In this document: one piece after another, positions 1 to 51,098 of the stretch | Numbering within the stretch: position 1 is the first letter of the stretch | Layout of the letters: each line of letters starts with the position of its first letter | Origin: Nitrospirales bacterium | Lineage (GTDB): Bacteria > Nitrospirota > Nitrospiria > Nitrospirales > UBA8639 | Length of the DNA stretch: 51,098 nt | NCBI GenBank assembly: GCA_029261235.1 | Contig: JAJDBS010000238.1 | Span: 1 to 51,098 of the forward strand | Reading direction: 5' to 3' | Program-made: the position numbers and the translations under genes | The notes under the pieces: model-generated | Database searches by the model: none | The model's input: only the letters and a program-made list of their open reading frames with translations | What the model was told of the DNA's origin: nothing

Positions 1-1
1 C

Positions 2-154
2 TATAGCAGTAGTGTCAGATTATTGTGTGGGAAGGACACGTGGCACATCACGTTTACTGGAAGCACAAAAGCTACCTATCAAGAATATCGCCCGCAGATT
101 GAACAAATGATGCAGTCCATGTCGCTCGTCGATCAATGTGACGCCAGGCTCTGA
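2..154 (+). CDS. C-terminal end of an unidentified protein (5' part outside window)
   Basis: An open frame enters from the left edge (first full codon at 2) and stops at 152-154, giving the last 50 residues of a protein. The tail reads like a real domain end, with WHITFTGS then TYQEYRPQIEQMMQSMSLV; this pattern of a beta strand followed by a short helix closes several small lipoprotein/PsbP-like domains. That resemblance is only an impression and I cannot name the family. No start is available, and the frame is closed upstream only by the window edge. Nothing downstream until 424 is coupled to it. Confidence 0.45.
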   Translation, partial: YSSSVRLLCGKDTWHITFTGSTKATYQEYRPQIEQMMQSMSLVDQCDARL

Positions 155-361
155 ATTGGGGTCTGTCTAGCCAGCCTACTCAATCAACTTTCACCGACAT
201 TGTCGTTGTGCAGAATCATAATGCTCCAAAGAGTGCCTGATCGATTTTCTGTGATGCGGACGAAACCCGGCAATATCTGGAAGCATTGAAACTCCAATGT
301 TGGAGATATCGCTGCATCAGGTTTAATTGATATGCCGTTAAGTAAATACATACCAAGATGG

Positions 362-386
362 ATTCCCGCAAAAAGATTGCGGGAAT
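362..386. repeat. REP-like hairpin (ATTCCCGCA / TGCGGGAAT)
   Basis: A perfect 9-bp inverted repeat, ATTCCCGCA at 362-370 and TGCGGGAAT at 378-386, with a 7-base loop, followed by GACGAC. Short palindromes of this GGATTCCCGC...GCGGGAATGAC form are widespread interspersed repeats in many bacterial genomes. It lies 38 bases beyond the stop of the minus-strand DsrE-like gene, so it could also end or stabilise that transcript, although no T-run follows on either strand. The rest of 155-423 shows nothing I recognise. Confidence 0.6.
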
Positions 387-423
387 GACGACGGGAAGTT
401 ATTTGAAAGGAAATGGGGAAATA

Positions 424-774
424 CTAATTAAAAGCGAGGAAGCGGTCGCAGCCGTCGATGATGTTCGAAAGGATGACGAGGCCGCAAAAATTGACTTCTT
501 TGCCATAGCCGTCTGTTGAGATGTTGTGCTGTTGGCATCCGTACGCACAGACGAACAGTTTTAATCCTGCCTTGCCCAATTCCGCAAACCGGGGATCCTT
601 CAGATTGAGGACTCCTTCATCAATGAAATAGAGGTAGGTATCGACCTTGTTGTCTAAGGCTGTTTTGGACAGCTGGTAGACCGTCTCGGCATTCGGATTG
701 TCGGGGGCAGTTGACAGGAGTAAGCCGAGTTTCTTTTTCGCAAGGGTCGGGTTGGGTGTTGCCGTTTGTTCCAT
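424..774 (-). CDS. DsrE/DsrF-like family protein
   Basis: A 116-residue small alpha/beta protein of the DsrE/DsrF/TusD-like superfamily, whose members handle sulfur transfer or are uncharacterised cytosolic proteins. Supporting features are the N-terminal strand KLGLLLST, a helix rich in small residues, then YLYFIDEGVLNL and the strand LKLFVCAYGC. Cys76 and Cys80 (CAYGC) sit where DsrE-type proteins often carry an active cysteine; Cys97 and Cys109 are also present. The ATG at 774 is preceded on the minus strand by AAGGAAAC, a good ribosome site. It is transcribed away from moaC, with its own promoter at 814-842. The sulfur link to the neighbouring molybdopterin genes is suggestive only. Confidence 0.75.
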   Translation of the reverse strand: MEQTATPNPTLAKKKLGLLLSTAPDNPNAETVYQLSKTALDNKVDTYLYFIDEGVLNLKDPRFAELGKAGLKLFVCAYGCQQHNISTDGYGKEVNFCGLVILSNIIDGCDRFLAFN

Positions 775-813
775 GAGGTTTCCTTTATCTGGTGGTGCTT
801 ACTGATGGGGAGT

Positions 814-842
814 TTTATAGGGCGACCTTGGGCCGTTGTCAA
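814..842 (-). promoter_or_regulatory. sigma-70-type promoter of the DsrE-like gene
   Basis: Read on the minus strand: TTGACA (842-837), 17 bases, then TATAAA (819-814). This is a consensus -35, ideal spacing and a near-consensus -10, about 40 bases before the ATG at 774. It is divergent from the moaC promoter, whose -35 starts only 24 bases away. Confidence 0.75.
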
Positions 843-865
843 GCCAAATTAGACCCTTATTTTGC

Positions 866-895
866 TTGACCAAGGTTTTCATCCCTCTCTATAAT
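866..895 (+). promoter_or_regulatory. sigma-70-type promoter of the moa genes
   Basis: TTGACC (866-871), an 18-base spacer and TATAAT (890-895). Transcription would start near 902 and leave a short leader of about 45 bases before moaC. The leader is too short for a molybdenum-cofactor riboswitch. Confidence 0.75.
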
Positions 896-946
896 TTTAA
901 AGTTTTCAAGCATTTCCGAAATTTTCATTCTGTCATCCTTAGGTGA

Positions 947-1453
947 ATGATGAGTCAATTGACGCATTTTAATGAATCGGGTCGAGCACGCATGGTGGAT
1001 GTGACCGATAAGCAAGCCACTGCACGTGTGGCCGTAGCCCAAGGGAAGGTCTGGATGCTGCCGGAAACTCTTGAAAGAATTCAAGAAGGTCGCATTGCCA
1101 AAGGGGATGTGCTGGCAGTCGCTCAAGTGGCTGGAGTCATGGGGGCCAAGCGGACGCCTGACGTGATTCCCATGTGCCATCCTTTATTATTATCCGGCGT
1201 GGATGTGAATTTTTCTGAAGATACTCAACCGAATGCCTCAGGTCGTTGCTCTATTTCAATTGAAGCCACGGTGAAAACGACGGGAAATACAGGGGTGGAG
1301 ATGGAGGCCATGACAGCGGTCTCAGTTGCTGCTCTGACGATTTATGATATGTGTAAGGCGGTCGATAAGGGCATGGAGTTCGGTGAGATTTTTTTGGTAT
1401 CGAAATCGGGTGGGAAATCCGGTCTGTATCAACGCGATGCGGTTGCGGGTTAA
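947..1453 (+). CDS. moaC: MoaC, cyclic pyranopterin monophosphate synthase
   Basis: MoaC works with MoaA to turn GTP into cyclic pyranopterin monophosphate, the first stable intermediate of molybdenum cofactor synthesis, in the cytosol. The 168 residues show the family's hallmarks: [15 protein letters not shown] near the start, VIPMCHPL, the [30 protein letters not shown] core (a run of well-conserved motifs), and MCKAVDKGM with the conserved Asp and Lys of the active site. Length is normal. Two ATGs are adjacent (947 and 950), and a TTAGGTGA ribosome site lies just upstream. It is the first gene of moaC-moaD-moaE-moaA, 48 bases before moaD. Confidence 0.97.
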
Positions 1454-1501
1454 CGTCTCTGTGGGTGTGTTTCTTCATCAGAGAAAGTTAGAGCTTTGAC
1501 G

Positions 1502-1756
1502 ATGGTTCAGGTTAGACTCTTTGGCATGTTGAAAACCTTAGTGGCAGGGAGCAACATGTTAGAAGTACCCTTGTCAGATGGCGCGCTGGTCAAAGATCTT
1601 GTTGATTGTTTGCAAATAGAATATCCGGAATTAGGTAAGCTGCTCCAGCAGAAAAAAGTCGTGGTATCCGTGAATCAGGAAATTGCTCATTGGGAAACGG
1701 CGCTTGTGGAATCAGATGAAATTGCGCTGTTGCCGCCATTTGCGGGTGGGACATAA
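1502..1756 (+). CDS. moaD: MoaD, molybdopterin synthase small subunit
   Basis: An 84-residue ubiquitin-fold sulfur carrier of molybdopterin synthase. In this family the C-terminal Gly-Gly is adenylated by MoeB, thiocarboxylated, and delivers sulfur to precursor Z inside MoaE. Visible here are VQVRLFGMLK, the DLVDCLQ helix, VNQEIAHWETALVESDEIALLPPFAGG, and then one extra Thr before the stop. The usual ending is free GG, so this extra residue is odd (see findings). The ATG at 1502 gives the typical MVQVRLFG start; a TTG at 1496 in the same frame would add two residues. It lies between moaC and moaE. Confidence 0.93.
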   Translation: MVQVRLFGMLKTLVAGSNMLEVPLSDGALVKDLVDCLQIEYPELGKLLQQKKVVVSVNQEIAHWETALVESDEIALLPPFAGGT

Positions 1757-1803
1757 TCGTGAACATTCGCAATGCTATCGTTTTGAACTGAGAAAGGTGC
1801 GCT

Positions 1804-2247
1804 ATGGCTGTTGAAACAGACGCAGACATGCTGGTTCGCGTTCAAGAGGGAAATTTTTCCATTGATCAGGAATTAGAACGCGTGCGAGCTCGATCTACGA
1901 AGATTGGTGGGATTGCGATGTTTTTGGGGACGGCCCGCGATCACTCAAAGGGCCATGATGTGAGTTCCATGGCTTTCGAACATTATGAAGGTATGGCTCA
2001 GAAGAAGCTGAAGGAAATTCGCGAGCGTGCGTTGCAAGATTTTGACATTATTGAAGCCTTGGTCCTTCATCGTTACGGGCCCATCGAAATTGGTGAAAAT
2101 ATTGTGTTGATCATTGTTGGAGCTCAACACCGAGCCGATGCCTTCAAGGCTTGCCAATGGTGTATTGATGAACTGAAGAAAATTACGCCGATCTGGAAAA
2201 TGGAATACACGCCACAGGGTGATGTCTGGGTTGAGGAACATCCCTAA
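1804..2247 (+). CDS. moaE: MoaE, molybdopterin synthase catalytic subunit
   Basis: The large subunit of molybdopterin synthase, which inserts two sulfurs from MoaD thiocarboxylate into cyclic pyranopterin monophosphate. The 147 residues are normal length and show GGIAMFLGTARDHSKG, MAFEHYEGMAQKKL, LHRYGPIEIGE and VGAQHRADAF. Near the end come DELKKITPIWKMEY and DVWVEEHP, which hold the active-site lysines. A GAGAAAGG ribosome site precedes the ATG, and the gene starts 47 bases after moaD. The short unexplained N-terminus (about 12 residues before VQEGNFS) is not a signal peptide. Confidence 0.96.
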   Translation: MAVETDADMLVRVQEGNFSIDQELERVRARSTKIGGIAMFLGTARDHSKGHDVSSMAFEHYEGMAQKKLKEIRERALQDFDIIEALVLHRYGPIEIGENIVLIIVGAQHRADAFKACQWCIDELKKITPIWKMEYTPQGDVWVEEHP

Positions 2248-2355
2248 TGTCCAAACGTGGTTTGTTGAAGAAAGCTGCCAGCGGCCTGGCTGGACGACAT
2301 TTTTGAATCGAACCAAAAATTTTCCCATCCAATATTTCTCTGGATTTATTTGCTT

Positions 2356-2391
2356 ATGAAAAACCTTATCATTCAAAAATCCTATGAGTAA
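2356..2391 (+). other. possible 11-codon leader frame overlapping the moaA start
   Basis: ATG at 2356 opens a frame encoding MKNLIIQKSYE and ends with TAA at 2389-2391, so its last codons overlap the moaA ATG (2384). Because moaA lacks a ribosome site of its own, translation of this mini-frame could bring ribosomes to it. It may also be chance. Confidence 0.2.
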
Positions 2392-3439
2392 CCAACACGC
2401 CTCGCCTGAGCCTGCGAAAGATTTGTTTGGCAGACCGTTACGATCCCTAAGAGTGTCTGTCACCGATCGGTGCAACTTACGCTGTCAGTATTGTATGCCC
2501 GAAGAAGAATATGTCTGGTTGCCTCGTGAAACCCTACTGACGTTTAAAGAGATTGTGTTTCTGACGGATCTCTTCTCGGAACAGGGTGTCGATCGAGTTC
2601 GAATTACTGGTGGAGAACCGCTTCTCCGAAAAGATTTGGCGTCCTTGATTGGCATGCTTCAGAAAAATACTCGCATTAAAGATATTGCGATGACCACCAA
2701 TGGGGTGTTGCTGGCAGAACATGCGCAGAATCTTTTTGATGCAGGGTTGCACCGTGTGACCGTGAGCCTGGATACGTTGAAGCCGGAACGGTTTAAGGCC
2801 TTGACTCGCCGAGATACCTTGGCCCAGGTGTTTGAAGGTATTGAATCGGTTGGACGGGTCGGGTTTAGTGGATTCAAGTTAGACACCGTGGCGATGAAGG
2901 GCTATAACGACGACGAACTTATTCCACTCATTGAGTATGGCAAGCGAGTCAATGGGGAAGTGCGGTTCATTGAATATATGGATGTTGGTGGAGCGAACGA
3001 TTGGTCGGCGGATAAAGTCCTTTCACGCAAAGAAATTCTTGCGATGCTCACCCAATATTATGGGCCGATTGAGCCTGTGACTGAGATCAGTTCAGCTCCT
3101 GCCCAGAGATTTCGTCTTCCTGATGGAGCCACCTTTGGCATTATCCCATCTACGACGATGCCTTTCTGTTCCACCTGTGATCGCAGCCGCTTGACGGCTG
3201 ATGGGATGTGGCTTCTGTGTCTCTACGCCAAATCTGGTCTGGATTTACGAAAGCCGATCCGAGACAGACGTTCTCGTGAGGATTTGGTCTCCATGATTCA
3301 ATCGGTCTGGGAGACGCGTCGAGATCGTGGTGCGGAGGAACGCAAAGAGCTCGAATCCAGCACCGGTCGAGGTCAATTTATTGATATTGATCGATTGCGA
3401 CAAGACCCACATTTGGAGATGCATGCCAGGGGCGGCTGA
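2384..3439 (+). CDS. moaA: MoaA, GTP 3',8-cyclase (radical SAM)
   Basis: A radical-SAM enzyme that converts GTP to 3',8-cyclo-GTP, the first step of molybdenum cofactor synthesis. In the 351 residues both iron-sulfur clusters can be placed: the N-terminal SAM cluster at Cys30, Cys34, Cys37 (CNLRCQYC) and the C-terminal GTP-binding cluster at Cys262, Cys265, Cys279 (CX2CX13C). ITGGEPLLRKDL is the radical-SAM GGEP motif. The chain ends in ARGG, matching the essential C-terminal double glycine. No clear Shine-Dalgarno precedes the ATG; an 11-codon frame (2356-2391) overlaps the start and could couple translation. The 136-base gap after moaE holds only weak structure. Confidence 0.97.
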   Translation: MSNQHASPEPAKDLFGRPLRSLRVSVTDRCNLRCQYCMPEEEYVWLPRETLLTFKEIVFLTDLFSEQGVDRVRITGGEPLLRKDLASLIGMLQKNTRIKDIAMTTNGVLLAEHAQNLFDAGLHRVTVSLDTLKPERFKALTRRDTLAQVFEGIESVGRVGFSGFKLDTVAMKGYNDDELIPLIEYGKRVNGEVRFIEYMDVGGANDWSADKVLSRKEILAMLTQYYGPIEPVTEISSAPAQRFRLPDGATFGIIPSTTMPFCSTCDRSRLTADGMWLLCLYAKSGLDLRKPIRDRRSREDLVSMIQSVWETRRDRGAEERKELESSTGRGQFIDIDRLRQDPHLEMHARGG

Positions 3440-3672
3440 GTTGTCTTCCCTTTTCTTGTGCTTCACCTGACGGCGGTGTTCTCCGTTCATCTTTCCTTGC
3501 CTGCTAAATATTTCTTGCCGGGTACCACACCCTATGTTAATGTTTTTTGATTGATCAATTGAGATAGAATGTTGCATGCATCGTACATATTCTCTCGTTC
3601 CCTTCCCTGACGTTACATATTATTTAATGGCTGAATTTATGGTCTTCATGACAAGATAGGACGTGTGCATCG

Positions 3673-4527
3673 ATGGGATGGTTTAAGCGGAGTAAACAGG
3701 AAAATGCCAAAGGGAATCCTGTCAACATCATGGAAGGGATGTGGATTAAATGTACGGTCTGCCGTGCAACTATCTTTAAACGTGAAGTGGATCGAAACCT
3801 CAAGGTCTGCCCGAAATGCCATTACCATTTCCCTATGTCGATAGAGGAACGAGTGGAGTTGCTTGCTGACGTCGGCACGTTCCAGGAGTGGGATGCGAAC
3901 CTCATTCCTGGTGATCCGTTACAATTTGAAGACACACTTCCTTACCAAACCCGTGTTCGCAATGCTCAGCGTAAGACAGCAAAGCAGGAAGCGATTCGCA
4001 CTGGTCGTTGTCATGTGGCGGATATTCCGATTGCGATTGGCATCTTCGATTTTTCGTTTATGGGTGGGAGTATGGGTTCAGTTGTGGGAGAAAAGATTTG
4101 CCGAGCTATTGATCAAGCATTGCTTGCGCAAATTCCGTTTGTGCTAGTGACGACTTCTGGTGGAGCTCGGATGCAAGAGGGAACCTTGTCTCTGATGCAA
4201 ATGGCGAAAACGGCTTCGGCGATCGCCAATCTTCAGGAAGCTCGATTACCGTACATCGTCTTATTGACGGACCCCACCTTTGGCGGAGTAACAGCAAGTG
4301 TGGCGATGTTAGGAGATGTGATTCTTGCTGAACCGAAAGCACTCATTGGTTTTGCAGGTCCACGAGTGATTGAACAAACGATCAAACAACGGCTTCCTGA
4401 AGGGTTTCAACGTGCTGAGTTTTTAATGGACCATGGCATGGTTGATCAAATTGTCGAGCGGAAAGTTCTTAAAACCACACTGGCCACTCTGCTGACCCAT
4501 TGTGGAGCTCTTGCCATATCTGCGTAG
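3673..4527 (+). CDS. accD: AccD, acetyl-CoA carboxylase carboxyltransferase subunit beta
   Basis: Beta half of the carboxyltransferase that moves CO2 from biotin to acetyl-CoA, giving malonyl-CoA for fatty acid synthesis. The 284 residues have the bacterial four-cysteine zinc ribbon, with Cys27, Cys30, Cys46 and Cys49, then the crotonase-like core. Core motifs are GGSMGSVVGEK, TTSGGARMQEG, LTDPTFGGVTAS and IGFAGPRVIEQTI. Length is normal. The ATG follows ATAGGACG. It stands before folC, the common accD-folC pairing, with a 42-base gap. The 233 bases before it contain no gene. Confidence 0.97.
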   Translation: MGWFKRSKQENAKGNPVNIMEGMWIKCTVCRATIFKREVDRNLKVCPKCHYHFPMSIEERVELLADVGTFQEWDANLIPGDPLQFEDTLPYQTRVRNAQRKTAKQEAIRTGRCHVADIPIAIGIFDFSFMGGSMGSVVGEKICRAIDQALLAQIPFVLVTTSGGARMQEGTLSLMQMAKTASAIANLQEARLPYIVLLTDPTFGGVTASVAMLGDVILAEPKALIGFAGPRVIEQTIKQRLPEGFQRAEFLMDHGMVDQIVERKVLKTTLATLLTHCGALAISA

Positions 4528-4569
4528 GTCTCCTGCCTGTTCTTCTCGTGTCTGTCATTTGGCGATTTT

Positions 4570-5868
4570 GTGCTCACGTATTCAGAAACACTGGCCTATC
4601 TGTTTTCTCTCCATCGGTTTGGCGTCAAGCTTGGGCTTGAGGCCATCACTGATATTCTTCATCGTTTAGACCATCCACAGCGCACGTATCCGACGCTTCA
4701 TATTGCGGGAACCAATGGGAAAGGTTCTTCGGCGGCAATGTTGGCGGCCATGTTACAAGCGGGAGGCTATCGCGTTGGCCTGTACACGTCACCGCATCTG
4801 GTAGATTTCCGTGAGCGCATACGAGTGCACAATGAGGATATCTCAGAAGGAAGCGTGTGCCAATTGACGGAGCATATTCGGCGAGTTGCTGGTCCTGTTG
4901 GCTCCCTCACTTTTTTTGAGCTGACGACAGCCATGGCCTTTCAGCATTTTCGAAATCAATCTGTTGACGTGGCCATTATCGAAGTGGGGTTAGGTGGACG
5001 ATTTGATGCCACCAATGTCTTGGATCCATTAGGTATACTGATTACAGGAATTGGCCTTGACCATGAACAATATCTTGGCTCGACCCTTCAGGCCATTGCG
5101 CAAGAAAAAGCCGGTATTATTCGTAAAAAAGTCCCAGTGGTTGTGGGGAAGATGCCTGAGGACGTGAGTCAGGTTTTTGAAGGCCGTGCGCAACAATTCG
5201 ATGCTCCATTGTATCGAGCTGAGCAAGATTTTTCCATTTCCGCAATCAGCCCAACAGCCTTTACCTATCGTGGCCTTCGAGATACATCCATGGATTTGCA
5301 GACGAATTTATTAGGGCGACATCAGATGCACAATGCAGGCAATGCCTTGGCGTTGCTGGAATCAGCCACCTCGGAGCGATTGCCTCTTTCTTCTGACGCC
5401 ATCCAGACCGGCTTGCAACATGTTCGCTGGAAAGGCCGTTTGGAAGTCACACAGCATTACCCGACGATCATGTTGGATGGAGCTCACAATCCATTAGGTG
5501 GGCAAGCGCTATTTGACTTTCTACAAGCGCAACTTCATGATTGTCCTGGCCGTAAACTGATTGTCATACTCGGGATGATGCAAGATAAGAATCTTGACGA
5601 ATTTTTGCGTGTCTTACTTCCTCTAGTTGACTCTTTGATTGTCACACAACCCCACATGGATCGGGCTGTGCCTGCTGATGTTCTTGCGCAAGCTGTACAG
5701 GGACGTGATGTGGAACTTTTCGTGATTCCCTCGCCATGGGCAGCCTATTGCCATGTTCGAGATACGGCTGATCCCTCTGATCTGGTTTGTGTCACTGGCT
5801 CATTGTTTCTCGTTGGAGAAATTATCCAACACCTTGCATTGGCAGAATCCTCAACGGTTCAAGCATGA
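4570..5868 (+). CDS. folC: FolC, folylpolyglutamate/dihydrofolate synthase
   Basis: A Mur-ligase-family enzyme that joins glutamate to dihydropteroate or folates, using ATP. The 432 residues show HIAGTNGKGSS, the ATP-binding loop at 45-54. YTSPHLVDFRERI, EVGLGGRFDATNV, ITGIGLDHEQYLG and LDGAHNPLGG are further signatures of the family. It probably starts with GTG at 4570; the first residues (LTYSETLAYLFSLHRFGVKL) match the usual beginning. Its stop overlaps the lptD start (ATGA at 5865-5868), so the two are probably translationally coupled. Whether it has both synthase activities cannot be read from sequence alone. Confidence 0.95.
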   Translation: MLTYSETLAYLFSLHRFGVKLGLEAITDILHRLDHPQRTYPTLHIAGTNGKGSSAAMLAAMLQAGGYRVGLYTSPHLVDFRERIRVHNEDISEGSVCQLTEHIRRVAGPVGSLTFFELTTAMAFQHFRNQSVDVAIIEVGLGGRFDATNVLDPLGILITGIGLDHEQYLGSTLQAIAQEKAGIIRKKVPVVVGKMPEDVSQVFEGRAQQFDAPLYRAEQDFSISAISPTAFTYRGLRDTSMDLQTNLLGRHQMHNAGNALALLESATSERLPLSSDAIQTGLQHVRWKGRLEVTQHYPTIMLDGAHNPLGGQALFDFLQAQLHDCPGRKLIVILGMMQDKNLDEFLRVLLPLVDSLIVTQPHMDRAVPADVLAQAVQGRDVELFVIPSPWAAYCHVRDTADPSDLVCVTGSLFLVGEIIQHLALAESSTVQA

Positions 5869-8096
5869 AAGTTCTCGGACACCTACCTCATGTGTTATGT
5901 CCGTCGATACTCCTCGCTGTGCTCTTCTCTCTCCCCACTGTTCTGTATGCAGAGGCGCCTCCTGAAAAATCGGAAGTGAATGCCTCGAGTTCTCGAGGGG
6001 TGCCGGTTGAAATTACGGCTGATCGAATTGAGTATGATCAAGAAAGAGAAGAATATCATGCGATCGGAGCCGTGGATATGACACGTGGTGCCGTGCGACT
6101 GACTGCTGATGACGCGACGCTTCAGAAGTTAACCGGGCGTCTCATTGCGATCGGCCATGTGCATCTTCGTGATGGCCAATCTGATGTGTGGTCGGAACGA
6201 CTTGAACTCAATATGAATACGGAAGCCGGGGTGTTGACGACTGGCAAGATCTTCGGAAAAGAACGGAATTCGTTTGTGACGGGGCGTCGACTCCAGCGCT
6301 TTTCTGAAACACGTTATCGGATCAAAGATGGCTCATTTACCAATTGTGATGCGAAGGATGGTGAGATTCCCGCATGGCGATTCACATTCGATGATGTCGA
6401 TTTAGATTATGAGGATAGTTTGTTTGGTAAAGGCGTCTGGTTCAATGTGAATGATGTTCCCATCATTCCGCTCCCGACCTTTCAATATCCGTTGGGTGCC
6501 GACCGCAAGTCTGGATTATTAATTCCGACACCCGGCTACAACAGTCAGTTTGGTTTCAAATATCGACAAAGTTTTTTTTGGGCTATTGATCCGAGTCAAG
6601 ATCTCACTATTTCTCCGCAAATTTTGACTGAACGAGGGTACGGTGGTGATTTAAATTATCGGTATGTCTGGAGTCGGAGGGCCAAAGGCCAATGGCTCAT
6701 GAATGCCTTAAATGACACTGATCAGGGTCGAAAACGTTTTCAGTTTCGTGGTGCACACACGCAACAATTTAATCCAGATCTCTCCTTTCGCATGAATCTG
6801 AACTATTCGACGGATCGTGATTTTTTGCAAGATCTGAGTAGTTCTGGTGTGCAACGAGCCTTACCGAGTCAGGAGTCGAATCTCACGTTGTTGCAGCGTC
6901 TAGATCATGGAGCGTTATATCTCTGGGGGCAGTATCTTCAACCGCTGAATACGGGAGGGGATAGGACATTTCAACGACTACCGGAAGTCGGCCACAGATT
7001 GTTTCTTCCTGGTCTTCTGGGTAGTCCTCTTGAACTCACATCAGATACAACCTTTGTCCATTTTTGGAGGGAGGAAGGATTTAAAGTTAGTCGCGTAGAC
7101 TTCTTGCCTGGACTGTCTCTGGAGGGTCTCCATGTGGGCCATATCGTGGGCTTCCGACCGCAGTTTAAATTTCGAGAAGTGGCGTATTCTCGTGGCCAGA
7201 CTGACAGGTCACGTCAACATCGAGGAACGTATTGGGCTGCGGGTGAAGCATTTAGTAAATTGACCAGGCGCTTTAAGGTGGGTGAAGGAAATTGGTTGAG
7301 GCATTCCATTGAACCTCGTGTGATCTACGAGTTTGTTCCACAAACCAGACAGTCCGAATTGGTGCAAATCGATGCGGTTGATGACTTGATCAATAAGAGT
7401 CTTGTCACATATTCCCTGAATAATCGCTTGAGCCATCAAGGTCGCAACGCAGCATCAACTACATGGTTAGATTTGTTACTCGCGCAAAGTTATCATGTAG
7501 GGAATCCACCTCCACTGGCGTCTAAGTTTTCAAATATTTGGACTCGTGGAGTCTTTCATCAACCTTTAAGTGGCCAAGACTTTCTCTCGGCTTTTAATCT
7601 GAACGTGGATGCCTTTTATGATCGGAAGCAGAGAGAATTTACGCAATTCAATGTGGATGGAGTGATTCAGGGTCAGCAAAGATGGTATCTCTCAGTAGGT
7701 CAACGATACTCACGGTTTGGTTCCCGTACTCGTCGTGGAGATATTTGGAATCCCCTCTCGTTCAACGAAGTGTTGGCGCCTACAGAAAAAATTCTGTTTC
7801 TCACGGCTGCGGGAGGGATCCGGTTGCCCGGTGGAATCACGGTTGGTTCACGCTGGTTTCATGACTTGCGCACCGGCCAGACTTCAGAATTGGATGTTGT
7901 TGCTCTGTATCAGAATCCTTGCCGTTGTTTTTCAGTTGGGCTGTCGTATGTTCAGTTTCAGGACCGAAAGCAGTATGATTTTCTCATCAGCCTGACGGGT
8001 CTGTGGGGGTCTCAAGGTAATGGAACACAATTGATGCGGGACATCTTGGGGCCTATTATGGCAGGCGAACGAGGTGTCCCTTGGGATTACCGCTAG
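5865..8096 (+). CDS. lptD: LptD, LPS-assembly outer-membrane protein
   Basis: An outer-membrane beta-barrel that places lipopolysaccharide in the outer leaflet, partnered by LptE and fed by LptA. The 743 residues begin with a signal peptide (MKVLGHL, then a hydrophobic run ending near LYAEA). An OstA/LptA-like N-domain follows (VEITADRIEYDQEREEYHAIGAV), then the LptD signature SFTNCD...IPAWRF, the KSGLLIPTPGYNSQFGFKYRQ strand region, and a long barrel with alternating aromatic residues. NCD and a late CRC pair are placed like the disulphide cysteines of the family. A frame extending further upstream exists, but ATG 5865 gives the signal peptide and overlaps the folC stop. Confidence 0.93.
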   Translation: MKVLGHLPHVLCPSILLAVLFSLPTVLYAEAPPEKSEVNASSSRGVPVEITADRIEYDQEREEYHAIGAVDMTRGAVRLTADDATLQKLTGRLIAIGHVHLRDGQSDVWSERLELNMNTEAGVLTTGKIFGKERNSFVTGRRLQRFSETRYRIKDGSFTNCDAKDGEIPAWRFTFDDVDLDYEDSLFGKGVWFNVNDVPIIPLPTFQYPLGADRKSGLLIPTPGYNSQFGFKYRQSFFWAIDPSQDLTISPQILTERGYGGDLNYRYVWSRRAKGQWLMNALNDTDQGRKRFQFRGAHTQQFNPDLSFRMNLNYSTDRDFLQDLSSSGVQRALPSQESNLTLLQRLDHGALYLWGQYLQPLNTGGDRTFQRLPEVGHRLFLPGLLGSPLELTSDTTFVHFWREEGFKVSRVDFLPGLSLEGLHVGHIVGFRPQFKFREVAYSRGQTDRSRQHRGTYWAAGEAFSKLTRRFKVGEGNWLRHSIEPRVIYEFVPQTRQSELVQIDAVDDLINKSLVTYSLNNRLSHQGRNAASTTWLDLLLAQSYHVGNPPPLASKFSNIWTRGVFHQPLSGQDFLSAFNLNVDAFYDRKQREFTQFNVDGVIQGQQRWYLSVGQRYSRFGSRTRRGDIWNPLSFNEVLAPTEKILFLTAAGGIRLPGGITVGSRWFHDLRTGQTSELDVVALYQNPCRCFSVGLSYVQFQDRKQYDFLISLTGLWGSQGNGTQLMRDILGPIMAGERGVPWDYR

Positions 8097-8121
8097 CCAA
8101 GATCGATACGAGTGCGGTGGA

Positions 8122-8754
8122 ATGAAGATCGTCCTTTCATTGACTGTAATCGGGAGTTTAATCTTTGGAGTCTGGGCCGGCGTGAGTACCGCACAGAAAG
8201 TGCTCACAGATCGTGTGAGCATTACGACTGGCCAAGGGCAGGTGTTTGGTTTAACGTCGAGAGAAGGAATTGCGCGTCAGGCCCTAGGCGCTGGTGAAGA
8301 AGTCTTAACAATTGAAGCGAAGGGGGTCACGGGATTTGTTCAAACGACCGAACGATTGTTAGGGTTTTCGGGTTTGCTCCAGCGATGGGTCTCAGTTCCT
8401 ACCTCCACGGCAGAACATATTCTCAAATGGACCGTGACGTCTCGAATGATCATTGTCCATGGTGAGCGCGCAATGTATGGATTTCAAAGTGATCGCGGAC
8501 GATGGAAGCGTGAAGCTTTCAGTGCTGGTGAAACGTTGCAACAGCGTGCCGTTAAAGATTCTATTGCCGTGTTTGTCACGAACCGAAGGGCGTTAGGATT
8601 TTCCTCATTCACTGGGGGGTTTTTCCCACGAGATCTTCCCGTGGGCGATGCTATAGCGGATATTCAGATCAATGACAGCGTGCTTATTCTTCACTTGTCC
8701 GATTCGATGCTCGTGTTTCGGTCAGGCTTAGCTATTTGGGCAGAATTGCCTTGA
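8122..8754 (+). CDS. secreted/periplasmic protein with internal propeller-like repeats, function unknown
   Basis: A 210-residue protein of no family I can name. Starting at ATG 8122 (GGTGGA ribosome site) it has a signal peptide, MKIVLSLTVIGSLIFGVWAG...STAQ. A longer frame from 8074 would overlap lptD and hide the signal. The mature part is a series of about five units of roughly 40 residues, each with a beta-rich centre, an RxLGF- or RAMYGF-like motif and an aromatic/Trp end. Examples are TTERLLGFSGLLQRW, HGERAMYGFQSDRGRW, TNRRALGFSSFTGGF and DSMLVFRSGLAIW. This suggests a small beta-propeller or similar repeat fold. It starts 25 bases after lptD, so it may act at the envelope. Confidence 0.75.
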   Translation: MKIVLSLTVIGSLIFGVWAGVSTAQKVLTDRVSITTGQGQVFGLTSREGIARQALGAGEEVLTIEAKGVTGFVQTTERLLGFSGLLQRWVSVPTSTAEHILKWTVTSRMIIVHGERAMYGFQSDRGRWKREAFSAGETLQQRAVKDSIAVFVTNRRALGFSSFTGGFFPRDLPVGDAIADIQINDSVLILHLSDSMLVFRSGLAIWAELP

Positions 8755-8768
8755 TCCGATTGTGAACA

Positions 8769-8856
8769 GTAAACATGAGAAGCAAGAGTGAGTCGTTAGG
8801 AGTGAGGGTGTGAAGAACATGACTGACGGTGTTGCTCCTGATTCCTTACTTTTCAG
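8769..8856. repeat. degenerate heptamer spacer repeat (weak copy)
   Basis: A purine-rich stretch containing GAGTGAG, GTTAGGAGTGAGG and GTGTGAAG is followed by CTCCTGATTCCTTACTTTTCA, its rough complement. It is the first member, from the left, of the 7-bp-unit inverted spacer family that recurs through the window. Confidence 0.5.
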
Positions 8857-8862
8857 ATTCCG

Positions 8863-9090
8863 TTAATTGGACGAAAGGCTCTCGGCTGGTTGTGTGTGTT
8901 GGGTGAGACCTGGGTAATCAACGCCGATTGGGGCATTTGAACAGTATTGTCCCCACCATTGAATGACTTCCTGGAGGAAAGGATCTTCTGGTCCAGTCGC
9001 GAAGAGGTGGCCGTAAAGATATCCTGTTTGAGTATCAAATAAGATGAAAATTGGCATAGATTCTGATTCTGGTTCTGGAAGAGTGTCCAT
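8863..9090 (-). CDS. small hypothetical protein
   Basis: A 75-residue frame on the minus strand, isolated between + strand genes. Its composition looks more protein-like than the overlapping alternative frame: after an acidic start (DTLPEPESESM) comes the hydrophobic strand PIFILFDTQTGYLYGHLF, then FLQEVIQWWGQY and a polar tail. No family is recognised. The ribosome site before ATG 9090 is weak; an internal Met at position 12 is another possible start. Frame quality is the only support, so it may not be expressed. Between it and the next gene at 9387 I see no further gene or clear promoter. Confidence 0.35.
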   Translation of the reverse strand: MDTLPEPESESMPIFILFDTQTGYLYGHLFATGPEDPFLQEVIQWWGQYCSNAPIGVDYPGLTQHTQPAESLSSN

Positions 9091-9386
9091 ACGTTCTCGT
9101 GTTTCATCAGGCCATAAATTTTATATTCATTCCATGCTGTATTGAAACTTGTCGGTTATCGGGCGGTGTTCCTTAAGGCAGGGCCGTGAGGAACCAGGGA
9201 AGATAGCGGGACTCTTGCCAGAAAGCGTGAAAAAGTGCATGCTTAGGATAGGGAAATCCAGCTACTTCAGGAGGGAAATCTTCTGGCCTTTCTTGACCTC
9301 CTCTATGAAATGAGGTAGCTATGGCCTGGGTTTCGTGACTGGTTCAATCAATGAGTAGGGTAATTGAGTTGTGATGGAGGGTATTC

Positions 9387-10847
9387 ATGGAAACGACAGC
9401 ATCTGAGGTATCCGTCGCTCATAGGGTGACTGGCAAAATTCTTTTAGTTGAAGATGAACGCGATGTTCGAGAAACGATCAAGCTTCAATTAGAAGATGAA
9501 GGACACGAAGTCACCGAAGCTGGTACTGGAAGAGACGCGTTAGCACTGGCAGAATCTCAGCCCTTTGATATTGTGTTGACCGATGTCATGATTCCGGGCA
9601 TCAATGGTTTTGAGCTTGTTCAGAAGATGAATGAATGGCCTTCACGTCCAGTCACGTTGGTCATGACCGGCTATGGGTCCGTCGAGATGGCGGTGAACGC
9701 CATCAAAGCCGGTGCATTTGATTTCCTCTCCAAACCTTTTTCCGTAGATGTGTTGAGCGCCACTGTGGCCAGTGCCTTGCGAGTGAAATCTCTGCAGGAT
9801 GAAAATGCGGAACTCAAAAAAACGGTCAAAGGCCAATTTAGTTTAGGAAAATTGGTGAGTACCAGTCAGGTGATGAAAGAAGTATTTCAACTGATCGATT
9901 GTGTCGCAGACACAGATAGTACCGTGCTCATCTTGGGTGAAAGTGGGACGGGCAAGGAGCTCATTGCCCAAACGCTTCACTGTAATAGTACCCGCAGACG
10001 AGGAAATTTAATTCCGGTGAATTGCGGAGCGATTCCTGAAGCCCTATTAGAAAGTGAGTTGTTTGGTCATGAAAAAGGGGCTTTCACGGGCGCGGTGGCG
10101 GCTCGAGTCGGTCGTTTTGAATTAGCCACAGGAGGAACGATTTTCTTGGACGAAATCGGAGATCTGAGTCCTCCGCTTCAAGTCAAATTACTTCGTGTCC
10201 TTCAAGAACGGACGTTTGAACGAGTCGGTGGGACTCGAACATATAAATCCGATGCGAGGGTTGTGGCAGCGACGAATCAAGATCTTGAGAGTTTGGTCGC
10301 AGCGAAGCAATTCAGGGAAGATCTTTTCTATCGTCTGAATGTGGTTCCTATCCTTGTTCCACCCATGCGGCAGCGAGTTGAAGATATTCCGCTCTTGTTA
10401 CAGCACTTTATCGATATGTTTAATGATCGTCGAAAAGCGGAGATTACTGGGGTCGCAGATCATGCCATGGCTTTACTGTGTGAGTATCCGTGGCCTGGAA
10501 ATGTGAGAGAAATCAGCAATATTGTTGAACGTATTGCTATCTTGAAACGACGAGGCCAGATTGAGCCTGAAGATTTGCCAGAAAAAATCCGTCGTCTGCC
10601 ATCGGACCATCTTCCCACGATGTCCGCAGCCATTCCCATAGGCGGATTGGACCTGTCACGAGCCGTGGAAGAATTTGAAAATCGGTTGATTCTCGAAGCA
10701 CTTGAACGAACCAATTGGGTGAAAAGTAAAGCCGCGCGTCTCTTACAGATCAACCGCACGACGCTCATTGAGAAGTTGAAAAAGAAATCTCTCGCCGAAG
10801 TGGTCGCTCAACGTGCCACTCCACCTGAAGACCTGGTTGACGCCTAA
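9387..10847 (+). CDS. NtrC-family sigma-54 response regulator
   Basis: A 486-residue bacterial enhancer-binding protein with three domains in order. The receiver (about 17-130) has acidic pocket VEDE and phospho-acceptor Asp66. The AAA+ domain (about 155-390) has Walker A GESGTGKE at 184-191, GAFTGA sigma-54 contact loop at 231-236, and LDEIGDLSPPLQVKLLRVLQ. The C-terminal Fis-type helix-turn-helix reads WVKSKAARLLQINRTTLIEKLKKK. It would activate sigma-54 promoters when phosphorylated. ATG follows GGAGG. No kinase gene is adjacent; the nearest is at 13295. Its position just before the TPR/kinase/regulator set and two sigma-54 flagellar promoters suggests a flagellar role, unproven. Confidence 0.93.
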   Translation: METTASEVSVAHRVTGKILLVEDERDVRETIKLQLEDEGHEVTEAGTGRDALALAESQPFDIVLTDVMIPGINGFELVQKMNEWPSRPVTLVMTGYGSVEMAVNAIKAGAFDFLSKPFSVDVLSATVASALRVKSLQDENAELKKTVKGQFSLGKLVSTSQVMKEVFQLIDCVADTDSTVLILGESGTGKELIAQTLHCNSTRRRGNLIPVNCGAIPEALLESELFGHEKGAFTGAVAARVGRFELATGGTIFLDEIGDLSPPLQVKLLRVLQERTFERVGGTRTYKSDARVVAATNQDLESLVAAKQFREDLFYRLNVVPILVPPMRQRVEDIPLLLQHFIDMFNDRRKAEITGVADHAMALLCEYPWPGNVREISNIVERIAILKRRGQIEPEDLPEKIRRLPSDHLPTMSAAIPIGGLDLSRAVEEFENRLILEALERTNWVKSKAARLLQINRTTLIEKLKKKSLAEVVAQRATPPEDLVDA

Positions 10848-10930
10848 CGGCTGACAACAGCTTCCTCCATCTCCTTTTTCTGTCTGTCCTATTCTCCTCC
10901 GTATCCATTACGCCTTTTCCGTATGAATCG

Positions 10931-11048
10931 GGCGTGAGAAGATCATCTTCACGAGCAAGAGTGAAGAACAGTTTCTCAGTTCATCTCTTTTTCCCCCTCT
11001 TCCTCTCCTGACTCCTGACTCCTGATTCCTAACGCCTTACGCCTTCAA
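10931..11048. repeat. gap 10848-11232: heptamer-type spacer and short palindrome
   Basis: The 385-base gap holds no credible gene. CGTGAGAAGATCATCTTCACG-like dyad symmetry lies at 10933-10953. A pyrimidine-rich run follows with repeated units CTCCTGA, CTCCTGA, TTCCTAA, CGCCTTA, CGCCTTC at about 11005-11047. These are the complement-strand form of the 7-bp-unit family; the matching purine arm is missing or decayed here. No promoter could be assigned with confidence. Confidence 0.5.
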
Positions 11049-11232
11049 ATCAGCTTGAATTTTTGACCCTTCCGTCAACCTCTTGACGCCGGCAGTTTCT
11101 TCCGAGTTCTTGTTTCTGGCAAAAATCCCTCGTGTTTACAACAAATTTTCCGGTCGGTCTTTTTGAGCCAGGTAATAAATACTCGGGTCCGATTTTTGCT
11201 GAATAGACCTTCAGGTGGAGGGCATACAGAAC

Positions 11233-13305
11233 GTGAGAATATTTCTCTGGATAGTCGGAGTGGTTGTCCTTTGGCCGAGTGTAGCAGTGGGTGGGTCCTG
11301 TACGGATTTTCCTTGGCAATATCCCAGAGACATGGTCATGCCACTTTTAATCGCAAACGGTCAGGTCACGGTGGAAGAGGGACTTCTATTAGAAGCGCGG
11401 GAATATTTTTCTGCGTATCTAATCGAACGACAAGAAGGTGTCTTTGCGGAGGGCGCTCGATGGATGCTGGCTTCACTTCCTGCCGAAACAGATCCACCTG
11501 GGAATGAATTTTTGGAACAAATCAAGCGTCTAGAGGCCATGAAAGTCAAGCATCCTGATAGCGTCTATGCTCCATGGGCATTGTGTTCAATGGGGCAACT
11601 GTATTGGGAGGCTGACTGGCATTCTGAAGCCCATTCATTATTTGAAGAATTTCTTGAAATTTATCCCAGTCATCCGTTGGCTGGGGGAGTGATGGTCGAA
11701 GCGGGAATGGGGTATTTGGAAAATCGACAATATCTTGAAGCGGCTTTGATACTTCGTCGAGTGGTGGAAGAGCCAAAATGGGAAGTCTATCGGATCAGAG
11801 GAGCTCTTGGTTTAGCTGATGCGACGGCCATGTCCGAGGCGTGGAAGCAAGCGTATTATTGGTATCAAGTGGTGGAAGCCGAAGCGCCGGAACTGATTCG
11901 TCAATCTGTGTTTTCATCGTACTACTGCGGCTTGACGGAATTCCATGTTGGTGACTTTGATAAAGCGATTGCTCGTTTTTTGACTCTCGTCAATCTTCAC
12001 CCAGATGAAAAATTTACGGGACTAGCCTTGAATCGTATTTCAGAGACACTCATGAAAAATGGACATACATTTCTCTCCCTCTGGTTTGCCGATCATACGA
12101 AACGGCGTTTTGAGGGACAGGAAGCTGGGCGCCGAGGTCAAGCGACTCAGATTCGGTGGGTCGTCGATCACTTATCACAAGATCGTTCGGAAGAAGAGTG
12201 GGAACATATCTATAAGCGATTAAATGATCTAGAAATCTATTTGTCGGTGTCTTGGGATAATGTCGTGGAAACAGCTCGAACCTTACATCAAGGCTCGGAA
12301 CAAGATCTCTTTGAAGAAAGTGCGTTGTGGATGGGCAAAGGATATCTTGCGTTATCAGATACTCCAGCTGCCATGCAGTCCTTTAAAAAGTTGGCTATTA
12401 TCGCAACGTCAGAGACATGGCGATATGAGGCAGAGCATCACTTGAGTGCACTTCTCAACCAGCAACTCCAAGCATTCTCCAAAGAACAAGCATGGGTTTC
12501 ACTACTCAAATTTCATGAAGATCAACACGAGGCCTTTCACTTAGTTCCATTGGCACGTGAACGTGTGCTGACTGTCGCTCAGGCCTATCGTTCTGTGAAT
12601 CTCCCCTCGAAAGCGATGCAGTGGTATGACCAATTGCTGCAGGACCACCCAAAAAGTCCTTTACGGGAGGATATCTTTGCGCAACGAGTGTTTCTTGCTG
12701 AGGACCAGAACGAATCAGAATTGATACAGACGGCTGGTGAAACATATTTGCATGAGTATCCACGTGGTCAATGGCGGACGGAAGTCTTGGCAGCCTTGGG
12801 ATTGGAATCACTGAATCGTCAAGACTACGCACAGGCTATTCAACAATCCACAGATGCGCTGGCACAGACTCATGATCATGCCCTCATGAGCTATGTGCTC
12901 CGCAATCGAGCGTTGGCTTATCAAGAAGCTGGAAAAAGGGATTTAGCGCTGGTAGATATCCAACAGGTGGTGGCGCTTGATCCTTTGGATATGGCGAATG
13001 TCATACGACTTGGTGATTTTTTATTCGACCAAGGTGAATATTCCGATGCGGAATTGCAGTATGACCATGTGCTTGGCTCAGAGGCCTCTGTGGCGTTGAA
13101 AGCCTGGGCGAAGTATCGGTGGGGGCTATCATTAGACTATCAGGGGAAAGCGGATGAATCACAAAAATTATTGAGGGAAGTTCGGCAGTTAGAAACACAA
13201 TCACCAGAATTTGAAAATACGATTCGTGCCGCCGCCCTTGCCGTGTTGGATGAATTTTCTTTAAGCGGGAAACCTCAATTAGAAAGCATCAATAATGAGA
13301 GTTAA
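11233..13305 (+). CDS. secreted TPR-repeat protein upstream of the flagellar two-component genes
   Basis: About 690 residues: a signal peptide (MRIFLWIVGVVVLWPSVAVG) followed almost entirely by helical tetratricopeptide-type repeats. Examples are FEEFLEIYPSHPLAGG, YLEAALILRRVVEE, FDKAIARFLTLVNLHPDE, YRSVNLPSKAMQWYDQLLQDHP and GEYSDAELQYDHVLG. TPR arrays bind partner proteins; this one probably works in the periplasm. I chose GTG 11233 because GGAGG at 11217-11221 lies 11 bases before it; an in-frame GTG at 11215 would put that site inside the gene. Its last 11 bases overlap the histidine kinase gene, so the two are probably co-translated. The partner is unknown. Confidence 0.8.
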   Translation: MRIFLWIVGVVVLWPSVAVGGSCTDFPWQYPRDMVMPLLIANGQVTVEEGLLLEAREYFSAYLIERQEGVFAEGARWMLASLPAETDPPGNEFLEQIKRLEAMKVKHPDSVYAPWALCSMGQLYWEADWHSEAHSLFEEFLEIYPSHPLAGGVMVEAGMGYLENRQYLEAALILRRVVEEPKWEVYRIRGALGLADATAMSEAWKQAYYWYQVVEAEAPELIRQSVFSSYYCGLTEFHVGDFDKAIARFLTLVNLHPDEKFTGLALNRISETLMKNGHTFLSLWFADHTKRRFEGQEAGRRGQATQIRWVVDHLSQDRSEEEWEHIYKRLNDLEIYLSVSWDNVVETARTLHQGSEQDLFEESALWMGKGYLALSDTPAAMQSFKKLAIIATSETWRYEAEHHLSALLNQQLQAFSKEQAWVSLLKFHEDQHEAFHLVPLARERVLTVAQAYRSVNLPSKAMQWYDQLLQDHPKSPLREDIFAQRVFLAEDQNESELIQTAGETYLHEYPRGQWRTEVLAALGLESLNRQDYAQAIQQSTDALAQTHDHALMSYVLRNRALAYQEAGKRDLALVDIQQVVALDPLDMANVIRLGDFLFDQGEYSDAELQYDHVLGSEASVALKAWAKYRWGLSLDYQGKADESQKLLREVRQLETQSPEFENTIRAAALAVLDEFSLSGKPQLESINNES

Positions 13306-14161
13306 GACCACTTCACAATCTTCGTTGGAGCAAGTATCGAAATGGAAAATCGATGTGCCGTCGTTGAATACTCGTACGGTACGACGCGTCAGGAAGCCCT
13401 CGTTATCCATCTCCATTGATGAGGATTGTGTTGACTCTCAACTCCTGCAGGCAGATGGGGATGAACATCAGCAACGGTTAGCGAGTCTTGGAGATCATGT
13501 GGGCCGACTCGCTCATGACATTCGGAATCCTCTATCGAGTATTGAGTGGTTCGCCACGTTGTTGGGGCGTCCACATCATAGTCAGGAAGAGCGTGAAGCG
13601 TTGGCCGATCATTGTATTCAGGCTGTTCGTTCCTTGGATCAGTTGGTTTCCAATATATTGGTCGCGAGTACTCCATTGCATGTTGACCAAGAATCCCTAT
13701 GCCTACGGTCGCTATGTGACGAGGTGGAATTGTTAGCGATGTACCCCATACAAAAGAAAGGGCTCATGATTCATCGTCGTGGAAAAGGCAAATCGAGCAC
13801 GATGAGAGGACAAAAATCTTTGTTGAAACAAGCCTTGCTCAATCTTCTGCTCAATGCCATTCATGCATCAGAACTAGACAGTTCAATTGAAATACAGAGT
13901 AGCAATGAGACACGCATCACTGGTGAGCTCGGGGATCGCAGTCCCAAAAACGGTATGGCTCTCCGTATCCGAGATTATGGTTGCGGGATGACTGAGGATG
14001 AGCTCTCACATATATTTCAGCCCTTCTATTCGAACAGAAAGGGAGGCACAGGCCTTGGCCTTTCCATTGTCAAACAAATTGTTCATCTTCATCACGGTGT
14101 GATTGATATCACGAGTCAACAAGGAAAAGGGACGACAGTTGATCTCTTTTTCCCTCAGTAA
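13295..14161 (+). CDS. soluble sensor histidine kinase (FlrB/FleS-like)
   Basis: A 288-residue histidine kinase without membrane segments or signal peptide. LAHDIRNPLSSIEWFATLL carries the phosphorylated His74. The ATP-binding domain has LLNLLLNAIHAS (N box), DYGCGM (G1), FQPFYSNRKGGTGLGLSIV (F and G2 boxes). The first 55 residues are basic, show no PAS domain, and resemble nothing I know. It overlaps the TPR gene by 11 bases and is 11 bases ahead of an NtrC-type regulator. That order, directly before flgB, fits the FlrB-FlrC/FleS-FleR pairs that control middle flagellar genes. That assignment is by context. Confidence 0.88.
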   Translation: MRVKTTSQSSLEQVSKWKIDVPSLNTRTVRRVRKPSLSISIDEDCVDSQLLQADGDEHQQRLASLGDHVGRLAHDIRNPLSSIEWFATLLGRPHHSQEEREALADHCIQAVRSLDQLVSNILVASTPLHVDQESLCLRSLCDEVELLAMYPIQKKGLMIHRRGKGKSSTMRGQKSLLKQALLNLLLNAIHASELDSSIEIQSSNETRITGELGDRSPKNGMALRIRDYGCGMTEDELSHIFQPFYSNRKGGTGLGLSIVKQIVHLHHGVIDITSQQGKGTTVDLFFPQ

Positions 14162-14172
14162 AGGAGAATGGC

Positions 14173-15561
14173 ATGCTAGATACGGAGAGTGGGGTGAGCC
14201 GGGGCATCCTGGTTGTCGAAGATGATGAGCAGTTGCAAACGGCTTTGACTCAGGTCCTCAGCCAACACGGCTATGACGTGACGGTAGCGAGAGATGGCCA
14301 TGAGGGCTTGGAGAAGGTTGAACGCGAGACTCCATGGCTCGTACTGACTGATTTGAGTCTCCCTGGTAAAGGAGGAATGGAGTTTTTACGAGCAGTCCGA
14401 ACGCAGGGCTATCATATGCCTGTGGTCGTCATGACCGCCTATGGTGGTGTGGATGTTGCGGTCGAAGCCTTAAAATATGGGGCTACTGATTTTCTCCAAA
14501 AGCCATTTCCACTTGATCGTTTGGAGAAAATTATTCAACAACTTGATGATGATCGTCATGTACCAGGCCTAGTCACGGAGACTCCTCAAGCAAGATCTAC
14601 CTCCGTAGAACCACGTGAAGGGTTCCTCACGCGAGACCCTAAAGTACTCCAAACCCTAAAAATGCTGGATATGCTGTCCAATAGCTCGGCGACGATTCTG
14701 ATTCAAGGTGAAAGTGGAACAGGGAAAGAAGTCTTAGCTCGGCATATTCATCAAAAGAGCTCACGAGCTCGTCAACCCTTTGTGGCGATTAATTGCGCGG
14801 CCTTACCAGAGGGACTGTTGGAAAGTGAATTATTTGGTTATGAGAAAGGGGCGTTTACCGGAGCCCTGACAAGACGGGCAGGCAAATTTGAACTCGCTCA
14901 TCAGGGAACCTTGTTGTTGGATGAAATTGGTGAAATGAGTCTCGGCCTACAGGCCAAATTGCTTCGGGTCCTTCAGGAACGAGAAGTGGATCGACTGGGA
15001 TCGAGACAACCCATTCCCGTCGATGTGCGCGTTATTGTGACCACAAATCGAAATCTTGCACAAGAAGTGCAAGCCGGGCGGTTTCGGGAGGATGTGTATT
15101 ACCGGTTAAGCGTCATGCCGTTTACGATTCCTCCTTTAAGAGATCGACCGGAAGATATTCAGTTATTGGCCGAACAATTCACGCATCGTTCGTATCAGAG
15201 AAATAACCGGCCTTGGAATGGAATTTCCGATGAGGCCATGAGGTATTTAAAGAGTCGACCATGGCGAGGTAATGTCCGCGAATTAGAAAATGTGATCGAA
15301 CGAGGCGTTCTGTTGGCGGACAATGGGTCCTTGCAAGCCGAGCATTTTCAATTTGACGAACCGACCTTAACGTCCAGCGCCACGCAGGCGCCTACGGGGA
15401 CGATATGGGAAATGGAACGAGATCTCATTTTGCGAACATTAGAAGCCCATAATAGCAATCGAACGCACGCTGCCAGGACATTGGGTATTAGTATTCGTAC
15501 ATTACGGAATAAATTGAGGGAATATCGTGAACTCAATGGTGGGGTTTCATTAGGCATCTAG
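14173..15561 (+). CDS. FlrC/FleR-like sigma-54 response regulator
   Basis: A 462-residue enhancer-binding protein. The receiver domain has Asp60 as phospho-acceptor (VLTDLSLPG). The AAA+ core has GESGTGKE at 179-186 and GAFTGA at 226-231, with LDEIGEMSLGLQAKLLRVLQ. The Fis-type DNA-binding end reads SNRTHAARTLGISIRTLRNKLREY. ATG 14173 follows AAAGGAGAATGGC. It is the last gene of the TPR-kinase-regulator set and lies just before a sigma-54 promoter that precedes flgB. It is therefore the likeliest activator of that promoter and the one before fliL. The first 140 residues end in a flexible linker. Confidence 0.92.
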   Translation: MLDTESGVSRGILVVEDDEQLQTALTQVLSQHGYDVTVARDGHEGLEKVERETPWLVLTDLSLPGKGGMEFLRAVRTQGYHMPVVVMTAYGGVDVAVEALKYGATDFLQKPFPLDRLEKIIQQLDDDRHVPGLVTETPQARSTSVEPREGFLTRDPKVLQTLKMLDMLSNSSATILIQGESGTGKEVLARHIHQKSSRARQPFVAINCAALPEGLLESELFGYEKGAFTGALTRRAGKFELAHQGTLLLDEIGEMSLGLQAKLLRVLQEREVDRLGSRQPIPVDVRVIVTTNRNLAQEVQAGRFREDVYYRLSVMPFTIPPLRDRPEDIQLLAEQFTHRSYQRNNRPWNGISDEAMRYLKSRPWRGNVRELENVIERGVLLADNGSLQAEHFQFDEPTLTSSATQAPTGTIWEMERDLILRTLEAHNSNRTHAARTLGISIRTLRNKLREYRELNGGVSLGI

Positions 15562-15662
15562 GTAGTCGAGCGAGAGGTTGAATTGAACGATTGCGCGTCA
15601 TGGACGTATTGGAACTGATAGATGGCAAATCTTGCCTATGATAGGAAAAAATGTCTCGGAGA

Positions 15663-15725
15663 CCCTGATATCCAGGTATGTGGATGCTTGTGGAGCATGT
15701 GATGAACACTGTTGGATATCTAGGG
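15663..15725. promoter_or_regulatory. inverted repeat upstream of the flgB promoter (possible activator site)
   Basis: CCCTGATATCCA at 15663-15674 and TGGATATCTAGGG at 15713-15725 are complementary apart from one inserted base. The arms are separated by 38 bases and end 14 bases before the sigma-54 element. Upstream activator sites for NtrC-type proteins are often paired dyads in such a position. No second copy was found before fliL, so this remains a candidate. Confidence 0.35.
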
Positions 15726-15738
15726 ATGGTCAAAGAGG

Positions 15739-15754
15739 TGGCATTGGTGTTGCT
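15739..15754 (+). promoter_or_regulatory. sigma-54 promoter of the flgB operon
   Basis: TGGCATT, 4 bases, TTGCT: the -24 GG is at 15740-15741 and the -12 GC at 15752-15753, with the required 10 bases between. This is close to full RpoN consensus (TGGCAY-N5-TTGCW) and is about 100 bases before flgB. Transcription would begin near 15765. An FlrC-like regulator gene ends 180 bases upstream. Confidence 0.8.
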
Positions 15755-15851
15755 GTTTAAACAAATGGTTGTGCTGTCTGGGAACTGAAATCTCGGCTAT
15801 CTAGACTAACCCCAAGCTCAATATTTCACAGTGATGTGAAGGAGGATGCTG

Positions 15852-16262
15852 ATGATAATTTCTCCATGGGATGCAGGAACTCACTTATTTGAACGCGCGT
15901 TGGATGTACGGAGTGCCATCCATGAAACCATTGCGTCGAATATGGCAAATGAAGAAACGCCAGGGTATAAGGGCAGGCACTTGCCATTCCGTGAGACTTT
16001 TTCAGCAGTGCTCTCGGGAGAAAATCCTATCGGTTCGACGAGTACGAATTCTCGACATATCGGCATAGGAGGAGGAGGGGGGGGCGATATATTTCAACAT
16101 ACTATCAAACAGAATGTTGGAGCTGGGTTAGACGAGAACACAGTAAATTTAGAAAAGGAAATGACGTTGATGGCTGAGAATACCATGTTGTATATGGCTG
16201 TCAGCCAATTCTTGGATGGACGCTTCGAAGGCTGGAAAAAAGCCATCAATGAAGGACGATAA
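15852..16262 (+). CDS. flgB: FlgB, flagellar proximal rod protein
   Basis: Builds the proximal rod of the basal body together with FlgC, FlgF and FliE, and leaves the cell through the flagellar export gate. The 136 residues show the rod-protein N-terminus ALDVRSAIHETIASNMANEETPGYK and the C-terminal heptad region VNLEKEMTLMAENTMLYMAVSQFL. A run of six glycines (GIGGGGGGD) interrupts the middle. GGAGG at 15841-15845 directly abuts an ATG at 15846; the ATG at 15852 has proper 6-base spacing and is preferred. First gene behind the sigma-54 promoter. Confidence 0.93.
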   Translation: MIISPWDAGTHLFERALDVRSAIHETIASNMANEETPGYKGRHLPFRETFSAVLSGENPIGSTSTNSRHIGIGGGGGGDIFQHTIKQNVGAGLDENTVNLEKEMTLMAENTMLYMAVSQFLDGRFEGWKKAINEGR

Positions 16263-16266
16263 CATC

Positions 16267-16388
16267 AGTGAGAAGTAAGTAGTAAGGAGTGAAAAGGAAA
16301 AAATGGGAAGTTGGAAATGAAATGGAGAGAATGAACGTTAGCCTGTTCTTTATTCTTGCTACTCACTTTTTACTTCTCACTTCTCATT
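16267..16388. repeat. heptamer inverted spacer repeat between flgB and flgC
   Basis: Purine arm at about 16268-16297 built of GTGAGAA, GTAAGTA, GTAAGGA, GTGAAAA units. Pyrimidine arm at about 16359-16386 with ACTCACTTTTTACTTCTCAC followed by a further TTCTCA. They are roughly complementary and could fold the flgB-flgC spacer into a long hairpin. The flgC ribosome site (AAAGGAG) begins 9 bases after the second arm. Confidence 0.75.
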
Positions 16389-16409
16389 AGTACAGAAAAG
16401 GAGACATAT

Positions 16410-16853
16410 ATGAATCTCGATCGAGTCTTTGAGGTGGTTGGGTCGGCGTTGGATTCCCAACGGCAACGATTAAATATCATTGCGAGCAATCTGGCGAATG
16501 CTGAGTCCACTCGAACAGCTGAAGGAGGGCCTTATATTCGGCGGGATGTCGTCCTCCGAGCTGTGTCCCCAGATAAATCATTTAATTCCGTTTTTGACAG
16601 TGCATTTGCCAACGGGTCAGGACCTTCGGCTGTCCGGGTGACCGATATTATTCAGGACGAACGTCCGTTCCGTGTTGTGTATGATCCCAATCATCCGGAT
16701 GCTGATGACAAAGGATTTCTGCAGCTACCAAACGTGAACCCAATTGAGGAAATGGTGAACCTCATGTCAGCCACGAGGGCCTATGAAGCGAATATAGCTG
16801 TGCTGGAAACAGGGAAAACGATGACGCTTCAGGCATTGAAAATGGGACGGTAG
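16410..16853 (+). CDS. flgC: FlgC, flagellar proximal rod protein
   Basis: A rod subunit assembled with FlgB. The 147 residues start MNLDRVFEVVGSALDSQRQRLNIIASNLANAES, the typical rod/hook N-terminal helix with the NLANAES motif. They end PNVNPIEEMVNLMSATRAYEANIAVLETGKTM, the matching C-terminal helix. Residues 57-108 are the variable centre. ATG 16410 is chosen because AAAGGAG lies 6 bases upstream and the protein then starts like its relatives; the longer frame from 16356 would translate the repeat arm. It is flanked on both sides by heptamer spacer repeats. Confidence 0.96.
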   Translation: MNLDRVFEVVGSALDSQRQRLNIIASNLANAESTRTAEGGPYIRRDVVLRAVSPDKSFNSVFDSAFANGSGPSAVRVTDIIQDERPFRVVYDPNHPDADDKGFLQLPNVNPIEEMVNLMSATRAYEANIAVLETGKTMTLQALKMGR

Positions 16854-16862
16854 ATTTGAAAT

Positions 16863-16998
16863 CAGTGAAAAGTAAGAAGTAAGAAGTAAGAAGTAAAAAG
16901 GGGAAAGTAAGAAGTGACACGAAAGAAGTCACCAAGTAGGAAAGATTTTTCTTCTTTGGGTCTATGCTTTTACATCTTACTTTTACTTCTAACTATTT
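16863..16998. repeat. heptamer spacer repeat between flgC and fliE
   Basis: The clearest tandem form: GTGAAAA, GTAAGAA, GTAAGAA, GTAAGAA, GTAAAAA in a row from 16865, then GTAAGAAGTGACAC. A pyrimidine arm TTTTACATCTTACTTTTACTTCTAAC closes the spacer at 16969-16994. The period is exactly 7. Confidence 0.75.
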
Positions 16999-17012
16999 AG
17001 GAAGGAAAATTT

Positions 17013-17318
17013 ATGGATTATTCCAGCATTAAGGGGATAGAGGCGATTCCTGTGGCGCCATTTGGCAGCTCTCCAGTTAAAAAGGCGACTCAAGGTGGTC
17101 AGGAATTTGGCGACTTATTGAAAAATGCTGTTGAGGCAGTCAACGCGATGCAACATGAGGCAGGACGTTTAGAGTCGGCGGTGGCGAAAGGCGAAAATGT
17201 CAACATTCATCAAGCCGTGATCGCAGGAGAAAAAGCCGGACTGTCCTTTCAGTTACTCATGCAAGTGAGGAATAAGATGGTTGAGGCGTATCAAGAAGTC
17301 ATACGTATGCAGGTATAA
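17013..17318 (+). CDS. fliE: FliE, MS-ring/rod junction protein
   Basis: A small export-dependent protein that joins the MS ring and the proximal rod. The 101 residues include EFGDLLKNAVEAVNAMQHEA, the central conserved helix, and the signature end VIAGEKAGLSFQLLMQVRNKMVEAYQEVIRMQV. Normal length. The ATG follows AGGAAGGAAAA. The order flgB-flgC-fliE-fliF is the usual one, and the 80 bases to fliF carry no obvious signal. Confidence 0.96.
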   Translation: MDYSSIKGIEAIPVAPFGSSPVKKATQGGQEFGDLLKNAVEAVNAMQHEAGRLESAVAKGENVNIHQAVIAGEKAGLSFQLLMQVRNKMVEAYQEVIRMQV

Positions 17319-17398
17319 GGTGTGCTCTGTTTTGTGGAGAGAAGTTGAACGCTGATTGGTAACAACGTCATGGATGTCTTGGTGATTCTTAAATAATT

Positions 17399-19000
17399 AT
17401 GGCGAATATTGCGGAAAGTCTCACAACAAATTTTCAGGCCTTAACTTTGGGGCAACGTATAGGGGTTGTCGTGGTCTTGGCGTTGGCTTTTGCCACGATC
17501 CCCATGTTGATGCTCTTGGGTAAAGAACCTGAACTCGTGATCTTGTTTTCTCAATTGGATTCTGAAGACACACGGGCGATTATTCAAGAACTCGGTAAAC
17601 AAGGGGTCAGCTACGAAATGGGTGATGGTGGAAGTACCATCAAGGTTCCTGCTGAGCGTGTCCATGAGTTGCGTCTCCAATTAGCCTCTACGGGTCTCCC
17701 GGAATCTGCTGGCGTCGGGTTTGAAATATTCGATCGGACTGGTTTAGGTGTCACCCCCTTTACTCAACAAATGAATTATCGTCGTGCACTGCAGGGGGAA
17801 TTAGCTAGGACCATTAGTCAGATCTCGCAAGTCGACCGGGTTCGTGTGCACTTGGTCATTCCTGAAAAACGCCTCTTTTCTTCTGAACAAAAACCGGCTC
17901 AGGCCGCGGTGGTCCTCACCTTGAAACGTGGCAATCCCCTGGGGGCGAAGCAAGTTCAAGGTATTGTGCATTTGGTGGCCAGTAGTGTGGAGGGTTTGGA
18001 GCCGAGCCAAGTGACGATTGTCGATAGCCATGGCGAAGTCCTCAGTCAAAATTCGGCTGATTCGGAAGCACAACTCACGGGAACGCAAATTGAGACACAA
18101 CGTCGCGTGGAGAAAGATTTGGAACATCGTGTTCAGACAATGTTAGACCAGGTGTTGGGACGCGATAAATCAGTTGTGCGTGTGACGGCGCCATTGGAAT
18201 TTCGACAAGTAGAAATTACGGAAGAAAGTTTTGATCCGAATAGTCAGGTCGTTCGAAGTGAAAACCGAAGCCAGGAAAAAGTGACCGAGCCCGGTTCGGG
18301 AGCGAATAGTGGAGTCCCTGGTGTACGGAGTAATGTCCCGACTGAGTTGAAAGCGACAGGAGGGTCAGGACCCAAAGAGGCTAAACGAAAAAACGAAACG
18401 TTGAATTATGAAGTGAATCGGAAAGTCAGCAGAATTATTGAGCCGACTGGTGCCATTCAACGGTTAAGCGTGGCGGTGCTGGTGGATGGAACATACGAAG
18501 CGGCAGCGGCGGCTGATGGGGAAACGGGGGATACCACAAATGCTCCGGCCTATGTGGCACGCCCCGAACAGGAAATGCAAAATCTCATTCTCATCGTGAA
18601 AAAAGCCGTTGGATTTTCTGAAGAGCGTGGCGATCAGATTGAAATGGTGAACGTGCCGTTCGATATTCCTGCCGTGCAAGAAGGTGAAGAGGGAATGACC
18701 GCTGGAATACAGTCATTACTGGCGACCTGGGGTGGCTTCATCAAGCCAGTGTTGTTTTTCTTCCTGGGTGTGATGGTGCTGCTGTTGGTGATCAAACCGA
18801 TGGCGTTGAATTTGAGTAAGCCTTCTGTTTCTCCTGTGGCGTTACCACAAGCTGGGTTGCCTGCAACCGTCACAGAATACGAAGCACAGATAACCGAGTC
18901 ACCTCAAGATGCGGCCATTAAGCTTGCCGCGGATAATCCCGCATCAGCGGCTCAAGTGATTCGTACTTGGATTAAAGAAGAACAAGAGCAAAAGGCCTAA
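17399..19000 (+). CDS. fliF: FliF, flagellar MS-ring protein
   Basis: Forms the membrane ring that anchors the basal body and houses the export gate. The 533 residues have two membrane segments, about 21-43 (IGVVVVLALAFATIPMLMLL) and about 448-468 (LFFFLGVMVLLLVIKP). Between them lie the periplasmic ring-building domains (VPAERVHELRLQLASTGLPESAGVGFEIFD, RVHLVIPEKRLF). The C-terminal tail AAIKLAADNPASAAQVIRTWIKEE is the FliG-binding helix. The ATG has no strong ribosome site. fliG starts 3 bases after the stop. Confidence 0.97.
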   Translation: MANIAESLTTNFQALTLGQRIGVVVVLALAFATIPMLMLLGKEPELVILFSQLDSEDTRAIIQELGKQGVSYEMGDGGSTIKVPAERVHELRLQLASTGLPESAGVGFEIFDRTGLGVTPFTQQMNYRRALQGELARTISQISQVDRVRVHLVIPEKRLFSSEQKPAQAAVVLTLKRGNPLGAKQVQGIVHLVASSVEGLEPSQVTIVDSHGEVLSQNSADSEAQLTGTQIETQRRVEKDLEHRVQTMLDQVLGRDKSVVRVTAPLEFRQVEITEESFDPNSQVVRSENRSQEKVTEPGSGANSGVPGVRSNVPTELKATGGSGPKEAKRKNETLNYEVNRKVSRIIEPTGAIQRLSVAVLVDGTYEAAAAADGETGDTTNAPAYVARPEQEMQNLILIVKKAVGFSEERGDQIEMVNVPFDIPAVQEGEEGMTAGIQSLLATWGGFIKPVLFFFLGVMVLLLVIKPMALNLSKPSVSPVALPQAGLPATVTEYEAQITESPQDAAIKLAADNPASAAQVIRTWIKEEQEQKA

Positions 19001-19003
19001 CAG

Positions 19004-19999
19004 GTGAGTGATAATTTATCAGGATATGAAAAGGCGGCAATTTTGTTATTGGCGATTGGCGAGTCGGCGGCCGTGGAAGTCTTGAAAGTCCTCGATCAAA
19101 AAGATATTCGATCAATTGGTGCCTACTTGGGAGCACTGGTCAATGTCGGGCAAGACGAACATCGCTATGTCTTAAAGGAATTTCAGGAGTTGGCTGGAAC
19201 GTCAGGGCTGAGTGTTGAAGGGAAAACATATTTATCAAAAATTCTCAATGCAGCACTAGGAAAAGATAAAGCGCGTCGTATTCTGAGCTCTTTGAATACA
19301 TCGGAGAATGCAGGATTTGAAACGCTAAAATCATTAGATGCGGTCTCGATCGCGAATTTACTGACCTATGAGCATCCGCAAACAGGAGCGTTGATCTTAG
19401 CGAATTTAGAGTCAGATCAGGCCGCATCAGTGTTGTCCTTGCTCCCGGCTCATAAACGAGATGCGGTGGTCTATCGTCTGGCGACAACAGAAGAAGTCTC
19501 GCCAAATATGCTGGATGAATTGAATGGCGTACTACAGGAAGAATTGCGTCTGGGATCTTCCAAAAATGCGGTTCCTGTTGGGGGCACCGGTTTGGTTGCG
19601 GAAATTCTGAATGCGGTCAAGAAAACGGTTGAAGGTGAAATATTCACGTCTCTGGAAGCGAAAGATCAAGATGTGGCTGACGAAATACGTGGAAAAATGT
19701 TCACGTTCGAAGATCTTGACGCGGTGGACGATCGTGGCATGCAGGAAGTCTTACGTGAGGTCAGCAAGGAAGAGCTCCTCTTGGCGCTTAAACCAGTTGA
19801 AGGACCGCTCCGTGATAAATTCATGAACAATATGTCAAGTCGTGCAGCGGAATCCTTGCAAGAGGATATGGAGACTCGAGGTCCAGTTAAATTGAGTGAT
19901 GTTGAAACTGCCCAACAAAATATAATTAAGATCGTTCAGCGGTTGGCAGGTGAAGGACGGGTTGCTCTCGGAGGAAAAGGCGAAGAGCAAATGGTCTAA
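19004..19999 (+). CDS. fliG: FliG, flagellar motor switch protein
   Basis: The rotor protein that touches the stator and, with FliM and FliN, sets rotation direction. The 331 residues have the N-domain that binds FliF (LSGYEKAAILLLAIGESAAVEVLK), a middle domain with the LTYEHPQTGALILANLES EHPQ motif, and the C-domain. The C-domain carries the charged torque helix (MFTFEDLDAVDDRGMQEVLREV, ALKPVEGPLRDKFMNNMSSRAAESLQEDME). Start is GTG at 19004. It is followed after 13 bases by fliH. Confidence 0.97.
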   Translation: MSDNLSGYEKAAILLLAIGESAAVEVLKVLDQKDIRSIGAYLGALVNVGQDEHRYVLKEFQELAGTSGLSVEGKTYLSKILNAALGKDKARRILSSLNTSENAGFETLKSLDAVSIANLLTYEHPQTGALILANLESDQAASVLSLLPAHKRDAVVYRLATTEEVSPNMLDELNGVLQEELRLGSSKNAVPVGGTGLVAEILNAVKKTVEGEIFTSLEAKDQDVADEIRGKMFTFEDLDAVDDRGMQEVLREVSKEELLLALKPVEGPLRDKFMNNMSSRAAESLQEDMETRGPVKLSDVETAQQNIIKIVQRLAGEGRVALGGKGEEQMV

Positions 20000-20012
20000 G
20001 CGAGGGCAATGT

Positions 20013-20609
20013 ATGAAACAGAATATGAATGTAAAAAAATTTGAGATGACGGAATTGATCCCAAAGGATCAGGTTGAGGAAGCTCCGCCACATGATTGTT
20101 CAGCGTTACAGCAACAAGTCTTTAAGCAAGGATGGCTGAAGGGAATGGCTGAAGGACGAGCACAATGCCAGGCAAAAGTGGATGAGCAACTGAACCGAGC
20201 CATTCATCTTGGGAATCAGATCGGCCGTGCTCGAGTGGCAGCTCTTGAAGAGCATGACCGAGACGTTGTGGAAGTAGCGCTGGCTATTTGCAAGAAAATA
20301 CTCTTGAAAGAGGTCGATGCGGACAAAGAGCTTATCGTGCGTCAGGTTCGTCAGATTCTTGGATTACTCCTGAATAAACATCTCGTCACACTCAAAGTGC
20401 ATCCGACAGATCTCCTGGTGTTAGAACCGCTGCATGAAGCCTTACGAGCTGAATTTCTTGATGGAGATCATTTGGTCATCGAAGCCTATGCGGACGTTCA
20501 GCCTGGAGGGTGTCTTGTGGAGCAGGCTGGACTGCAGTTAGATGCGCGTCTGGAACAACAACTAGAAGCCGTGGCGACAGAATTTGGCTTAGAAATTACG
20601 CCTTCATGA
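20013..20609 (+). CDS. fliH: FliH, flagellar export ATPase regulator
   Basis: Cytosolic stator/inhibitor of the export ATPase FliI; dimers tether FliI to the C ring. The 198 residues have a polar N-terminus, the helical region QVFKQGWLKGMAEGRAQCQAKV with GxxxG-like spacing, and the FliH/HrpE-type C-domain (VVEVALAICKKILLKEVDADKELIVRQVRQIL, KVHPTDLLVLEPLHEAL, DVQPGGCLVEQ). ATG 20013 is preferred to an upstream frame start inside fliG because CGAGGG lies just before it. The stop overlaps fliI (ATGA at 20606-20609). Confidence 0.9.
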   Translation: MKQNMNVKKFEMTELIPKDQVEEAPPHDCSALQQQVFKQGWLKGMAEGRAQCQAKVDEQLNRAIHLGNQIGRARVAALEEHDRDVVEVALAICKKILLKEVDADKELIVRQVRQILGLLLNKHLVTLKVHPTDLLVLEPLHEALRAEFLDGDHLVIEAYADVQPGGCLVEQAGLQLDARLEQQLEAVATEFGLEITPS

Positions 20610-21949
20610 GTCTGGCAGTCATTCAACAACGGCTGGATGAACTGTCAACTACCACCGTAACCGGTCGTGTGGTGAAAGCGGTAGGATTAACATTAGAAAC
20701 CACAGGCTCAGGGGCGGCTGTTGGTCAACGGTGTCATATTTTTAGTCAGAGGCGACAAGCCATCCTTGAAGGCGAGGTTATTGGGTTTCGAGAACAGCGA
20801 GTGATTGTGATGCCATTTGGCCCAGTTCGTGGAATTGGTGCTGGCGATTCGGTGAGATACGATCCTAGTTCTTCACGCATGCTTGTTGGACAGAATCTGT
20901 TAGGTCGAGTCGTTGATGGCTTAGGACAACCAATTGATGAGAAAGGTCCCATTCAACGCAGTCAACGGTATGCCCTCCATGCCCAAGCCCCAGCCCCATT
21001 ACAACGACAACGTATCACCACACCTATGGATTTGGGGATCCAAGCAATAAATTCGCTTTTGACCTGTGGTGTTGGGCAAAAAATGGGAATTTTTGCTGGG
21101 AGTGGCGTGGGAAAGAGCGTGTTGATGGGTATGCTCTGTCGTCATACGAAAGCGGAGGTCAATGTTATTGCGTTAGTTGGCGAGCGTGGACGAGAAGTCA
21201 GGGAATTTCTTGAACGTGATTTAGGTGAAGAGAGTCTTCGTCGATCAGTGGTAGTTGTGGCGACATCTGATCAATCCCCGCTGGTTCGTGTGCGGGCGGT
21301 GTTTGTGGCAACGGCGATTGCGGAATATTTTCGTGATCAAGGGAACCAAGTGCTTTTGCTGGTGGACTCCCTCACGCGCCTCGCCCATGCCCAACGTGAA
21401 GTAGGACTGGCGGCCGGAGAGCCTCCCACGACAAAAGGGTATCCGCCATCAGTCTTTACGCTCTTTCCTCAAGTGTTAGAACGCGTGGGCCCCTTAGCCA
21501 AAGGCTCCATCACTGGCCTGTATACCGTACTCGTTGATGGGGATGATCTCAATGATCCGATTGTCGATTCTATCCGTTCCATATTGGACGGGCATATTGT
21601 GTTGTCTCGACAACTCGCCATGCAAGGACATTTTCCGGCTATTGATGTGCTGCAAAGTGTCAGTCGAGTGATGTCAGATATTGTGCCGGATTCGCATGCG
21701 GAAGCAGCCAGAGCGATTGTCCAATCAATGGCTGAATATCGCAACTCGGAAGAGCTGATCAATCTGGGTGCGTATCAGCAGGGAACGAATGCACGGTTGG
21801 ATGCTGCGATACAGATGAAAGAACCCATTGATACCTATCTCCGACAGCGCCGTGATACGGCAGTCACTCTCGCAGAGAGCTGGCAAAATCTTGAGAGATT
21901 AGCCACACAGAGTCAAAGTCAACTTGTCACGAAGGGACGAAAACCATGA
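20606..21949 (+). CDS. fliI: FliI, flagellum-specific export ATPase
   Basis: An F1-beta-like ATPase that powers unfolding and delivery of flagellar substrates. The 447 residues carry Walker A GSGVGKS at 165-171, VIALVGERGREVREFLE, Walker B LLLVDSLTRLAHAQREVGLAAGEPP and the type III ATPase stretch KGYPPSVFTLFPQVLERVG. It starts at the ATG overlapping the fliH stop; a longer frame begins at 20510 inside fliH and is not used. It overlaps fliJ by 4 bases. Confidence 0.97.
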   Translation: MSLAVIQQRLDELSTTTVTGRVVKAVGLTLETTGSGAAVGQRCHIFSQRRQAILEGEVIGFREQRVIVMPFGPVRGIGAGDSVRYDPSSSRMLVGQNLLGRVVDGLGQPIDEKGPIQRSQRYALHAQAPAPLQRQRITTPMDLGIQAINSLLTCGVGQKMGIFAGSGVGKSVLMGMLCRHTKAEVNVIALVGERGREVREFLERDLGEESLRRSVVVVATSDQSPLVRVRAVFVATAIAEYFRDQGNQVLLLVDSLTRLAHAQREVGLAAGEPPTTKGYPPSVFTLFPQVLERVGPLAKGSITGLYTVLVDGDDLNDPIVDSIRSILDGHIVLSRQLAMQGHFPAIDVLQSVSRVMSDIVPDSHAEAARAIVQSMAEYRNSEELINLGAYQQGTNARLDAAIQMKEPIDTYLRQRRDTAVTLAESWQNLERLATQSQSQLVTKGRKP

Positions 21950-22389
21950 ACTGGACAACGTTACTGAGATTTCGAAAGCAAGTCGAAGATTTGGCTCGTG
22001 AAGGGGTTGTGCTGTCGGAATGGGAAAAGAGTCAGGAGGTCAGTAAGCGTGAAGACCTGAATCATGAAATGGAAACCGTGGTAACCGGATTGGAAGATCA
22101 GATACAGGTCGGTCTTGATTCACAGCTTCTCGAAGAGCGGTATCGATGGCTGGATCAGCTCGGATCGGCCATGGAACAGCGGACAGTAGAGATTCAACGG
22201 CTAGAGGAATCCTTGGTGGGACTACGTGAGAAGTTAAAAAAAGCGTATCACGCCAGACGAGTCGTCGAGCTGGTGATTGCCAAAAAAGAGGCAGCCGTGT
22301 TGAAGAAAGTGGCTGCGCAAGAGCAGCGTATTCAAGAAGATCTCTCTTCCCATGCTTTTGCCACCTGTCACCTTGAAGAAATGACCTAG
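21946..22389 (+). CDS. fliJ: FliJ, flagellar export chaperone/ATPase stalk
   Basis: A 147-residue, nearly all-helical protein placed directly after fliI. FliJ is an antiparallel coiled coil that enters the FliI hexamer like the gamma stalk of F1. Here the chain starts MNWTTLLRFRKQVEDLAREG and runs in charged heptads (VVTGLEDQIQVGLDSQLLEERYRWLDQLGSAMEQRTVEIQ and so on). The lysine-rich second helix REKLKKAYHARRVVELVIAKKE is typical of FliJ. Identification rests on position and coiled-coil character, since FliJ sequences are poorly conserved. Confidence 0.85.
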   Translation: MNWTTLLRFRKQVEDLAREGVVLSEWEKSQEVSKREDLNHEMETVVTGLEDQIQVGLDSQLLEERYRWLDQLGSAMEQRTVEIQRLEESLVGLREKLKKAYHARRVVELVIAKKEAAVLKKVAAQEQRIQEDLSSHAFATCHLEEMT

Positions 22390-22393
22390 TAGC

Positions 22394-23008
22394 ATGAAAT
22401 TGCCTAACCGACGAAGGTTTCCCTGGTGGCCGGTGGTGTTACTGTTTTGGGCTTCTGCCGTCTGGTCGGTGCAAGCCACAACAGAACACAGTCCTTCCGA
22501 TTCACAGGAAAAACAACAGGTTGAAGACGAGTACGATGATAAACCGCGTAGTATTGAATCGACATTGTTAGAAGATCTTCAGGCTCGTTTGAAAGAGGTA
22601 GAGGAACGGGAACGTGGTTTGCAACTTCGTGAAGAACAGATCGTGGGGCTGCAGCAAGATTTGGAAGCACTTGCAGCTCGGCAAGCGAAAGAAGCGAAAC
22701 GATTAGAAAAGGAAGCCTCAGCATTAAGTGATGAACAACGTCGATATCTTGAGCAAGATCCAGCGCTCGTCCATTTGCTTAAAATTTATGAGGCGATGGA
22801 TCCGGAAGAAGGTGCCTTGCGAATTGCAAAAATGCGAGAGAATCTTGCCCTTGATATTCTTGCAGGCATCAAGAATAAGAGAGCGGCAGGGATTTTAGCG
22901 GGGATGACACCGAAGAAAGCGGCAAAGTTATCGGAAGGGCTTCGAAGATATCGTGAGATCAAATTGAAACGTAGCCAAAAGACGAAAGCACCAAATAGTA
23001 AATCATGA
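22394..23008 (+). CDS. MotE-like protein (MgtE N-domain-type flagellar protein)
   Basis: A 204-residue exported or membrane-anchored protein: N-terminal RRRFPWWPVVLLFWASAVWS hydrophobic segment, a long coiled coil (about 50-115, EDLQARLKEVEERERGLQLREEQ), and a C-terminal helical domain. That domain, KIYEAMDPEEGALRIAKMRENLALDILAGIKNKRAAGILAGM (motifs noted separately: YEAMDPEEGA, ILAGM), resembles the MgtE intracellular N-domain. Such proteins between fliJ and fliK are annotated as MotE, a chaperone for the stator-associated MotC in rhizobia. Here a direct stator role is uncertain. It overlaps fliK by 4 bases. Confidence 0.75.
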   Translation: MKLPNRRRFPWWPVVLLFWASAVWSVQATTEHSPSDSQEKQQVEDEYDDKPRSIESTLLEDLQARLKEVEERERGLQLREEQIVGLQQDLEALAARQAKEAKRLEKEASALSDEQRRYLEQDPALVHLLKIYEAMDPEEGALRIAKMRENLALDILAGIKNKRAAGILAGMTPKKAAKLSEGLRRYREIKLKRSQKTKAPNSKS

Positions 23009-24582
23009 GTAGTCTTCTTCCATTTTTAGCCAGTCCACAGAATAGCTCGGATGTCAGTGGTCGTGTTGGAATTGCGACTGAATCTTTGGCGAATGTGAAC
23101 AAGGATCAATCAACACCATTTCCACGCACAGAGTCTCTGGCCTTTGCTCAAATTCTGCGTGAGTATCATGTAACCCCATCACTTCAAGGCAATAGCGAGC
23201 CATTGGCTCCAATCGATGGACAGGCTGATGACGCGCAACTATCCTTTTTGACCCAAAAGGCGCTTGAGAATCAAGAGGTCGTGATCGGACCTGATTCGCT
23301 TGAACAGTTCTTGGGTGAATCTCAACTGTATGGACGACAGCCACAAGTCACGGTCTATGATGGCACGATTGCTGATGATCAGTTGAAAATCATTCAACAA
23401 TCACCGCCATATGGAACGGTTTCAACAATTGCCTATACGCCTCGCACTGAAACTCAAGTCCTTGAGAATTTGCCACTGCAGAGGCAAGCATCTCAATCAA
23501 CAAGTGGAGAGCATGCCTCTGGTGTTGTGAGTCAAACGCGGGGTACGAATCCACTTCTGGCTGAATCTGTAGGAATTGCCCCTAAGGCTTCCCTCTCGAA
23601 GGTTCTTGAAGTTGGTCCACCATCTTCTTCTGGTGCTCAAGGTCCGGAAGTGAAGCTCGCGACGCTCTTGCCAAATCAGGATGGAGAACAAGGAAAACGA
23701 ACCCTGGCTCATTCTGGTAAGGAGGCTCCAGTCGCATTGCCGCAAACGAACCATGGGATTCCACAAACTGAACCTTTGAAATTCTCGAACCATCCAAGCC
23801 AGACACAGTCACCAATAGATCTTCACCCTTTGCGGAAAAATAGCGTTGCATTCGTTCCTCCTGTTCCTCCTGCGGGACCTGCAGGATTTGGTCAGACCGA
23901 TTCGATCAGTCAATTAATAGGCAAACAGGTACCTGGAAGCGCATCGATCGTGAATGATCTGTCGAGTTCTGGCATTGAAAATCGTACAACGCTTCAAATA
24001 GATCCGCTTGGCGATACGGGCTTGCTAAATAAAGGGGATCGTGCTCAGTCTGTGATTGATGCATCGACGAAAACTGTGGGGCTGGATGCAAGTGGTGGAC
24101 AAGGATTAGGGAGCGGGATGAACTATCCGCAAAATTCTCAAGCCGGATATCAGCAAGCATTCACGACAACAGGACAAGCCATGGGCGTGCGAGGACTTGA
24201 AGAACGTGTCGCAGAATTTCCTACACCAGCTCTGCAACGACTGCAACTGGATGTGCAATTATCTGAGACACAGCGAGTGTCCATCGATGTGGGTGTGCAG
24301 AACAGACAGGTCTATGCCGGGTTGGTGACGGATCACGCGGTCTTGCGAAACCTCGCAGCGCAATTTGTTCCACAACTCGAGAATCAATTGGCCGATGTTG
24401 ACTTGGAGCTCCAAGAGTTTTCTGCTGAGGTTCGAGAAGAACGCCAACAACAGGATGATCCTGTTTTTCGTCATCCTAGCCTCACAAGGCAAGGAACTCG
24501 AGGGGCTTCTCAGCAAGAATCGGTTACGCCGCAATCTTCTTTGAACCGACAAGAACACGCTGGATTACATCTCGTGGCATGA
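23005..24582 (+). CDS. fliK: FliK, hook-length control protein
   Basis: A secreted ruler that measures the hook and switches export specificity through FlhB. The 525 residues are mostly low-complexity, rich in Gln, Ser, Pro and Thr, as expected for the ruler part. The conserved C-terminal domain lies at about 410-480 (LQRLQLDVQLSETQRVSIDVGVQNRQVYAGLV, then LRNLAAQFVPQLENQLADVDLELQEFSAEV). Identification uses this domain plus position between the motE-like gene and flgD. It starts at the ATG overlapping the previous stop. Confidence 0.82.
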   Translation: MSSLLPFLASPQNSSDVSGRVGIATESLANVNKDQSTPFPRTESLAFAQILREYHVTPSLQGNSEPLAPIDGQADDAQLSFLTQKALENQEVVIGPDSLEQFLGESQLYGRQPQVTVYDGTIADDQLKIIQQSPPYGTVSTIAYTPRTETQVLENLPLQRQASQSTSGEHASGVVSQTRGTNPLLAESVGIAPKASLSKVLEVGPPSSSGAQGPEVKLATLLPNQDGEQGKRTLAHSGKEAPVALPQTNHGIPQTEPLKFSNHPSQTQSPIDLHPLRKNSVAFVPPVPPAGPAGFGQTDSISQLIGKQVPGSASIVNDLSSSGIENRTTLQIDPLGDTGLLNKGDRAQSVIDASTKTVGLDASGGQGLGSGMNYPQNSQAGYQQAFTTTGQAMGVRGLEERVAEFPTPALQRLQLDVQLSETQRVSIDVGVQNRQVYAGLVTDHAVLRNLAAQFVPQLENQLADVDLELQEFSAEVREERQQQDDPVFRHPSLTRQGTRGASQQESVTPQSSLNRQEHAGLHLVA

Positions 24583-24627
24583 GTCACGATCTTTGGGTAT
24601 GAACGCTGGAAGAAGGAGTAGGAACCA

Positions 24628-25284
24628 ATGGATCCAATAACACCAACCACATCGGCATCATCTGTTACGGGACAAAGGGAAGTGCAGAATGCCGTGGAAG
24701 AACTTGGGTCTGAAGTGTTTCTACGATTACTGGTCACGCAGTTACAAAGTCAAGATCCAACGAATCCAACTCAGAATGAAGACTTTGTGGCGCAGTTGGC
24801 ACAATTTACCACCTTGGAACAAGCCACCAATTCCACGGATCTTTTGCAGCAATTGGTAGATCAACGAACTGAGTTGGACATTGTCAGTCTCCTAGGGCGA
24901 GATATTGTCACTGAAGGGGATATTCTCACCTTAGATAAAGACAATGAGCCAGTACTATCGTATTTGTTAGAGGAGGATACGAGAAATATACAGATACAAA
25001 TACTCGATAAAAATAGAGAAGTCATCAGAAATCTTGATGTGGATCAAATTCAAAAAGCTGGGAGTCATGATATTGTCTGGGATGGATTGGATAAAGATGG
25101 GAGCCGTCCACCGGAAGGTCCCTATCAATATGTGATTCAGGCATTGAATGAAAAAGTTAAAGAGGTGGCAGTGACGACTTTTGCAATAGAACGAGTCGCG
25201 AGTCTGTTGCCAGGCACCGACAAACCGGTCGTGGTCGCGAGTGGAAGGACCTATGGCACGGATCAAATACAGGCAATCCGTTAA
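24628..25284 (+). CDS. flgD: FlgD, hook cap / hook assembly protein
   Basis: The cap on which FlgE subunits polymerise; removed when the hook is finished. The 218 residues begin with the conserved export and assembly region LGSEVFLRLLVTQLQSQDPTNPTQNEDFVAQLAQFTTLEQ (key motif QDPTNP). They continue with a Tudor/FnIII-like core (IQILDKNREVIRNL, HDIVWDGLDKDGSRPPEGPYQYVIQA). Length is normal. AAGGAGTAGGAACC precedes ATG 24628. It is 45 bases after fliK and 57 before flgE. Confidence 0.95.
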   Translation: MDPITPTTSASSVTGQREVQNAVEELGSEVFLRLLVTQLQSQDPTNPTQNEDFVAQLAQFTTLEQATNSTDLLQQLVDQRTELDIVSLLGRDIVTEGDILTLDKDNEPVLSYLLEEDTRNIQIQILDKNREVIRNLDVDQIQKAGSHDIVWDGLDKDGSRPPEGPYQYVIQALNEKVKEVAVTTFAIERVASLLPGTDKPVVVASGRTYGTDQIQAIR

Positions 25285-25341
25285 CCTCACAGTTATTATT
25301 GATGTGGCAGGGACGCCTCAGGAACGAAGGAGAGAGAATCG

Positions 25342-26691
25342 ATGGGTATTACCTCAGCGTTTTTTGCTGCGACGAGTGGAATCAACGCAACAAGTCGGGC
25401 ATTGAGTGAAATCGGGAATAATGTCGCCAACGCACAAACCATTGGGTATAAAAGCCGGTCCGTGTCATTTGGTGATCTATTTGGTGCCACGATTGGCGGT
25501 GGGGGAACGAGTACGGCGTTAACGGAAGGTCGTGGAGTCCGAGTGTTAGGGATCGACCCCAGCTTTACGCAAGGATCACTTCAGACCACATCGAATCCCT
25601 TAGATTTGGCGGTTGATGGAGATGGGTTTTTTCAAGTCAATGATGCCTCAGGAAACACGTTTTTTTCTCGGGCTGGTCAGTTTAATGTCGATACAAATGG
25701 CAACATTGTCAATCCGGCTGGATTAAAACTTCAAGGTTTCCAGGTAGATACTAGTGGAAATATCCTGGGGACCACAGGTGATATGATTTTAACCACTACG
25801 CAACAAGTGGGAACGGCTTCGACTGCAGTAAGCATGAGTGGAAATCTTGATGCCAGTGATCCAGTTGTTAGTGCCTTTACAACAACGCAATTATTAGCGG
25901 ATCCCTCCAGTACAGCCATCTCTTCATTCAGTACGGGAGTTCGGGTGTTTGATACTCTTGGTGCTGGTCATGATTTGACTGCGTATTTTTCAAAAACAGC
26001 CAATAATACTTGGCAATACAACGTGATTGCTCCAGCAGATGAAGTCACGGTTGCTGCCGGTAATAGTGATACGACTACTAATAATGCACTTGTGGCGCAA
26101 GGTACGCTTGGCTTTACGAGTGGTGGGTTACTGGATACTGAAAGTGTAGTGACGTATTTCAGTGACGCCAGTCCCACAGGTATTACTTTTAATAATGGAT
26201 CCACCGCTGAACAAGTACTGGGGTTCAACTTTGGAACAAGTGTGACCACGGATAGTGGGGCCGGTTCTGATGGAATGTTGCAACAGGGATCTTCGTCGGT
26301 TCTTCTCACTCTGTCTCAGGATGGCTTTGCCAATGGCACGTTGACGGGAACATCTATCGGAGAAGATGGAACAATTACGGGACGTTTTTCTAACGGAACA
26401 ACCGCATCCCTTGGCCAAGTTGCGTTAACACGGTTTATCAACCCTGATGGATTGCAACCTATCGGACGGAATTTGTTTATTCAATCCGGTGATTCCGGTA
26501 CTCCTCTAGAGGGTGCGCCAGGGTCAGGGTCTTTTGGAAAGGTTTCAGCAAGCACGCTAGAAACCTCGAATGTTGATTTGGGGGATGAACTTGTGGATAT
26601 GATCACCATGCAGCGTGGCTTTCAAGCCAATTCCCGAATCATTACGACAACGAATGATCTCTTGGGAGAGCTGGTCAATCTGGCTCGATAA
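25342..26691 (+). CDS. flgE: FlgE, flagellar hook protein
   Basis: The structural subunit of the hook. The 449 residues show the N-terminal rod/hook helix (AATSGINATSRALSEIGNNVANAQTIGYKSR), NPLDLAVDGDGFFQV, SRAGQFNVDTNGNIVNPAGLKLQGF, and the C-terminal partner DLGDELVDMITMQRGFQANSRIITTTNDLLGELVNLAR. The central domain (about 150-340) is Thr/Ser rich and variable. It closes the first flagellar operon; a strong terminator follows at 26717. Confidence 0.97.
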   Translation: MGITSAFFAATSGINATSRALSEIGNNVANAQTIGYKSRSVSFGDLFGATIGGGGTSTALTEGRGVRVLGIDPSFTQGSLQTTSNPLDLAVDGDGFFQVNDASGNTFFSRAGQFNVDTNGNIVNPAGLKLQGFQVDTSGNILGTTGDMILTTTQQVGTASTAVSMSGNLDASDPVVSAFTTTQLLADPSSTAISSFSTGVRVFDTLGAGHDLTAYFSKTANNTWQYNVIAPADEVTVAAGNSDTTTNNALVAQGTLGFTSGGLLDTESVVTYFSDASPTGITFNNGSTAEQVLGFNFGTSVTTDSGAGSDGMLQQGSSSVLLTLSQDGFANGTLTGTSIGEDGTITGRFSNGTTASLGQVALTRFINPDGLQPIGRNLFIQSGDSGTPLEGAPGSGSFGKVSASTLETSNVDLGDELVDMITMQRGFQANSRIITTTNDLLGELVNLAR

Positions 26692-26716
26692 TTTTTCGTA
26701 GTCATTCGTGAACCTG

Positions 26717-26752
26717 AAGCCTCCTGTCAGAAATGGCAGGGGGCTTTTTTTT
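26717..26752 (+). terminator. rho-independent terminator after flgE
   Basis: AAGCCTCCTGTC, a 6-base loop, GGCAGGGGGCTT with an unbroken run of eight T's. The stem has about 10 pairs with one T/G wobble. It lies 26 bases beyond the flgE stop and separates the two flagellar operons. Confidence 0.88.
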
Positions 26753-26953
26753 GTTCAATGTGGACGCACCCACTTGTCGAGGAGGCAATATTTTGAGAGC
26801 GTCAAAGCTTCCAGCGCTACGCCAGGAAAATGACGATATGCGTTTCCCACTGTTACGTGAGAAGGTTTGGATCGCTTTGGCCATCATGTCTAAATGCCTT
26901 GTTTGTATTGCGTTTTTTGATCGGACAGAGAGAAGAGAGGATTCTAGTGTGCA

Positions 26954-26969
26954 TGGCATAGAGGTTGCT
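26954..26969 (+). promoter_or_regulatory. sigma-54 promoter of the fliL operon
   Basis: TGGCATA, 4 bases, TTGCT: the -24 GG is at 26955-26956 and the -12 GC at 26967-26968, with 10 bases between. Same form as the one before flgB. It is 58 bases before the fliL ATG, giving a start near 26980. The rest of the 26692-27026 gap contains the terminator and no supported gene. Confidence 0.8.
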
Positions 26970-27026
26970 CCCTTTGAAAGAGAAACAGTGGGCTTAAAAA
27001 CTAATTTTTGCATGTGAGGTTATGGT

Positions 27027-27518
27027 ATGGCTGATGAAGAAGCCAGTGACGCGGCGCCGGCAGCAGGGGGATCAAGTAAAAAAATGATAATACTAGGGCT
27101 TGTCGGCGTTCTTCTCCTTGGAGGAGGAGGAGGGGCGGCATGGTTTTTCATGGGAGGAGAAAAGGAAGAAGGTGAGAAGCATGCCAAGGCGGAGGAAGAA
27201 GAGCATTCTGAAGAGCCTGGGCCTGTGATGGAATTGGATCCGTTTCTCCTGAATCTTGCTGATCGAGATGAACTTCGGTTTCTCAAAGTCAGTATTAAAT
27301 TAGAGTTAGATCGCCCAGAAGAAAAAACTGACTATGCGAATAAAGTACCAGCCATCCGTGATGTGCTCCTTGTCCTGTTAAGTAGCAAGGAATCGCAAAT
27401 ATTGCGGACGACGAATGGGAAACGGCGCATTCGTGAAGAAATTCTGACGAGGGTGAATGGTGTGATGAACAAAGGGAAAGTCGCGAATGTGTTCTTTACA
27501 GATTTCATTATTCAATAA
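27027..27518 (+). CDS. fliL: FliL, flagellar basal-body-associated protein
   Basis: A single-pass inner-membrane protein that surrounds and stabilises the stator near the MS ring. The 163 residues have a small Ala/Ser-rich cytosolic head, one membrane segment (about 20-43, MIILGLVGVLLLGGGGGAAWFF) and an acidic/Lys linker. The periplasmic FliL domain is MELDPFLLNLADRDELRFLKVSIKLEL (motif DPFLLNLAD), then IRDVLLVLLSSKESQILRTTNGKRRIREEIL. ATG 27027 follows GAGGT. First gene behind the sigma-54 promoter. Confidence 0.95.
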   Translation: MADEEASDAAPAAGGSSKKMIILGLVGVLLLGGGGGAAWFFMGGEKEEGEKHAKAEEEEHSEEPGPVMELDPFLLNLADRDELRFLKVSIKLELDRPEEKTDYANKVPAIRDVLLVLLSSKESQILRTTNGKRRIREEILTRVNGVMNKGKVANVFFTDFIIQ

Positions 27519-27521
27519 ACA

Positions 27522-27606
27522 AGTGAAAAGTGAGGAGTAAGGAGTTATGACAAGGAGTGCGGAGATGACTCAGAAATATTTGTCTCCTTACTCCTCACTT
27601 TTCACT
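27522..27606. repeat. perfect 23-bp inverted spacer repeat between fliL and fliM
   Basis: The best copy of the heptamer family. The arm at 27522-27544 (AGTGAAAAGTGAGGAGTAAG, then GAG) is exactly complementary over 23 bases to 27584-27606, with 39 bases between. Extra, less exact units flank it (GGAGTTATGACAAGGAGTG; TCCTTACTG). The right arm ends 18 bases before the fliM ATG, which has only a poor ribosome site. Confidence 0.9.
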
Positions 27607-27624
27607 CCTTACTGATGTAAGAAT

Positions 27625-28611
27625 ATGGAAAAAATACTCAGTCAAGATGAAGTTGATGCGTTGCTTCGTGGCGTTTCTGATGGAGCCATTGAAACCGAAG
27701 AGGAAGTTGTCGATGAGGAACTTCAAGAGGGACCGATACCCTATGACCTAGGCAATCAAGAATGGGTGATCCGGGGTCGGATGCCGACCTTGGATGTGAT
27801 TCATCAACAATTTTCTCGCCTGTTCCGCCTTGCCCTAAGCGAGATTCTTCGTAAAACGGCTGAAGTGACGGTCACGAATCAATCGGTCTTGAAATTTGGT
27901 GAATTCACCAAACGGTTGCCCGTTCCGGCCTATCTTCAAATTATTTCCATGGAGCCTCTTCGAGGATCGGCGATGGTGGCACTCGATGCCGCAACGGTCT
28001 ATCTTCTTGTGGATCATTTTTTTGGCGGAGCCGGACAAACTCACGTGAAGCCTGAAGGGCAAGATTTTACAGTAATAGAGCAGCGCGTGATGCGTAAGGT
28101 GATCGCCATGGGATTGCAGGACTTACAGAAGGCCTGGGAGCCTGTTCAAAAGGTTGTGGTGAAACCTGTGCGGGCGGAAATGAATCCTCAATTGGCATCG
28201 ATCGTCCTGCCAGCTGATGTCGTCATCGTGGTGACGTTAGGCATTGAACTCGGCAATTCAGTGGGAGATCTTCACCTTTGTCTTCCGTATGCCATGTTGG
28301 AGCCGATTCGAGATCGACTCCAAGTGAGTTTTCAAAGTGATTTTTATGAAGTTGATCACAGCTGGGTGAAGCGATTTGCCAGCAGGGTTCAGGATGCTCC
28401 AGTCAAGATATCGGTGACACTCGGGCAAGCAGAAGTGACGGTAGAGGAGTTCATGAATTTTGAAGAGGGAGATGTCATTGCTTTAAATCAATCTCCTCAG
28501 CTGCCATTAATTGCAACAGTCGAAGGTGTGCCAAAATTTGCGGGTTTTCCAGGGACAGCGAATGGGATGCAATCATTTCAAATTTTGGACCAGGTCATGT
28601 TGCCGGAATAG
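27625..28611 (+). CDS. fliM: FliM, flagellar motor switch protein
   Basis: The C-ring protein that binds phosphorylated CheY and passes the signal to FliG. The 328 residues begin MEKILSQDEVDALLRGV, the CheY-P binding peptide (LSQDEVDALL). The CheC-like middle domain has RLFRLALSEILRKTAEVTV, MVALDAATVYLLVDHFFGGAG and the GGxG loop (FGGAG). A SpoA-type C-domain closes it (VKISVTLGQAEVTVEEFMNFEEGDVIALNQ). Length is typical. The start is only weakly supported by its own ribosome site; a long hairpin lies directly upstream. Confidence 0.97.
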   Translation: MEKILSQDEVDALLRGVSDGAIETEEEVVDEELQEGPIPYDLGNQEWVIRGRMPTLDVIHQQFSRLFRLALSEILRKTAEVTVTNQSVLKFGEFTKRLPVPAYLQIISMEPLRGSAMVALDAATVYLLVDHFFGGAGQTHVKPEGQDFTVIEQRVMRKVIAMGLQDLQKAWEPVQKVVVKPVRAEMNPQLASIVLPADVVIVVTLGIELGNSVGDLHLCLPYAMLEPIRDRLQVSFQSDFYEVDHSWVKRFASRVQDAPVKISVTLGQAEVTVEEFMNFEEGDVIALNQSPQLPLIATVEGVPKFAGFPGTANGMQSFQILDQVMLPE

Positions 28612-28671
28612 GTTGTCAAGCCTCATGCGAACATGACATGGCCACGAATGCAGAGAACATGGAGATGAGAC

Positions 28672-29211
28672 ATGAGTGAAGAAGACAACGTAGACATGGA
28701 CAGCTTTGATGCTGAGAAAGAAATGGCGGAGGCCATGGCTCAGGAAGCGGCTACGCAGAGTGAAGAGCCTTTTGATGCCGAGAAGGAAATGGCGGAGGCC
28801 ATGGCCCAGGAATCGGCAACACAGAGTGAAGCGCCCTTTGATGCCGAGAAAGAAATGATGGAGGCCATGGCGCAGGAAGTCACGACACAAGCGGAGAGTC
28901 CGTTGCCGCCTCTGACGCCACCAGCCGGTTCAGGACCCACGCCACCTCAAGATGGCAATCTTGAGCGACTCTTAGATATTCCGCTTGTGTTATCTGCGCA
29001 ATTGGGGAGTACACGAATGCTGATTAAGGATCTCCTTCAACTCGGCCCAGGATCAATCGTTGAATTAGATAAACTCGCAGGAGAACCGTTAGAGGTCTTG
29101 GTGAATGAGCGACTGGTGGCACGCGGTGAAGTCGTGATGGTGAATGAGAAGTTTGGCATTCGTCTCACGGATGTCATCAGTGCGACTGAAAGGGTCAACA
29201 AACTTCGTTAA
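28672..29211 (+). CDS. fliN: FliN, flagellar motor switch protein, with N-terminal tandem repeats
   Basis: C-ring component that binds FliM and FliH. The C-terminal SpoA domain (about 100-179) is standard: LDIPLVLSAQLGSTRMLIKDLLQLGPGSIVELDKLAGEPLEVLVNERLVARGEV (key motifs LGPGSIVELDK and VNERLVARGEV) and KFGIRLTDVI. The N-terminal extension is unusual: residues 12-77 are three consecutive 22-residue units, each beginning FDAEKEM and continuing EAMAQE, then a Pro-rich linker. FliN elsewhere is usually about 80-140 residues, so 179 is long because of these repeats. ATG 28672 follows GGAGATGAGAC. Confidence 0.95.
   Translation: MSEEDNVDMDSFDAEKEMAEAMAQEAATQSEEPFDAEKEMAEAMAQESATQSEAPFDAEKEMMEAMAQEVTTQAESPLPPLTPPAGSGPTPPQDGNLERLLDIPLVLSAQLGSTRMLIKDLLQLGPGSIVELDKLAGEPLEVLVNERLVARGEVVMVNEKFGIRLTDVISATERVNKLR
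28705..28902 (+). repeat. three tandem 66-bp units inside fliN
   Basis: Units at 28705-28770, 28771-28836 and 28837-28902 each encode 22 residues starting FDAEKEM. The first two differ at only a few bases; the third has a Met in place of one Ala and other changes. Each starts TTTGATGC(T/C)GAGAA(A/G)G or close to it. Such an array can change copy number by slippage. Confidence 0.92.
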
Positions 29212-29215
29212 ACAA

Positions 29216-29272
29216 GCAAGGGGCAAGGCGTGAGGCAGGGATTTTTTTTCGCCTCGCGCTTCACACCTCACG
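29216..29272. repeat. heptamer-type hairpin spacer between fliN and fliO
   Basis: GCGTGAGGC at 29228-29236 pairs (one G-U) with GCCTCGCGC at 29251-29259 around a loop containing eight T's. A further CTTCACACCTCACG follows. The fliO ATG comes 8 bases after the CTCACG block and has no Shine-Dalgarno of its own. Confidence 0.65.
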
Positions 29273-29279
29273 AAAAAAT

Positions 29280-29687
29280 ATGGATTTTACACATGAAGCA
29301 CTCAAAATGGCCGGAGCGTTGGCTGTGGTCATCACTATCCTTGTTGGCGGGCTGGCTTGGGTCCGTCGTACATTTGGGGAAATTCCTGGAAATGGTGGAG
29401 AGCCTCTGATGCGCGTGTTGGGAGGTCTGCGAGTCGGCACAGGAAAGCAAATCATGCTGGTTGATGTCGCAGGGGAAGTGTTGGTGGTAGGCACGACAGC
29501 CAAAGACATGATCCTTTTAACAACAATCACTGACGAAGCGCGTACGACTCGCATGCGAGGCTTGGCAAATCCTGTTGCCAGTCGCATTGGGTCGTGGCTT
29601 GGGCGTGCAACAGAACCCATTTCAGAAAAGCATGAAGCTGGGGTGGCCTCCAATTCGTCGTCTGTCAGGATGGCTAAATGTTCATGA
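29280..29687 (+). CDS. fliO: FliO, flagellar export apparatus protein
   Basis: A small membrane protein that helps FliP ring assembly. The 135 residues have one membrane segment (about 9-28, KMAGALAVVITILVGGLAW) followed by the FliO-type cytosolic domain, VLGGLRVGTGKQIMLVDVAGEVLVVGTT with DMILLTTI. It is identified by the fliN-fliO-fliP order and the RVG-KQIMLVDVAGE-VLVVG pattern. No ribosome site precedes the ATG. The last 10 bases overlap the fliP start. Confidence 0.85.
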   Translation: MDFTHEALKMAGALAVVITILVGGLAWVRRTFGEIPGNGGEPLMRVLGGLRVGTGKQIMLVDVAGEVLVVGTTAKDMILLTTITDEARTTRMRGLANPVASRIGSWLGRATEPISEKHEAGVASNSSSVRMAKCS

Positions 29688-30484
29688 ATGGTTTTGCGAA
29701 ACCTGACGGTGCCTGGGCAACCCGTTCTGCTGCGTGTCTTGGACGGTTGAGTGGTGTCGTGGTGAGTTATGTCATGATGTGGCCGACCTCTGTGTTGGCG
29801 CAAGCCACAACGGATCCGATCATCAGTTTACAAGTGTCTGGGCTCGATGCAACAGAACCCTGGACATTTGGTCTGCGCATTCTTTTTATGCTGACGGTCC
29901 TTACGTTGGCGCCAGCTCTCCTCATGTTAGTCACATCGTTTACTCGTGTGGTGATTGTTCTTGGACTGTTGCGACAAGCCTTGGGGACCCTTCATGCGCC
30001 TCCCAATCAAGTCATGATCGGCTTGGCGTTATTTTTGACGTTATTCATCATGATGCCGGTGTGGGAGCAAGTACGCACAGAGGCGTTAAATCCTTTCCTT
30101 GAAAATCAGGTGACACAAGAAGTGGCCATGGAACGAGCGATTCAACCGATTCGAGAGTTTATGCTGAAACATGTCAGGGAAAAAGACTTGGGCATGTTTA
30201 TGACGATGGGAAAAATCCCCGATCCTCAGACGTCGAAGGATATTCCTATTCATGTCTTAGTGCCGGCGTTTATCACGAGTGAATTGCGAACGGCCTTTCA
30301 AATTGGGTTTTTAATCTATATTCCGTTTCTTGTGATCGATATGATCGTGGCGAGCACGTTGATGTCGATGGGGATGATGATGTTACCTCCAATCATGATT
30401 TCGTTGCCGTTTAAGCTTATCTTGTTCGTTCTTGCTGATGGATGGTTTTTGATCGTGGGTTCACTCATGAACAGTTTTCAGTAA
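29678..30484 (+). CDS. fliP: FliP, flagellar export gate protein
   Basis: Core of the export gate, a pentameric pore with FliQ and FliR. The 268 residues show a likely cleaved N-terminal signal ending near SVLAQA, a central block (LTLAPALLMLVTSFTRVVIVLGLLRQALGT, PPNQVMIGLALFLTLFIMMPVW) and a final block (LVPAFITSELRTAFQIGFLIYIPFLVIDMIVASTLMSMGMMMLPP). All are classic FliP motifs. The 10-base overlap with fliO suggests coupling; a second in-frame ATG is at 29684. Confidence 0.96.
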   Translation: MFMNGFAKPDGAWATRSAACLGRLSGVVVSYVMMWPTSVLAQATTDPIISLQVSGLDATEPWTFGLRILFMLTVLTLAPALLMLVTSFTRVVIVLGLLRQALGTLHAPPNQVMIGLALFLTLFIMMPVWEQVRTEALNPFLENQVTQEVAMERAIQPIREFMLKHVREKDLGMFMTMGKIPDPQTSKDIPIHVLVPAFITSELRTAFQIGFLIYIPFLVIDMIVASTLMSMGMMMLPPIMISLPFKLILFVLADGWFLIVGSLMNSFQ

Positions 30485-30492
30485 TCAACAAC

Positions 30493-30574
30493 AGTAAGGA
30501 GTAAAGAGTAAGGGGTAGGGAGCAGAATCCAACAATCTTTCTCTCCTGATTCCTTACGACTCACTCCTTACTTC
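30493..30574. repeat. heptamer inverted spacer repeat between fliP and fliQ
   Basis: Left arm 30493-30522 reads AGTAAGG, AGTAAAG, AGTAAGG, GGTAGGG, AG. The right arm 30543-30572, read on the other strand, gives AGTAAGG, AGTGAGT, CGTAAGG, AATCAGG, AG. The two line up unit by unit with period 7, matching best in the first unit and at the conserved GTAAGG cores. Confidence 0.8.
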
Positions 30575-30598
30575 CAAATATTTTCGAGGACGAAAATC

Positions 30599-30868
30599 AT
30601 GACTCCAGAAGGTGTAATGGCGATCGGCCAGGAAGCGATTAAAACAATTTTACTCGTGGCCGGCCCAATGTTGGGATTGAGCTTGGTTGTGGGTTTGATG
30701 GTGAGTGCGTTTCAAGCGATGACGTCAATCAATGAAATGACACTGACGTTTTTGCCAAAAATAATCACGATGTTCATCGTGCTGCTTTTCATGTTTCCAT
30801 GGATGTTACAAATTATGATCGGATTTATGACCGGTGTCTGGGGACAAATTCCTGAAATGAGGCAGTGA
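30599..30868 (+). CDS. fliQ: FliQ, flagellar export gate protein
   Basis: An 89-residue two-helix membrane protein of the export gate. Motifs are MTPEGVMAIGQEAIKTILLVAGPMLGLSLVVGLMVSAFQAMTSINEMTLTFLPKI (signature SAFQAMTSINEMTLTFLPK) and the second segment MFIVLLFMFPWMLQIMIGF. Normal length. GAGGACG precedes the ATG by about 8 bases. Spacer repeats lie on both sides. Confidence 0.96.
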   Translation: MTPEGVMAIGQEAIKTILLVAGPMLGLSLVVGLMVSAFQAMTSINEMTLTFLPKIITMFIVLLFMFPWMLQIMIGFMTGVWGQIPEMRQ

Positions 30869-30872
30869 GAAC

Positions 30873-30975
30873 AGGAAGTCGTAAGGGGTGAAAAGTGAAA
30901 AGTGTTAAGACCAGCTTCCTACATTGTTTTTTAGATCTCCTGCCCCTGACTCCTTACGCTTCACTTCTTACCCTT
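30873..30975. repeat. heptamer inverted spacer repeat between fliQ and fliR
   Basis: Purine arm at about 30873-30910 (GAAGTCGTAAGGGGTGAAAA, then GTGAAAAGTGTTAAG). Pyrimidine arm at about 30936-30973 (CTCCTGCCCCTGACTCCTTA, then CGCTTCACTTCTTACCC). They are partly complementary, with shared GTAAGG and GTGAA units. Confidence 0.7.
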
Positions 30976-31001
30976 TTTTCTCTAAGGAAATGATGTAACC
31001 G

Positions 31002-31787
31002 GTGCTGCAATGGGATATGGCCATGGAACAGGTTTGGCAATTTATTGTGGTACTCGTGCGCACTGCGGTCATTATGGCGGCCTTGCCTCTACTGGGAGGC
31101 CGCACGGTTCCCAAGAGCATCAAAATTGGTTTGGCCGCAGCCATATCAGTGGTGCTGACTCCCGTAGTGACATTCACTCTGCCGCCCAATTGGTTAGAGC
31201 CCGTTCATTTGGTGATGGCCTTAGGTGCCGAAATACTGGTTGGACTTGTGCTTGGTTTTGCCATGCGATTAATCATGGCATCCGTGGAATTGGCTGGAGA
31301 TGTGCTGGGATTTCAAGTGGGGTTTGCGATGGCCAATGCGATCGATCCGATCTCTCAAGTGCAAACACCGGTGTTTGGACAATTGATGTCTGTTCTGGCC
31401 ACGCTGCTATATTTTCAGATAGACGGACACCTTCTGCTGCTCTTGGCTCTGGGTAGTAGTTTTCAGGTGATTCCTCCATTCGGCGCACACCTGAGTGCAC
31501 CGCTTCTTCCCGATGTCACAGGACTGATTCAACGGACGTATGACATTGGATTGAGATTGGCGTTTCCGGTGATGGCTGCCACATTTCTTGTGCATATCAC
31601 AATGGGCATACTCGGGCGGCTTGCTCCTCAGATGAATATTTTGCTGGCCAGTTTTCCTATCACGATTTCTGTTGGACTTATCGTGTTGGGGTTGGGCTTG
31701 CCGTTCATTGCCTTGGTGTTTCAGCAGTCGGTCTTGGAGATGGAAGCCATTCTGTGGGAACTCTTACAGGAATTAGGGCATGGCTGA
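31002..31787 (+). CDS. fliR: FliR, flagellar export gate protein
   Basis: Polytopic export-gate subunit that completes the FliP5-FliR ring. The 261 residues have about six membrane segments. Motifs include FIVVLVRTAVIMAALPLLGGRTVPKSIKIGLAAAISVVL, GAEILVGLVLGFAMRLIMASVELAGDVLGFQVGFAMANAIDP and PVMAATFLVHITMGILGRLAPQMNILLASFPITI (signatures LGRLAPQMN and GFQVGFAMA). The start may be GTG 31002 or the ATGs at 31017/31023. It overlaps flhB by 8 bases. Confidence 0.95.
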   Translation: MLQWDMAMEQVWQFIVVLVRTAVIMAALPLLGGRTVPKSIKIGLAAAISVVLTPVVTFTLPPNWLEPVHLVMALGAEILVGLVLGFAMRLIMASVELAGDVLGFQVGFAMANAIDPISQVQTPVFGQLMSVLATLLYFQIDGHLLLLLALGSSFQVIPPFGAHLSAPLLPDVTGLIQRTYDIGLRLAFPVMAATFLVHITMGILGRLAPQMNILLASFPITISVGLIVLGLGLPFIALVFQQSVLEMEAILWELLQELGHG

Positions 31788-32859
31788 AAATAAAGACGGC
31801 GGAGAAAAATCCGAAGAACCGACTGGGAAAAAATTAGCGGATGCACGTAACAAAGGCCAAGTCCCTCTCACGAGAGAATTAGCACCGCTCTTTGTGTTGT
31901 TAGGTGGCGTGGGAGCCATCACAATATGGGCACCGCAGATGCTTCGAGAATTCTCAGGGCACTATCGACATTGGTTCGAACAGGCAGGAACGCTGCAGCT
32001 TAATCCCTCCACGATGCACGTCTTGCTGTTTAATGTGCTCAATCAGGCGTTTGTCCCGCTCATTCCGTTTGGTCTGATCGTCGCGCTATTAGCCTTGGCT
32101 GCTCTCTTGATGCAAACAGGACCCCTATGGGTGGAGGATGGTTTGCAACCCAAGCCCTCGAAAATAAATCCCATGAATGGGATCAAACGCATATTTTCAT
32201 GGAAAGGGATCATCGAACTTATCAAATCTCTCGCCAAGCTCGCCATGGTGGGGGGAATACTCTATGGCGTGTTATCCGCAAGTATGCCTCATCTTGTACA
32301 ACTGCCCATTAAGAATCTTGTGGCGTCGGTTGGCGTGGCCTGGGATCTCGTGCAAGACATCGTCTGGTCTGTCGGTGGCGTCTTGCTAATTTTGGCGATT
32401 GCCGATTTTGTCTATCAACGATGGCAACATAACGAAGATTTGAAAATGACGAAACAGGAAGTCAAAGATGAATCAAAGGCTGCGGAAGGAGATCCTCAAA
32501 TTCGATCTCGTCGACAAAGTTTACAACGAGAACGAGCACGGCAACGGATGTTGCAGGCCGTGGCAAAAGCCGATGTCATTATTACGAACCCGACACATTT
32601 GGCTGTGGCCCTTCGTTATGACACGGAGAATATGGATGCGCCGGTGGTGGTCGCGAAAGGCGCCGGGTTTATGGCTGAAAAAATCAAACAAATTGCGCGT
32701 CAGGCGAGTGTGCCAATTTTAGAAAATCGAAGCCTGGCCCGTGGCTTATTCAAAGCCACGAAAGTTGGCCAGGAAATTCCGACGGCCCTGTATCAAGCGG
32801 CAGCAGAACTCTTGGCGTATGTCTATCGCTTACGACACCCTCAAGATCAAGCGGGGTAA
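31780..32859 (+). CDS. flhB: FlhB, export specificity switch protein
   Basis: Membrane protein that decides whether hook or filament proteins are exported. The 359 residues begin KSEEPTGKKLADARNKGQVP, the conserved head. Four membrane segments follow and a cytosolic domain with the self-cleaving NPTH motif at Asn270-His273 (VIITNPTHLAVALRYD). RARQRMLQAVAKADV just before it is also conserved. Cleavage between Asn and Pro and FliK action make the switch. It overlaps fliR and is followed by a spacer repeat and flhA. Confidence 0.97.
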   Translation: MAENKDGGEKSEEPTGKKLADARNKGQVPLTRELAPLFVLLGGVGAITIWAPQMLREFSGHYRHWFEQAGTLQLNPSTMHVLLFNVLNQAFVPLIPFGLIVALLALAALLMQTGPLWVEDGLQPKPSKINPMNGIKRIFSWKGIIELIKSLAKLAMVGGILYGVLSASMPHLVQLPIKNLVASVGVAWDLVQDIVWSVGGVLLILAIADFVYQRWQHNEDLKMTKQEVKDESKAAEGDPQIRSRRQSLQRERARQRMLQAVAKADVIITNPTHLAVALRYDTENMDAPVVVAKGAGFMAEKIKQIARQASVPILENRSLARGLFKATKVGQEIPTALYQAAAELLAYVYRLRHPQDQAG

Positions 32860-32860
32860 A

Positions 32861-32980
32861 AGAAGCAAGGCGTCAAGCGTAAGGCGTGAGGGAGGAAGAC
32901 ATCAGGCGTAAAGAAAAAGACGAGGGATTTCCAGGGAAGACGATATTTCGCCTCACGCTTTACGCCTGACGCCTTACGGG
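32861..32980. repeat. heptamer inverted spacer repeat between flhB and flhA
   Basis: AAGGCGTCAAGCGTAAGGCG and continuing to 32891 (arm 32867-32891) is complementary to 32951-32975 with two mismatches in 25. The inner part has another GGCGTAAAG unit. This locus uses CGTMARG-type units, unlike the AGTGARG units before fliM. Confidence 0.88.
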
Positions 32981-33047
32981 GATGATGAGAAGAATTGGGA
33001 AATACATTGACCACATTTGCGATATCCATCGCTAGCTAGGAAACCAG

Positions 33048-35168
33048 ATGGCATTTGATAGTGAACAATTGAAGAGTGCTCTGACACCGAGTCATTATGG
33101 CGATGTTTTACTGCCGGTGGGCGTGGTTGGCATGCTCTTGCTCATGTTGCTGCCGCTGCCGCCCTTTATGCTGGATCTCTTTTTATCCTTTAGCATCACC
33201 TTGGCCATGTTGATTTTACTGGTCACGATGAATGCGGGAAGGCCAGCTGAATTTTCCGTCTTTCCCTCAGTGGTCTTGCTCACGACCTTGTTCCGTTTGG
33301 CGTTAAATATTGCGTCCACGCGAGCCATTCTCTTGCATGGAGCTGAAGGGCCTGCGGCGGCTGGGGAAGTGATTCGTGTCTTTGGCGAATTTGTCGTCGG
33401 CGGTAATTTTGCTGTTGGCATAGTCGTGTTTTCTATTCTCGTCATTATTAACTTTGTGGTGATTACCAAGGGTGCCACTCGTATCGCCGAAGTCGCTGCT
33501 CGATTCACATTGGATGCGATGCCAGGACGGCAGATGAGTATTGATGCAGATCTGAATGCAGGCATCATAGACGAAGTTGAGGCAAGAAAAAAACGGGAAA
33601 TGATATCGCAAGAAGCCGATTTCTATGGCTCCATGGATGGTGCCAGTAAGTTTGTCCGTGGGGATGCGGTTGCCGCCTTACTCATCATCTTTATCAACAT
33701 CATAGGCGGCCTGAGCATTGGGGTCTTAGATCATGGGATGGACTTCGTCGAAGCCGCCAAACGGTTCACATTGTTAACGGTAGGCGATTCCATCATCGCA
33801 CAAATTCCTGCACTGATCATGTCGACGGCGGCCGGTATCATTATTACACGAGTGTCGACAGAGACGAGCTTAGGACGGGATTTAACCGATCAAATTTTCT
33901 TTAACCCTCAATTGGTGGCAGCTGTCGCTAGCATGTTGATTTTCTTAGGACTCTTGCCGGGTTTGCCCCATGCAGCTTTCTTAATCCTTGGGGCGATGAC
34001 GGCCGGATTGGCCTATGTGTTGTTTCAACAGAAGCAGGAAGCGGCAGTTGCGGCAGCTCAACCTCAAAGCACCGGTGGGGGGAAGGAAGGAACAGCCGAG
34101 GCGGCAGCAACAGAATCACTTGATACGGTCGCACCGCCTGATCTCTTGGAATTGCATGTTGGCTATGGTTTGGTGCCATTTGTGGATCAAGCCCAAGGCG
34201 GAGAGCTCTTAGAACGTATTCGGGCCATTCGGAAACAGGCGGCTCTAGATATGGGATTCGTCGTGCCCTCGGTTCATATTCGAGATAACCTCCAGCTCAA
34301 GCCGCATGAATATAGTATTTTGCTCAAAGGCATTTCGGTTGCAAAGGGTGAACTCCTGCCGCGACATTTGTTAGCGATCAATCCAGGGAACGCGAAGAAA
34401 GGGTTAGAGGGAAAGCCTGGGCAGGATCCCTGTTTTGGATTGCCAGCGGTCTGGATTGCCTCAACGGAGAAAGAACGTGCCCAAATGGAAGGCTATACGG
34501 TCGTGGATGGCCCGGCCATTATCGCGACACACTTAACGGAACTGATCAAAACCAATGGGCATGAATTGCTGGGTCGTCAAGAGGCCCAGAATTTGCTGGA
34601 TAACCTTGCTAAGACGTACCCGAAGGTGGTGGATGAGCTCATTCCCACCCAATTATCTCTAGGAGTCGTGGTGAGAATCTTACGTAATCTTCTACGTGAA
34701 CGAGTGTCCATTCGGGATTTACGGACCATTCTGGAGACTGTGGCCGATTACACCACTGTGAGTAAGGATCCTGACACCCTGACGGAATATGCCCGGCAAA
34801 ATCTGTCCAGAACCATTTCCACGCAATATGCCAATGCAGAAGGGTTCGTCCATGTCGTGAGTTTAGATCCTGTGCTTGATCGACGGTTGACGGAAGTCAT
34901 GAAGCCGAGTGGGGGCAATCAAGAAGGACTGTCTCCTGGGCTGTTTAACCAAGTGATTGTGTCTGTACGACAAGCAATTGAGCGAGTTGTTGGTCAAGGG
35001 TATCAACCAATCGTGCTCTGTTCTCAATCAATCAGGTCCCAACTTTATCGTTTAGTTTCGCCAGGGGTTCATGCACTGGCGGTGTTATCACCAAATGAAT
35101 TGGATCCTAAAACTAAAATTCAAGCCATTGAAGTTGTGAGGTTACCACATGAAGTTGAAACGGTTTGA
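33048..35168 (+). CDS. flhA: FlhA, flagellar export gate protein
   Basis: The large proton-using export-gate protein. The 706 residues have about eight membrane segments in the first 330 (DVLLPVGVVGMLLLMLLPLPPFMLDLFLSFSITLAMLILLV onward). Signature motifs are EFSVFPSVVLLTTLFRLALNIASTRAIL, RFTLDAMPGRQMSIDADLNAGIIDE and DGASKFVRGDAVA. The large cytosolic domain (about 360-706) binds chaperone-substrate complexes. An Ala/Gly/Glu-rich linker joins the two. The ATG follows AGGAAACCAG. It overlaps flhF by 20 bases. Confidence 0.97.
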   Translation: MAFDSEQLKSALTPSHYGDVLLPVGVVGMLLLMLLPLPPFMLDLFLSFSITLAMLILLVTMNAGRPAEFSVFPSVVLLTTLFRLALNIASTRAILLHGAEGPAAAGEVIRVFGEFVVGGNFAVGIVVFSILVIINFVVITKGATRIAEVAARFTLDAMPGRQMSIDADLNAGIIDEVEARKKREMISQEADFYGSMDGASKFVRGDAVAALLIIFINIIGGLSIGVLDHGMDFVEAAKRFTLLTVGDSIIAQIPALIMSTAAGIIITRVSTETSLGRDLTDQIFFNPQLVAAVASMLIFLGLLPGLPHAAFLILGAMTAGLAYVLFQQKQEAAVAAAQPQSTGGGKEGTAEAAATESLDTVAPPDLLELHVGYGLVPFVDQAQGGELLERIRAIRKQAALDMGFVVPSVHIRDNLQLKPHEYSILLKGISVAKGELLPRHLLAINPGNAKKGLEGKPGQDPCFGLPAVWIASTEKERAQMEGYTVVDGPAIIATHLTELIKTNGHELLGRQEAQNLLDNLAKTYPKVVDELIPTQLSLGVVVRILRNLLRERVSIRDLRTILETVADYTTVSKDPDTLTEYARQNLSRTISTQYANAEGFVHVVSLDPVLDRRLTEVMKPSGGNQEGLSPGLFNQVIVSVRQAIERVVGQGYQPIVLCSQSIRSQLYRLVSPGVHALAVLSPNELDPKTKIQAIEVVRLPHEVETV

Positions 35169-36486
35169 AGCTCTTTCATTACAAGAAGCCCTCCAAGCAA
35201 TAAAAGCTGAGCTGGGGCCGGAGGCGGTGATTGTGTCATCTCGCCGGATACAAAAATCTGGAGGATTGTTCGGTCTCTTGAGCCAATCAGTGATTGAAGT
35301 CACGGCAGCGGTTGATCGACCAGCAGAAGCCGAAGAGATGAAGCCAGCGGTGACCTTGGAGCGATCATTGCAAGCGTTGATCAGTAAACAATTGCCTGCA
35401 ACGCGACCTGAGGTGGAACGCCCCATGGCTAAGAAGCCAGCCACATTTTCTGAACAGTTACAGGTGGCGACTGTGTTAGATCCTGTCACGCAACAGTTGT
35501 ATGAGATGAAAGAAGAAATACAGCGATTACGTGAAACGCAGAAAGATCCTGAGCAAGCGCTCGACCCCTTGAGACAGGAGTTAGAAGGGTTGCGCATCGT
35601 GGTTGGCCAAGTCCTGGGAAGTCAGATGGATAAACGCATTGAAGGCTTACCTGGCGACTTACTGGAAGACTATCACGCGCTCGTCGCCCAAGGTATTGAT
35701 CCGCAAGTCGCGCACAAGGTGTTGCGATCGGTCGTTGAGACATTAGGAACGGCAGGCCTTGGCAACCGTGACGCCATCAAGGGCCTCCTGCGGGAACGTC
35801 TCGAGGAGGGCCTTGCGGTGTCCAATCCCTCGGTTTCTCGACAGTATGGACAGAAAATTATCATGTTGGTGGGGCCAACAGGGGTAGGAAAAACGACAAC
35901 GATTGCGAAACTCGCCGGCCTGGCGGCTCAACGGGATGCACATCAGAAAACCGTCCTGATTACGTTAGATACCTATCGTGTGGCTGCCGTGGAGCAACTT
36001 CGCGTGTTCGCCAAAATTCTGAAAATTCCGTTAGAAGTGGCTGTCTCATCACAAGATTTTTTGGAATGTATGGGACGTCATCAGGAGGCTGATTTGATTC
36101 TCATCGATACAGCAGGCCGAAGTCCAAAAGATCGTGCGGGACATGAGGAACTCATCGCTATGACACGTGGTTCGTTCAAAATTGAAACGCACCTGGTTTT
36201 GGCTGCACCGATGGCTGAAGCAGTGCAGATGGACACTATTCGGCGTTATCAAACGATGCCGATACACAACGTGATCATGACCAAACTCGATGAATCGGTG
36301 AGATCTGGGAGTCTCTACAACGTCTTGTCCGAGTCGGGATTGGCCGTGTCATATTTGTCGGCGGGGCAACGTGTCCCAGAAGATTTAGAAGTCGCGACAC
36401 GTGAACGACTTGTGGATCTGGTGTTGGGAGAGTCAGCGACGGTGGTGGGCAATGAGGCACCAGTATTACTGGAGGTGGCTCCCTAA
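35149..36486 (+). CDS. flhF: FlhF, SRP-type GTPase of flagellar placement
   Basis: A signal-recognition-particle-like GTPase that sets the site, and with FlhG the number, of polar flagella. The 445 residues start MKLKRFEALSLQEALQAIKAELGPEAVIVSSRRI, the FlhF B-domain. A helical N-domain follows, then the G domain: GPTGVGKTTTIAKLA (P-loop near 240), DTYRVAAVEQL, LIDTAGRSPKD and TKLDE. The 20-base overlap with flhA and the one-base overlap with flhG indicate coupled translation. Confidence 0.95.
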   Translation: MKLKRFEALSLQEALQAIKAELGPEAVIVSSRRIQKSGGLFGLLSQSVIEVTAAVDRPAEAEEMKPAVTLERSLQALISKQLPATRPEVERPMAKKPATFSEQLQVATVLDPVTQQLYEMKEEIQRLRETQKDPEQALDPLRQELEGLRIVVGQVLGSQMDKRIEGLPGDLLEDYHALVAQGIDPQVAHKVLRSVVETLGTAGLGNRDAIKGLLRERLEEGLAVSNPSVSRQYGQKIIMLVGPTGVGKTTTIAKLAGLAAQRDAHQKTVLITLDTYRVAAVEQLRVFAKILKIPLEVAVSSQDFLECMGRHQEADLILIDTAGRSPKDRAGHEELIAMTRGSFKIETHLVLAAPMAEAVQMDTIRRYQTMPIHNVIMTKLDESVRSGSLYNVLSESGLAVSYLSAGQRVPEDLEVATRERLVDLVLGESATVVGNEAPVLLEVAP

Positions 36487-37418
36487 TGGCTGTATCGACA
36501 ACGTCAAAAATGATGAAAACGGGCGCGGCAAGGCCCCGACGCTTGGATCAAGCCAGTGGATTACGAGCAGCGATGAATCCTCCCCAGGCGGCTCGATCTC
36601 AGGTGCAAGTCATTGCTGTGAGTTCAGGCAAAGGTGGTGTAGGGAAAACTAATGTTGTGACCAATGTGGCAGTCGCATCCGCGCGACAGGGCCGGAAAGT
36701 CATGGTCATGGATGCAGATTTGGCGTTGGGGAATGTGGATATTCTCTTAGGTTTGACGCCGCAATATACGATTGAAGACGTCCTCTCAGGCCAACGTCGA
36801 CTGGAGGAGGTGTTGGTGAGCGGGCCAGAAGGGATTCAACTCCTTCCCGCCACTTCTGGTGGTGAAGCCTTTACGCAACTCACACATGAACAACAGTTGA
36901 AGCTGCAAACAGCCTTTCTGGAATTACCGCAAGTACCTGATCTTCTGCTGATTGATTGTGCGGCCGGCATTTCCCCGAATGTCCTGTATTTTAGTTTGGT
37001 GGCACATGAAACGGTGGTCTTGGTTTCGCCAGATCCGACATCGCTGACCGATGCGTATGCGCTCATTAAGATTCTCTCGACCCGCTATCACTTGCGAATA
37101 TTTCGGTTGTTGGTGAACAAAGTCAAGCATACACAAGAAGGCAAAGAGGTTTTTCGAAAATTCAGCTTAGTGACGGATCGATTTTTGTCCGTCACGCTGG
37201 ATTATATGGGCTGCATTCCATCGGATGATTACGTGACGATGGCCGTGGTTCAACAACGCGCCGTGTGCGATCTCTATCCACGTGCACCAGCGAGCCGAGC
37301 GTTCACTTCGCTGGTTTCCACGGTACAGGATTGGAAAGCAGACCACTCCTGGCAAGGAGGGTTTCAATTATTTGGACCTTCGGCCTTAACCGCGACTCGA
37401 ACTGTGACGGAAGGATAA
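36486..37418 (+). CDS. flhG: FlhG/FleN, MinD-like flagellar number regulator
   Basis: A MinD/ParA ATPase that limits flagellum number by stimulating FlhF GTP hydrolysis and, in some species, by restraining the master regulator. The 310 residues carry the deviant Walker A GKGGVGKT at 48-55, the switch sequence VMDADLALGNVDILLGL, and LLIDCAAGISPNVLYF. The head (about 1-40) is basic and contains a DQASGLR motif that acts as the FlhF activator helix in relatives. The start overlaps the flhF stop by one base, and fliA begins 3 bases after the stop. Confidence 0.93.
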   Translation: MAVSTTSKMMKTGAARPRRLDQASGLRAAMNPPQAARSQVQVIAVSSGKGGVGKTNVVTNVAVASARQGRKVMVMDADLALGNVDILLGLTPQYTIEDVLSGQRRLEEVLVSGPEGIQLLPATSGGEAFTQLTHEQQLKLQTAFLELPQVPDLLLIDCAAGISPNVLYFSLVAHETVVLVSPDPTSLTDAYALIKILSTRYHLRIFRLLVNKVKHTQEGKEVFRKFSLVTDRFLSVTLDYMGCIPSDDYVTMAVVQQRAVCDLYPRAPASRAFTSLVSTVQDWKADHSWQGGFQLFGPSALTATRTVTEG

Positions 37419-37421
37419 CGA

Positions 37422-38222
37422 ATGAAACGTGGCGCTGTGACAATCGATCCTGAACAACTGAAGACTATTCCTGAACAACTCAAGACTGAACTCCCAACAA
37501 AACTCTTGCTGAATAATCAAGAACGCGAAGATTTGATCAAAGAGTTTTTGTCAGTGATCAAATACATGGCCATGCGTTTGGCGATGCGAGTGTCAAGTGG
37601 ACTGAACGTTGAAGATCTGATGAGTGCTGGTATGGTGGGTTTATTGGATGCCTTGACCAAGTTTGATCCATCGCGAGAAATTAAATTTCGTACATACGCG
37701 GAATTTCGTATTCGTGGTGCAATGCTTGATGAAATTCGAGCGATGGATTGGGTGCCTCGATCACTGCGAGAGCGGATCGGGAAAATTAATCATGCCGCCA
37801 ACGAATGGACCAAAAGAAAAGGGCGCCCACCAACAGAGGCGGAACTAGCTGAAGCGCTAGGCATGGAAACAAAAGAAGTTGATGAAACGCTGCTGCAAGC
37901 AAAAGGGGCGGTGGTCTTGAGCTTGGATGACTTAGGGAGTAACGATGAAGACTCGCATCCGATCTTAGATGCGCTAGCCGACCGTGATCAGCCCAATCCA
38001 CTGGAATCATTAGTTTCGGAGGATGCGCGCCGCGCGCTAGTCGAAGCGATTGAGCGTTTGCCTGAACGTCAACGACTCGTGCTGACGCTGTATTATTTTG
38101 AGGAATTGACGATGAAAGAAATCGGAGTGATTCTTCACGTGACGGAATCTCGTATTTGTCAACTGCATGCCCAATCTATGATCAAGCTGAAGGCCTTGCT
38201 TCATTCAAGAATTTCTAGATGA
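37422..38222 (+). CDS. fliA: FliA, sigma-28 flagellar sigma factor
   Basis: Sigma factor for late flagellar and chemotaxis promoters, held by FlgM until the hook is done. The 266 residues have region 2 (DLMSAGMVGLLDALTKFDPSREIKFRTYAEFRIRGAMLDEIRAMDWVPRSLR, key motifs RTYAEFRIRG and DWVPRS), region 3 and region 4 with the helix-turn-helix ELTMKEIGVILHVTESRICQLHAQSMIKLK. The first residues include a 21-base tandem duplication giving PEQLKTI-PEQLKTE. The gene is 3 bases after flhG. Confidence 0.96.
   Translation: MKRGAVTIDPEQLKTIPEQLKTELPTKLLLNNQEREDLIKEFLSVIKYMAMRLAMRVSSGLNVEDLMSAGMVGLLDALTKFDPSREIKFRTYAEFRIRGAMLDEIRAMDWVPRSLRERIGKINHAANEWTKRKGRPPTEAELAEALGMETKEVDETLLQAKGAVVLSLDDLGSNDEDSHPILDALADRDQPNPLESLVSEDARRALVEAIERLPERQRLVLTLYYFEELTMKEIGVILHVTESRICQLHAQSMIKLKALLHSRISR
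37449..37490 (+). repeat. 21-bp tandem duplication in the fliA head
   Basis: CCTGAACAACTGAAGACT at 37449-37466 recurs as CCTGAACAACTCAAGACT at 37470-37487, period 21 bases (7 codons), one base different. It encodes PEQLKT twice. Confidence 0.85.
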
Positions 38223-38224
38223 AC

Positions 38225-38344
38225 GTGAGGCACAAGGCTTAAGGAGTGAAAAGTAAGATATACGCAACAGATAACAACGTCCTCATAACGATTGCTTTGC
38301 TCCTAACGCCTTACTCTTTACTTCGTACTGCTTCCGCCTCATGT
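38225..38344. repeat. heptamer inverted spacer repeat after fliA
   Basis: Purine arm 38226-38258 (GTGAGGCACAAGGCTTAAGG, then AGTGAAAAGTAAG) and pyrimidine arm about 38310-38342 (CTCCTAACGCCTTACTCTTT, then ACTTCGTACTGC...CGCCTCAT). The arms share GTGAGGC, AAGGC and GAGTRAA units. It fills the spacer before the partner-switching genes. Confidence 0.72.
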
Positions 38345-38431
38345 CGAACCTTTTTTGTTCCGCTGCTTGAGTTTTCGTGTGAATACACCGAAAAAAATTA
38401 GAGTCGTCTTCTGTTAACAAATGGTCCTGCG

Positions 38432-39679
38432 ATGAATGTGATAGAAACAAACAATCCAATTGAAATAGTGCCTGATCAATCTGCTCAAAAGGGCAGTCCC
38501 TATACGATATTGCTTGTTGATGATGAAAAGCTCGTACGAATGGTGGCCAAACGACGTCTCAATAAACTGAATCATCGCATGCTTGAGGCAGAGAATGGTA
38601 AAGAGGCTCTGGCTATTCTGGAACATGAAAAGGTGGATTTAGTCCTGTCCGATTGGATGATGCCTGAACTGGATGGTCCTGGTTTGTGTGAGGCCATGAA
38701 ACAGGATGACCGATTTAAGTCGATCCATTTCATTCTCATGACCGCATTAGATCAACCCTCGCAAATAGCCGAAGGGCTGACTCGAGGGGCCGATGATTTT
38801 TTGCCAAAGTCGGCGTCCGATCAAGAAATCCTTGCCCGAGTGTGCGCAGGTCTTCGCGCACGGCAATTGTTTTTGGATCTTGAAGAATCGTATCACGTCA
38901 TCACAGAAAAACAGACACAACTCGATAATGAACTCAATTCGGCTTCAGAATTTGTGCGGTCCTTGTTACCTCAGCCAGGAGAAGTGGCGTCAGGGATACG
39001 GTTATCATGGGAATTTCTCCCGTCTTCACAATTGGGCGGAGATTTATTCCAAGTGGCGGAATGGGGCGATGATCATCTGGGGATCATGGTGTTAGATATG
39101 TCAGGACATGGGACGGGACCAGCGTTACGCGCGGTCTCCCTGGCCATGTGGTTTAAAGGCGCAAACATCGCGCAATTGTTCCCAGATTTTGATCCTGGCC
39201 AGATTGTGACACAGCTCAATGCTGAGAATCCGATGACGGATCAAGGCGACTATTTCACCATCTGGGTGGGGGTGCTTCAGCATTCAACGGGTATTCTTCG
39301 TTATGCCAGTGCAGGGCATCCTGGCTCAATTTTAGTGAGGAATAATGCTCCCTCCGAGGTGCTAGGAACGAAATCCTGGCCAACAGGATTTTCACCTGAT
39401 GAAATCTATCATACGGACTCCATTACTTTGATGAACAAGGATCGGCTCTATTTATATAGTGATGGGATCTACGAAGTCGTGAACGCCGAAGACGAAATTT
39501 GGGGAAAAGAGCGGTTACAGGCCGCCCTAGAACAGGTCTACACACGTTCAATGAAATTGGGCCTCAAAAGCCTGATTCATTTGAGCCGCGCCTGGCAGGC
39601 TGATGGCATATTTGGAGATGACGTGGCCTTGATTGGGCTAGAATACAACAGAGAAAATAGTGAAAAGCGAGAAGGATGA
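38432..39679 (+). CDS. response regulator with PP2C (SpoIIE/RsbU-type) phosphatase output
   Basis: A 415-residue two-part protein: CheY-like receiver (about 24-145, VDDE pocket, phospho-Asp74, Lys126), a short coiled-coil linker (about 148-172), then a PP2C-type serine phosphatase (about 180-405). Metal-binding motifs are LGGDLFQ (Asp204), DMSGHGTGPALRA (222-234) and GDDVAL near the end. Such proteins remove phosphate from a STAS-domain antagonist when their receiver is phosphorylated. A matching kinase and STAS proteins are encoded next. The last seven codons (NSEKREG) are made from a spacer repeat. No separate promoter was identified. Confidence 0.9.
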   Translation: MNVIETNNPIEIVPDQSAQKGSPYTILLVDDEKLVRMVAKRRLNKLNHRMLEAENGKEALAILEHEKVDLVLSDWMMPELDGPGLCEAMKQDDRFKSIHFILMTALDQPSQIAEGLTRGADDFLPKSASDQEILARVCAGLRARQLFLDLEESYHVITEKQTQLDNELNSASEFVRSLLPQPGEVASGIRLSWEFLPSSQLGGDLFQVAEWGDDHLGIMVLDMSGHGTGPALRAVSLAMWFKGANIAQLFPDFDPGQIVTQLNAENPMTDQGDYFTIWVGVLQHSTGILRYASAGHPGSILVRNNAPSEVLGTKSWPTGFSPDEIYHTDSITLMNKDRLYLYSDGIYEVVNAEDEIWGKERLQAALEQVYTRSMKLGLKSLIHLSRAWQADGIFGDDVALIGLEYNRENSEKREG

Positions 39680-39776
39680 AGGTAGAACTGAGTGAGGAAA
39701 TCAAGAGGAAGAGGGCAAGACAAGAGTTGAAATCTTTTCTATTCTCGCTCCTTACTTCTCACGTTTCACTTTAGAA
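39659..39776. repeat. heptamer inverted spacer repeat overlapping the phosphatase stop
   Basis: Left arm from 39660 (GTGAAAAGCGAGAAGGATGA, then AGG) begins inside the last codons of the phosphatase gene. Right arm 39747-39774 (CTCGCTCCTTACTTCTCACG, then TTTCAC) is its rough complement: read on the other strand it starts GTGAAACGTGAGAAGTAAGG. Confidence 0.75.
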
Positions 39777-39793
39777 GATTGAATGAACGACTG

Positions 39794-40747
39794 ATGAGTA
39801 ACGAATACCCTCGTATCCTGATTGTTGATGATGATGATCTGAACTTGGACGTCCTGATTGAATGTCTGAAGGATGAGCCTTATGAACTGGTGCAGGCTCA
39901 CGATGGCGCTCAAGCGTTAGAGCTTTTACGCCAAGATCGGCATGGATTTAGCGCCATGATTCTGGATCGTATGATGCCCGGAATGACTGGCCTCGAGGTG
40001 ATGGCCACGTTGAAGGCTGATGAAGAGTTTAAATGGATACCGGTGGTGATGCAGACGTCAGCAGCTTCGCCGAGTGAAATCTGCGAAGGCATGGAAGCAG
40101 GAGTTTTTTTCTACCTGACCAAGCCGTATGACCAACAGGTCCTCATTCGCATGGTCCATGCAGCGGTACAGGAAGGGCTGAAATGGAAGAGCTTCGCGCG
40201 CAGCTTGCACGTCCAGGTCAACACGATAGGATGTCTGCAACAAGGGCGATTTCGCGTGCGCACGATAGACGAGGCCTTTGATCTCGCTCTCTTAATCGCT
40301 CAAGCCTGTCCGAATTCAGAGAAAATAGCCTTTGGCCTCAATGAATTGATTGTGAATGGGGTTGAGCATGGCAATTTGCATATTGGGTACGAGGAAAAAA
40401 CCATCCTTCAAGCGACTGATCAATGGGAAGCTGAAATAGCTCGTCGGCAATTATTGCCCGAATATGAGCATAAATTTGTCGAAATTACCTTTGAGCGCGA
40501 TCCTGAAAAAATCCAGTTGATCGTGACCGATCAAGGCCAGGGGTTTGATTGGAGTGACTTTGAGGAAATCAAAGCGTCACGACTGCTTGAAAGCCATGGA
40601 CGAGGCATTGCGATGGCCAAAGCCTTGAGCTTTGATCACCTGGAATATCAGGGAAATGGCAATCAAGTGTGCTGTCTCGTCTATCTTAAAGATCCGCGAC
40701 CTCTTCAACAGCATACGTGTCAGGAATTGGTAGGGAAAGAACAGTAA
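39794..40747 (+). CDS. response regulator with RsbW-type HATPase kinase domain
   Basis: About 317 residues: CheY-like receiver (1-125, VDDDD pocket, phospho-Asp58, Lys110) and a C-terminal GHKL ATPase domain of the anti-sigma/RsbW type. GHKL motifs are FGLNELIVNGVEHGNL (N box, 181-195), DQGQGFDW (G1) and ESHGRGIAMAKAL (G2). There is no HisKA dimerisation helix, so it should be a serine kinase for STAS proteins, not a histidine kinase. ATG 39794 is chosen; a TTG at 39779 is also in frame. Between a PP2C phosphatase and two STAS genes, it is the kinase half of a partner switch. Confidence 0.88.
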   Translation: MSNEYPRILIVDDDDLNLDVLIECLKDEPYELVQAHDGAQALELLRQDRHGFSAMILDRMMPGMTGLEVMATLKADEEFKWIPVVMQTSAASPSEICEGMEAGVFFYLTKPYDQQVLIRMVHAAVQEGLKWKSFARSLHVQVNTIGCLQQGRFRVRTIDEAFDLALLIAQACPNSEKIAFGLNELIVNGVEHGNLHIGYEEKTILQATDQWEAEIARRQLLPEYEHKFVEITFERDPEKIQLIVTDQGQGFDWSDFEEIKASRLLESHGRGIAMAKALSFDHLEYQGNGNQVCCLVYLKDPRPLQQHTCQELVGKEQ

Positions 40748-40919
40748 ACGCTTACGGCATACTGGTTATGGCACAAGTGAGTGGTCACATTTCAGGACAG
40801 GACATTCCTTCTCCCGAGTTTCATCCCCATCGACATTTCATCTCAGAAGGTCTGACGTGCAGGAACGAGATGCTCCGTGGATTCGTCAAAAACTTATAGC
40901 CGCATAGGAATGATGTTGA

Positions 40920-42164
40920 ATGAATATTACGAAGCAGGTGTCTGCGGGGAAATTGGTGTTGACCTTGACTGGTCGGATGGACTTTCATGCTCGACATTCT
41001 TTTCATCAGGCGATAGCAGACGCAAAAGGCTCTACGCCTCAGCAAATTTATCTCAACTTGTCTGATGTTCCCTTCATTGATAGTGCAGGCTTGGGCTTGC
41101 TCATGTTAGCACGGAACACGTTGGGAGAGGCCAACATTGCTCTTTCCCTGCAGGTGACTGATGGGTATGTCAGGGATGTGTTGACTTTAACGCACCTTGA
41201 TCAAAAAATTCCAATCACGGTCATCAAACCTAAAAAGGCCCATAAGACAGTGGTCCTTTCTCATTTGCCAGTCGCCCCTCTTGTTCATGCTCCCCTGAAA
41301 CCTCCTTTGGTCTTTGAGTCGGTGAAGATGCAGGAGCGGCTACTCCCAATTTTAGAAAAATTGGAAGAGAAGAATTTGGACTTCCCGCCTCTTTCTGAAG
41401 TTGCTCGTCGCGTCCTGGAACTGACAAATGACCCCGAGGCCCATGCAAGTGACTTAACAGCGTTGATTGAAGGCGATCCTATTCTTACGGCAAAAATCTT
41501 TAAAGTGAGTAATTCTGCGGCATATGGAACTCGAAAGGAAATAACGTCCTTACCACAGGCTATTGCCAGGCTTGGGTTAAACTCCATCGCAGGGATTGCA
41601 CTGGCGTTAGCCATGCAAAGTGGCGCTTTTCATGATCGTGGGTATGAGAGAGAAGTCCGTGAAATATGGGCACATGCCATTGCAACAGCCCTCTACGCGA
41701 AGGCTCTGGCTGGCGTAATTAAGAGGAATTCAGACACGGCATTTCTCTGTGGGTTGTTACATAGCCTCGGGAAGCTCTTTGTGGTGCATACGGTCAATCA
41801 AAGTTTGCCGTGTGAGTCTTCACCGATTTCATGGTCAATGATGCTCACGCTCATAGAGCAATCATATATTGAAGTGGGTCGGCAAATGGCTGATCAGTGG
41901 AATTTTCCGGCTCCAGTAAAAGAAGCCATCAACCTGCATCAGCATTATTCCTATCACTTAGCAACAGATCCATCGAAAGGGGCGGCGCTCACCTGTCTTG
42001 CTAGACATATGGCGACGTACCATTTAGATTCTGTTGCGATATCTGATGACATGTTACGAGTTCTGCCTGTAACGACTGCACTCCAAATCCCTCCGGACGC
42101 TATGGCTGGCATCCTAGAGACCAAATCAAAGATTCAGTCTCAGATTGACGCCTTACTCATCTGA
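40920..42164 (+). CDS. STAS-HDOD fusion protein
   Basis: A 414-residue fusion. Residues 1-105 are a STAS (anti-sigma antagonist) domain with LVLTLTGRMDF, IYLNLSDVPFIDSAGLGLL; Ser55 in DSAGLG is the usual phosphorylated serine. After a proline-rich linker, about 140-340 is an HDOD domain: FPPLSEVARRVLELTNDPEAHASDLTALIEGDPILTAKIFKVSNSAAYG, SLPQAIARLGLNSIAGIALALAM, and FLCGLLHSLGKL. The HD pair is degenerate (HS), as usual for HDOD. STAS-HDOD fusions are not a standard RsbV form. It is preceded by the phosphatase and kinase genes, so Ser55 is the likely shared substrate. No strong ribosome site is seen. Confidence 0.9.
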   Translation: MNITKQVSAGKLVLTLTGRMDFHARHSFHQAIADAKGSTPQQIYLNLSDVPFIDSAGLGLLMLARNTLGEANIALSLQVTDGYVRDVLTLTHLDQKIPITVIKPKKAHKTVVLSHLPVAPLVHAPLKPPLVFESVKMQERLLPILEKLEEKNLDFPPLSEVARRVLELTNDPEAHASDLTALIEGDPILTAKIFKVSNSAAYGTRKEITSLPQAIARLGLNSIAGIALALAMQSGAFHDRGYEREVREIWAHAIATALYAKALAGVIKRNSDTAFLCGLLHSLGKLFVVHTVNQSLPCESSPISWSMMLTLIEQSYIEVGRQMADQWNFPAPVKEAINLHQHYSYHLATDPSKGAALTCLARHMATYHLDSVAISDDMLRVLPVTTALQIPPDAMAGILETKSKIQSQIDALLI

Positions 42165-42264
42165 GATTGGTGTTCATCACTCACAGTGAACATGGTTTGA
42201 GCTGATCTGCCAGATAGATCGCGAAGAAGCAATTAGACGATTAGAAATGTTGACCAATGCCTTC

Positions 42265-42369
42265 GGCTGCGTTCCCTTCCAACGTCGGAGCGGCTTCGCA
42301 CAGGCAGGTAGCCATTTGGCCGTCCTCACGTACTGGAAGTACGCTCCGCGCATCCAAATAACTGCAGCC
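42265..42369. repeat. nested palindromic element in the 530-base gap 42165-42694
   Basis: No gene is supported in this gap. CGTACT-GGA-AGTACG (42329-42343) is a perfect short palindrome at the centre. GGCTGC at 42265 and GCAGCC at 42364 are complementary ends, and GGAGCGGC/GCTCCGCG lie between. The flanks (TTGCTGAATAAATTTTTTGA) resemble ends of dispersed noncoding palindromes I recall from environmental genomes that also have a GCGTAC...GTACG centre; that family link is memory, not a search. Confidence 0.5.
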
Positions 42370-42694
42370 TTGCTGAATAAATTTTTTGACCACTCCGTCA
42401 GCAACTGATGCCAAGACGTGTTGGGAGTTTGTACGGGTTATTTTCGGGAAACATTCAACAATTCATATTGAGGTTTGGCGATGTATGAGGGGTCCAGTTA
42501 GAGGCTAAGAAGATGAGTCATCGTCCTCAGAGGAAGATCTTGAGTTTTTGTAGAAAGTTTTTTTTACATTCTAAAGTCCCGTCCTGAAGATTCCGAAAGG
42601 TTCTTGAGCCTAGATTGATTGAGCCAATTATTGATGGCATTAAGGTAAATAGATAGGGCTTCACGATTAAGTTTAGCACGGAGTCATTTTTAGG

Positions 42695-43042
42695 ATGAAA
42701 AGTACGAATCCAAAGAAAAAACCAAGGGGAAAAATGAAAAACGAACCAGAGCAAGACGGAAGCGCAGTTGCGACAGATGCAACCTTAAAACCCATCGGAG
42801 ATTTGACGATCTTTGAAGCTGGTCAGTTTCATGAAGATCTGAATGCTCTTTATAAGCAAGAGGGCCCATTGGAACTAGATTTATCGGAAATCGATCGAAT
42901 GGATTCCTCATGCGTCCAGCTCATTGTGGCTGCCACTCGTTCTGGCCGACTGACCTTAAGAGGCTATTCAGCTCAAATCCGAGATCGTTTTGAACAAATA
43001 GGGTTTTCACAGTTTCTTTCAAATGAGCAGTGCGTCTCATAG
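42695..43042 (+). CDS. stand-alone STAS domain protein
   Basis: A 115-residue protein whose lysine-rich head is followed by a STAS domain: LKPIGDLTIFEAGQFHEDLNAL, LELDLSEIDRMDSSCVQLIVAATRSGRLTLRGYSAQIRDRFEQIGF. Ser71/Ser72 occupy the phosphorylation position. It is closer to the MlaB/chemotaxis-associated type than to RsbV. GGAG at 42680-42683 is 11 bases before ATG 42695; ATG 42734 (after AAGGGG) would give 102 residues without the basic head. It lies between the STAS-HDOD gene and an MCP gene, so it may link the partner switch to chemotaxis. Confidence 0.85.
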   Translation: MKSTNPKKKPRGKMKNEPEQDGSAVATDATLKPIGDLTIFEAGQFHEDLNALYKQEGPLELDLSEIDRMDSSCVQLIVAATRSGRLTLRGYSAQIRDRFEQIGFSQFLSNEQCVS

Positions 43043-43098
43043 AGAAATTGGATCACGTTTATTGTAGTGCGATAAGAAATAATGATGAGAGGTGACAT

Positions 43099-44235
43099 GT
43101 GGTGATTGATTGGATGATCTGGGGAGCACTGCTGCTTGTTGGAGGTGGTGTCGGCTATGTCCTGGGCGGGCGAACAGGGCAATCTCGCATTGGTGATCTT
43201 GAGCAGAAAATTCGTGAAGCCAATGAGACACTGGCCAATGCCCAACAGAATTGGAAAGAATTTTGTGGGTGCCTTGCCCCGATGCTGCCTGTCTATGTTG
43301 GCCAATTAAAGGCGGTAATTCAAGAAACAGAAACAGCGTCGGCTGGTTTGATTCAGCGGTTTCAAAAAATTTCGCAACAAGCTCGAGAATCAGCATTTGA
43401 AACAGAAACAATTCTCAGCATGGGTGAAAGTGATGGGGATGATGGGATGAGTGTTGAAGCCATTCTGAATAACACGAAAGACACCATGCAAATGTTTGTC
43501 GACCAAGTCACACAAACGTCAACCGTCACCGTATCGACGGTGAACGTCATGGAACAGGCCTTAGATACCACGTCTCGAATTTCTGAAGTGGTGGAAGAAG
43601 TCGAATTCATTGCGGATCAAACGCGATTGTTAGCGTTGAATGCGGCGATTGAGGCCGCTCGGGCTGGCGAACATGGTCGAGGATTTGCGGTGGTTGCCGA
43701 TGAGGTTACCAAACTGGCGAATCGATCAGGCCAAGCTGCCGAGCAAATTCGTGCCTTAGCGACAGAGGTAAAAGGGACAACGGAATCTGCCATGTCAGAA
43801 CTAGAAGTTTTAGCTTCGTTAGATCTAACGTCGACATTAAGCGCACAACAGAAGATCATGGCCATGACGGAAGTCATGGTCTCAAAGAATTCCGCGTTGA
43901 AAGAAAGCGTGGGGCAAAATTCTGGCCGCGCCAAGGGACTTGGCCAGGATATTGGACAAATTGTGATGTCCATGCAATTCCAAGACATTACGCGCCAGAA
44001 ACTAGAGCATGTGTATCAACCGCTTGAGAGCATTCATGGCCCTTTGCAAGCTGTGGCAGACGGTTCAAGTGGAACGGACACCATGCCAGCAATCATCGAA
44101 GAACTTCGTGGACTCAAGCATGGTTCGAGTATGGAATCTGAACGGCTCACAATTGAGGCCGCGCAGTCTGGAGAAGCAGCGGTCCTGGTTGGAACTGGTG
44201 GAGACGCTGAAGAAGATACCGTCACCTTATTCTGA
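43099..44235 (+). CDS. methyl-accepting chemotaxis-type protein without sensor domain
   Basis: A 378-residue receptor-like protein with one N-terminal membrane segment (about 4-24, [21 protein letters not shown]). It then has a coiled-coil cytosolic domain. No periplasmic or HAMP domain is present. The signalling tip is clear: [52 protein letters not shown] (key [15 protein letters not shown]). [20 protein letters not shown] near the end is found in similar short receptors. It starts at GTG 43099 (AGAGGTG site). It stands 56 bases after the STAS gene and before cheY, so its input may come from another protein. Confidence 0.88.
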
Positions 44236-44418
44236 AACCGTGTGGCGATAAAGGACGTGAATCGAAAAAGACGCGAGGGGGACGTCAGAAGAAATAGGTA
44301 AATTGACGCAAAGAGTAAGAGAAGCGAAAACACGCCTTACACGAAAATATTTCTGAATGAATCAAGATGAAACGAGTGACGCAACATACAGCCAAACCGA
44401 CAACAGAGAGGGAAGATT

Positions 44419-44790
44419 ATGGGTAAGACCGTATTAGTGGTGGATGATTCCGTTTCCATGCGGCAAATGGTGAGTTTTACACTCACAGGGGCAGGGTATG
44501 AAGTGGTGGAAGCTGGCGATGGGAAAGAAGCCGTCGATAAGTTAAACGGTGGAGCCAAACCCAATTTAGTGATTACTGATCTAAACATGCCGAATATGGA
44601 TGGTATTTCGTTGATCAAAGCCATCCGGGGAATGGCCCCACATAAATTTACGCCAATTCTCATGCTGACCACAGAATCATCGGATGCCAAAAAGAAAGAA
44701 GGGCAAGGAGCAGGAGCCACAGGCTGGGTGGTGAAACCCTTCAATCCCGAACAAATGCTCGCCACTATCAAAAAAGTCATGCCGGGCTGA
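44419..44790 (+). CDS. cheY: CheY, single-domain chemotaxis response regulator
   Basis: A 123-residue receiver without output domain. It has acidic pair DD at 9-10, phospho-acceptor Asp54 (VITDLNMPNMDG), MLTTESS and VKPFNPEQ with the conserved lysine. CheY-P binds FliM (LSQDEVDALL peptide encoded at 27637) to change rotation. The spacing and position before cheA and cheW support the chemotaxis role. GAGGGAAGATT precedes ATG. The 183 bases before it hold no gene; a spacer repeat follows. Confidence 0.94.
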   Translation: MGKTVLVVDDSVSMRQMVSFTLTGAGYEVVEAGDGKEAVDKLNGGAKPNLVITDLNMPNMDGISLIKAIRGMAPHKFTPILMLTTESSDAKKKEGQGAGATGWVVKPFNPEQMLATIKKVMPG

Positions 44791-44898
44791 AGAAGGGAGA
44801 AGGGAGAAGTAAGAAGGGAGAAGTGAAAAGAGCAATGATCAAGAGTCCAAGTATCATCTCTTATTGCTTTTTACTTTCTACATCTAACTTCTCACTGT
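44790..44898. repeat. heptamer inverted spacer repeat between cheY and the four-helix gene
   Basis: Purine arm 44790-44839 (GAAGGGAGAAGGGAGAAGTA, then AGAAGGGAGAAGTGAAAAG) and pyrimidine arm 44856-44896 (ATCTCTTATTGCTTTTTACT, then TTCTACATCTAACTTCTCAC). Approximately complementary; the pairing includes AAAAGAGCAAT with ATTGCTTTT. Confidence 0.78.
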
Positions 44899-44902
44899 TC
44901 CC

Positions 44903-45265
44903 GTGGATAAACTTCATAAGAAATTAAACGTGTGGCAAAAGGCGATGGATTTGGTGTTGATCGTGTATGAAATCAAAAAAAATTTCCCGGCTTCTGAAAA
45001 GTATGGATTGACGGGCCAGATGCGAAGGGCAGCAGTGAGTATTCCCAGTAACATAGCAGAAGGAGCCAGTCGTCGGAGTAAAAAGGAATTTAGTCAATTT
45101 CTGTATGTAGCCAAAGGCTCATTAAATGAATTGGACACACAACTGGAATTAGCTAAACGGCTGAACTATTTCCCTCTCATGCAATGGGAAGCCATTGATG
45201 AAAATATGGTGGAAATTGACAAGATGCTCAGTGGGCTTATTCGACACCAAAGAAAGGTGCAATAG
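44903..45265 (+). CDS. four-helix-bundle protein (23S rRNA IVS/S23 type)
   Basis: A 120-residue basic, all-helical protein of the S23/four-helix-bundle family often found in 23S rRNA intervening sequences and scattered in genomes. Signature parts: LNVWQKAMDLVLIVYEIKKNFP, EKYGLTGQMRRAAVSIPSNIAEGASRRSKKEFSQFLYVAKGSLNELDTQLELAKRL (key SIPSNIAEGASR and KGSLNELDTQLE). Function is unknown; related bundles bind nucleic acid, and Avd of diversity-generating retroelements is a distant relative. It starts at GTG with no ribosome site. It interrupts cheY-cheA and is bordered by spacer repeats on both sides, which points to later insertion. Confidence 0.93.
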   Translation: MDKLHKKLNVWQKAMDLVLIVYEIKKNFPASEKYGLTGQMRRAAVSIPSNIAEGASRRSKKEFSQFLYVAKGSLNELDTQLELAKRLNYFPLMQWEAIDENMVEIDKMLSGLIRHQRKVQ

Positions 45266-45289
45266 CAGTGTCAACTAATTCTCAAGAAT

Positions 45290-45331
45290 TCTTGCAATTA
45301 ACTTCTTACTTCTCACTTCTCACTTCTCACG
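45290..45331. repeat. heptamer pyrimidine arm between the four-helix gene and cheA
   Basis: TTAACTTCTTACTTCTCACTTCTCACTTCTCAC: four to five 7-bp units of the pyrimidine form, with no purine partner in this spacer. It repeats the arm found before the four-helix gene (44870-44896), so that gene is bordered by like-oriented copies. Confidence 0.75.
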
Positions 45332-45340
45332 AGGCAAAGC

Positions 45341-47443
45341 ATGGCTGTTGATCTTTCGCAATTTCAAGAATCATTTTTTACGGAATCTGCCGAGCATGTC
45401 GAAACCATGGAGACAGGGTTTTTGGAATTAGAAGAGCGTCCAGAAGATCTCGATCTCCTAAATCGTATCTTTCGAGCGGCTCATTCCATTAAAGGTAATG
45501 CGGGAATGTTCAATTTTGCGGAGATTGCCGGTCTTACCCATAAAATGGAAAACGTGCTGGATTTGATGCGGAATGAAGAGATACCAGTGACGCCGCATTC
45601 GGTGGATGTCCTGTTGCGCTCTCTGGATGGCCTCAAGAGTTTACTCGATGCGGCCCAAGGTGCAGGTGAGGCTGATCAAGAGATTATTCAAGGTCTTGAA
45701 AAGGAGCTACAGGCCTGTCAAGACGGCGAGAGAGGGAGTGAGGTCAGTGCAGCACCATCCTCAGCTGAGGAGACGGTGGCTCCACAGACCGCGATATGGC
45801 GTCTCATCAAAATTGATTGGATTCCGTTGCCAGAACTGTTTCAGCGTGGTTTGGATCCAGCGCAACTATTTAAAGAGCTTCATGAATTGGGCATGATCAA
45901 AGACTTGCAGGTACAAGTCGACAAGATTCCTTCCCTCGAGGCGATGGACCCTGAGGTGTGTTATTTGAGTTGGAAGCTCGAACTGGAAACGGATGTCTCA
46001 GTTGACAAGGTGGAAGCGGTCTTCGATTTTGTGCGAGACGGGAGTGAATTGACCATTACCGATTGTGCGCCGAAACAGGCGGAGCCCTATAAACGTGTGG
46101 GAGATATTCTTGTCGAAGAAGGTGTCGTCACCCCAGGAGAAATCTCGGATGGTCTCGCGAAGCAAAAGCCATTGGGAGAAATCTTGGTCGAAGAGAAAAA
46201 AGCGACACCAGAGCAAGTTGATAAAGCCCTTCAAAAACAAAAGCAACAGAAAAAAGGGGAAGTGGCCTCAATTCGAGTGGATACCGAAAAGATTGACAAG
46301 CTCATCAATTTGGTCGGGGAGTTGGTCATTACCCAATCCATGCTTACCGATTTAGGTGAAAAATTTACGATTGATCAATTGCCGGTTCTGCAAGAACGAA
46401 TCGTGCAATTGGAACGCAATACCCGTGAACTACAAGAACGGGTCATGTCGATTCGAATGATGCCGATTGGGTCAGCCTTTCATCGATTCCCTCGATTGGT
46501 CCGTGATTTATCCGGAAAGAGTGGAAAACAAATTCAGTTGGTCATGTCTGGCGAAGAAACGGAGCTGGATAAAACCTTGATCGAAGCGATCGGCGATCCG
46601 CTGACTCATTTAGTTCGTAATTCCGCAGATCATGGCTTAGAAGGCCCGGAAGAGCGCGTGGCGGCTGGTAAGCCAGAACGAGGCACCGTGCGTCTGCATG
46701 CATTCCATGATGGTGGCAATATTTGCATTGCGGTGGAAGATGATGGTCGAGGATTGAATCGTGACAGGATTCTCGCGAAAGCGATTGAGCGTGGACTGAT
46801 TGCCGATGGTAAGACGATGAGTGACGACGAGATCTATCAATTAATTTTCCGAGCCGGTTTCTCCACAGCCGAAACGATTACGGATGTGTCGGGGCGCGGC
46901 GTCGGGATGGATGTTGTGAAACGAAATATTGAAGGGCTCGGGGGATCTGTGTCGGTCCAGAGCACTCCAGGCAAGGGCTCAAAACTCACACTCAAATTGC
47001 CGCTGACATTGGCGATCATTGATGGGATGACCGTTCGAGTAGGAGAGGATAATTATATTATTCCACTCCTTACCGTCACCGAGTCGATTCGGCCAAAATC
47101 CAGTGATTTGCAGAGAATTGTCGGTAAAGGCGAAGTGGTGAATTTACGAGGAGAATGGGTCCCCCTGGTTCGTCTCTACGAAGTGTTTAATGTGACACCA
47201 GAATATACAGATCCTATGCAAGCCTTATTGGTTATTGTCGAAGTTGAAAATCGTCGACTGGCCGTCTTGGTGGACGAATTGACTGGTCAACAGCAGGTGG
47301 TGATTAAGACCTTGGAACAAAATTACCGGAAGGTCGAAGGCGTCTCTGGGGCCACCATATTGGGTGATGGCCAGGTGGCGTTAATTCTGGACGTACCAGG
47401 ATTGGCGAAGTTAGCTCGAGCCGAGCATACGGTTGCAGCATAA
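45341..47443 (+). CDS. cheA: CheA, chemotaxis histidine kinase, with extra repeat linker
   Basis: The central chemotaxis kinase. The 700 residues contain Hpt (1-110, phospho-His48 in FRAAHSIKGNAGMF), a P2-like region (about 148-245), two short units of a T2SS-E/MshEN-like motif (GDILVEEGVVTPGEI at about 253 and GEILVEEKKATPEQV at about 277), dimerisation helices from about 307 (IRVDTEKIDKLINLVGELVITQSML), the HATPase (LTHLVRNSADHG near 420, VEDDGRG near 465, GRGVGMDVV near 517) and a CheW-like domain from about 556. The repeat linker is not part of standard CheA. ATG follows ACGAGGCAAAGC. Confidence 0.95.
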   Translation: MAVDLSQFQESFFTESAEHVETMETGFLELEERPEDLDLLNRIFRAAHSIKGNAGMFNFAEIAGLTHKMENVLDLMRNEEIPVTPHSVDVLLRSLDGLKSLLDAAQGAGEADQEIIQGLEKELQACQDGERGSEVSAAPSSAEETVAPQTAIWRLIKIDWIPLPELFQRGLDPAQLFKELHELGMIKDLQVQVDKIPSLEAMDPEVCYLSWKLELETDVSVDKVEAVFDFVRDGSELTITDCAPKQAEPYKRVGDILVEEGVVTPGEISDGLAKQKPLGEILVEEKKATPEQVDKALQKQKQQKKGEVASIRVDTEKIDKLINLVGELVITQSMLTDLGEKFTIDQLPVLQERIVQLERNTRELQERVMSIRMMPIGSAFHRFPRLVRDLSGKSGKQIQLVMSGEETELDKTLIEAIGDPLTHLVRNSADHGLEGPEERVAAGKPERGTVRLHAFHDGGNICIAVEDDGRGLNRDRILAKAIERGLIADGKTMSDDEIYQLIFRAGFSTAETITDVSGRGVGMDVVKRNIEGLGGSVSVQSTPGKGSKLTLKLPLTLAIIDGMTVRVGEDNYIIPLLTVTESIRPKSSDLQRIVGKGEVVNLRGEWVPLVRLYEVFNVTPEYTDPMQALLVIVEVENRRLAVLVDELTGQQQVVIKTLEQNYRKVEGVSGATILGDGQVALILDVPGLAKLARAEHTVAA

Positions 47444-47571
47444 TAAGAAGTGAGAAGTAAAAAGAAGAAAGCGACATGTGAAAAAGAAGAAGCAGAAAGA
47501 GAATGCGAAGTAAGACTGAAATGAGTTGGTCTTTTTCTTACTTCTCGCTTTCTACTTCTCACTTCTTACTA
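47444..47571. repeat. heptamer inverted spacer repeat between cheA and cheW
   Basis: TAAGAAGTGAGAAGTA (47444-47459) is exactly complementary to 47553-47568; AGAAAGCGA/TCGCTTTCT and AAGAAAAAG-like parts extend the match inside. The loop is about 70-90 bases. Confidence 0.85.
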
Positions 47572-47628
47572 GGTAAACATACAAGATAACGATGCTATTG
47601 ATGATGTACACAACCAAGGAGTCTGATT

Positions 47629-48168
47629 ATGTCCACGGCAACGATTGAACCGGAAGCGCAGCAAGAGATTCGGACAAGTTTTTCGAGCGATGACCAACAA
47701 TTTCTGACCTTTAACTTAGCTGAAGAATTTTATGGCGTGGATATTCTGAAGGTCCAGGAAATTAAGGGCTATACCAATGTCACTAAGATTCCGAATACGC
47801 CGGACTATCTTAAAGGCGTATTGAATCTACGAGGAACCATTGTCCCGATCGTGGATCTGCGGATGAAGTTTGGCATGGGCGTGACCGAACCCACGTCCTT
47901 CACTGTTGTCGTGGTCGTCAATGTGCGGAATCGGGTCATGGGATTTTTAGTCGACGCCGTGTCGGATGTGCTGGATTTGAATGCGAAAGATATTCAACCG
48001 CCACCAGAAATGGGCAATACCGTCGACATCACCTTTGTCGCGGGAATCGGTAATTCGAATGATCATTTAGTGACGCTTTTGGATATTGATCGCGTGTTAA
48101 CAGACGATGAAGTCAAAGCTGTCGGTGAAATACCAGCTGATGCCGAAGCAGTCGAAGCTTCTGCATAA
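47629..48168 (+). CDS. cheW: CheW, chemotaxis coupling protein
   Basis: Scaffold that couples receptors to CheA. The 179 residues have the CheW fold: FLTFNLAEEFYGVDILKVQEI, TNVTKIPNTPDYLKGVLNLRGTIVPIVDLRMKFGM (signature NLRGTIVPIVDLR), VVVNVRNRVMGFLVDAVSDVL and FVAGIGN. The head (1-25) and acidic tail are short additions. An AAGGAGTCTGATT ribosome site precedes ATG. It is followed by a receptor gene. Confidence 0.96.
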   Translation: MSTATIEPEAQQEIRTSFSSDDQQFLTFNLAEEFYGVDILKVQEIKGYTNVTKIPNTPDYLKGVLNLRGTIVPIVDLRMKFGMGVTEPTSFTVVVVVNVRNRVMGFLVDAVSDVLDLNAKDIQPPPEMGNTVDITFVAGIGNSNDHLVTLLDIDRVLTDDEVKAVGEIPADAEAVEASA

Positions 48169-48314
48169 TTGAAGTGAAGAAGATACGATGGTGATGAGTG
48201 AAAACACAAGTCAAATTAGATGTAAGTAAGGATGTGCGGAAGGCGGATTGGTGACGGGCTTAATTCCGGTCACAAGACGCGTGCAACAAACTCTCAATCA
48301 AGGATGAACAGGTC

Positions 48315-50543
48315 ATGAACAATGTCGCGAGTAAATTTTTAAGTTGGGGTATTGCAGCCAAATTAGTCACCCTCTTTGTCATTTTCGGAGCGGTGCCCAT
48401 GGCAGCTGTCGGTTTGATTGCCTTTGGGGCGGCCGATGAAATGAAAGAGACGATTGGCGAACGATATATGAGTGAAGCGCAAACTCTCGCTGAGACCATC
48501 GATCGCAATTTGTTCGAACGCTATGGCGACGTGCAAGCCTTTGGGTTTAATGACGCCGTGACGCGGACGTCTCAATGGTATGACGACTCCGAATATAACG
48601 TGATCAGTCAAGTCATGAATAAAATGGCTAAAGCCTATGGCATCTATGATTTGTCTATGTTGGTTGACACAGAGGGCGCACTCATCGCGGTGAACTTCCA
48701 AAATGCGCAAGGCGAACCCATTGACGTGAAGTGGATGTTTAAAAAGAATTTCAAGGACACCGCCTGGTTTCAGGCATTAAAAGCTGGCAAGTTTACAACG
48801 AAAATGCCGTTTACGGCTCCCGGGAATGATATTTCATCTGGCACCTTTATTGGATATGTGCATGTTGATGAGGATGTCAAGCGGGCCTATGGTAATGACG
48901 GGTTGACGCTGGGCTTCTCGTCTCCGGTGTATAACGAAAACGGCACTGTTGTCGCGTATTGGTCGAATCGTGCGAATTTTTCCGTGATTGAGCAAATGTT
49001 TCAAGAGACCTATGCCAAACTCAAATCACTGGGCTTCCCAGGTGCTGAGTTAACCCTCGTAGATGCCAAGGGCCGAGTTCTTATTGATTATGATCCGACT
49101 ACAAATGGAACACTCGATGTTGTGCGCAACTTTGATGTGCTCATGAAACTCAACTTGGCGGAAAAAGGCGTTGAGTTAGCACAACAAGCCATCAAAGGGG
49201 GGGCGGGGTTTAGCACTGCGATGCATACCCGGAAGAAGATTTCTCAAATTGGTGGGTTTGCCCATTTAGATGGAGCCTTAGGCTATCCCGGGATGAATTG
49301 GGCTGTTCTCATACGAGTTCCCGAGATCGAAGCTGTGGTCGCCGCTAGTGCGGTGCAGAGCCAAGTCCTGATGACGGGTTTGATTTGTTTGACCCTGCTT
49401 ATCCCACTAGGCTGGTGGGTTGGCCGTAAAGGTGCGGGCAGCTTGGTGGCCATCAGCACAGTAGCGCAATCAGCAGCCGATGGGGATCTGAGTCAGCGAG
49501 TTCCGGTCACGAGCAAAGACGAGATTGGGCAATTGGGGCAATCGATGAACAGTATGTTGGATAACATCTCGAATGTGGTGGGCGAAGTGCGACAAGCAGC
49601 TGAGCATGTTTCCACAGCCTCGGGGGAAATTACGCAAGGCAATGAAGATTTGTCTCAACGCACGTCGGCCCAAGCCGGAGCTCTCGAAGAAACCAGTGCC
49701 TCGATGGAAGAGATGACGTCCACCATCAAACAAAATGCTGATAATGCCAAACAAGCCAATCAGTTGGCTGTGACGGCGCGGGAAGTGGCCGAAAAGGGTG
49801 GCGCGGTCACGGATAAAGCTGTCAATGCGATGGATGAAATCAACAAGAGCAGTAAGAAGATTGCAGATATCATCAATGTGATTGATGAGATTGCCTTCCA
49901 AACAAATCTATTGGCCCTCAATGCGGCGGTCGAAGCGGCTCGAGCCGGGGAACAAGGCCGTGGCTTTGCGGTGGTGGCTTCAGAGGTGCGGAACTTGGCA
50001 CAGCGGTCCGCGACTGCTGCAAAAGAAATCAAGACGTTGATCAATGAGTCCGTCCAAAAAGTTGGCGACGGCAGTGACTTGGTGAATCAGTCAGGTCAAA
50101 CATTAGAAGAAATCGTGAATTCGGTCAAACGAGTGACGGATATTATTGCAGAGATCAGTGCGGCTTCCCAGGAACAAGCGAGCGGCATTGATCAGGTGAA
50201 CAAAGCGGTGATGCAGATGGATCAGGGCACGCAACAAAATGCCGCATTGGTGGAAGAGGCCACGTCGGCTTCACAATCCATGAAGCAGCAGGCTGGATCC
50301 TTAATTGAACAAGTGGCCTTTTTTAAGATTTCAGAACAAGGGGGAGGGCAAGTGAGTCGAGGGACAAACAGCTCGACACGAGGGGCAACATCGAAGCCTT
50401 CGCTCATCTCTTCCAGCGCACAGACAAAGTCACCGAGCCCAGCGCGTATCCCAGCGAAGTCCGCCCCACAACCAGTTGGTGTGGGGAGTAGCAATGGGAA
50501 AGGTGATTCAAAAGGAGACGATGACTTCTTTGAAGAGTTCTAA
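48315..50543 (+). CDS. methyl-accepting chemotaxis protein with Cache-like sensor
   Basis: A 742-residue transmembrane receptor: TM1 about 11-37 ([29 protein letters not shown]), a periplasmic part of about 310 residues of double-Cache character ([54 protein letters not shown]), TM2 about 352-376, HAMP (about 377-430), and the signalling hairpin with tip [38 protein letters not shown] near 525-560. It ends DDDFFEEF, a possible variant of the C-terminal methylation-enzyme tether. The ligand is unknown. It follows cheW. Confidence 0.93.
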
Positions 50544-50546
50544 AAG

Positions 50547-50595
50547 GACGTAAGGCGTGAGGCGAAATATTCTTTGTCGCCTTACGCCTCACGGT
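50547..50595. repeat. heptamer hairpin after the Cache receptor gene
   Basis: CGTAAGGCGTGAGGCGA (50549-50565) pairs with TCGCCTTACGCCTCACG (50577-50593): 17 positions with one mismatch and one G-U, and an 11-base loop. It is a strong hairpin 5 bases beyond the stop; no T-run follows. Confidence 0.88.
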
Positions 50596-50753
50596 TTGAG
50601 TATTAAAAGAATCGGGATGACGATGACGGGTTGCGACTGGATAAGATCCAGGCCTTAAAACGCGTAGTTCAAACCTTCTACTGTCGTGAGAGACATTTAT
50701 TTTTCGCGCGACTTAGTTAAGTTGCAGCACACTTGTTAGGAGGAGAAATATTT

Positions 50754-51098
50754 ATGAGCGCAGGTAAAAGTGGGAAATGGAATGAATTAGGCATTGGGCC
50801 AAAAGTCGTGGTGAGTACCATGGTAGTCTTTTCTGGCCTCTTGGTGGCTGGATCTTATTTTCTCGGGCAACAATTAAAATCTGACCTGAATCACGTATTA
50901 GCCACACAAGCCTCGATCATTGAAAAACAAATTCAAGTCACGCGTGCGTATGTGGCAAAGCAATTTGTGGTGAAGGCCAAGGGTGCTGGCATGAAAGTCA
51001 GTATGGAGCATGATGCTCCGGATACGATTCCCTTCCCAGCGACGTTTACCCGCGAAACCTCGGAAACCCTGGCAAAAGACGGCGTCTATAACGCTCGG
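50754..51098 (+). CDS. N-terminal part of a receptor with Tll0287-like (DUF3365) sensor domain; cut by window end
   Basis: The first 115 codons of a membrane sensor. After MSAGKSGKWNELGIGPKVVV comes one membrane segment (about 18-41, VVSTMVVFSGLLVAGSYFLG). Then IIEKQIQVTRAYVAKQFVVKAKG...DTIPFPATFTRETSETLAKDGVYNAR reads like the start of the Tll0287-like/DUF3365 family (pattern R-Y/V...P-PATF-E). No CXXCH haem site occurs in this part. The rest, probably HAMP and an MCP or kinase domain, is outside the window. AGGAGGAGAAA lies 4-15 bases before ATG 50754. By context it is a third receptor. Confidence 0.8.
   Translation, partial: MSAGKSGKWNELGIGPKVVVSTMVVFSGLLVAGSYFLGQQLKSDLNHVLATQASIIEKQIQVTRAYVAKQFVVKAKGAGMKVSMEHDAPDTIPFPATFTRETSETLAKDGVYNAR

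Follow-up and report, generated by a model that had tools for sequence, protein, structure and literature searches.

The window analysed here, a stretch of 51,098 nt from a Nitrospirales bacterium (contig JAJDBS010000238.1), carries flagellar and chemotaxis genes, many of whose spacers contain tandem arrays of a degenerate heptamer, GTRARRM. A pair was counted as full and inward-facing when a purine (R) arm was followed by a pyrimidine (Y) arm within 130 nt. The first arm of the window lies at 8843, in agreement with the initial annotation, which had described copies as absent from 154–8754. The spacer before the sigma-54 activator gene holds a degenerate element (8755–8856; Y arm, 8843–8856), and the orthologous spacer in G014 (L208, 9909–9999) has a pair. 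Another degenerate element (10931–11046; Y arm, 11027–11040) appears by eye to be a possible relic of a dispersed core. The inward-facing pair at 16268–16387 (R, 16268–16302; Y, 16360–16387) includes a segment, 16340–16384, with an 87% match to the core of a dispersed MITE-like family, and an R array (16865–16920) with a degenerate Y arm occupies 16865–16999 in the spacer before fliE. Pairs lie in the fliL/fliM (27523–27612, with 23 nt arms that are 100% complementary), fliN/fliO (29223–29271), fliP/fliQ (30494–30571), fliQ/fliR (30881–30971), and flhB/flhA (32872–32977) spacers, the last with C-type units and a loop common to L061. Further pairs are found 3′ of the sigma-factor gene at 37422–38222 (38239–38328) and across the 3′ end of the ORF at 38432–39679 (39660–39769); the latter element provides the final codons and stop of this ORF and is missing from L061, L062, L073, L077, and L080. 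The pair after cheA begins at the cheA stop codon (47443–47569), and a short pair with C-type units follows an MCP gene (50550–50592).

One loop contains an IVP-family gene that had been missed by the earlier reader. The ORF at 44903–45265 on the plus strand is a 23S_rRNA_IVP gene (PF05635, E = 2.5e-41) and constitutes the ORF-bearing form of the element, with an R arm (44802–44829) and a Y arm directly upstream (44802–44902) and a Y arm downstream (45303–45330). The sites at 44790 and 45290, previously counted as separate copies, flank this one ORF. It is the only ORF inside an inverted repeat in the window, the remaining elements having none. The gene has a GTG start, encodes a four-helix bundle of 120 amino acids, and has a CheY-type gene on one side and cheA on the other, so that its location is not within a 23S rRNA gene; no rRNA match was found anywhere in the window. 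Its nearest solved chain is 2gsc (XCC0516), and the solved IVP homologue is a pentamer. IVP resembles Avd, a partner of reverse transcriptase, and has no known catalytic domain.

The paired heptamers are not low-complexity noise. The window contains 27 tandem GTRARRM pairs, 26 of them intergenic, and these 26, counted over the 32 spacers that reach 30 nt or more, compare with a mean of 0.025 (maximum 1) when each spacer was dinucleotide-shuffled 200 times. Of the fifteen sites originally listed, eleven hold a full inward-facing pair (16267, 27522, 29216, 30493, 30873, 32861, 38225, 39659, 44790, 47444, and 50547), whereas four are incomplete: 16863 combines a long R arm with a degenerate Y arm, 45290 is limited to a Y arm, and 8769 and 10931 each have a single Y arm over the threshold plus degenerate remains. 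For most sites, the purine arm had also been described as 5′ and the pyrimidine arm as 3′ in the direction of transcription. The arms are paired as stated, but the direction is uninformative because an inward-facing inverted repeat reads purine arm first on both strands. Across all loci examined, with duplicates removed, neighbouring arms are arranged R–Y in 124 cases, R–R in 20, Y–Y in 15, and Y–R in 2, so that 124 of 126 opposite-sense neighbours face inward. The elements start at a median of 9 nt past the stop codon, and 61 of 92 codirectional cases start within 20 nt. The same spacers of relatives carry elements in 45 of 70 cases, against 4 of 39 in the comparison, with changed letters. 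The conserved feature is the motif skeleton G1-T2-A4, which changed at 1 of 177 positions in 15 MITE-like copies (20 of 236 at other motif positions) and at 49 of 504 in orthologues (167 of 703 elsewhere in the motif), with the same profile in both arms. These results support the view that the paired arms form a family found in intergenic DNA throughout the genome. The elements are without a match in Rfam, and a terminator scan of 27400–47399, which allows loops of 3–8 nt only, gave 26 matches, none of them on the pairs there, consistent with the earlier statement that these are not ordinary terminators.

The density reported for the window was confirmed, with pairs in 8 of 22 codirectional spacers as compared with 5 of 137 in a 428 kb sample taken from elsewhere in the genome. 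Two flagellar/chemotaxis contigs, a chosen sample that was noticed through its matches, have pairs in 17 of 43 codirectional spacers against the same 5 of 137, and contigs of G014 also show pairs in their flagellar/chemotaxis region. C32, the sole MCP locus picked regardless of matches, has no arms, and the flhA loci of eight genomes from other families gave 2/44 versus 0/47. A flagellar function of the arrays was rejected on these grounds, and because of the biased contigs, the armless C32, and the other-family counts, the enrichment can be no more than a feature of the genus or of the region. When loops were compared between clades for orthology, none of 37 cases exceeded z = 4. The FlhA tree has only five starred branches.

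In Nitrospirota, and also on plasmids from other phyla, IVP genes are associated with short arrays in inverted orientation. Such arrays surround 46 of 64 Nitrospirota IVP loci and, at z > 4, 7 of 152 control ORFs (odds ratio 53, p = 1e-24); outside the genus of the window, they enclose IVP at 45 of 56 loci, representing 34 of 41 genomes. The upstream array is closer to its own downstream array than to those of other IVP loci in 58 of 64 cases, and 12 of 14 plasmid loci (12 cyanobacterial, one from Gemmatimonadota, and one from Alphaproteobacteria) have inverted arrays. Within the genus, an R arm upstream and a Y arm downstream of IVP are recognisable by motif at four of eight loci (G000, G001, G002, and G009), and flank complementarity exceeds z = 4 at only one of the eight, that of the window itself. 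GTRARRM arms flank both sides in only 4 of 20 extra Nitrospiraceae IVP loci, and several array letter types occur among the IVP copies of one genome. The number of IVP copies correlates with GTRARRM counts in Nitrospiraceae (rho = 0.66, n = 78) and within genera (0.51, n = 39; 0.57, n = 16; 0.95, n = 10); neither the window's own family (rho = 0.28, n = 35) nor f17 (0.41, n = 14) shows a significant relation. These correlations could also arise from IVP being a frequent cargo of arrays or from shared ancestry. A second array family, TCAGCNN, drawn from IVP flanks, was found dispersed: the 16 loci examined comprise seven inward pairs 22–90 nt apart, eight single arms, and one pair 388 nt apart, which encloses an IVP gene (L355, which coincides with IVP locus L328). 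Among 26 hand-picked Nitrospiraceae, the median TCAGCNN count is 18.5 with IVP (n = 18) and 2.0 without (n = 8); G025 has IVP and lacks any TCAGCNN triple. IVP identity and array similarity covary over 63 loci (Mantel r = 0.42, 0/999), a value inflated because orthologous loci are included, and for 20 same-genome IVP pairs the relation is rho = 0.21 (p = 0.37). IVP was not detected in 5 of 13 array-bearing relatives (G008, G010, G011, G012, and G014, with assemblies 92, 81, 84, 73, and 84% complete, respectively) and is present in 3 of 16 array-free relatives.

An RNA hairpin role in mRNA stability or processing had been suggested, and many elements do lie inside operons just past stop codons, where intercistronic stem-loops under selection for pairing could shield the 3′ end of the preceding cistron or serve as markers for processing. 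Several elements fold far below their shuffles (27519–27624, z = −8.1), the flhB–flhA element differs by one unit in both arms between L062 and L063, and in the window the arms match their own partner better in 9 of 11 cases, which may be explained by the reader's choice of clear cases. Across the wider set, however, an arm matches its own partner better than it matches arms from the genome's other elements in only 53 of 117 cases (p = 0.79; 38 of 83 by energy), and folding is lost in some relatives, as for the fliP–fliQ element in L070, L071, L072, and L077 (z = −0.3, 0.3, −0.5, and 0.0). Mismatches of the type tolerated by RNA are no commoner than those not tolerated in the stems of 79 codirectional elements, where a transcript is expected (G-U 173 versus A-C 170), while the 44 elements not between codirectional genes show 134 versus 103 (p = 0.051). 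Motif positions 1, 2, and 4 (G, T, and A) are under a constraint stronger than pairing requires, and equally so in both arms. On balance, we regard selection for an RNA stem as very unlikely. Neutral slippage of heptanucleotide microsatellites, in which template switching produces the inverted partners and no factor acts in trans, would account for the long perfect arrays in C38, C64, and C70 and for the indels between close relatives, in which lengths of exactly 7 nt (11) exceed those of 6 nt (6) and 8 nt (5); multiples of seven form a modest excess, 16 of 126 compared with 1 of 31 where spacers have no arms. A 7 nt polymerase idea has already been put forward (PMC4692102). Against slippage, neighbouring units in arrays of at most six units resemble each other no more than units taken from separate arms do (fraction identical, 0.042 within the own genome and 0.041 for all arms). 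The constrained skeleton, the single polarity (124 to 2), and the IVP association likewise make this explanation rather improbable. As T2-R3-A4 spells TAA or TGA, three units stop all frames, and an array often provides the stop of its gene (offset −4 being commonest, 8 of 92). A stop-codon cassette was rejected as the general reason because RTGMRRA, the sister heptamer of f17 (mostly TGC), has no stop and still forms inward-facing pairs (locus L230; others from listed coordinates).

IVP could instead be a passenger, its small genes being tolerated in arrays spread by another factor such as a MITE-acting transposase or a reverse transcriptase partner. The G000/G005 subfamily (15 aligned copies), the only one in which outer ends were seen, has MITE-like outer inverted ends around its heptamer pair, and the likeness of IVP to Avd and the arrays without a detected IVP are also consistent with this alternative. 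Nevertheless, only one window copy (16340–16384) matches the MITE-like core, and IVP lies between arrays in three further phyla. The Y1 transposase PF01797 does not track the arrays, being present in 24 of 30 relatives, array-free ones included; mobilisation by Y1/RAYT was rejected on this presence-level comparison. Among the control ORFs, z = 4 is exceeded by 7 of 152. On balance, a passenger status of IVP seems unlikely.

With slightly better than even confidence, we favour a family of elements bounded by arrays, some carrying IVP and others not, in which IVP would itself play a part. The spacer repeats of the window appear to be members, without a gene, of an element family that is widespread and has drawn little notice, because the same type of array pair encloses an IVP gene here and in many bacteria; among the roles offered by the initial annotation, small mobile or conversion-driven elements fit best. 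Each element end is a short tandem array of a degenerate 7 bp motif, here GTRARRM, with the two arrays facing inward. ORF-bearing members hold one IVP/S23p gene for a four-helix bundle between the arrays, and most members, such as those in the flagellar spacers, are gene-less. We infer that the elements are mobile and that IVP binds their arrays: IVP may recognise its own array letters, act in trans on copies lacking the ORF, and, together with host functions in replication or repair, drive the spread and renewal of copies, for which gene 3′ ends would be tolerant sites. The hairpin would be a by-product of two inverted arrays and not a selected feature. A broader proposal is conceivable, if somewhat doubtful, namely an unrecognised and widespread class of mobile elements made of inward arrays of a 7 or 8 nt degenerate motif with or without IVP, in which IVP types act as specificity factors, each reading array letters of its own, and multiply ORF-less copies in trans; 23S rRNA intervening sequences, the Xanthomonas and cyanobacterial heptamers, and IVP in cas loci would be instances, and Avd of diversity-generating retroelements a relative. 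Among the open-access titles and abstract openings listed for IVP, none connects IVP genes with dispersed heptamer arrays, which is weak evidence of novelty because subscription journals were mostly outside this coverage; the nearest report concerns heptamers in a Coxiella intervening sequence (PMC4990558). Two old puzzles, the dominance of heptanucleotide arrays among the long simple repeats of many bacteria and the role of the IVP/S23p protein of 23S rRNA intervening sequences, are possibly one. If IVP-bearing and ORF-less arrays form a single family, both become testable, and IVP genes in cas loci are explained more simply.

REPIN/RAYT elements and MITEs are small, dispersed, intergenic inverted repeats. 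The window elements differ from them in their heptamer-array ends and in the lack of Y1 transposase tracking, with one subfamily located inside a MITE-like unit. The paired heptamer repeats of Xanthomonas, GGGAATC/(GGGANTN)n, form convergent inverted pairs (70 cases in Xcc and 75 in Xac), to which Rehm et al. (2015, PMC4692102) assigned no definite function. Like the window arrays, which are tandem, degenerate 7 nt units of variable letters in intergenic, convergent positions near stops, they lie close to the upstream stop codon and mostly keep the same gene neighbours in the two species while varying in length and sequence. They have other letters and form G-quadruplexes; in the unit profile of the present arrays, G stands at motif position 7 in 8–11% of units. 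The accessible part of PMC4692102 makes no link to an IVP gene, though X. campestris has an IVP homologue, XCC0516. In 23S rRNA, intervening sequences with an S23p/IVP ORF share the inverted repeat around that ORF, and in the Coxiella example a variable number of tandem heptamers is reported upstream of it; RNase III excises the known cases, all of which sit in 23S rRNA, whereas the window elements lie between protein genes and are mostly ORF-less (PMC4990558). The TAACTGA repeats of Beggiatoaceae, Cyanobacteria, and Bacteroidetes are also intergenic tandem heptamers with a patchy distribution over phyla, but they are direct repeats of an invariant unit upstream of start codons, with one inverted case in 170 sets (MacGregor 2015, PMC4679880). 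Finally, 23S_rRNA_IVP genes are listed among CRISPR-Cas-associated functions near cas4/cas6 (PMC3936711), and plasmids L360 and L365 likewise carry IVP near cas4/cas6, and each of these two copies has, like IVP genes elsewhere, inverted heptamer arrays on either side.

The intergenic spacers of the window carry tandem arrays of a degenerate 7-nt unit, GTRARRM, in which an array in the purine sense (R arm) is followed within 130 nt by one in the reverse-complement sense (Y arm), forming an inward-facing pair. The repeat family proposed in the initial annotation is real and exceeds the shuffled expectation, as the 32 spacers of the window contain 26 tandem GTRARRM pairs and their shuffled versions average 0.025. 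Of the 15 sites that it listed between 8769 and 50595, 11 contain a full pair of R and Y arms and the remaining four are partial. Across all loci analysed, with duplicates removed, adjacent arms no more than 130 nt apart are R–Y in 124 cases, R–R in 20, Y–Y in 15, and Y–R in 2. The purine arm had also been described as lying 5' in the direction of transcription, which is uninformative: an R–Y inverted repeat reads R first on either strand, and the polarity therefore belongs to the element and not to transcription. The genes adjoining the spacers include fliE, fliF, fliL, fliM, fliN, fliO, fliP, fliQ, fliR, flhB, and flhA (the last named from sequence and synteny), as well as genes for a sigma factor, CheA, CheW, response regulators, and MCPs. 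A comparison of FlhA identifies Nitrospirales metagenome-assembled genomes as the closest relatives, the nearest locus being L061 (98%). The source draft genome, G000, in which the window is contig C155, comprises 4.17 Mb and is 82.8% complete. By our own count, three perfect units occur at 28 distinct places in this genome; five of these lie in the window, which represents 1.2% of the genome. On four other contigs (C38, C203, C213, and C250), arrays are located within about 1 kb of the contig ends; heptamer arrays may thus break the assembly and be undercounted.

The elements are positioned close to stop codons. The median distance from the stop codon to the start of the element is 9 nt in 92 codirectional cases; 61 of these elements lie within 20 nt of the stop (overlaps included), and 69 are nearer to it than to the start codon that follows. 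Distances to starts are underestimates because the first possible start codons were used. By simple ORF calls, pairs in the window occupy 8/22 codirectional spacers, 1/2 convergent ones, and 1/2 divergent ones; on C241, a second chemotaxis contig, 9/21 codirectional spacers are occupied. A sample of the same genome outside the window gives 5/137 for codirectional, 0/33 for convergent, and 0/36 for divergent spacers. At loci L217 (contig C193), L081, and L121, pairs are found in tryptophan genes (alpha/beta synthase; glutamine amidotransferase/chorismate-binding) and between chorismate-binding and aminotransferase genes, the last being common to G000 and a second genome, G005.

Among orthologous spacers no shorter than 40 nt, arms are present in 45 of 70 counterparts of the window's arm-bearing spacers but in 4 of 39 counterparts of its arm-free ones, these four all corresponding to 44236-44418 (p=2e-8; three distant loci were left out). 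The elements nevertheless turn over. Four-fold sites are 0.74 identical between the window and L061. Reckoned over the longer of the two sequences, eight element spacers are 0.48–0.75 identical, and seven arm-free spacers are 0.73–0.96 identical, except one at 0.44; two more spacers are too short in L061. Between the relatives L062 and L063, the unit letters of the fliQ–fliR element differ in both arms, and the flhB–flhA elements are still alignable. The flhB–flhA spacer is an empty site of just 8 nt in L065, L070, L073, and L077. No spacer separates the genes at 39680 in L062, L073, L077, and L080, where they abut or overlap, and the short spacer of L061 lacks a pair; the heptamer element is present in the window, L066, L067, L069, and L072 (decayed in L072), and in the window it provides the final codons and stop of the upstream gene. 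The 38223-38431 spacer holds an ordinary pair in the window, and its counterpart in L061 a perfect array of about 12 CGCCTAA heptamers.

A dispersed MITE-like family of about 200–230 nt (L169–L194, in G000 and G005) has outer inverted ends of the GGGAATGKTSAAAAAA type, which enclose a heptamer pair and a core. Searching with 104 bases yields 11 matches in each of the two genomes; some are to arms only, and one is a degraded core at 16340-16384 in the window. The segments 42165-42694 and 11040-11100 resemble the outer ends by eye (TTTTTTGACCACTCCGTCAGC, TTTTTGACCCTTCCGTCAAC), which suggests that they may be old copies.

The conserved feature is the motif. Fifteen dispersed copies of the MITE-like family from G000 and G005 were compared, which include one or more orthologous pairs. 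Their right-arm units depart from consensus in 1/177 cells at positions 1, 2, and 4 and in 20/236 at positions 3, 5, 6, and 7; the values are 114/653 for the core and 84/592 for the outer end. Six close pairs of orthologous spacers show changes at 49/504 skeleton positions, 167/703 other motif positions, and 832/4676 non-arm columns, the effective numbers being half of these because each pair was counted in both directions. The 5' and 3' arms have the same motif profile. Where an array has at most six units, neighbouring units resemble each other no more than units from different arms do, indicating that such arrays did not arise by recent slippage, although 16 of 126 indels have lengths divisible by 7. 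A constraint that acts alike on both strands, on a degenerate motif recurring every 7 nt, suggests that the element is recognised as DNA.

An RNA hairpin formed by the two arms is probably not the selected feature. Among stem mismatches, G–U and A–C number 173 and 170 in 79 codirectional elements, for which an unbiased alignment was used, and 134 and 103 in 44 other elements (p=0.051). Compared with the arms of other elements in the same genome, an arm matches its own partner better in 53 of 117 cases, that is, no better overall (38/83 by energy, 29/64 by simple matches), although in the window the partner is the better match for 9 of 11 elements. Unit type also correlates between arms at position 7 (r 0.54 vs 0.34 when permuted within genomes, 8/2000) and positions 5-6 (0.45 vs 0.28, 25/2000), with no correlation at position 3 in the same test.

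Between the sites at 44790 and 45290 lies a gene (44903-45265) for the four-helix-bundle protein 23S_rRNA_IVP, or S23p (PF05635, E 2.5e-41), hereafter IVP. The ORF also matches bAvd-like below the cut-off, and among solved structures the closest chain is 2gsc (XCC0516). In the genus of the window, an R arm upstream and a Y arm downstream enclose IVP in 4 of 8 loci by motif; L278 has the Y arm only, L287 and L289 the R arm only, and L288 neither. IVP is matched in 181 of 295 Nitrospirota genomes (172 above the cut-off), with up to 11 copies. The flanks of IVP (150 nt upstream vs 180 nt downstream) are inverted-complementary at z>4 in 46 of 64 Nitrospirota loci, compared with 7 of 152 control ORFs. 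These loci comprise 15 from relatives of the window, the 29 best matches of the Nitrospirota search, and 20 extra Nitrospiraceae matches hand-picked before their flanks were seen; L293, which holds another piece of the L288 gene, was excluded. Outside the genus 45 of 56 loci exceed the threshold; of the 8 loci inside it, only the copy in the window does. The dominant period of the tandem flank repeats is 7 in 28/64, 8 in 9/64, 9 in 2/64, and 11 in 1/64; period 7 reaches 35/300 in control flanks because the genomes are array-rich. The letters vary from copy to copy by eye (GTRARRM, TCAGCNN, GTAACRA, GGGTCCA, CACAGAGG, and others). In several families, arrays of 8-nt instead of 7-nt units (CACAGAGG and GGTGAAGG types) adjoin IVP genes, namely those of L294, L298, L314, L308, and L318.

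Arrays of TCAGCNN were first noticed beside the IVP copies of genomes G160, G133, and G238. Among 32 hand-picked genomes, triple matches number 120 in G160, 83 in G085, and 75 in G244, and zero in G000, G005, G014, G007, G266, G025, G068, G170, and G214; a reversed-pattern control gives 0 or 1 match. With S and A denoting the two arm senses, the loci analysed contain S–A 8 times, A–S 0, and S–S 1, and thus inward pairs. In 16 such loci, the pair is 22–90 nt apart in 7, a single arm is present in 8, and the pair at L355 is 388 nt apart and encloses an IVP gene; L355 is the same place as L328, one of the source loci of the pattern, and therefore serves as an example and not as an independent test. 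Among 26 hand-picked Nitrospiraceae, the median TCAGCNN count is 18.5 with IVP (n=18) vs 2.0 without (n=8). GTRARRM counts correlate with IVP copy number across 78 Nitrospiraceae (rho 0.66) and within three genera, with phylogeny only partly controlled; the correlation is not significant in the window's family (rho 0.28, n=35) or in f17, another family (0.41, n=14). IVP is undetected in 5 of 13 array-bearing relatives and present in 3 of 16 array-free ones. The f17 genomes G034 and G066 contain a sister heptamer, RTGMRRA, with 100 and 122 triple matches (GTRARRM, 3 and 0), and an inward pair of it is visible in L230.

Outside Nitrospirota, IVP was sampled from plasmid and phage records. It occurs in 43 plasmid records, mainly Nostocales, and inverted arrays exceed z=4 in 12 of 14 plasmid loci analysed; 12 of the 14 are cyanobacterial, among them the two that stay below this value, and the others are from Gemmatimonadota (1) and Alphaproteobacteria (1). 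Mismatched plasmid flanks reach 20/182 because several share letters. The plasmid IVP gene at L359 lies between ribonucleotide reductase genes, while those at L360 and L365, from two cyanobacterial species, lie between cas6 and cas4 and are bounded by inverted heptamers. Such bounds may explain the association of IVP genes with cas loci already in print (PMC3936711). The phage relatives of IVP (3 records) are Avd proteins of diversity-generating retroelements, 30% identical, a homology also already in print.

The architecture, the constraint on the motif, and the association with IVP are direct observations, and we propose that the flagellar-spacer repeats, which are arrays alone, and the IVP-bearing intervening sequences constitute one element class, in which IVP may drive the spread or renewal of the arrays. 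The portions of the open-access IVP literature consulted contained no paper joining IVP genes to dispersed heptamer arrays. PMC4679880 cites Mrazek et al. (2007) for heptanucleotides being the most frequent long repeats. In the Coxiella 23S intervening sequence, tandem heptamers, whose number differs between strains, lie upstream of the S23p ORF, and the S23p structure came from X. campestris (PMC4990558). Xanthomonas itself has paired heptamer repeats, described with their function open, that are placed as the window elements are (PMC4692102), and we file the flagellar-spacer repeats under this paired-heptamer kind, as a variant.
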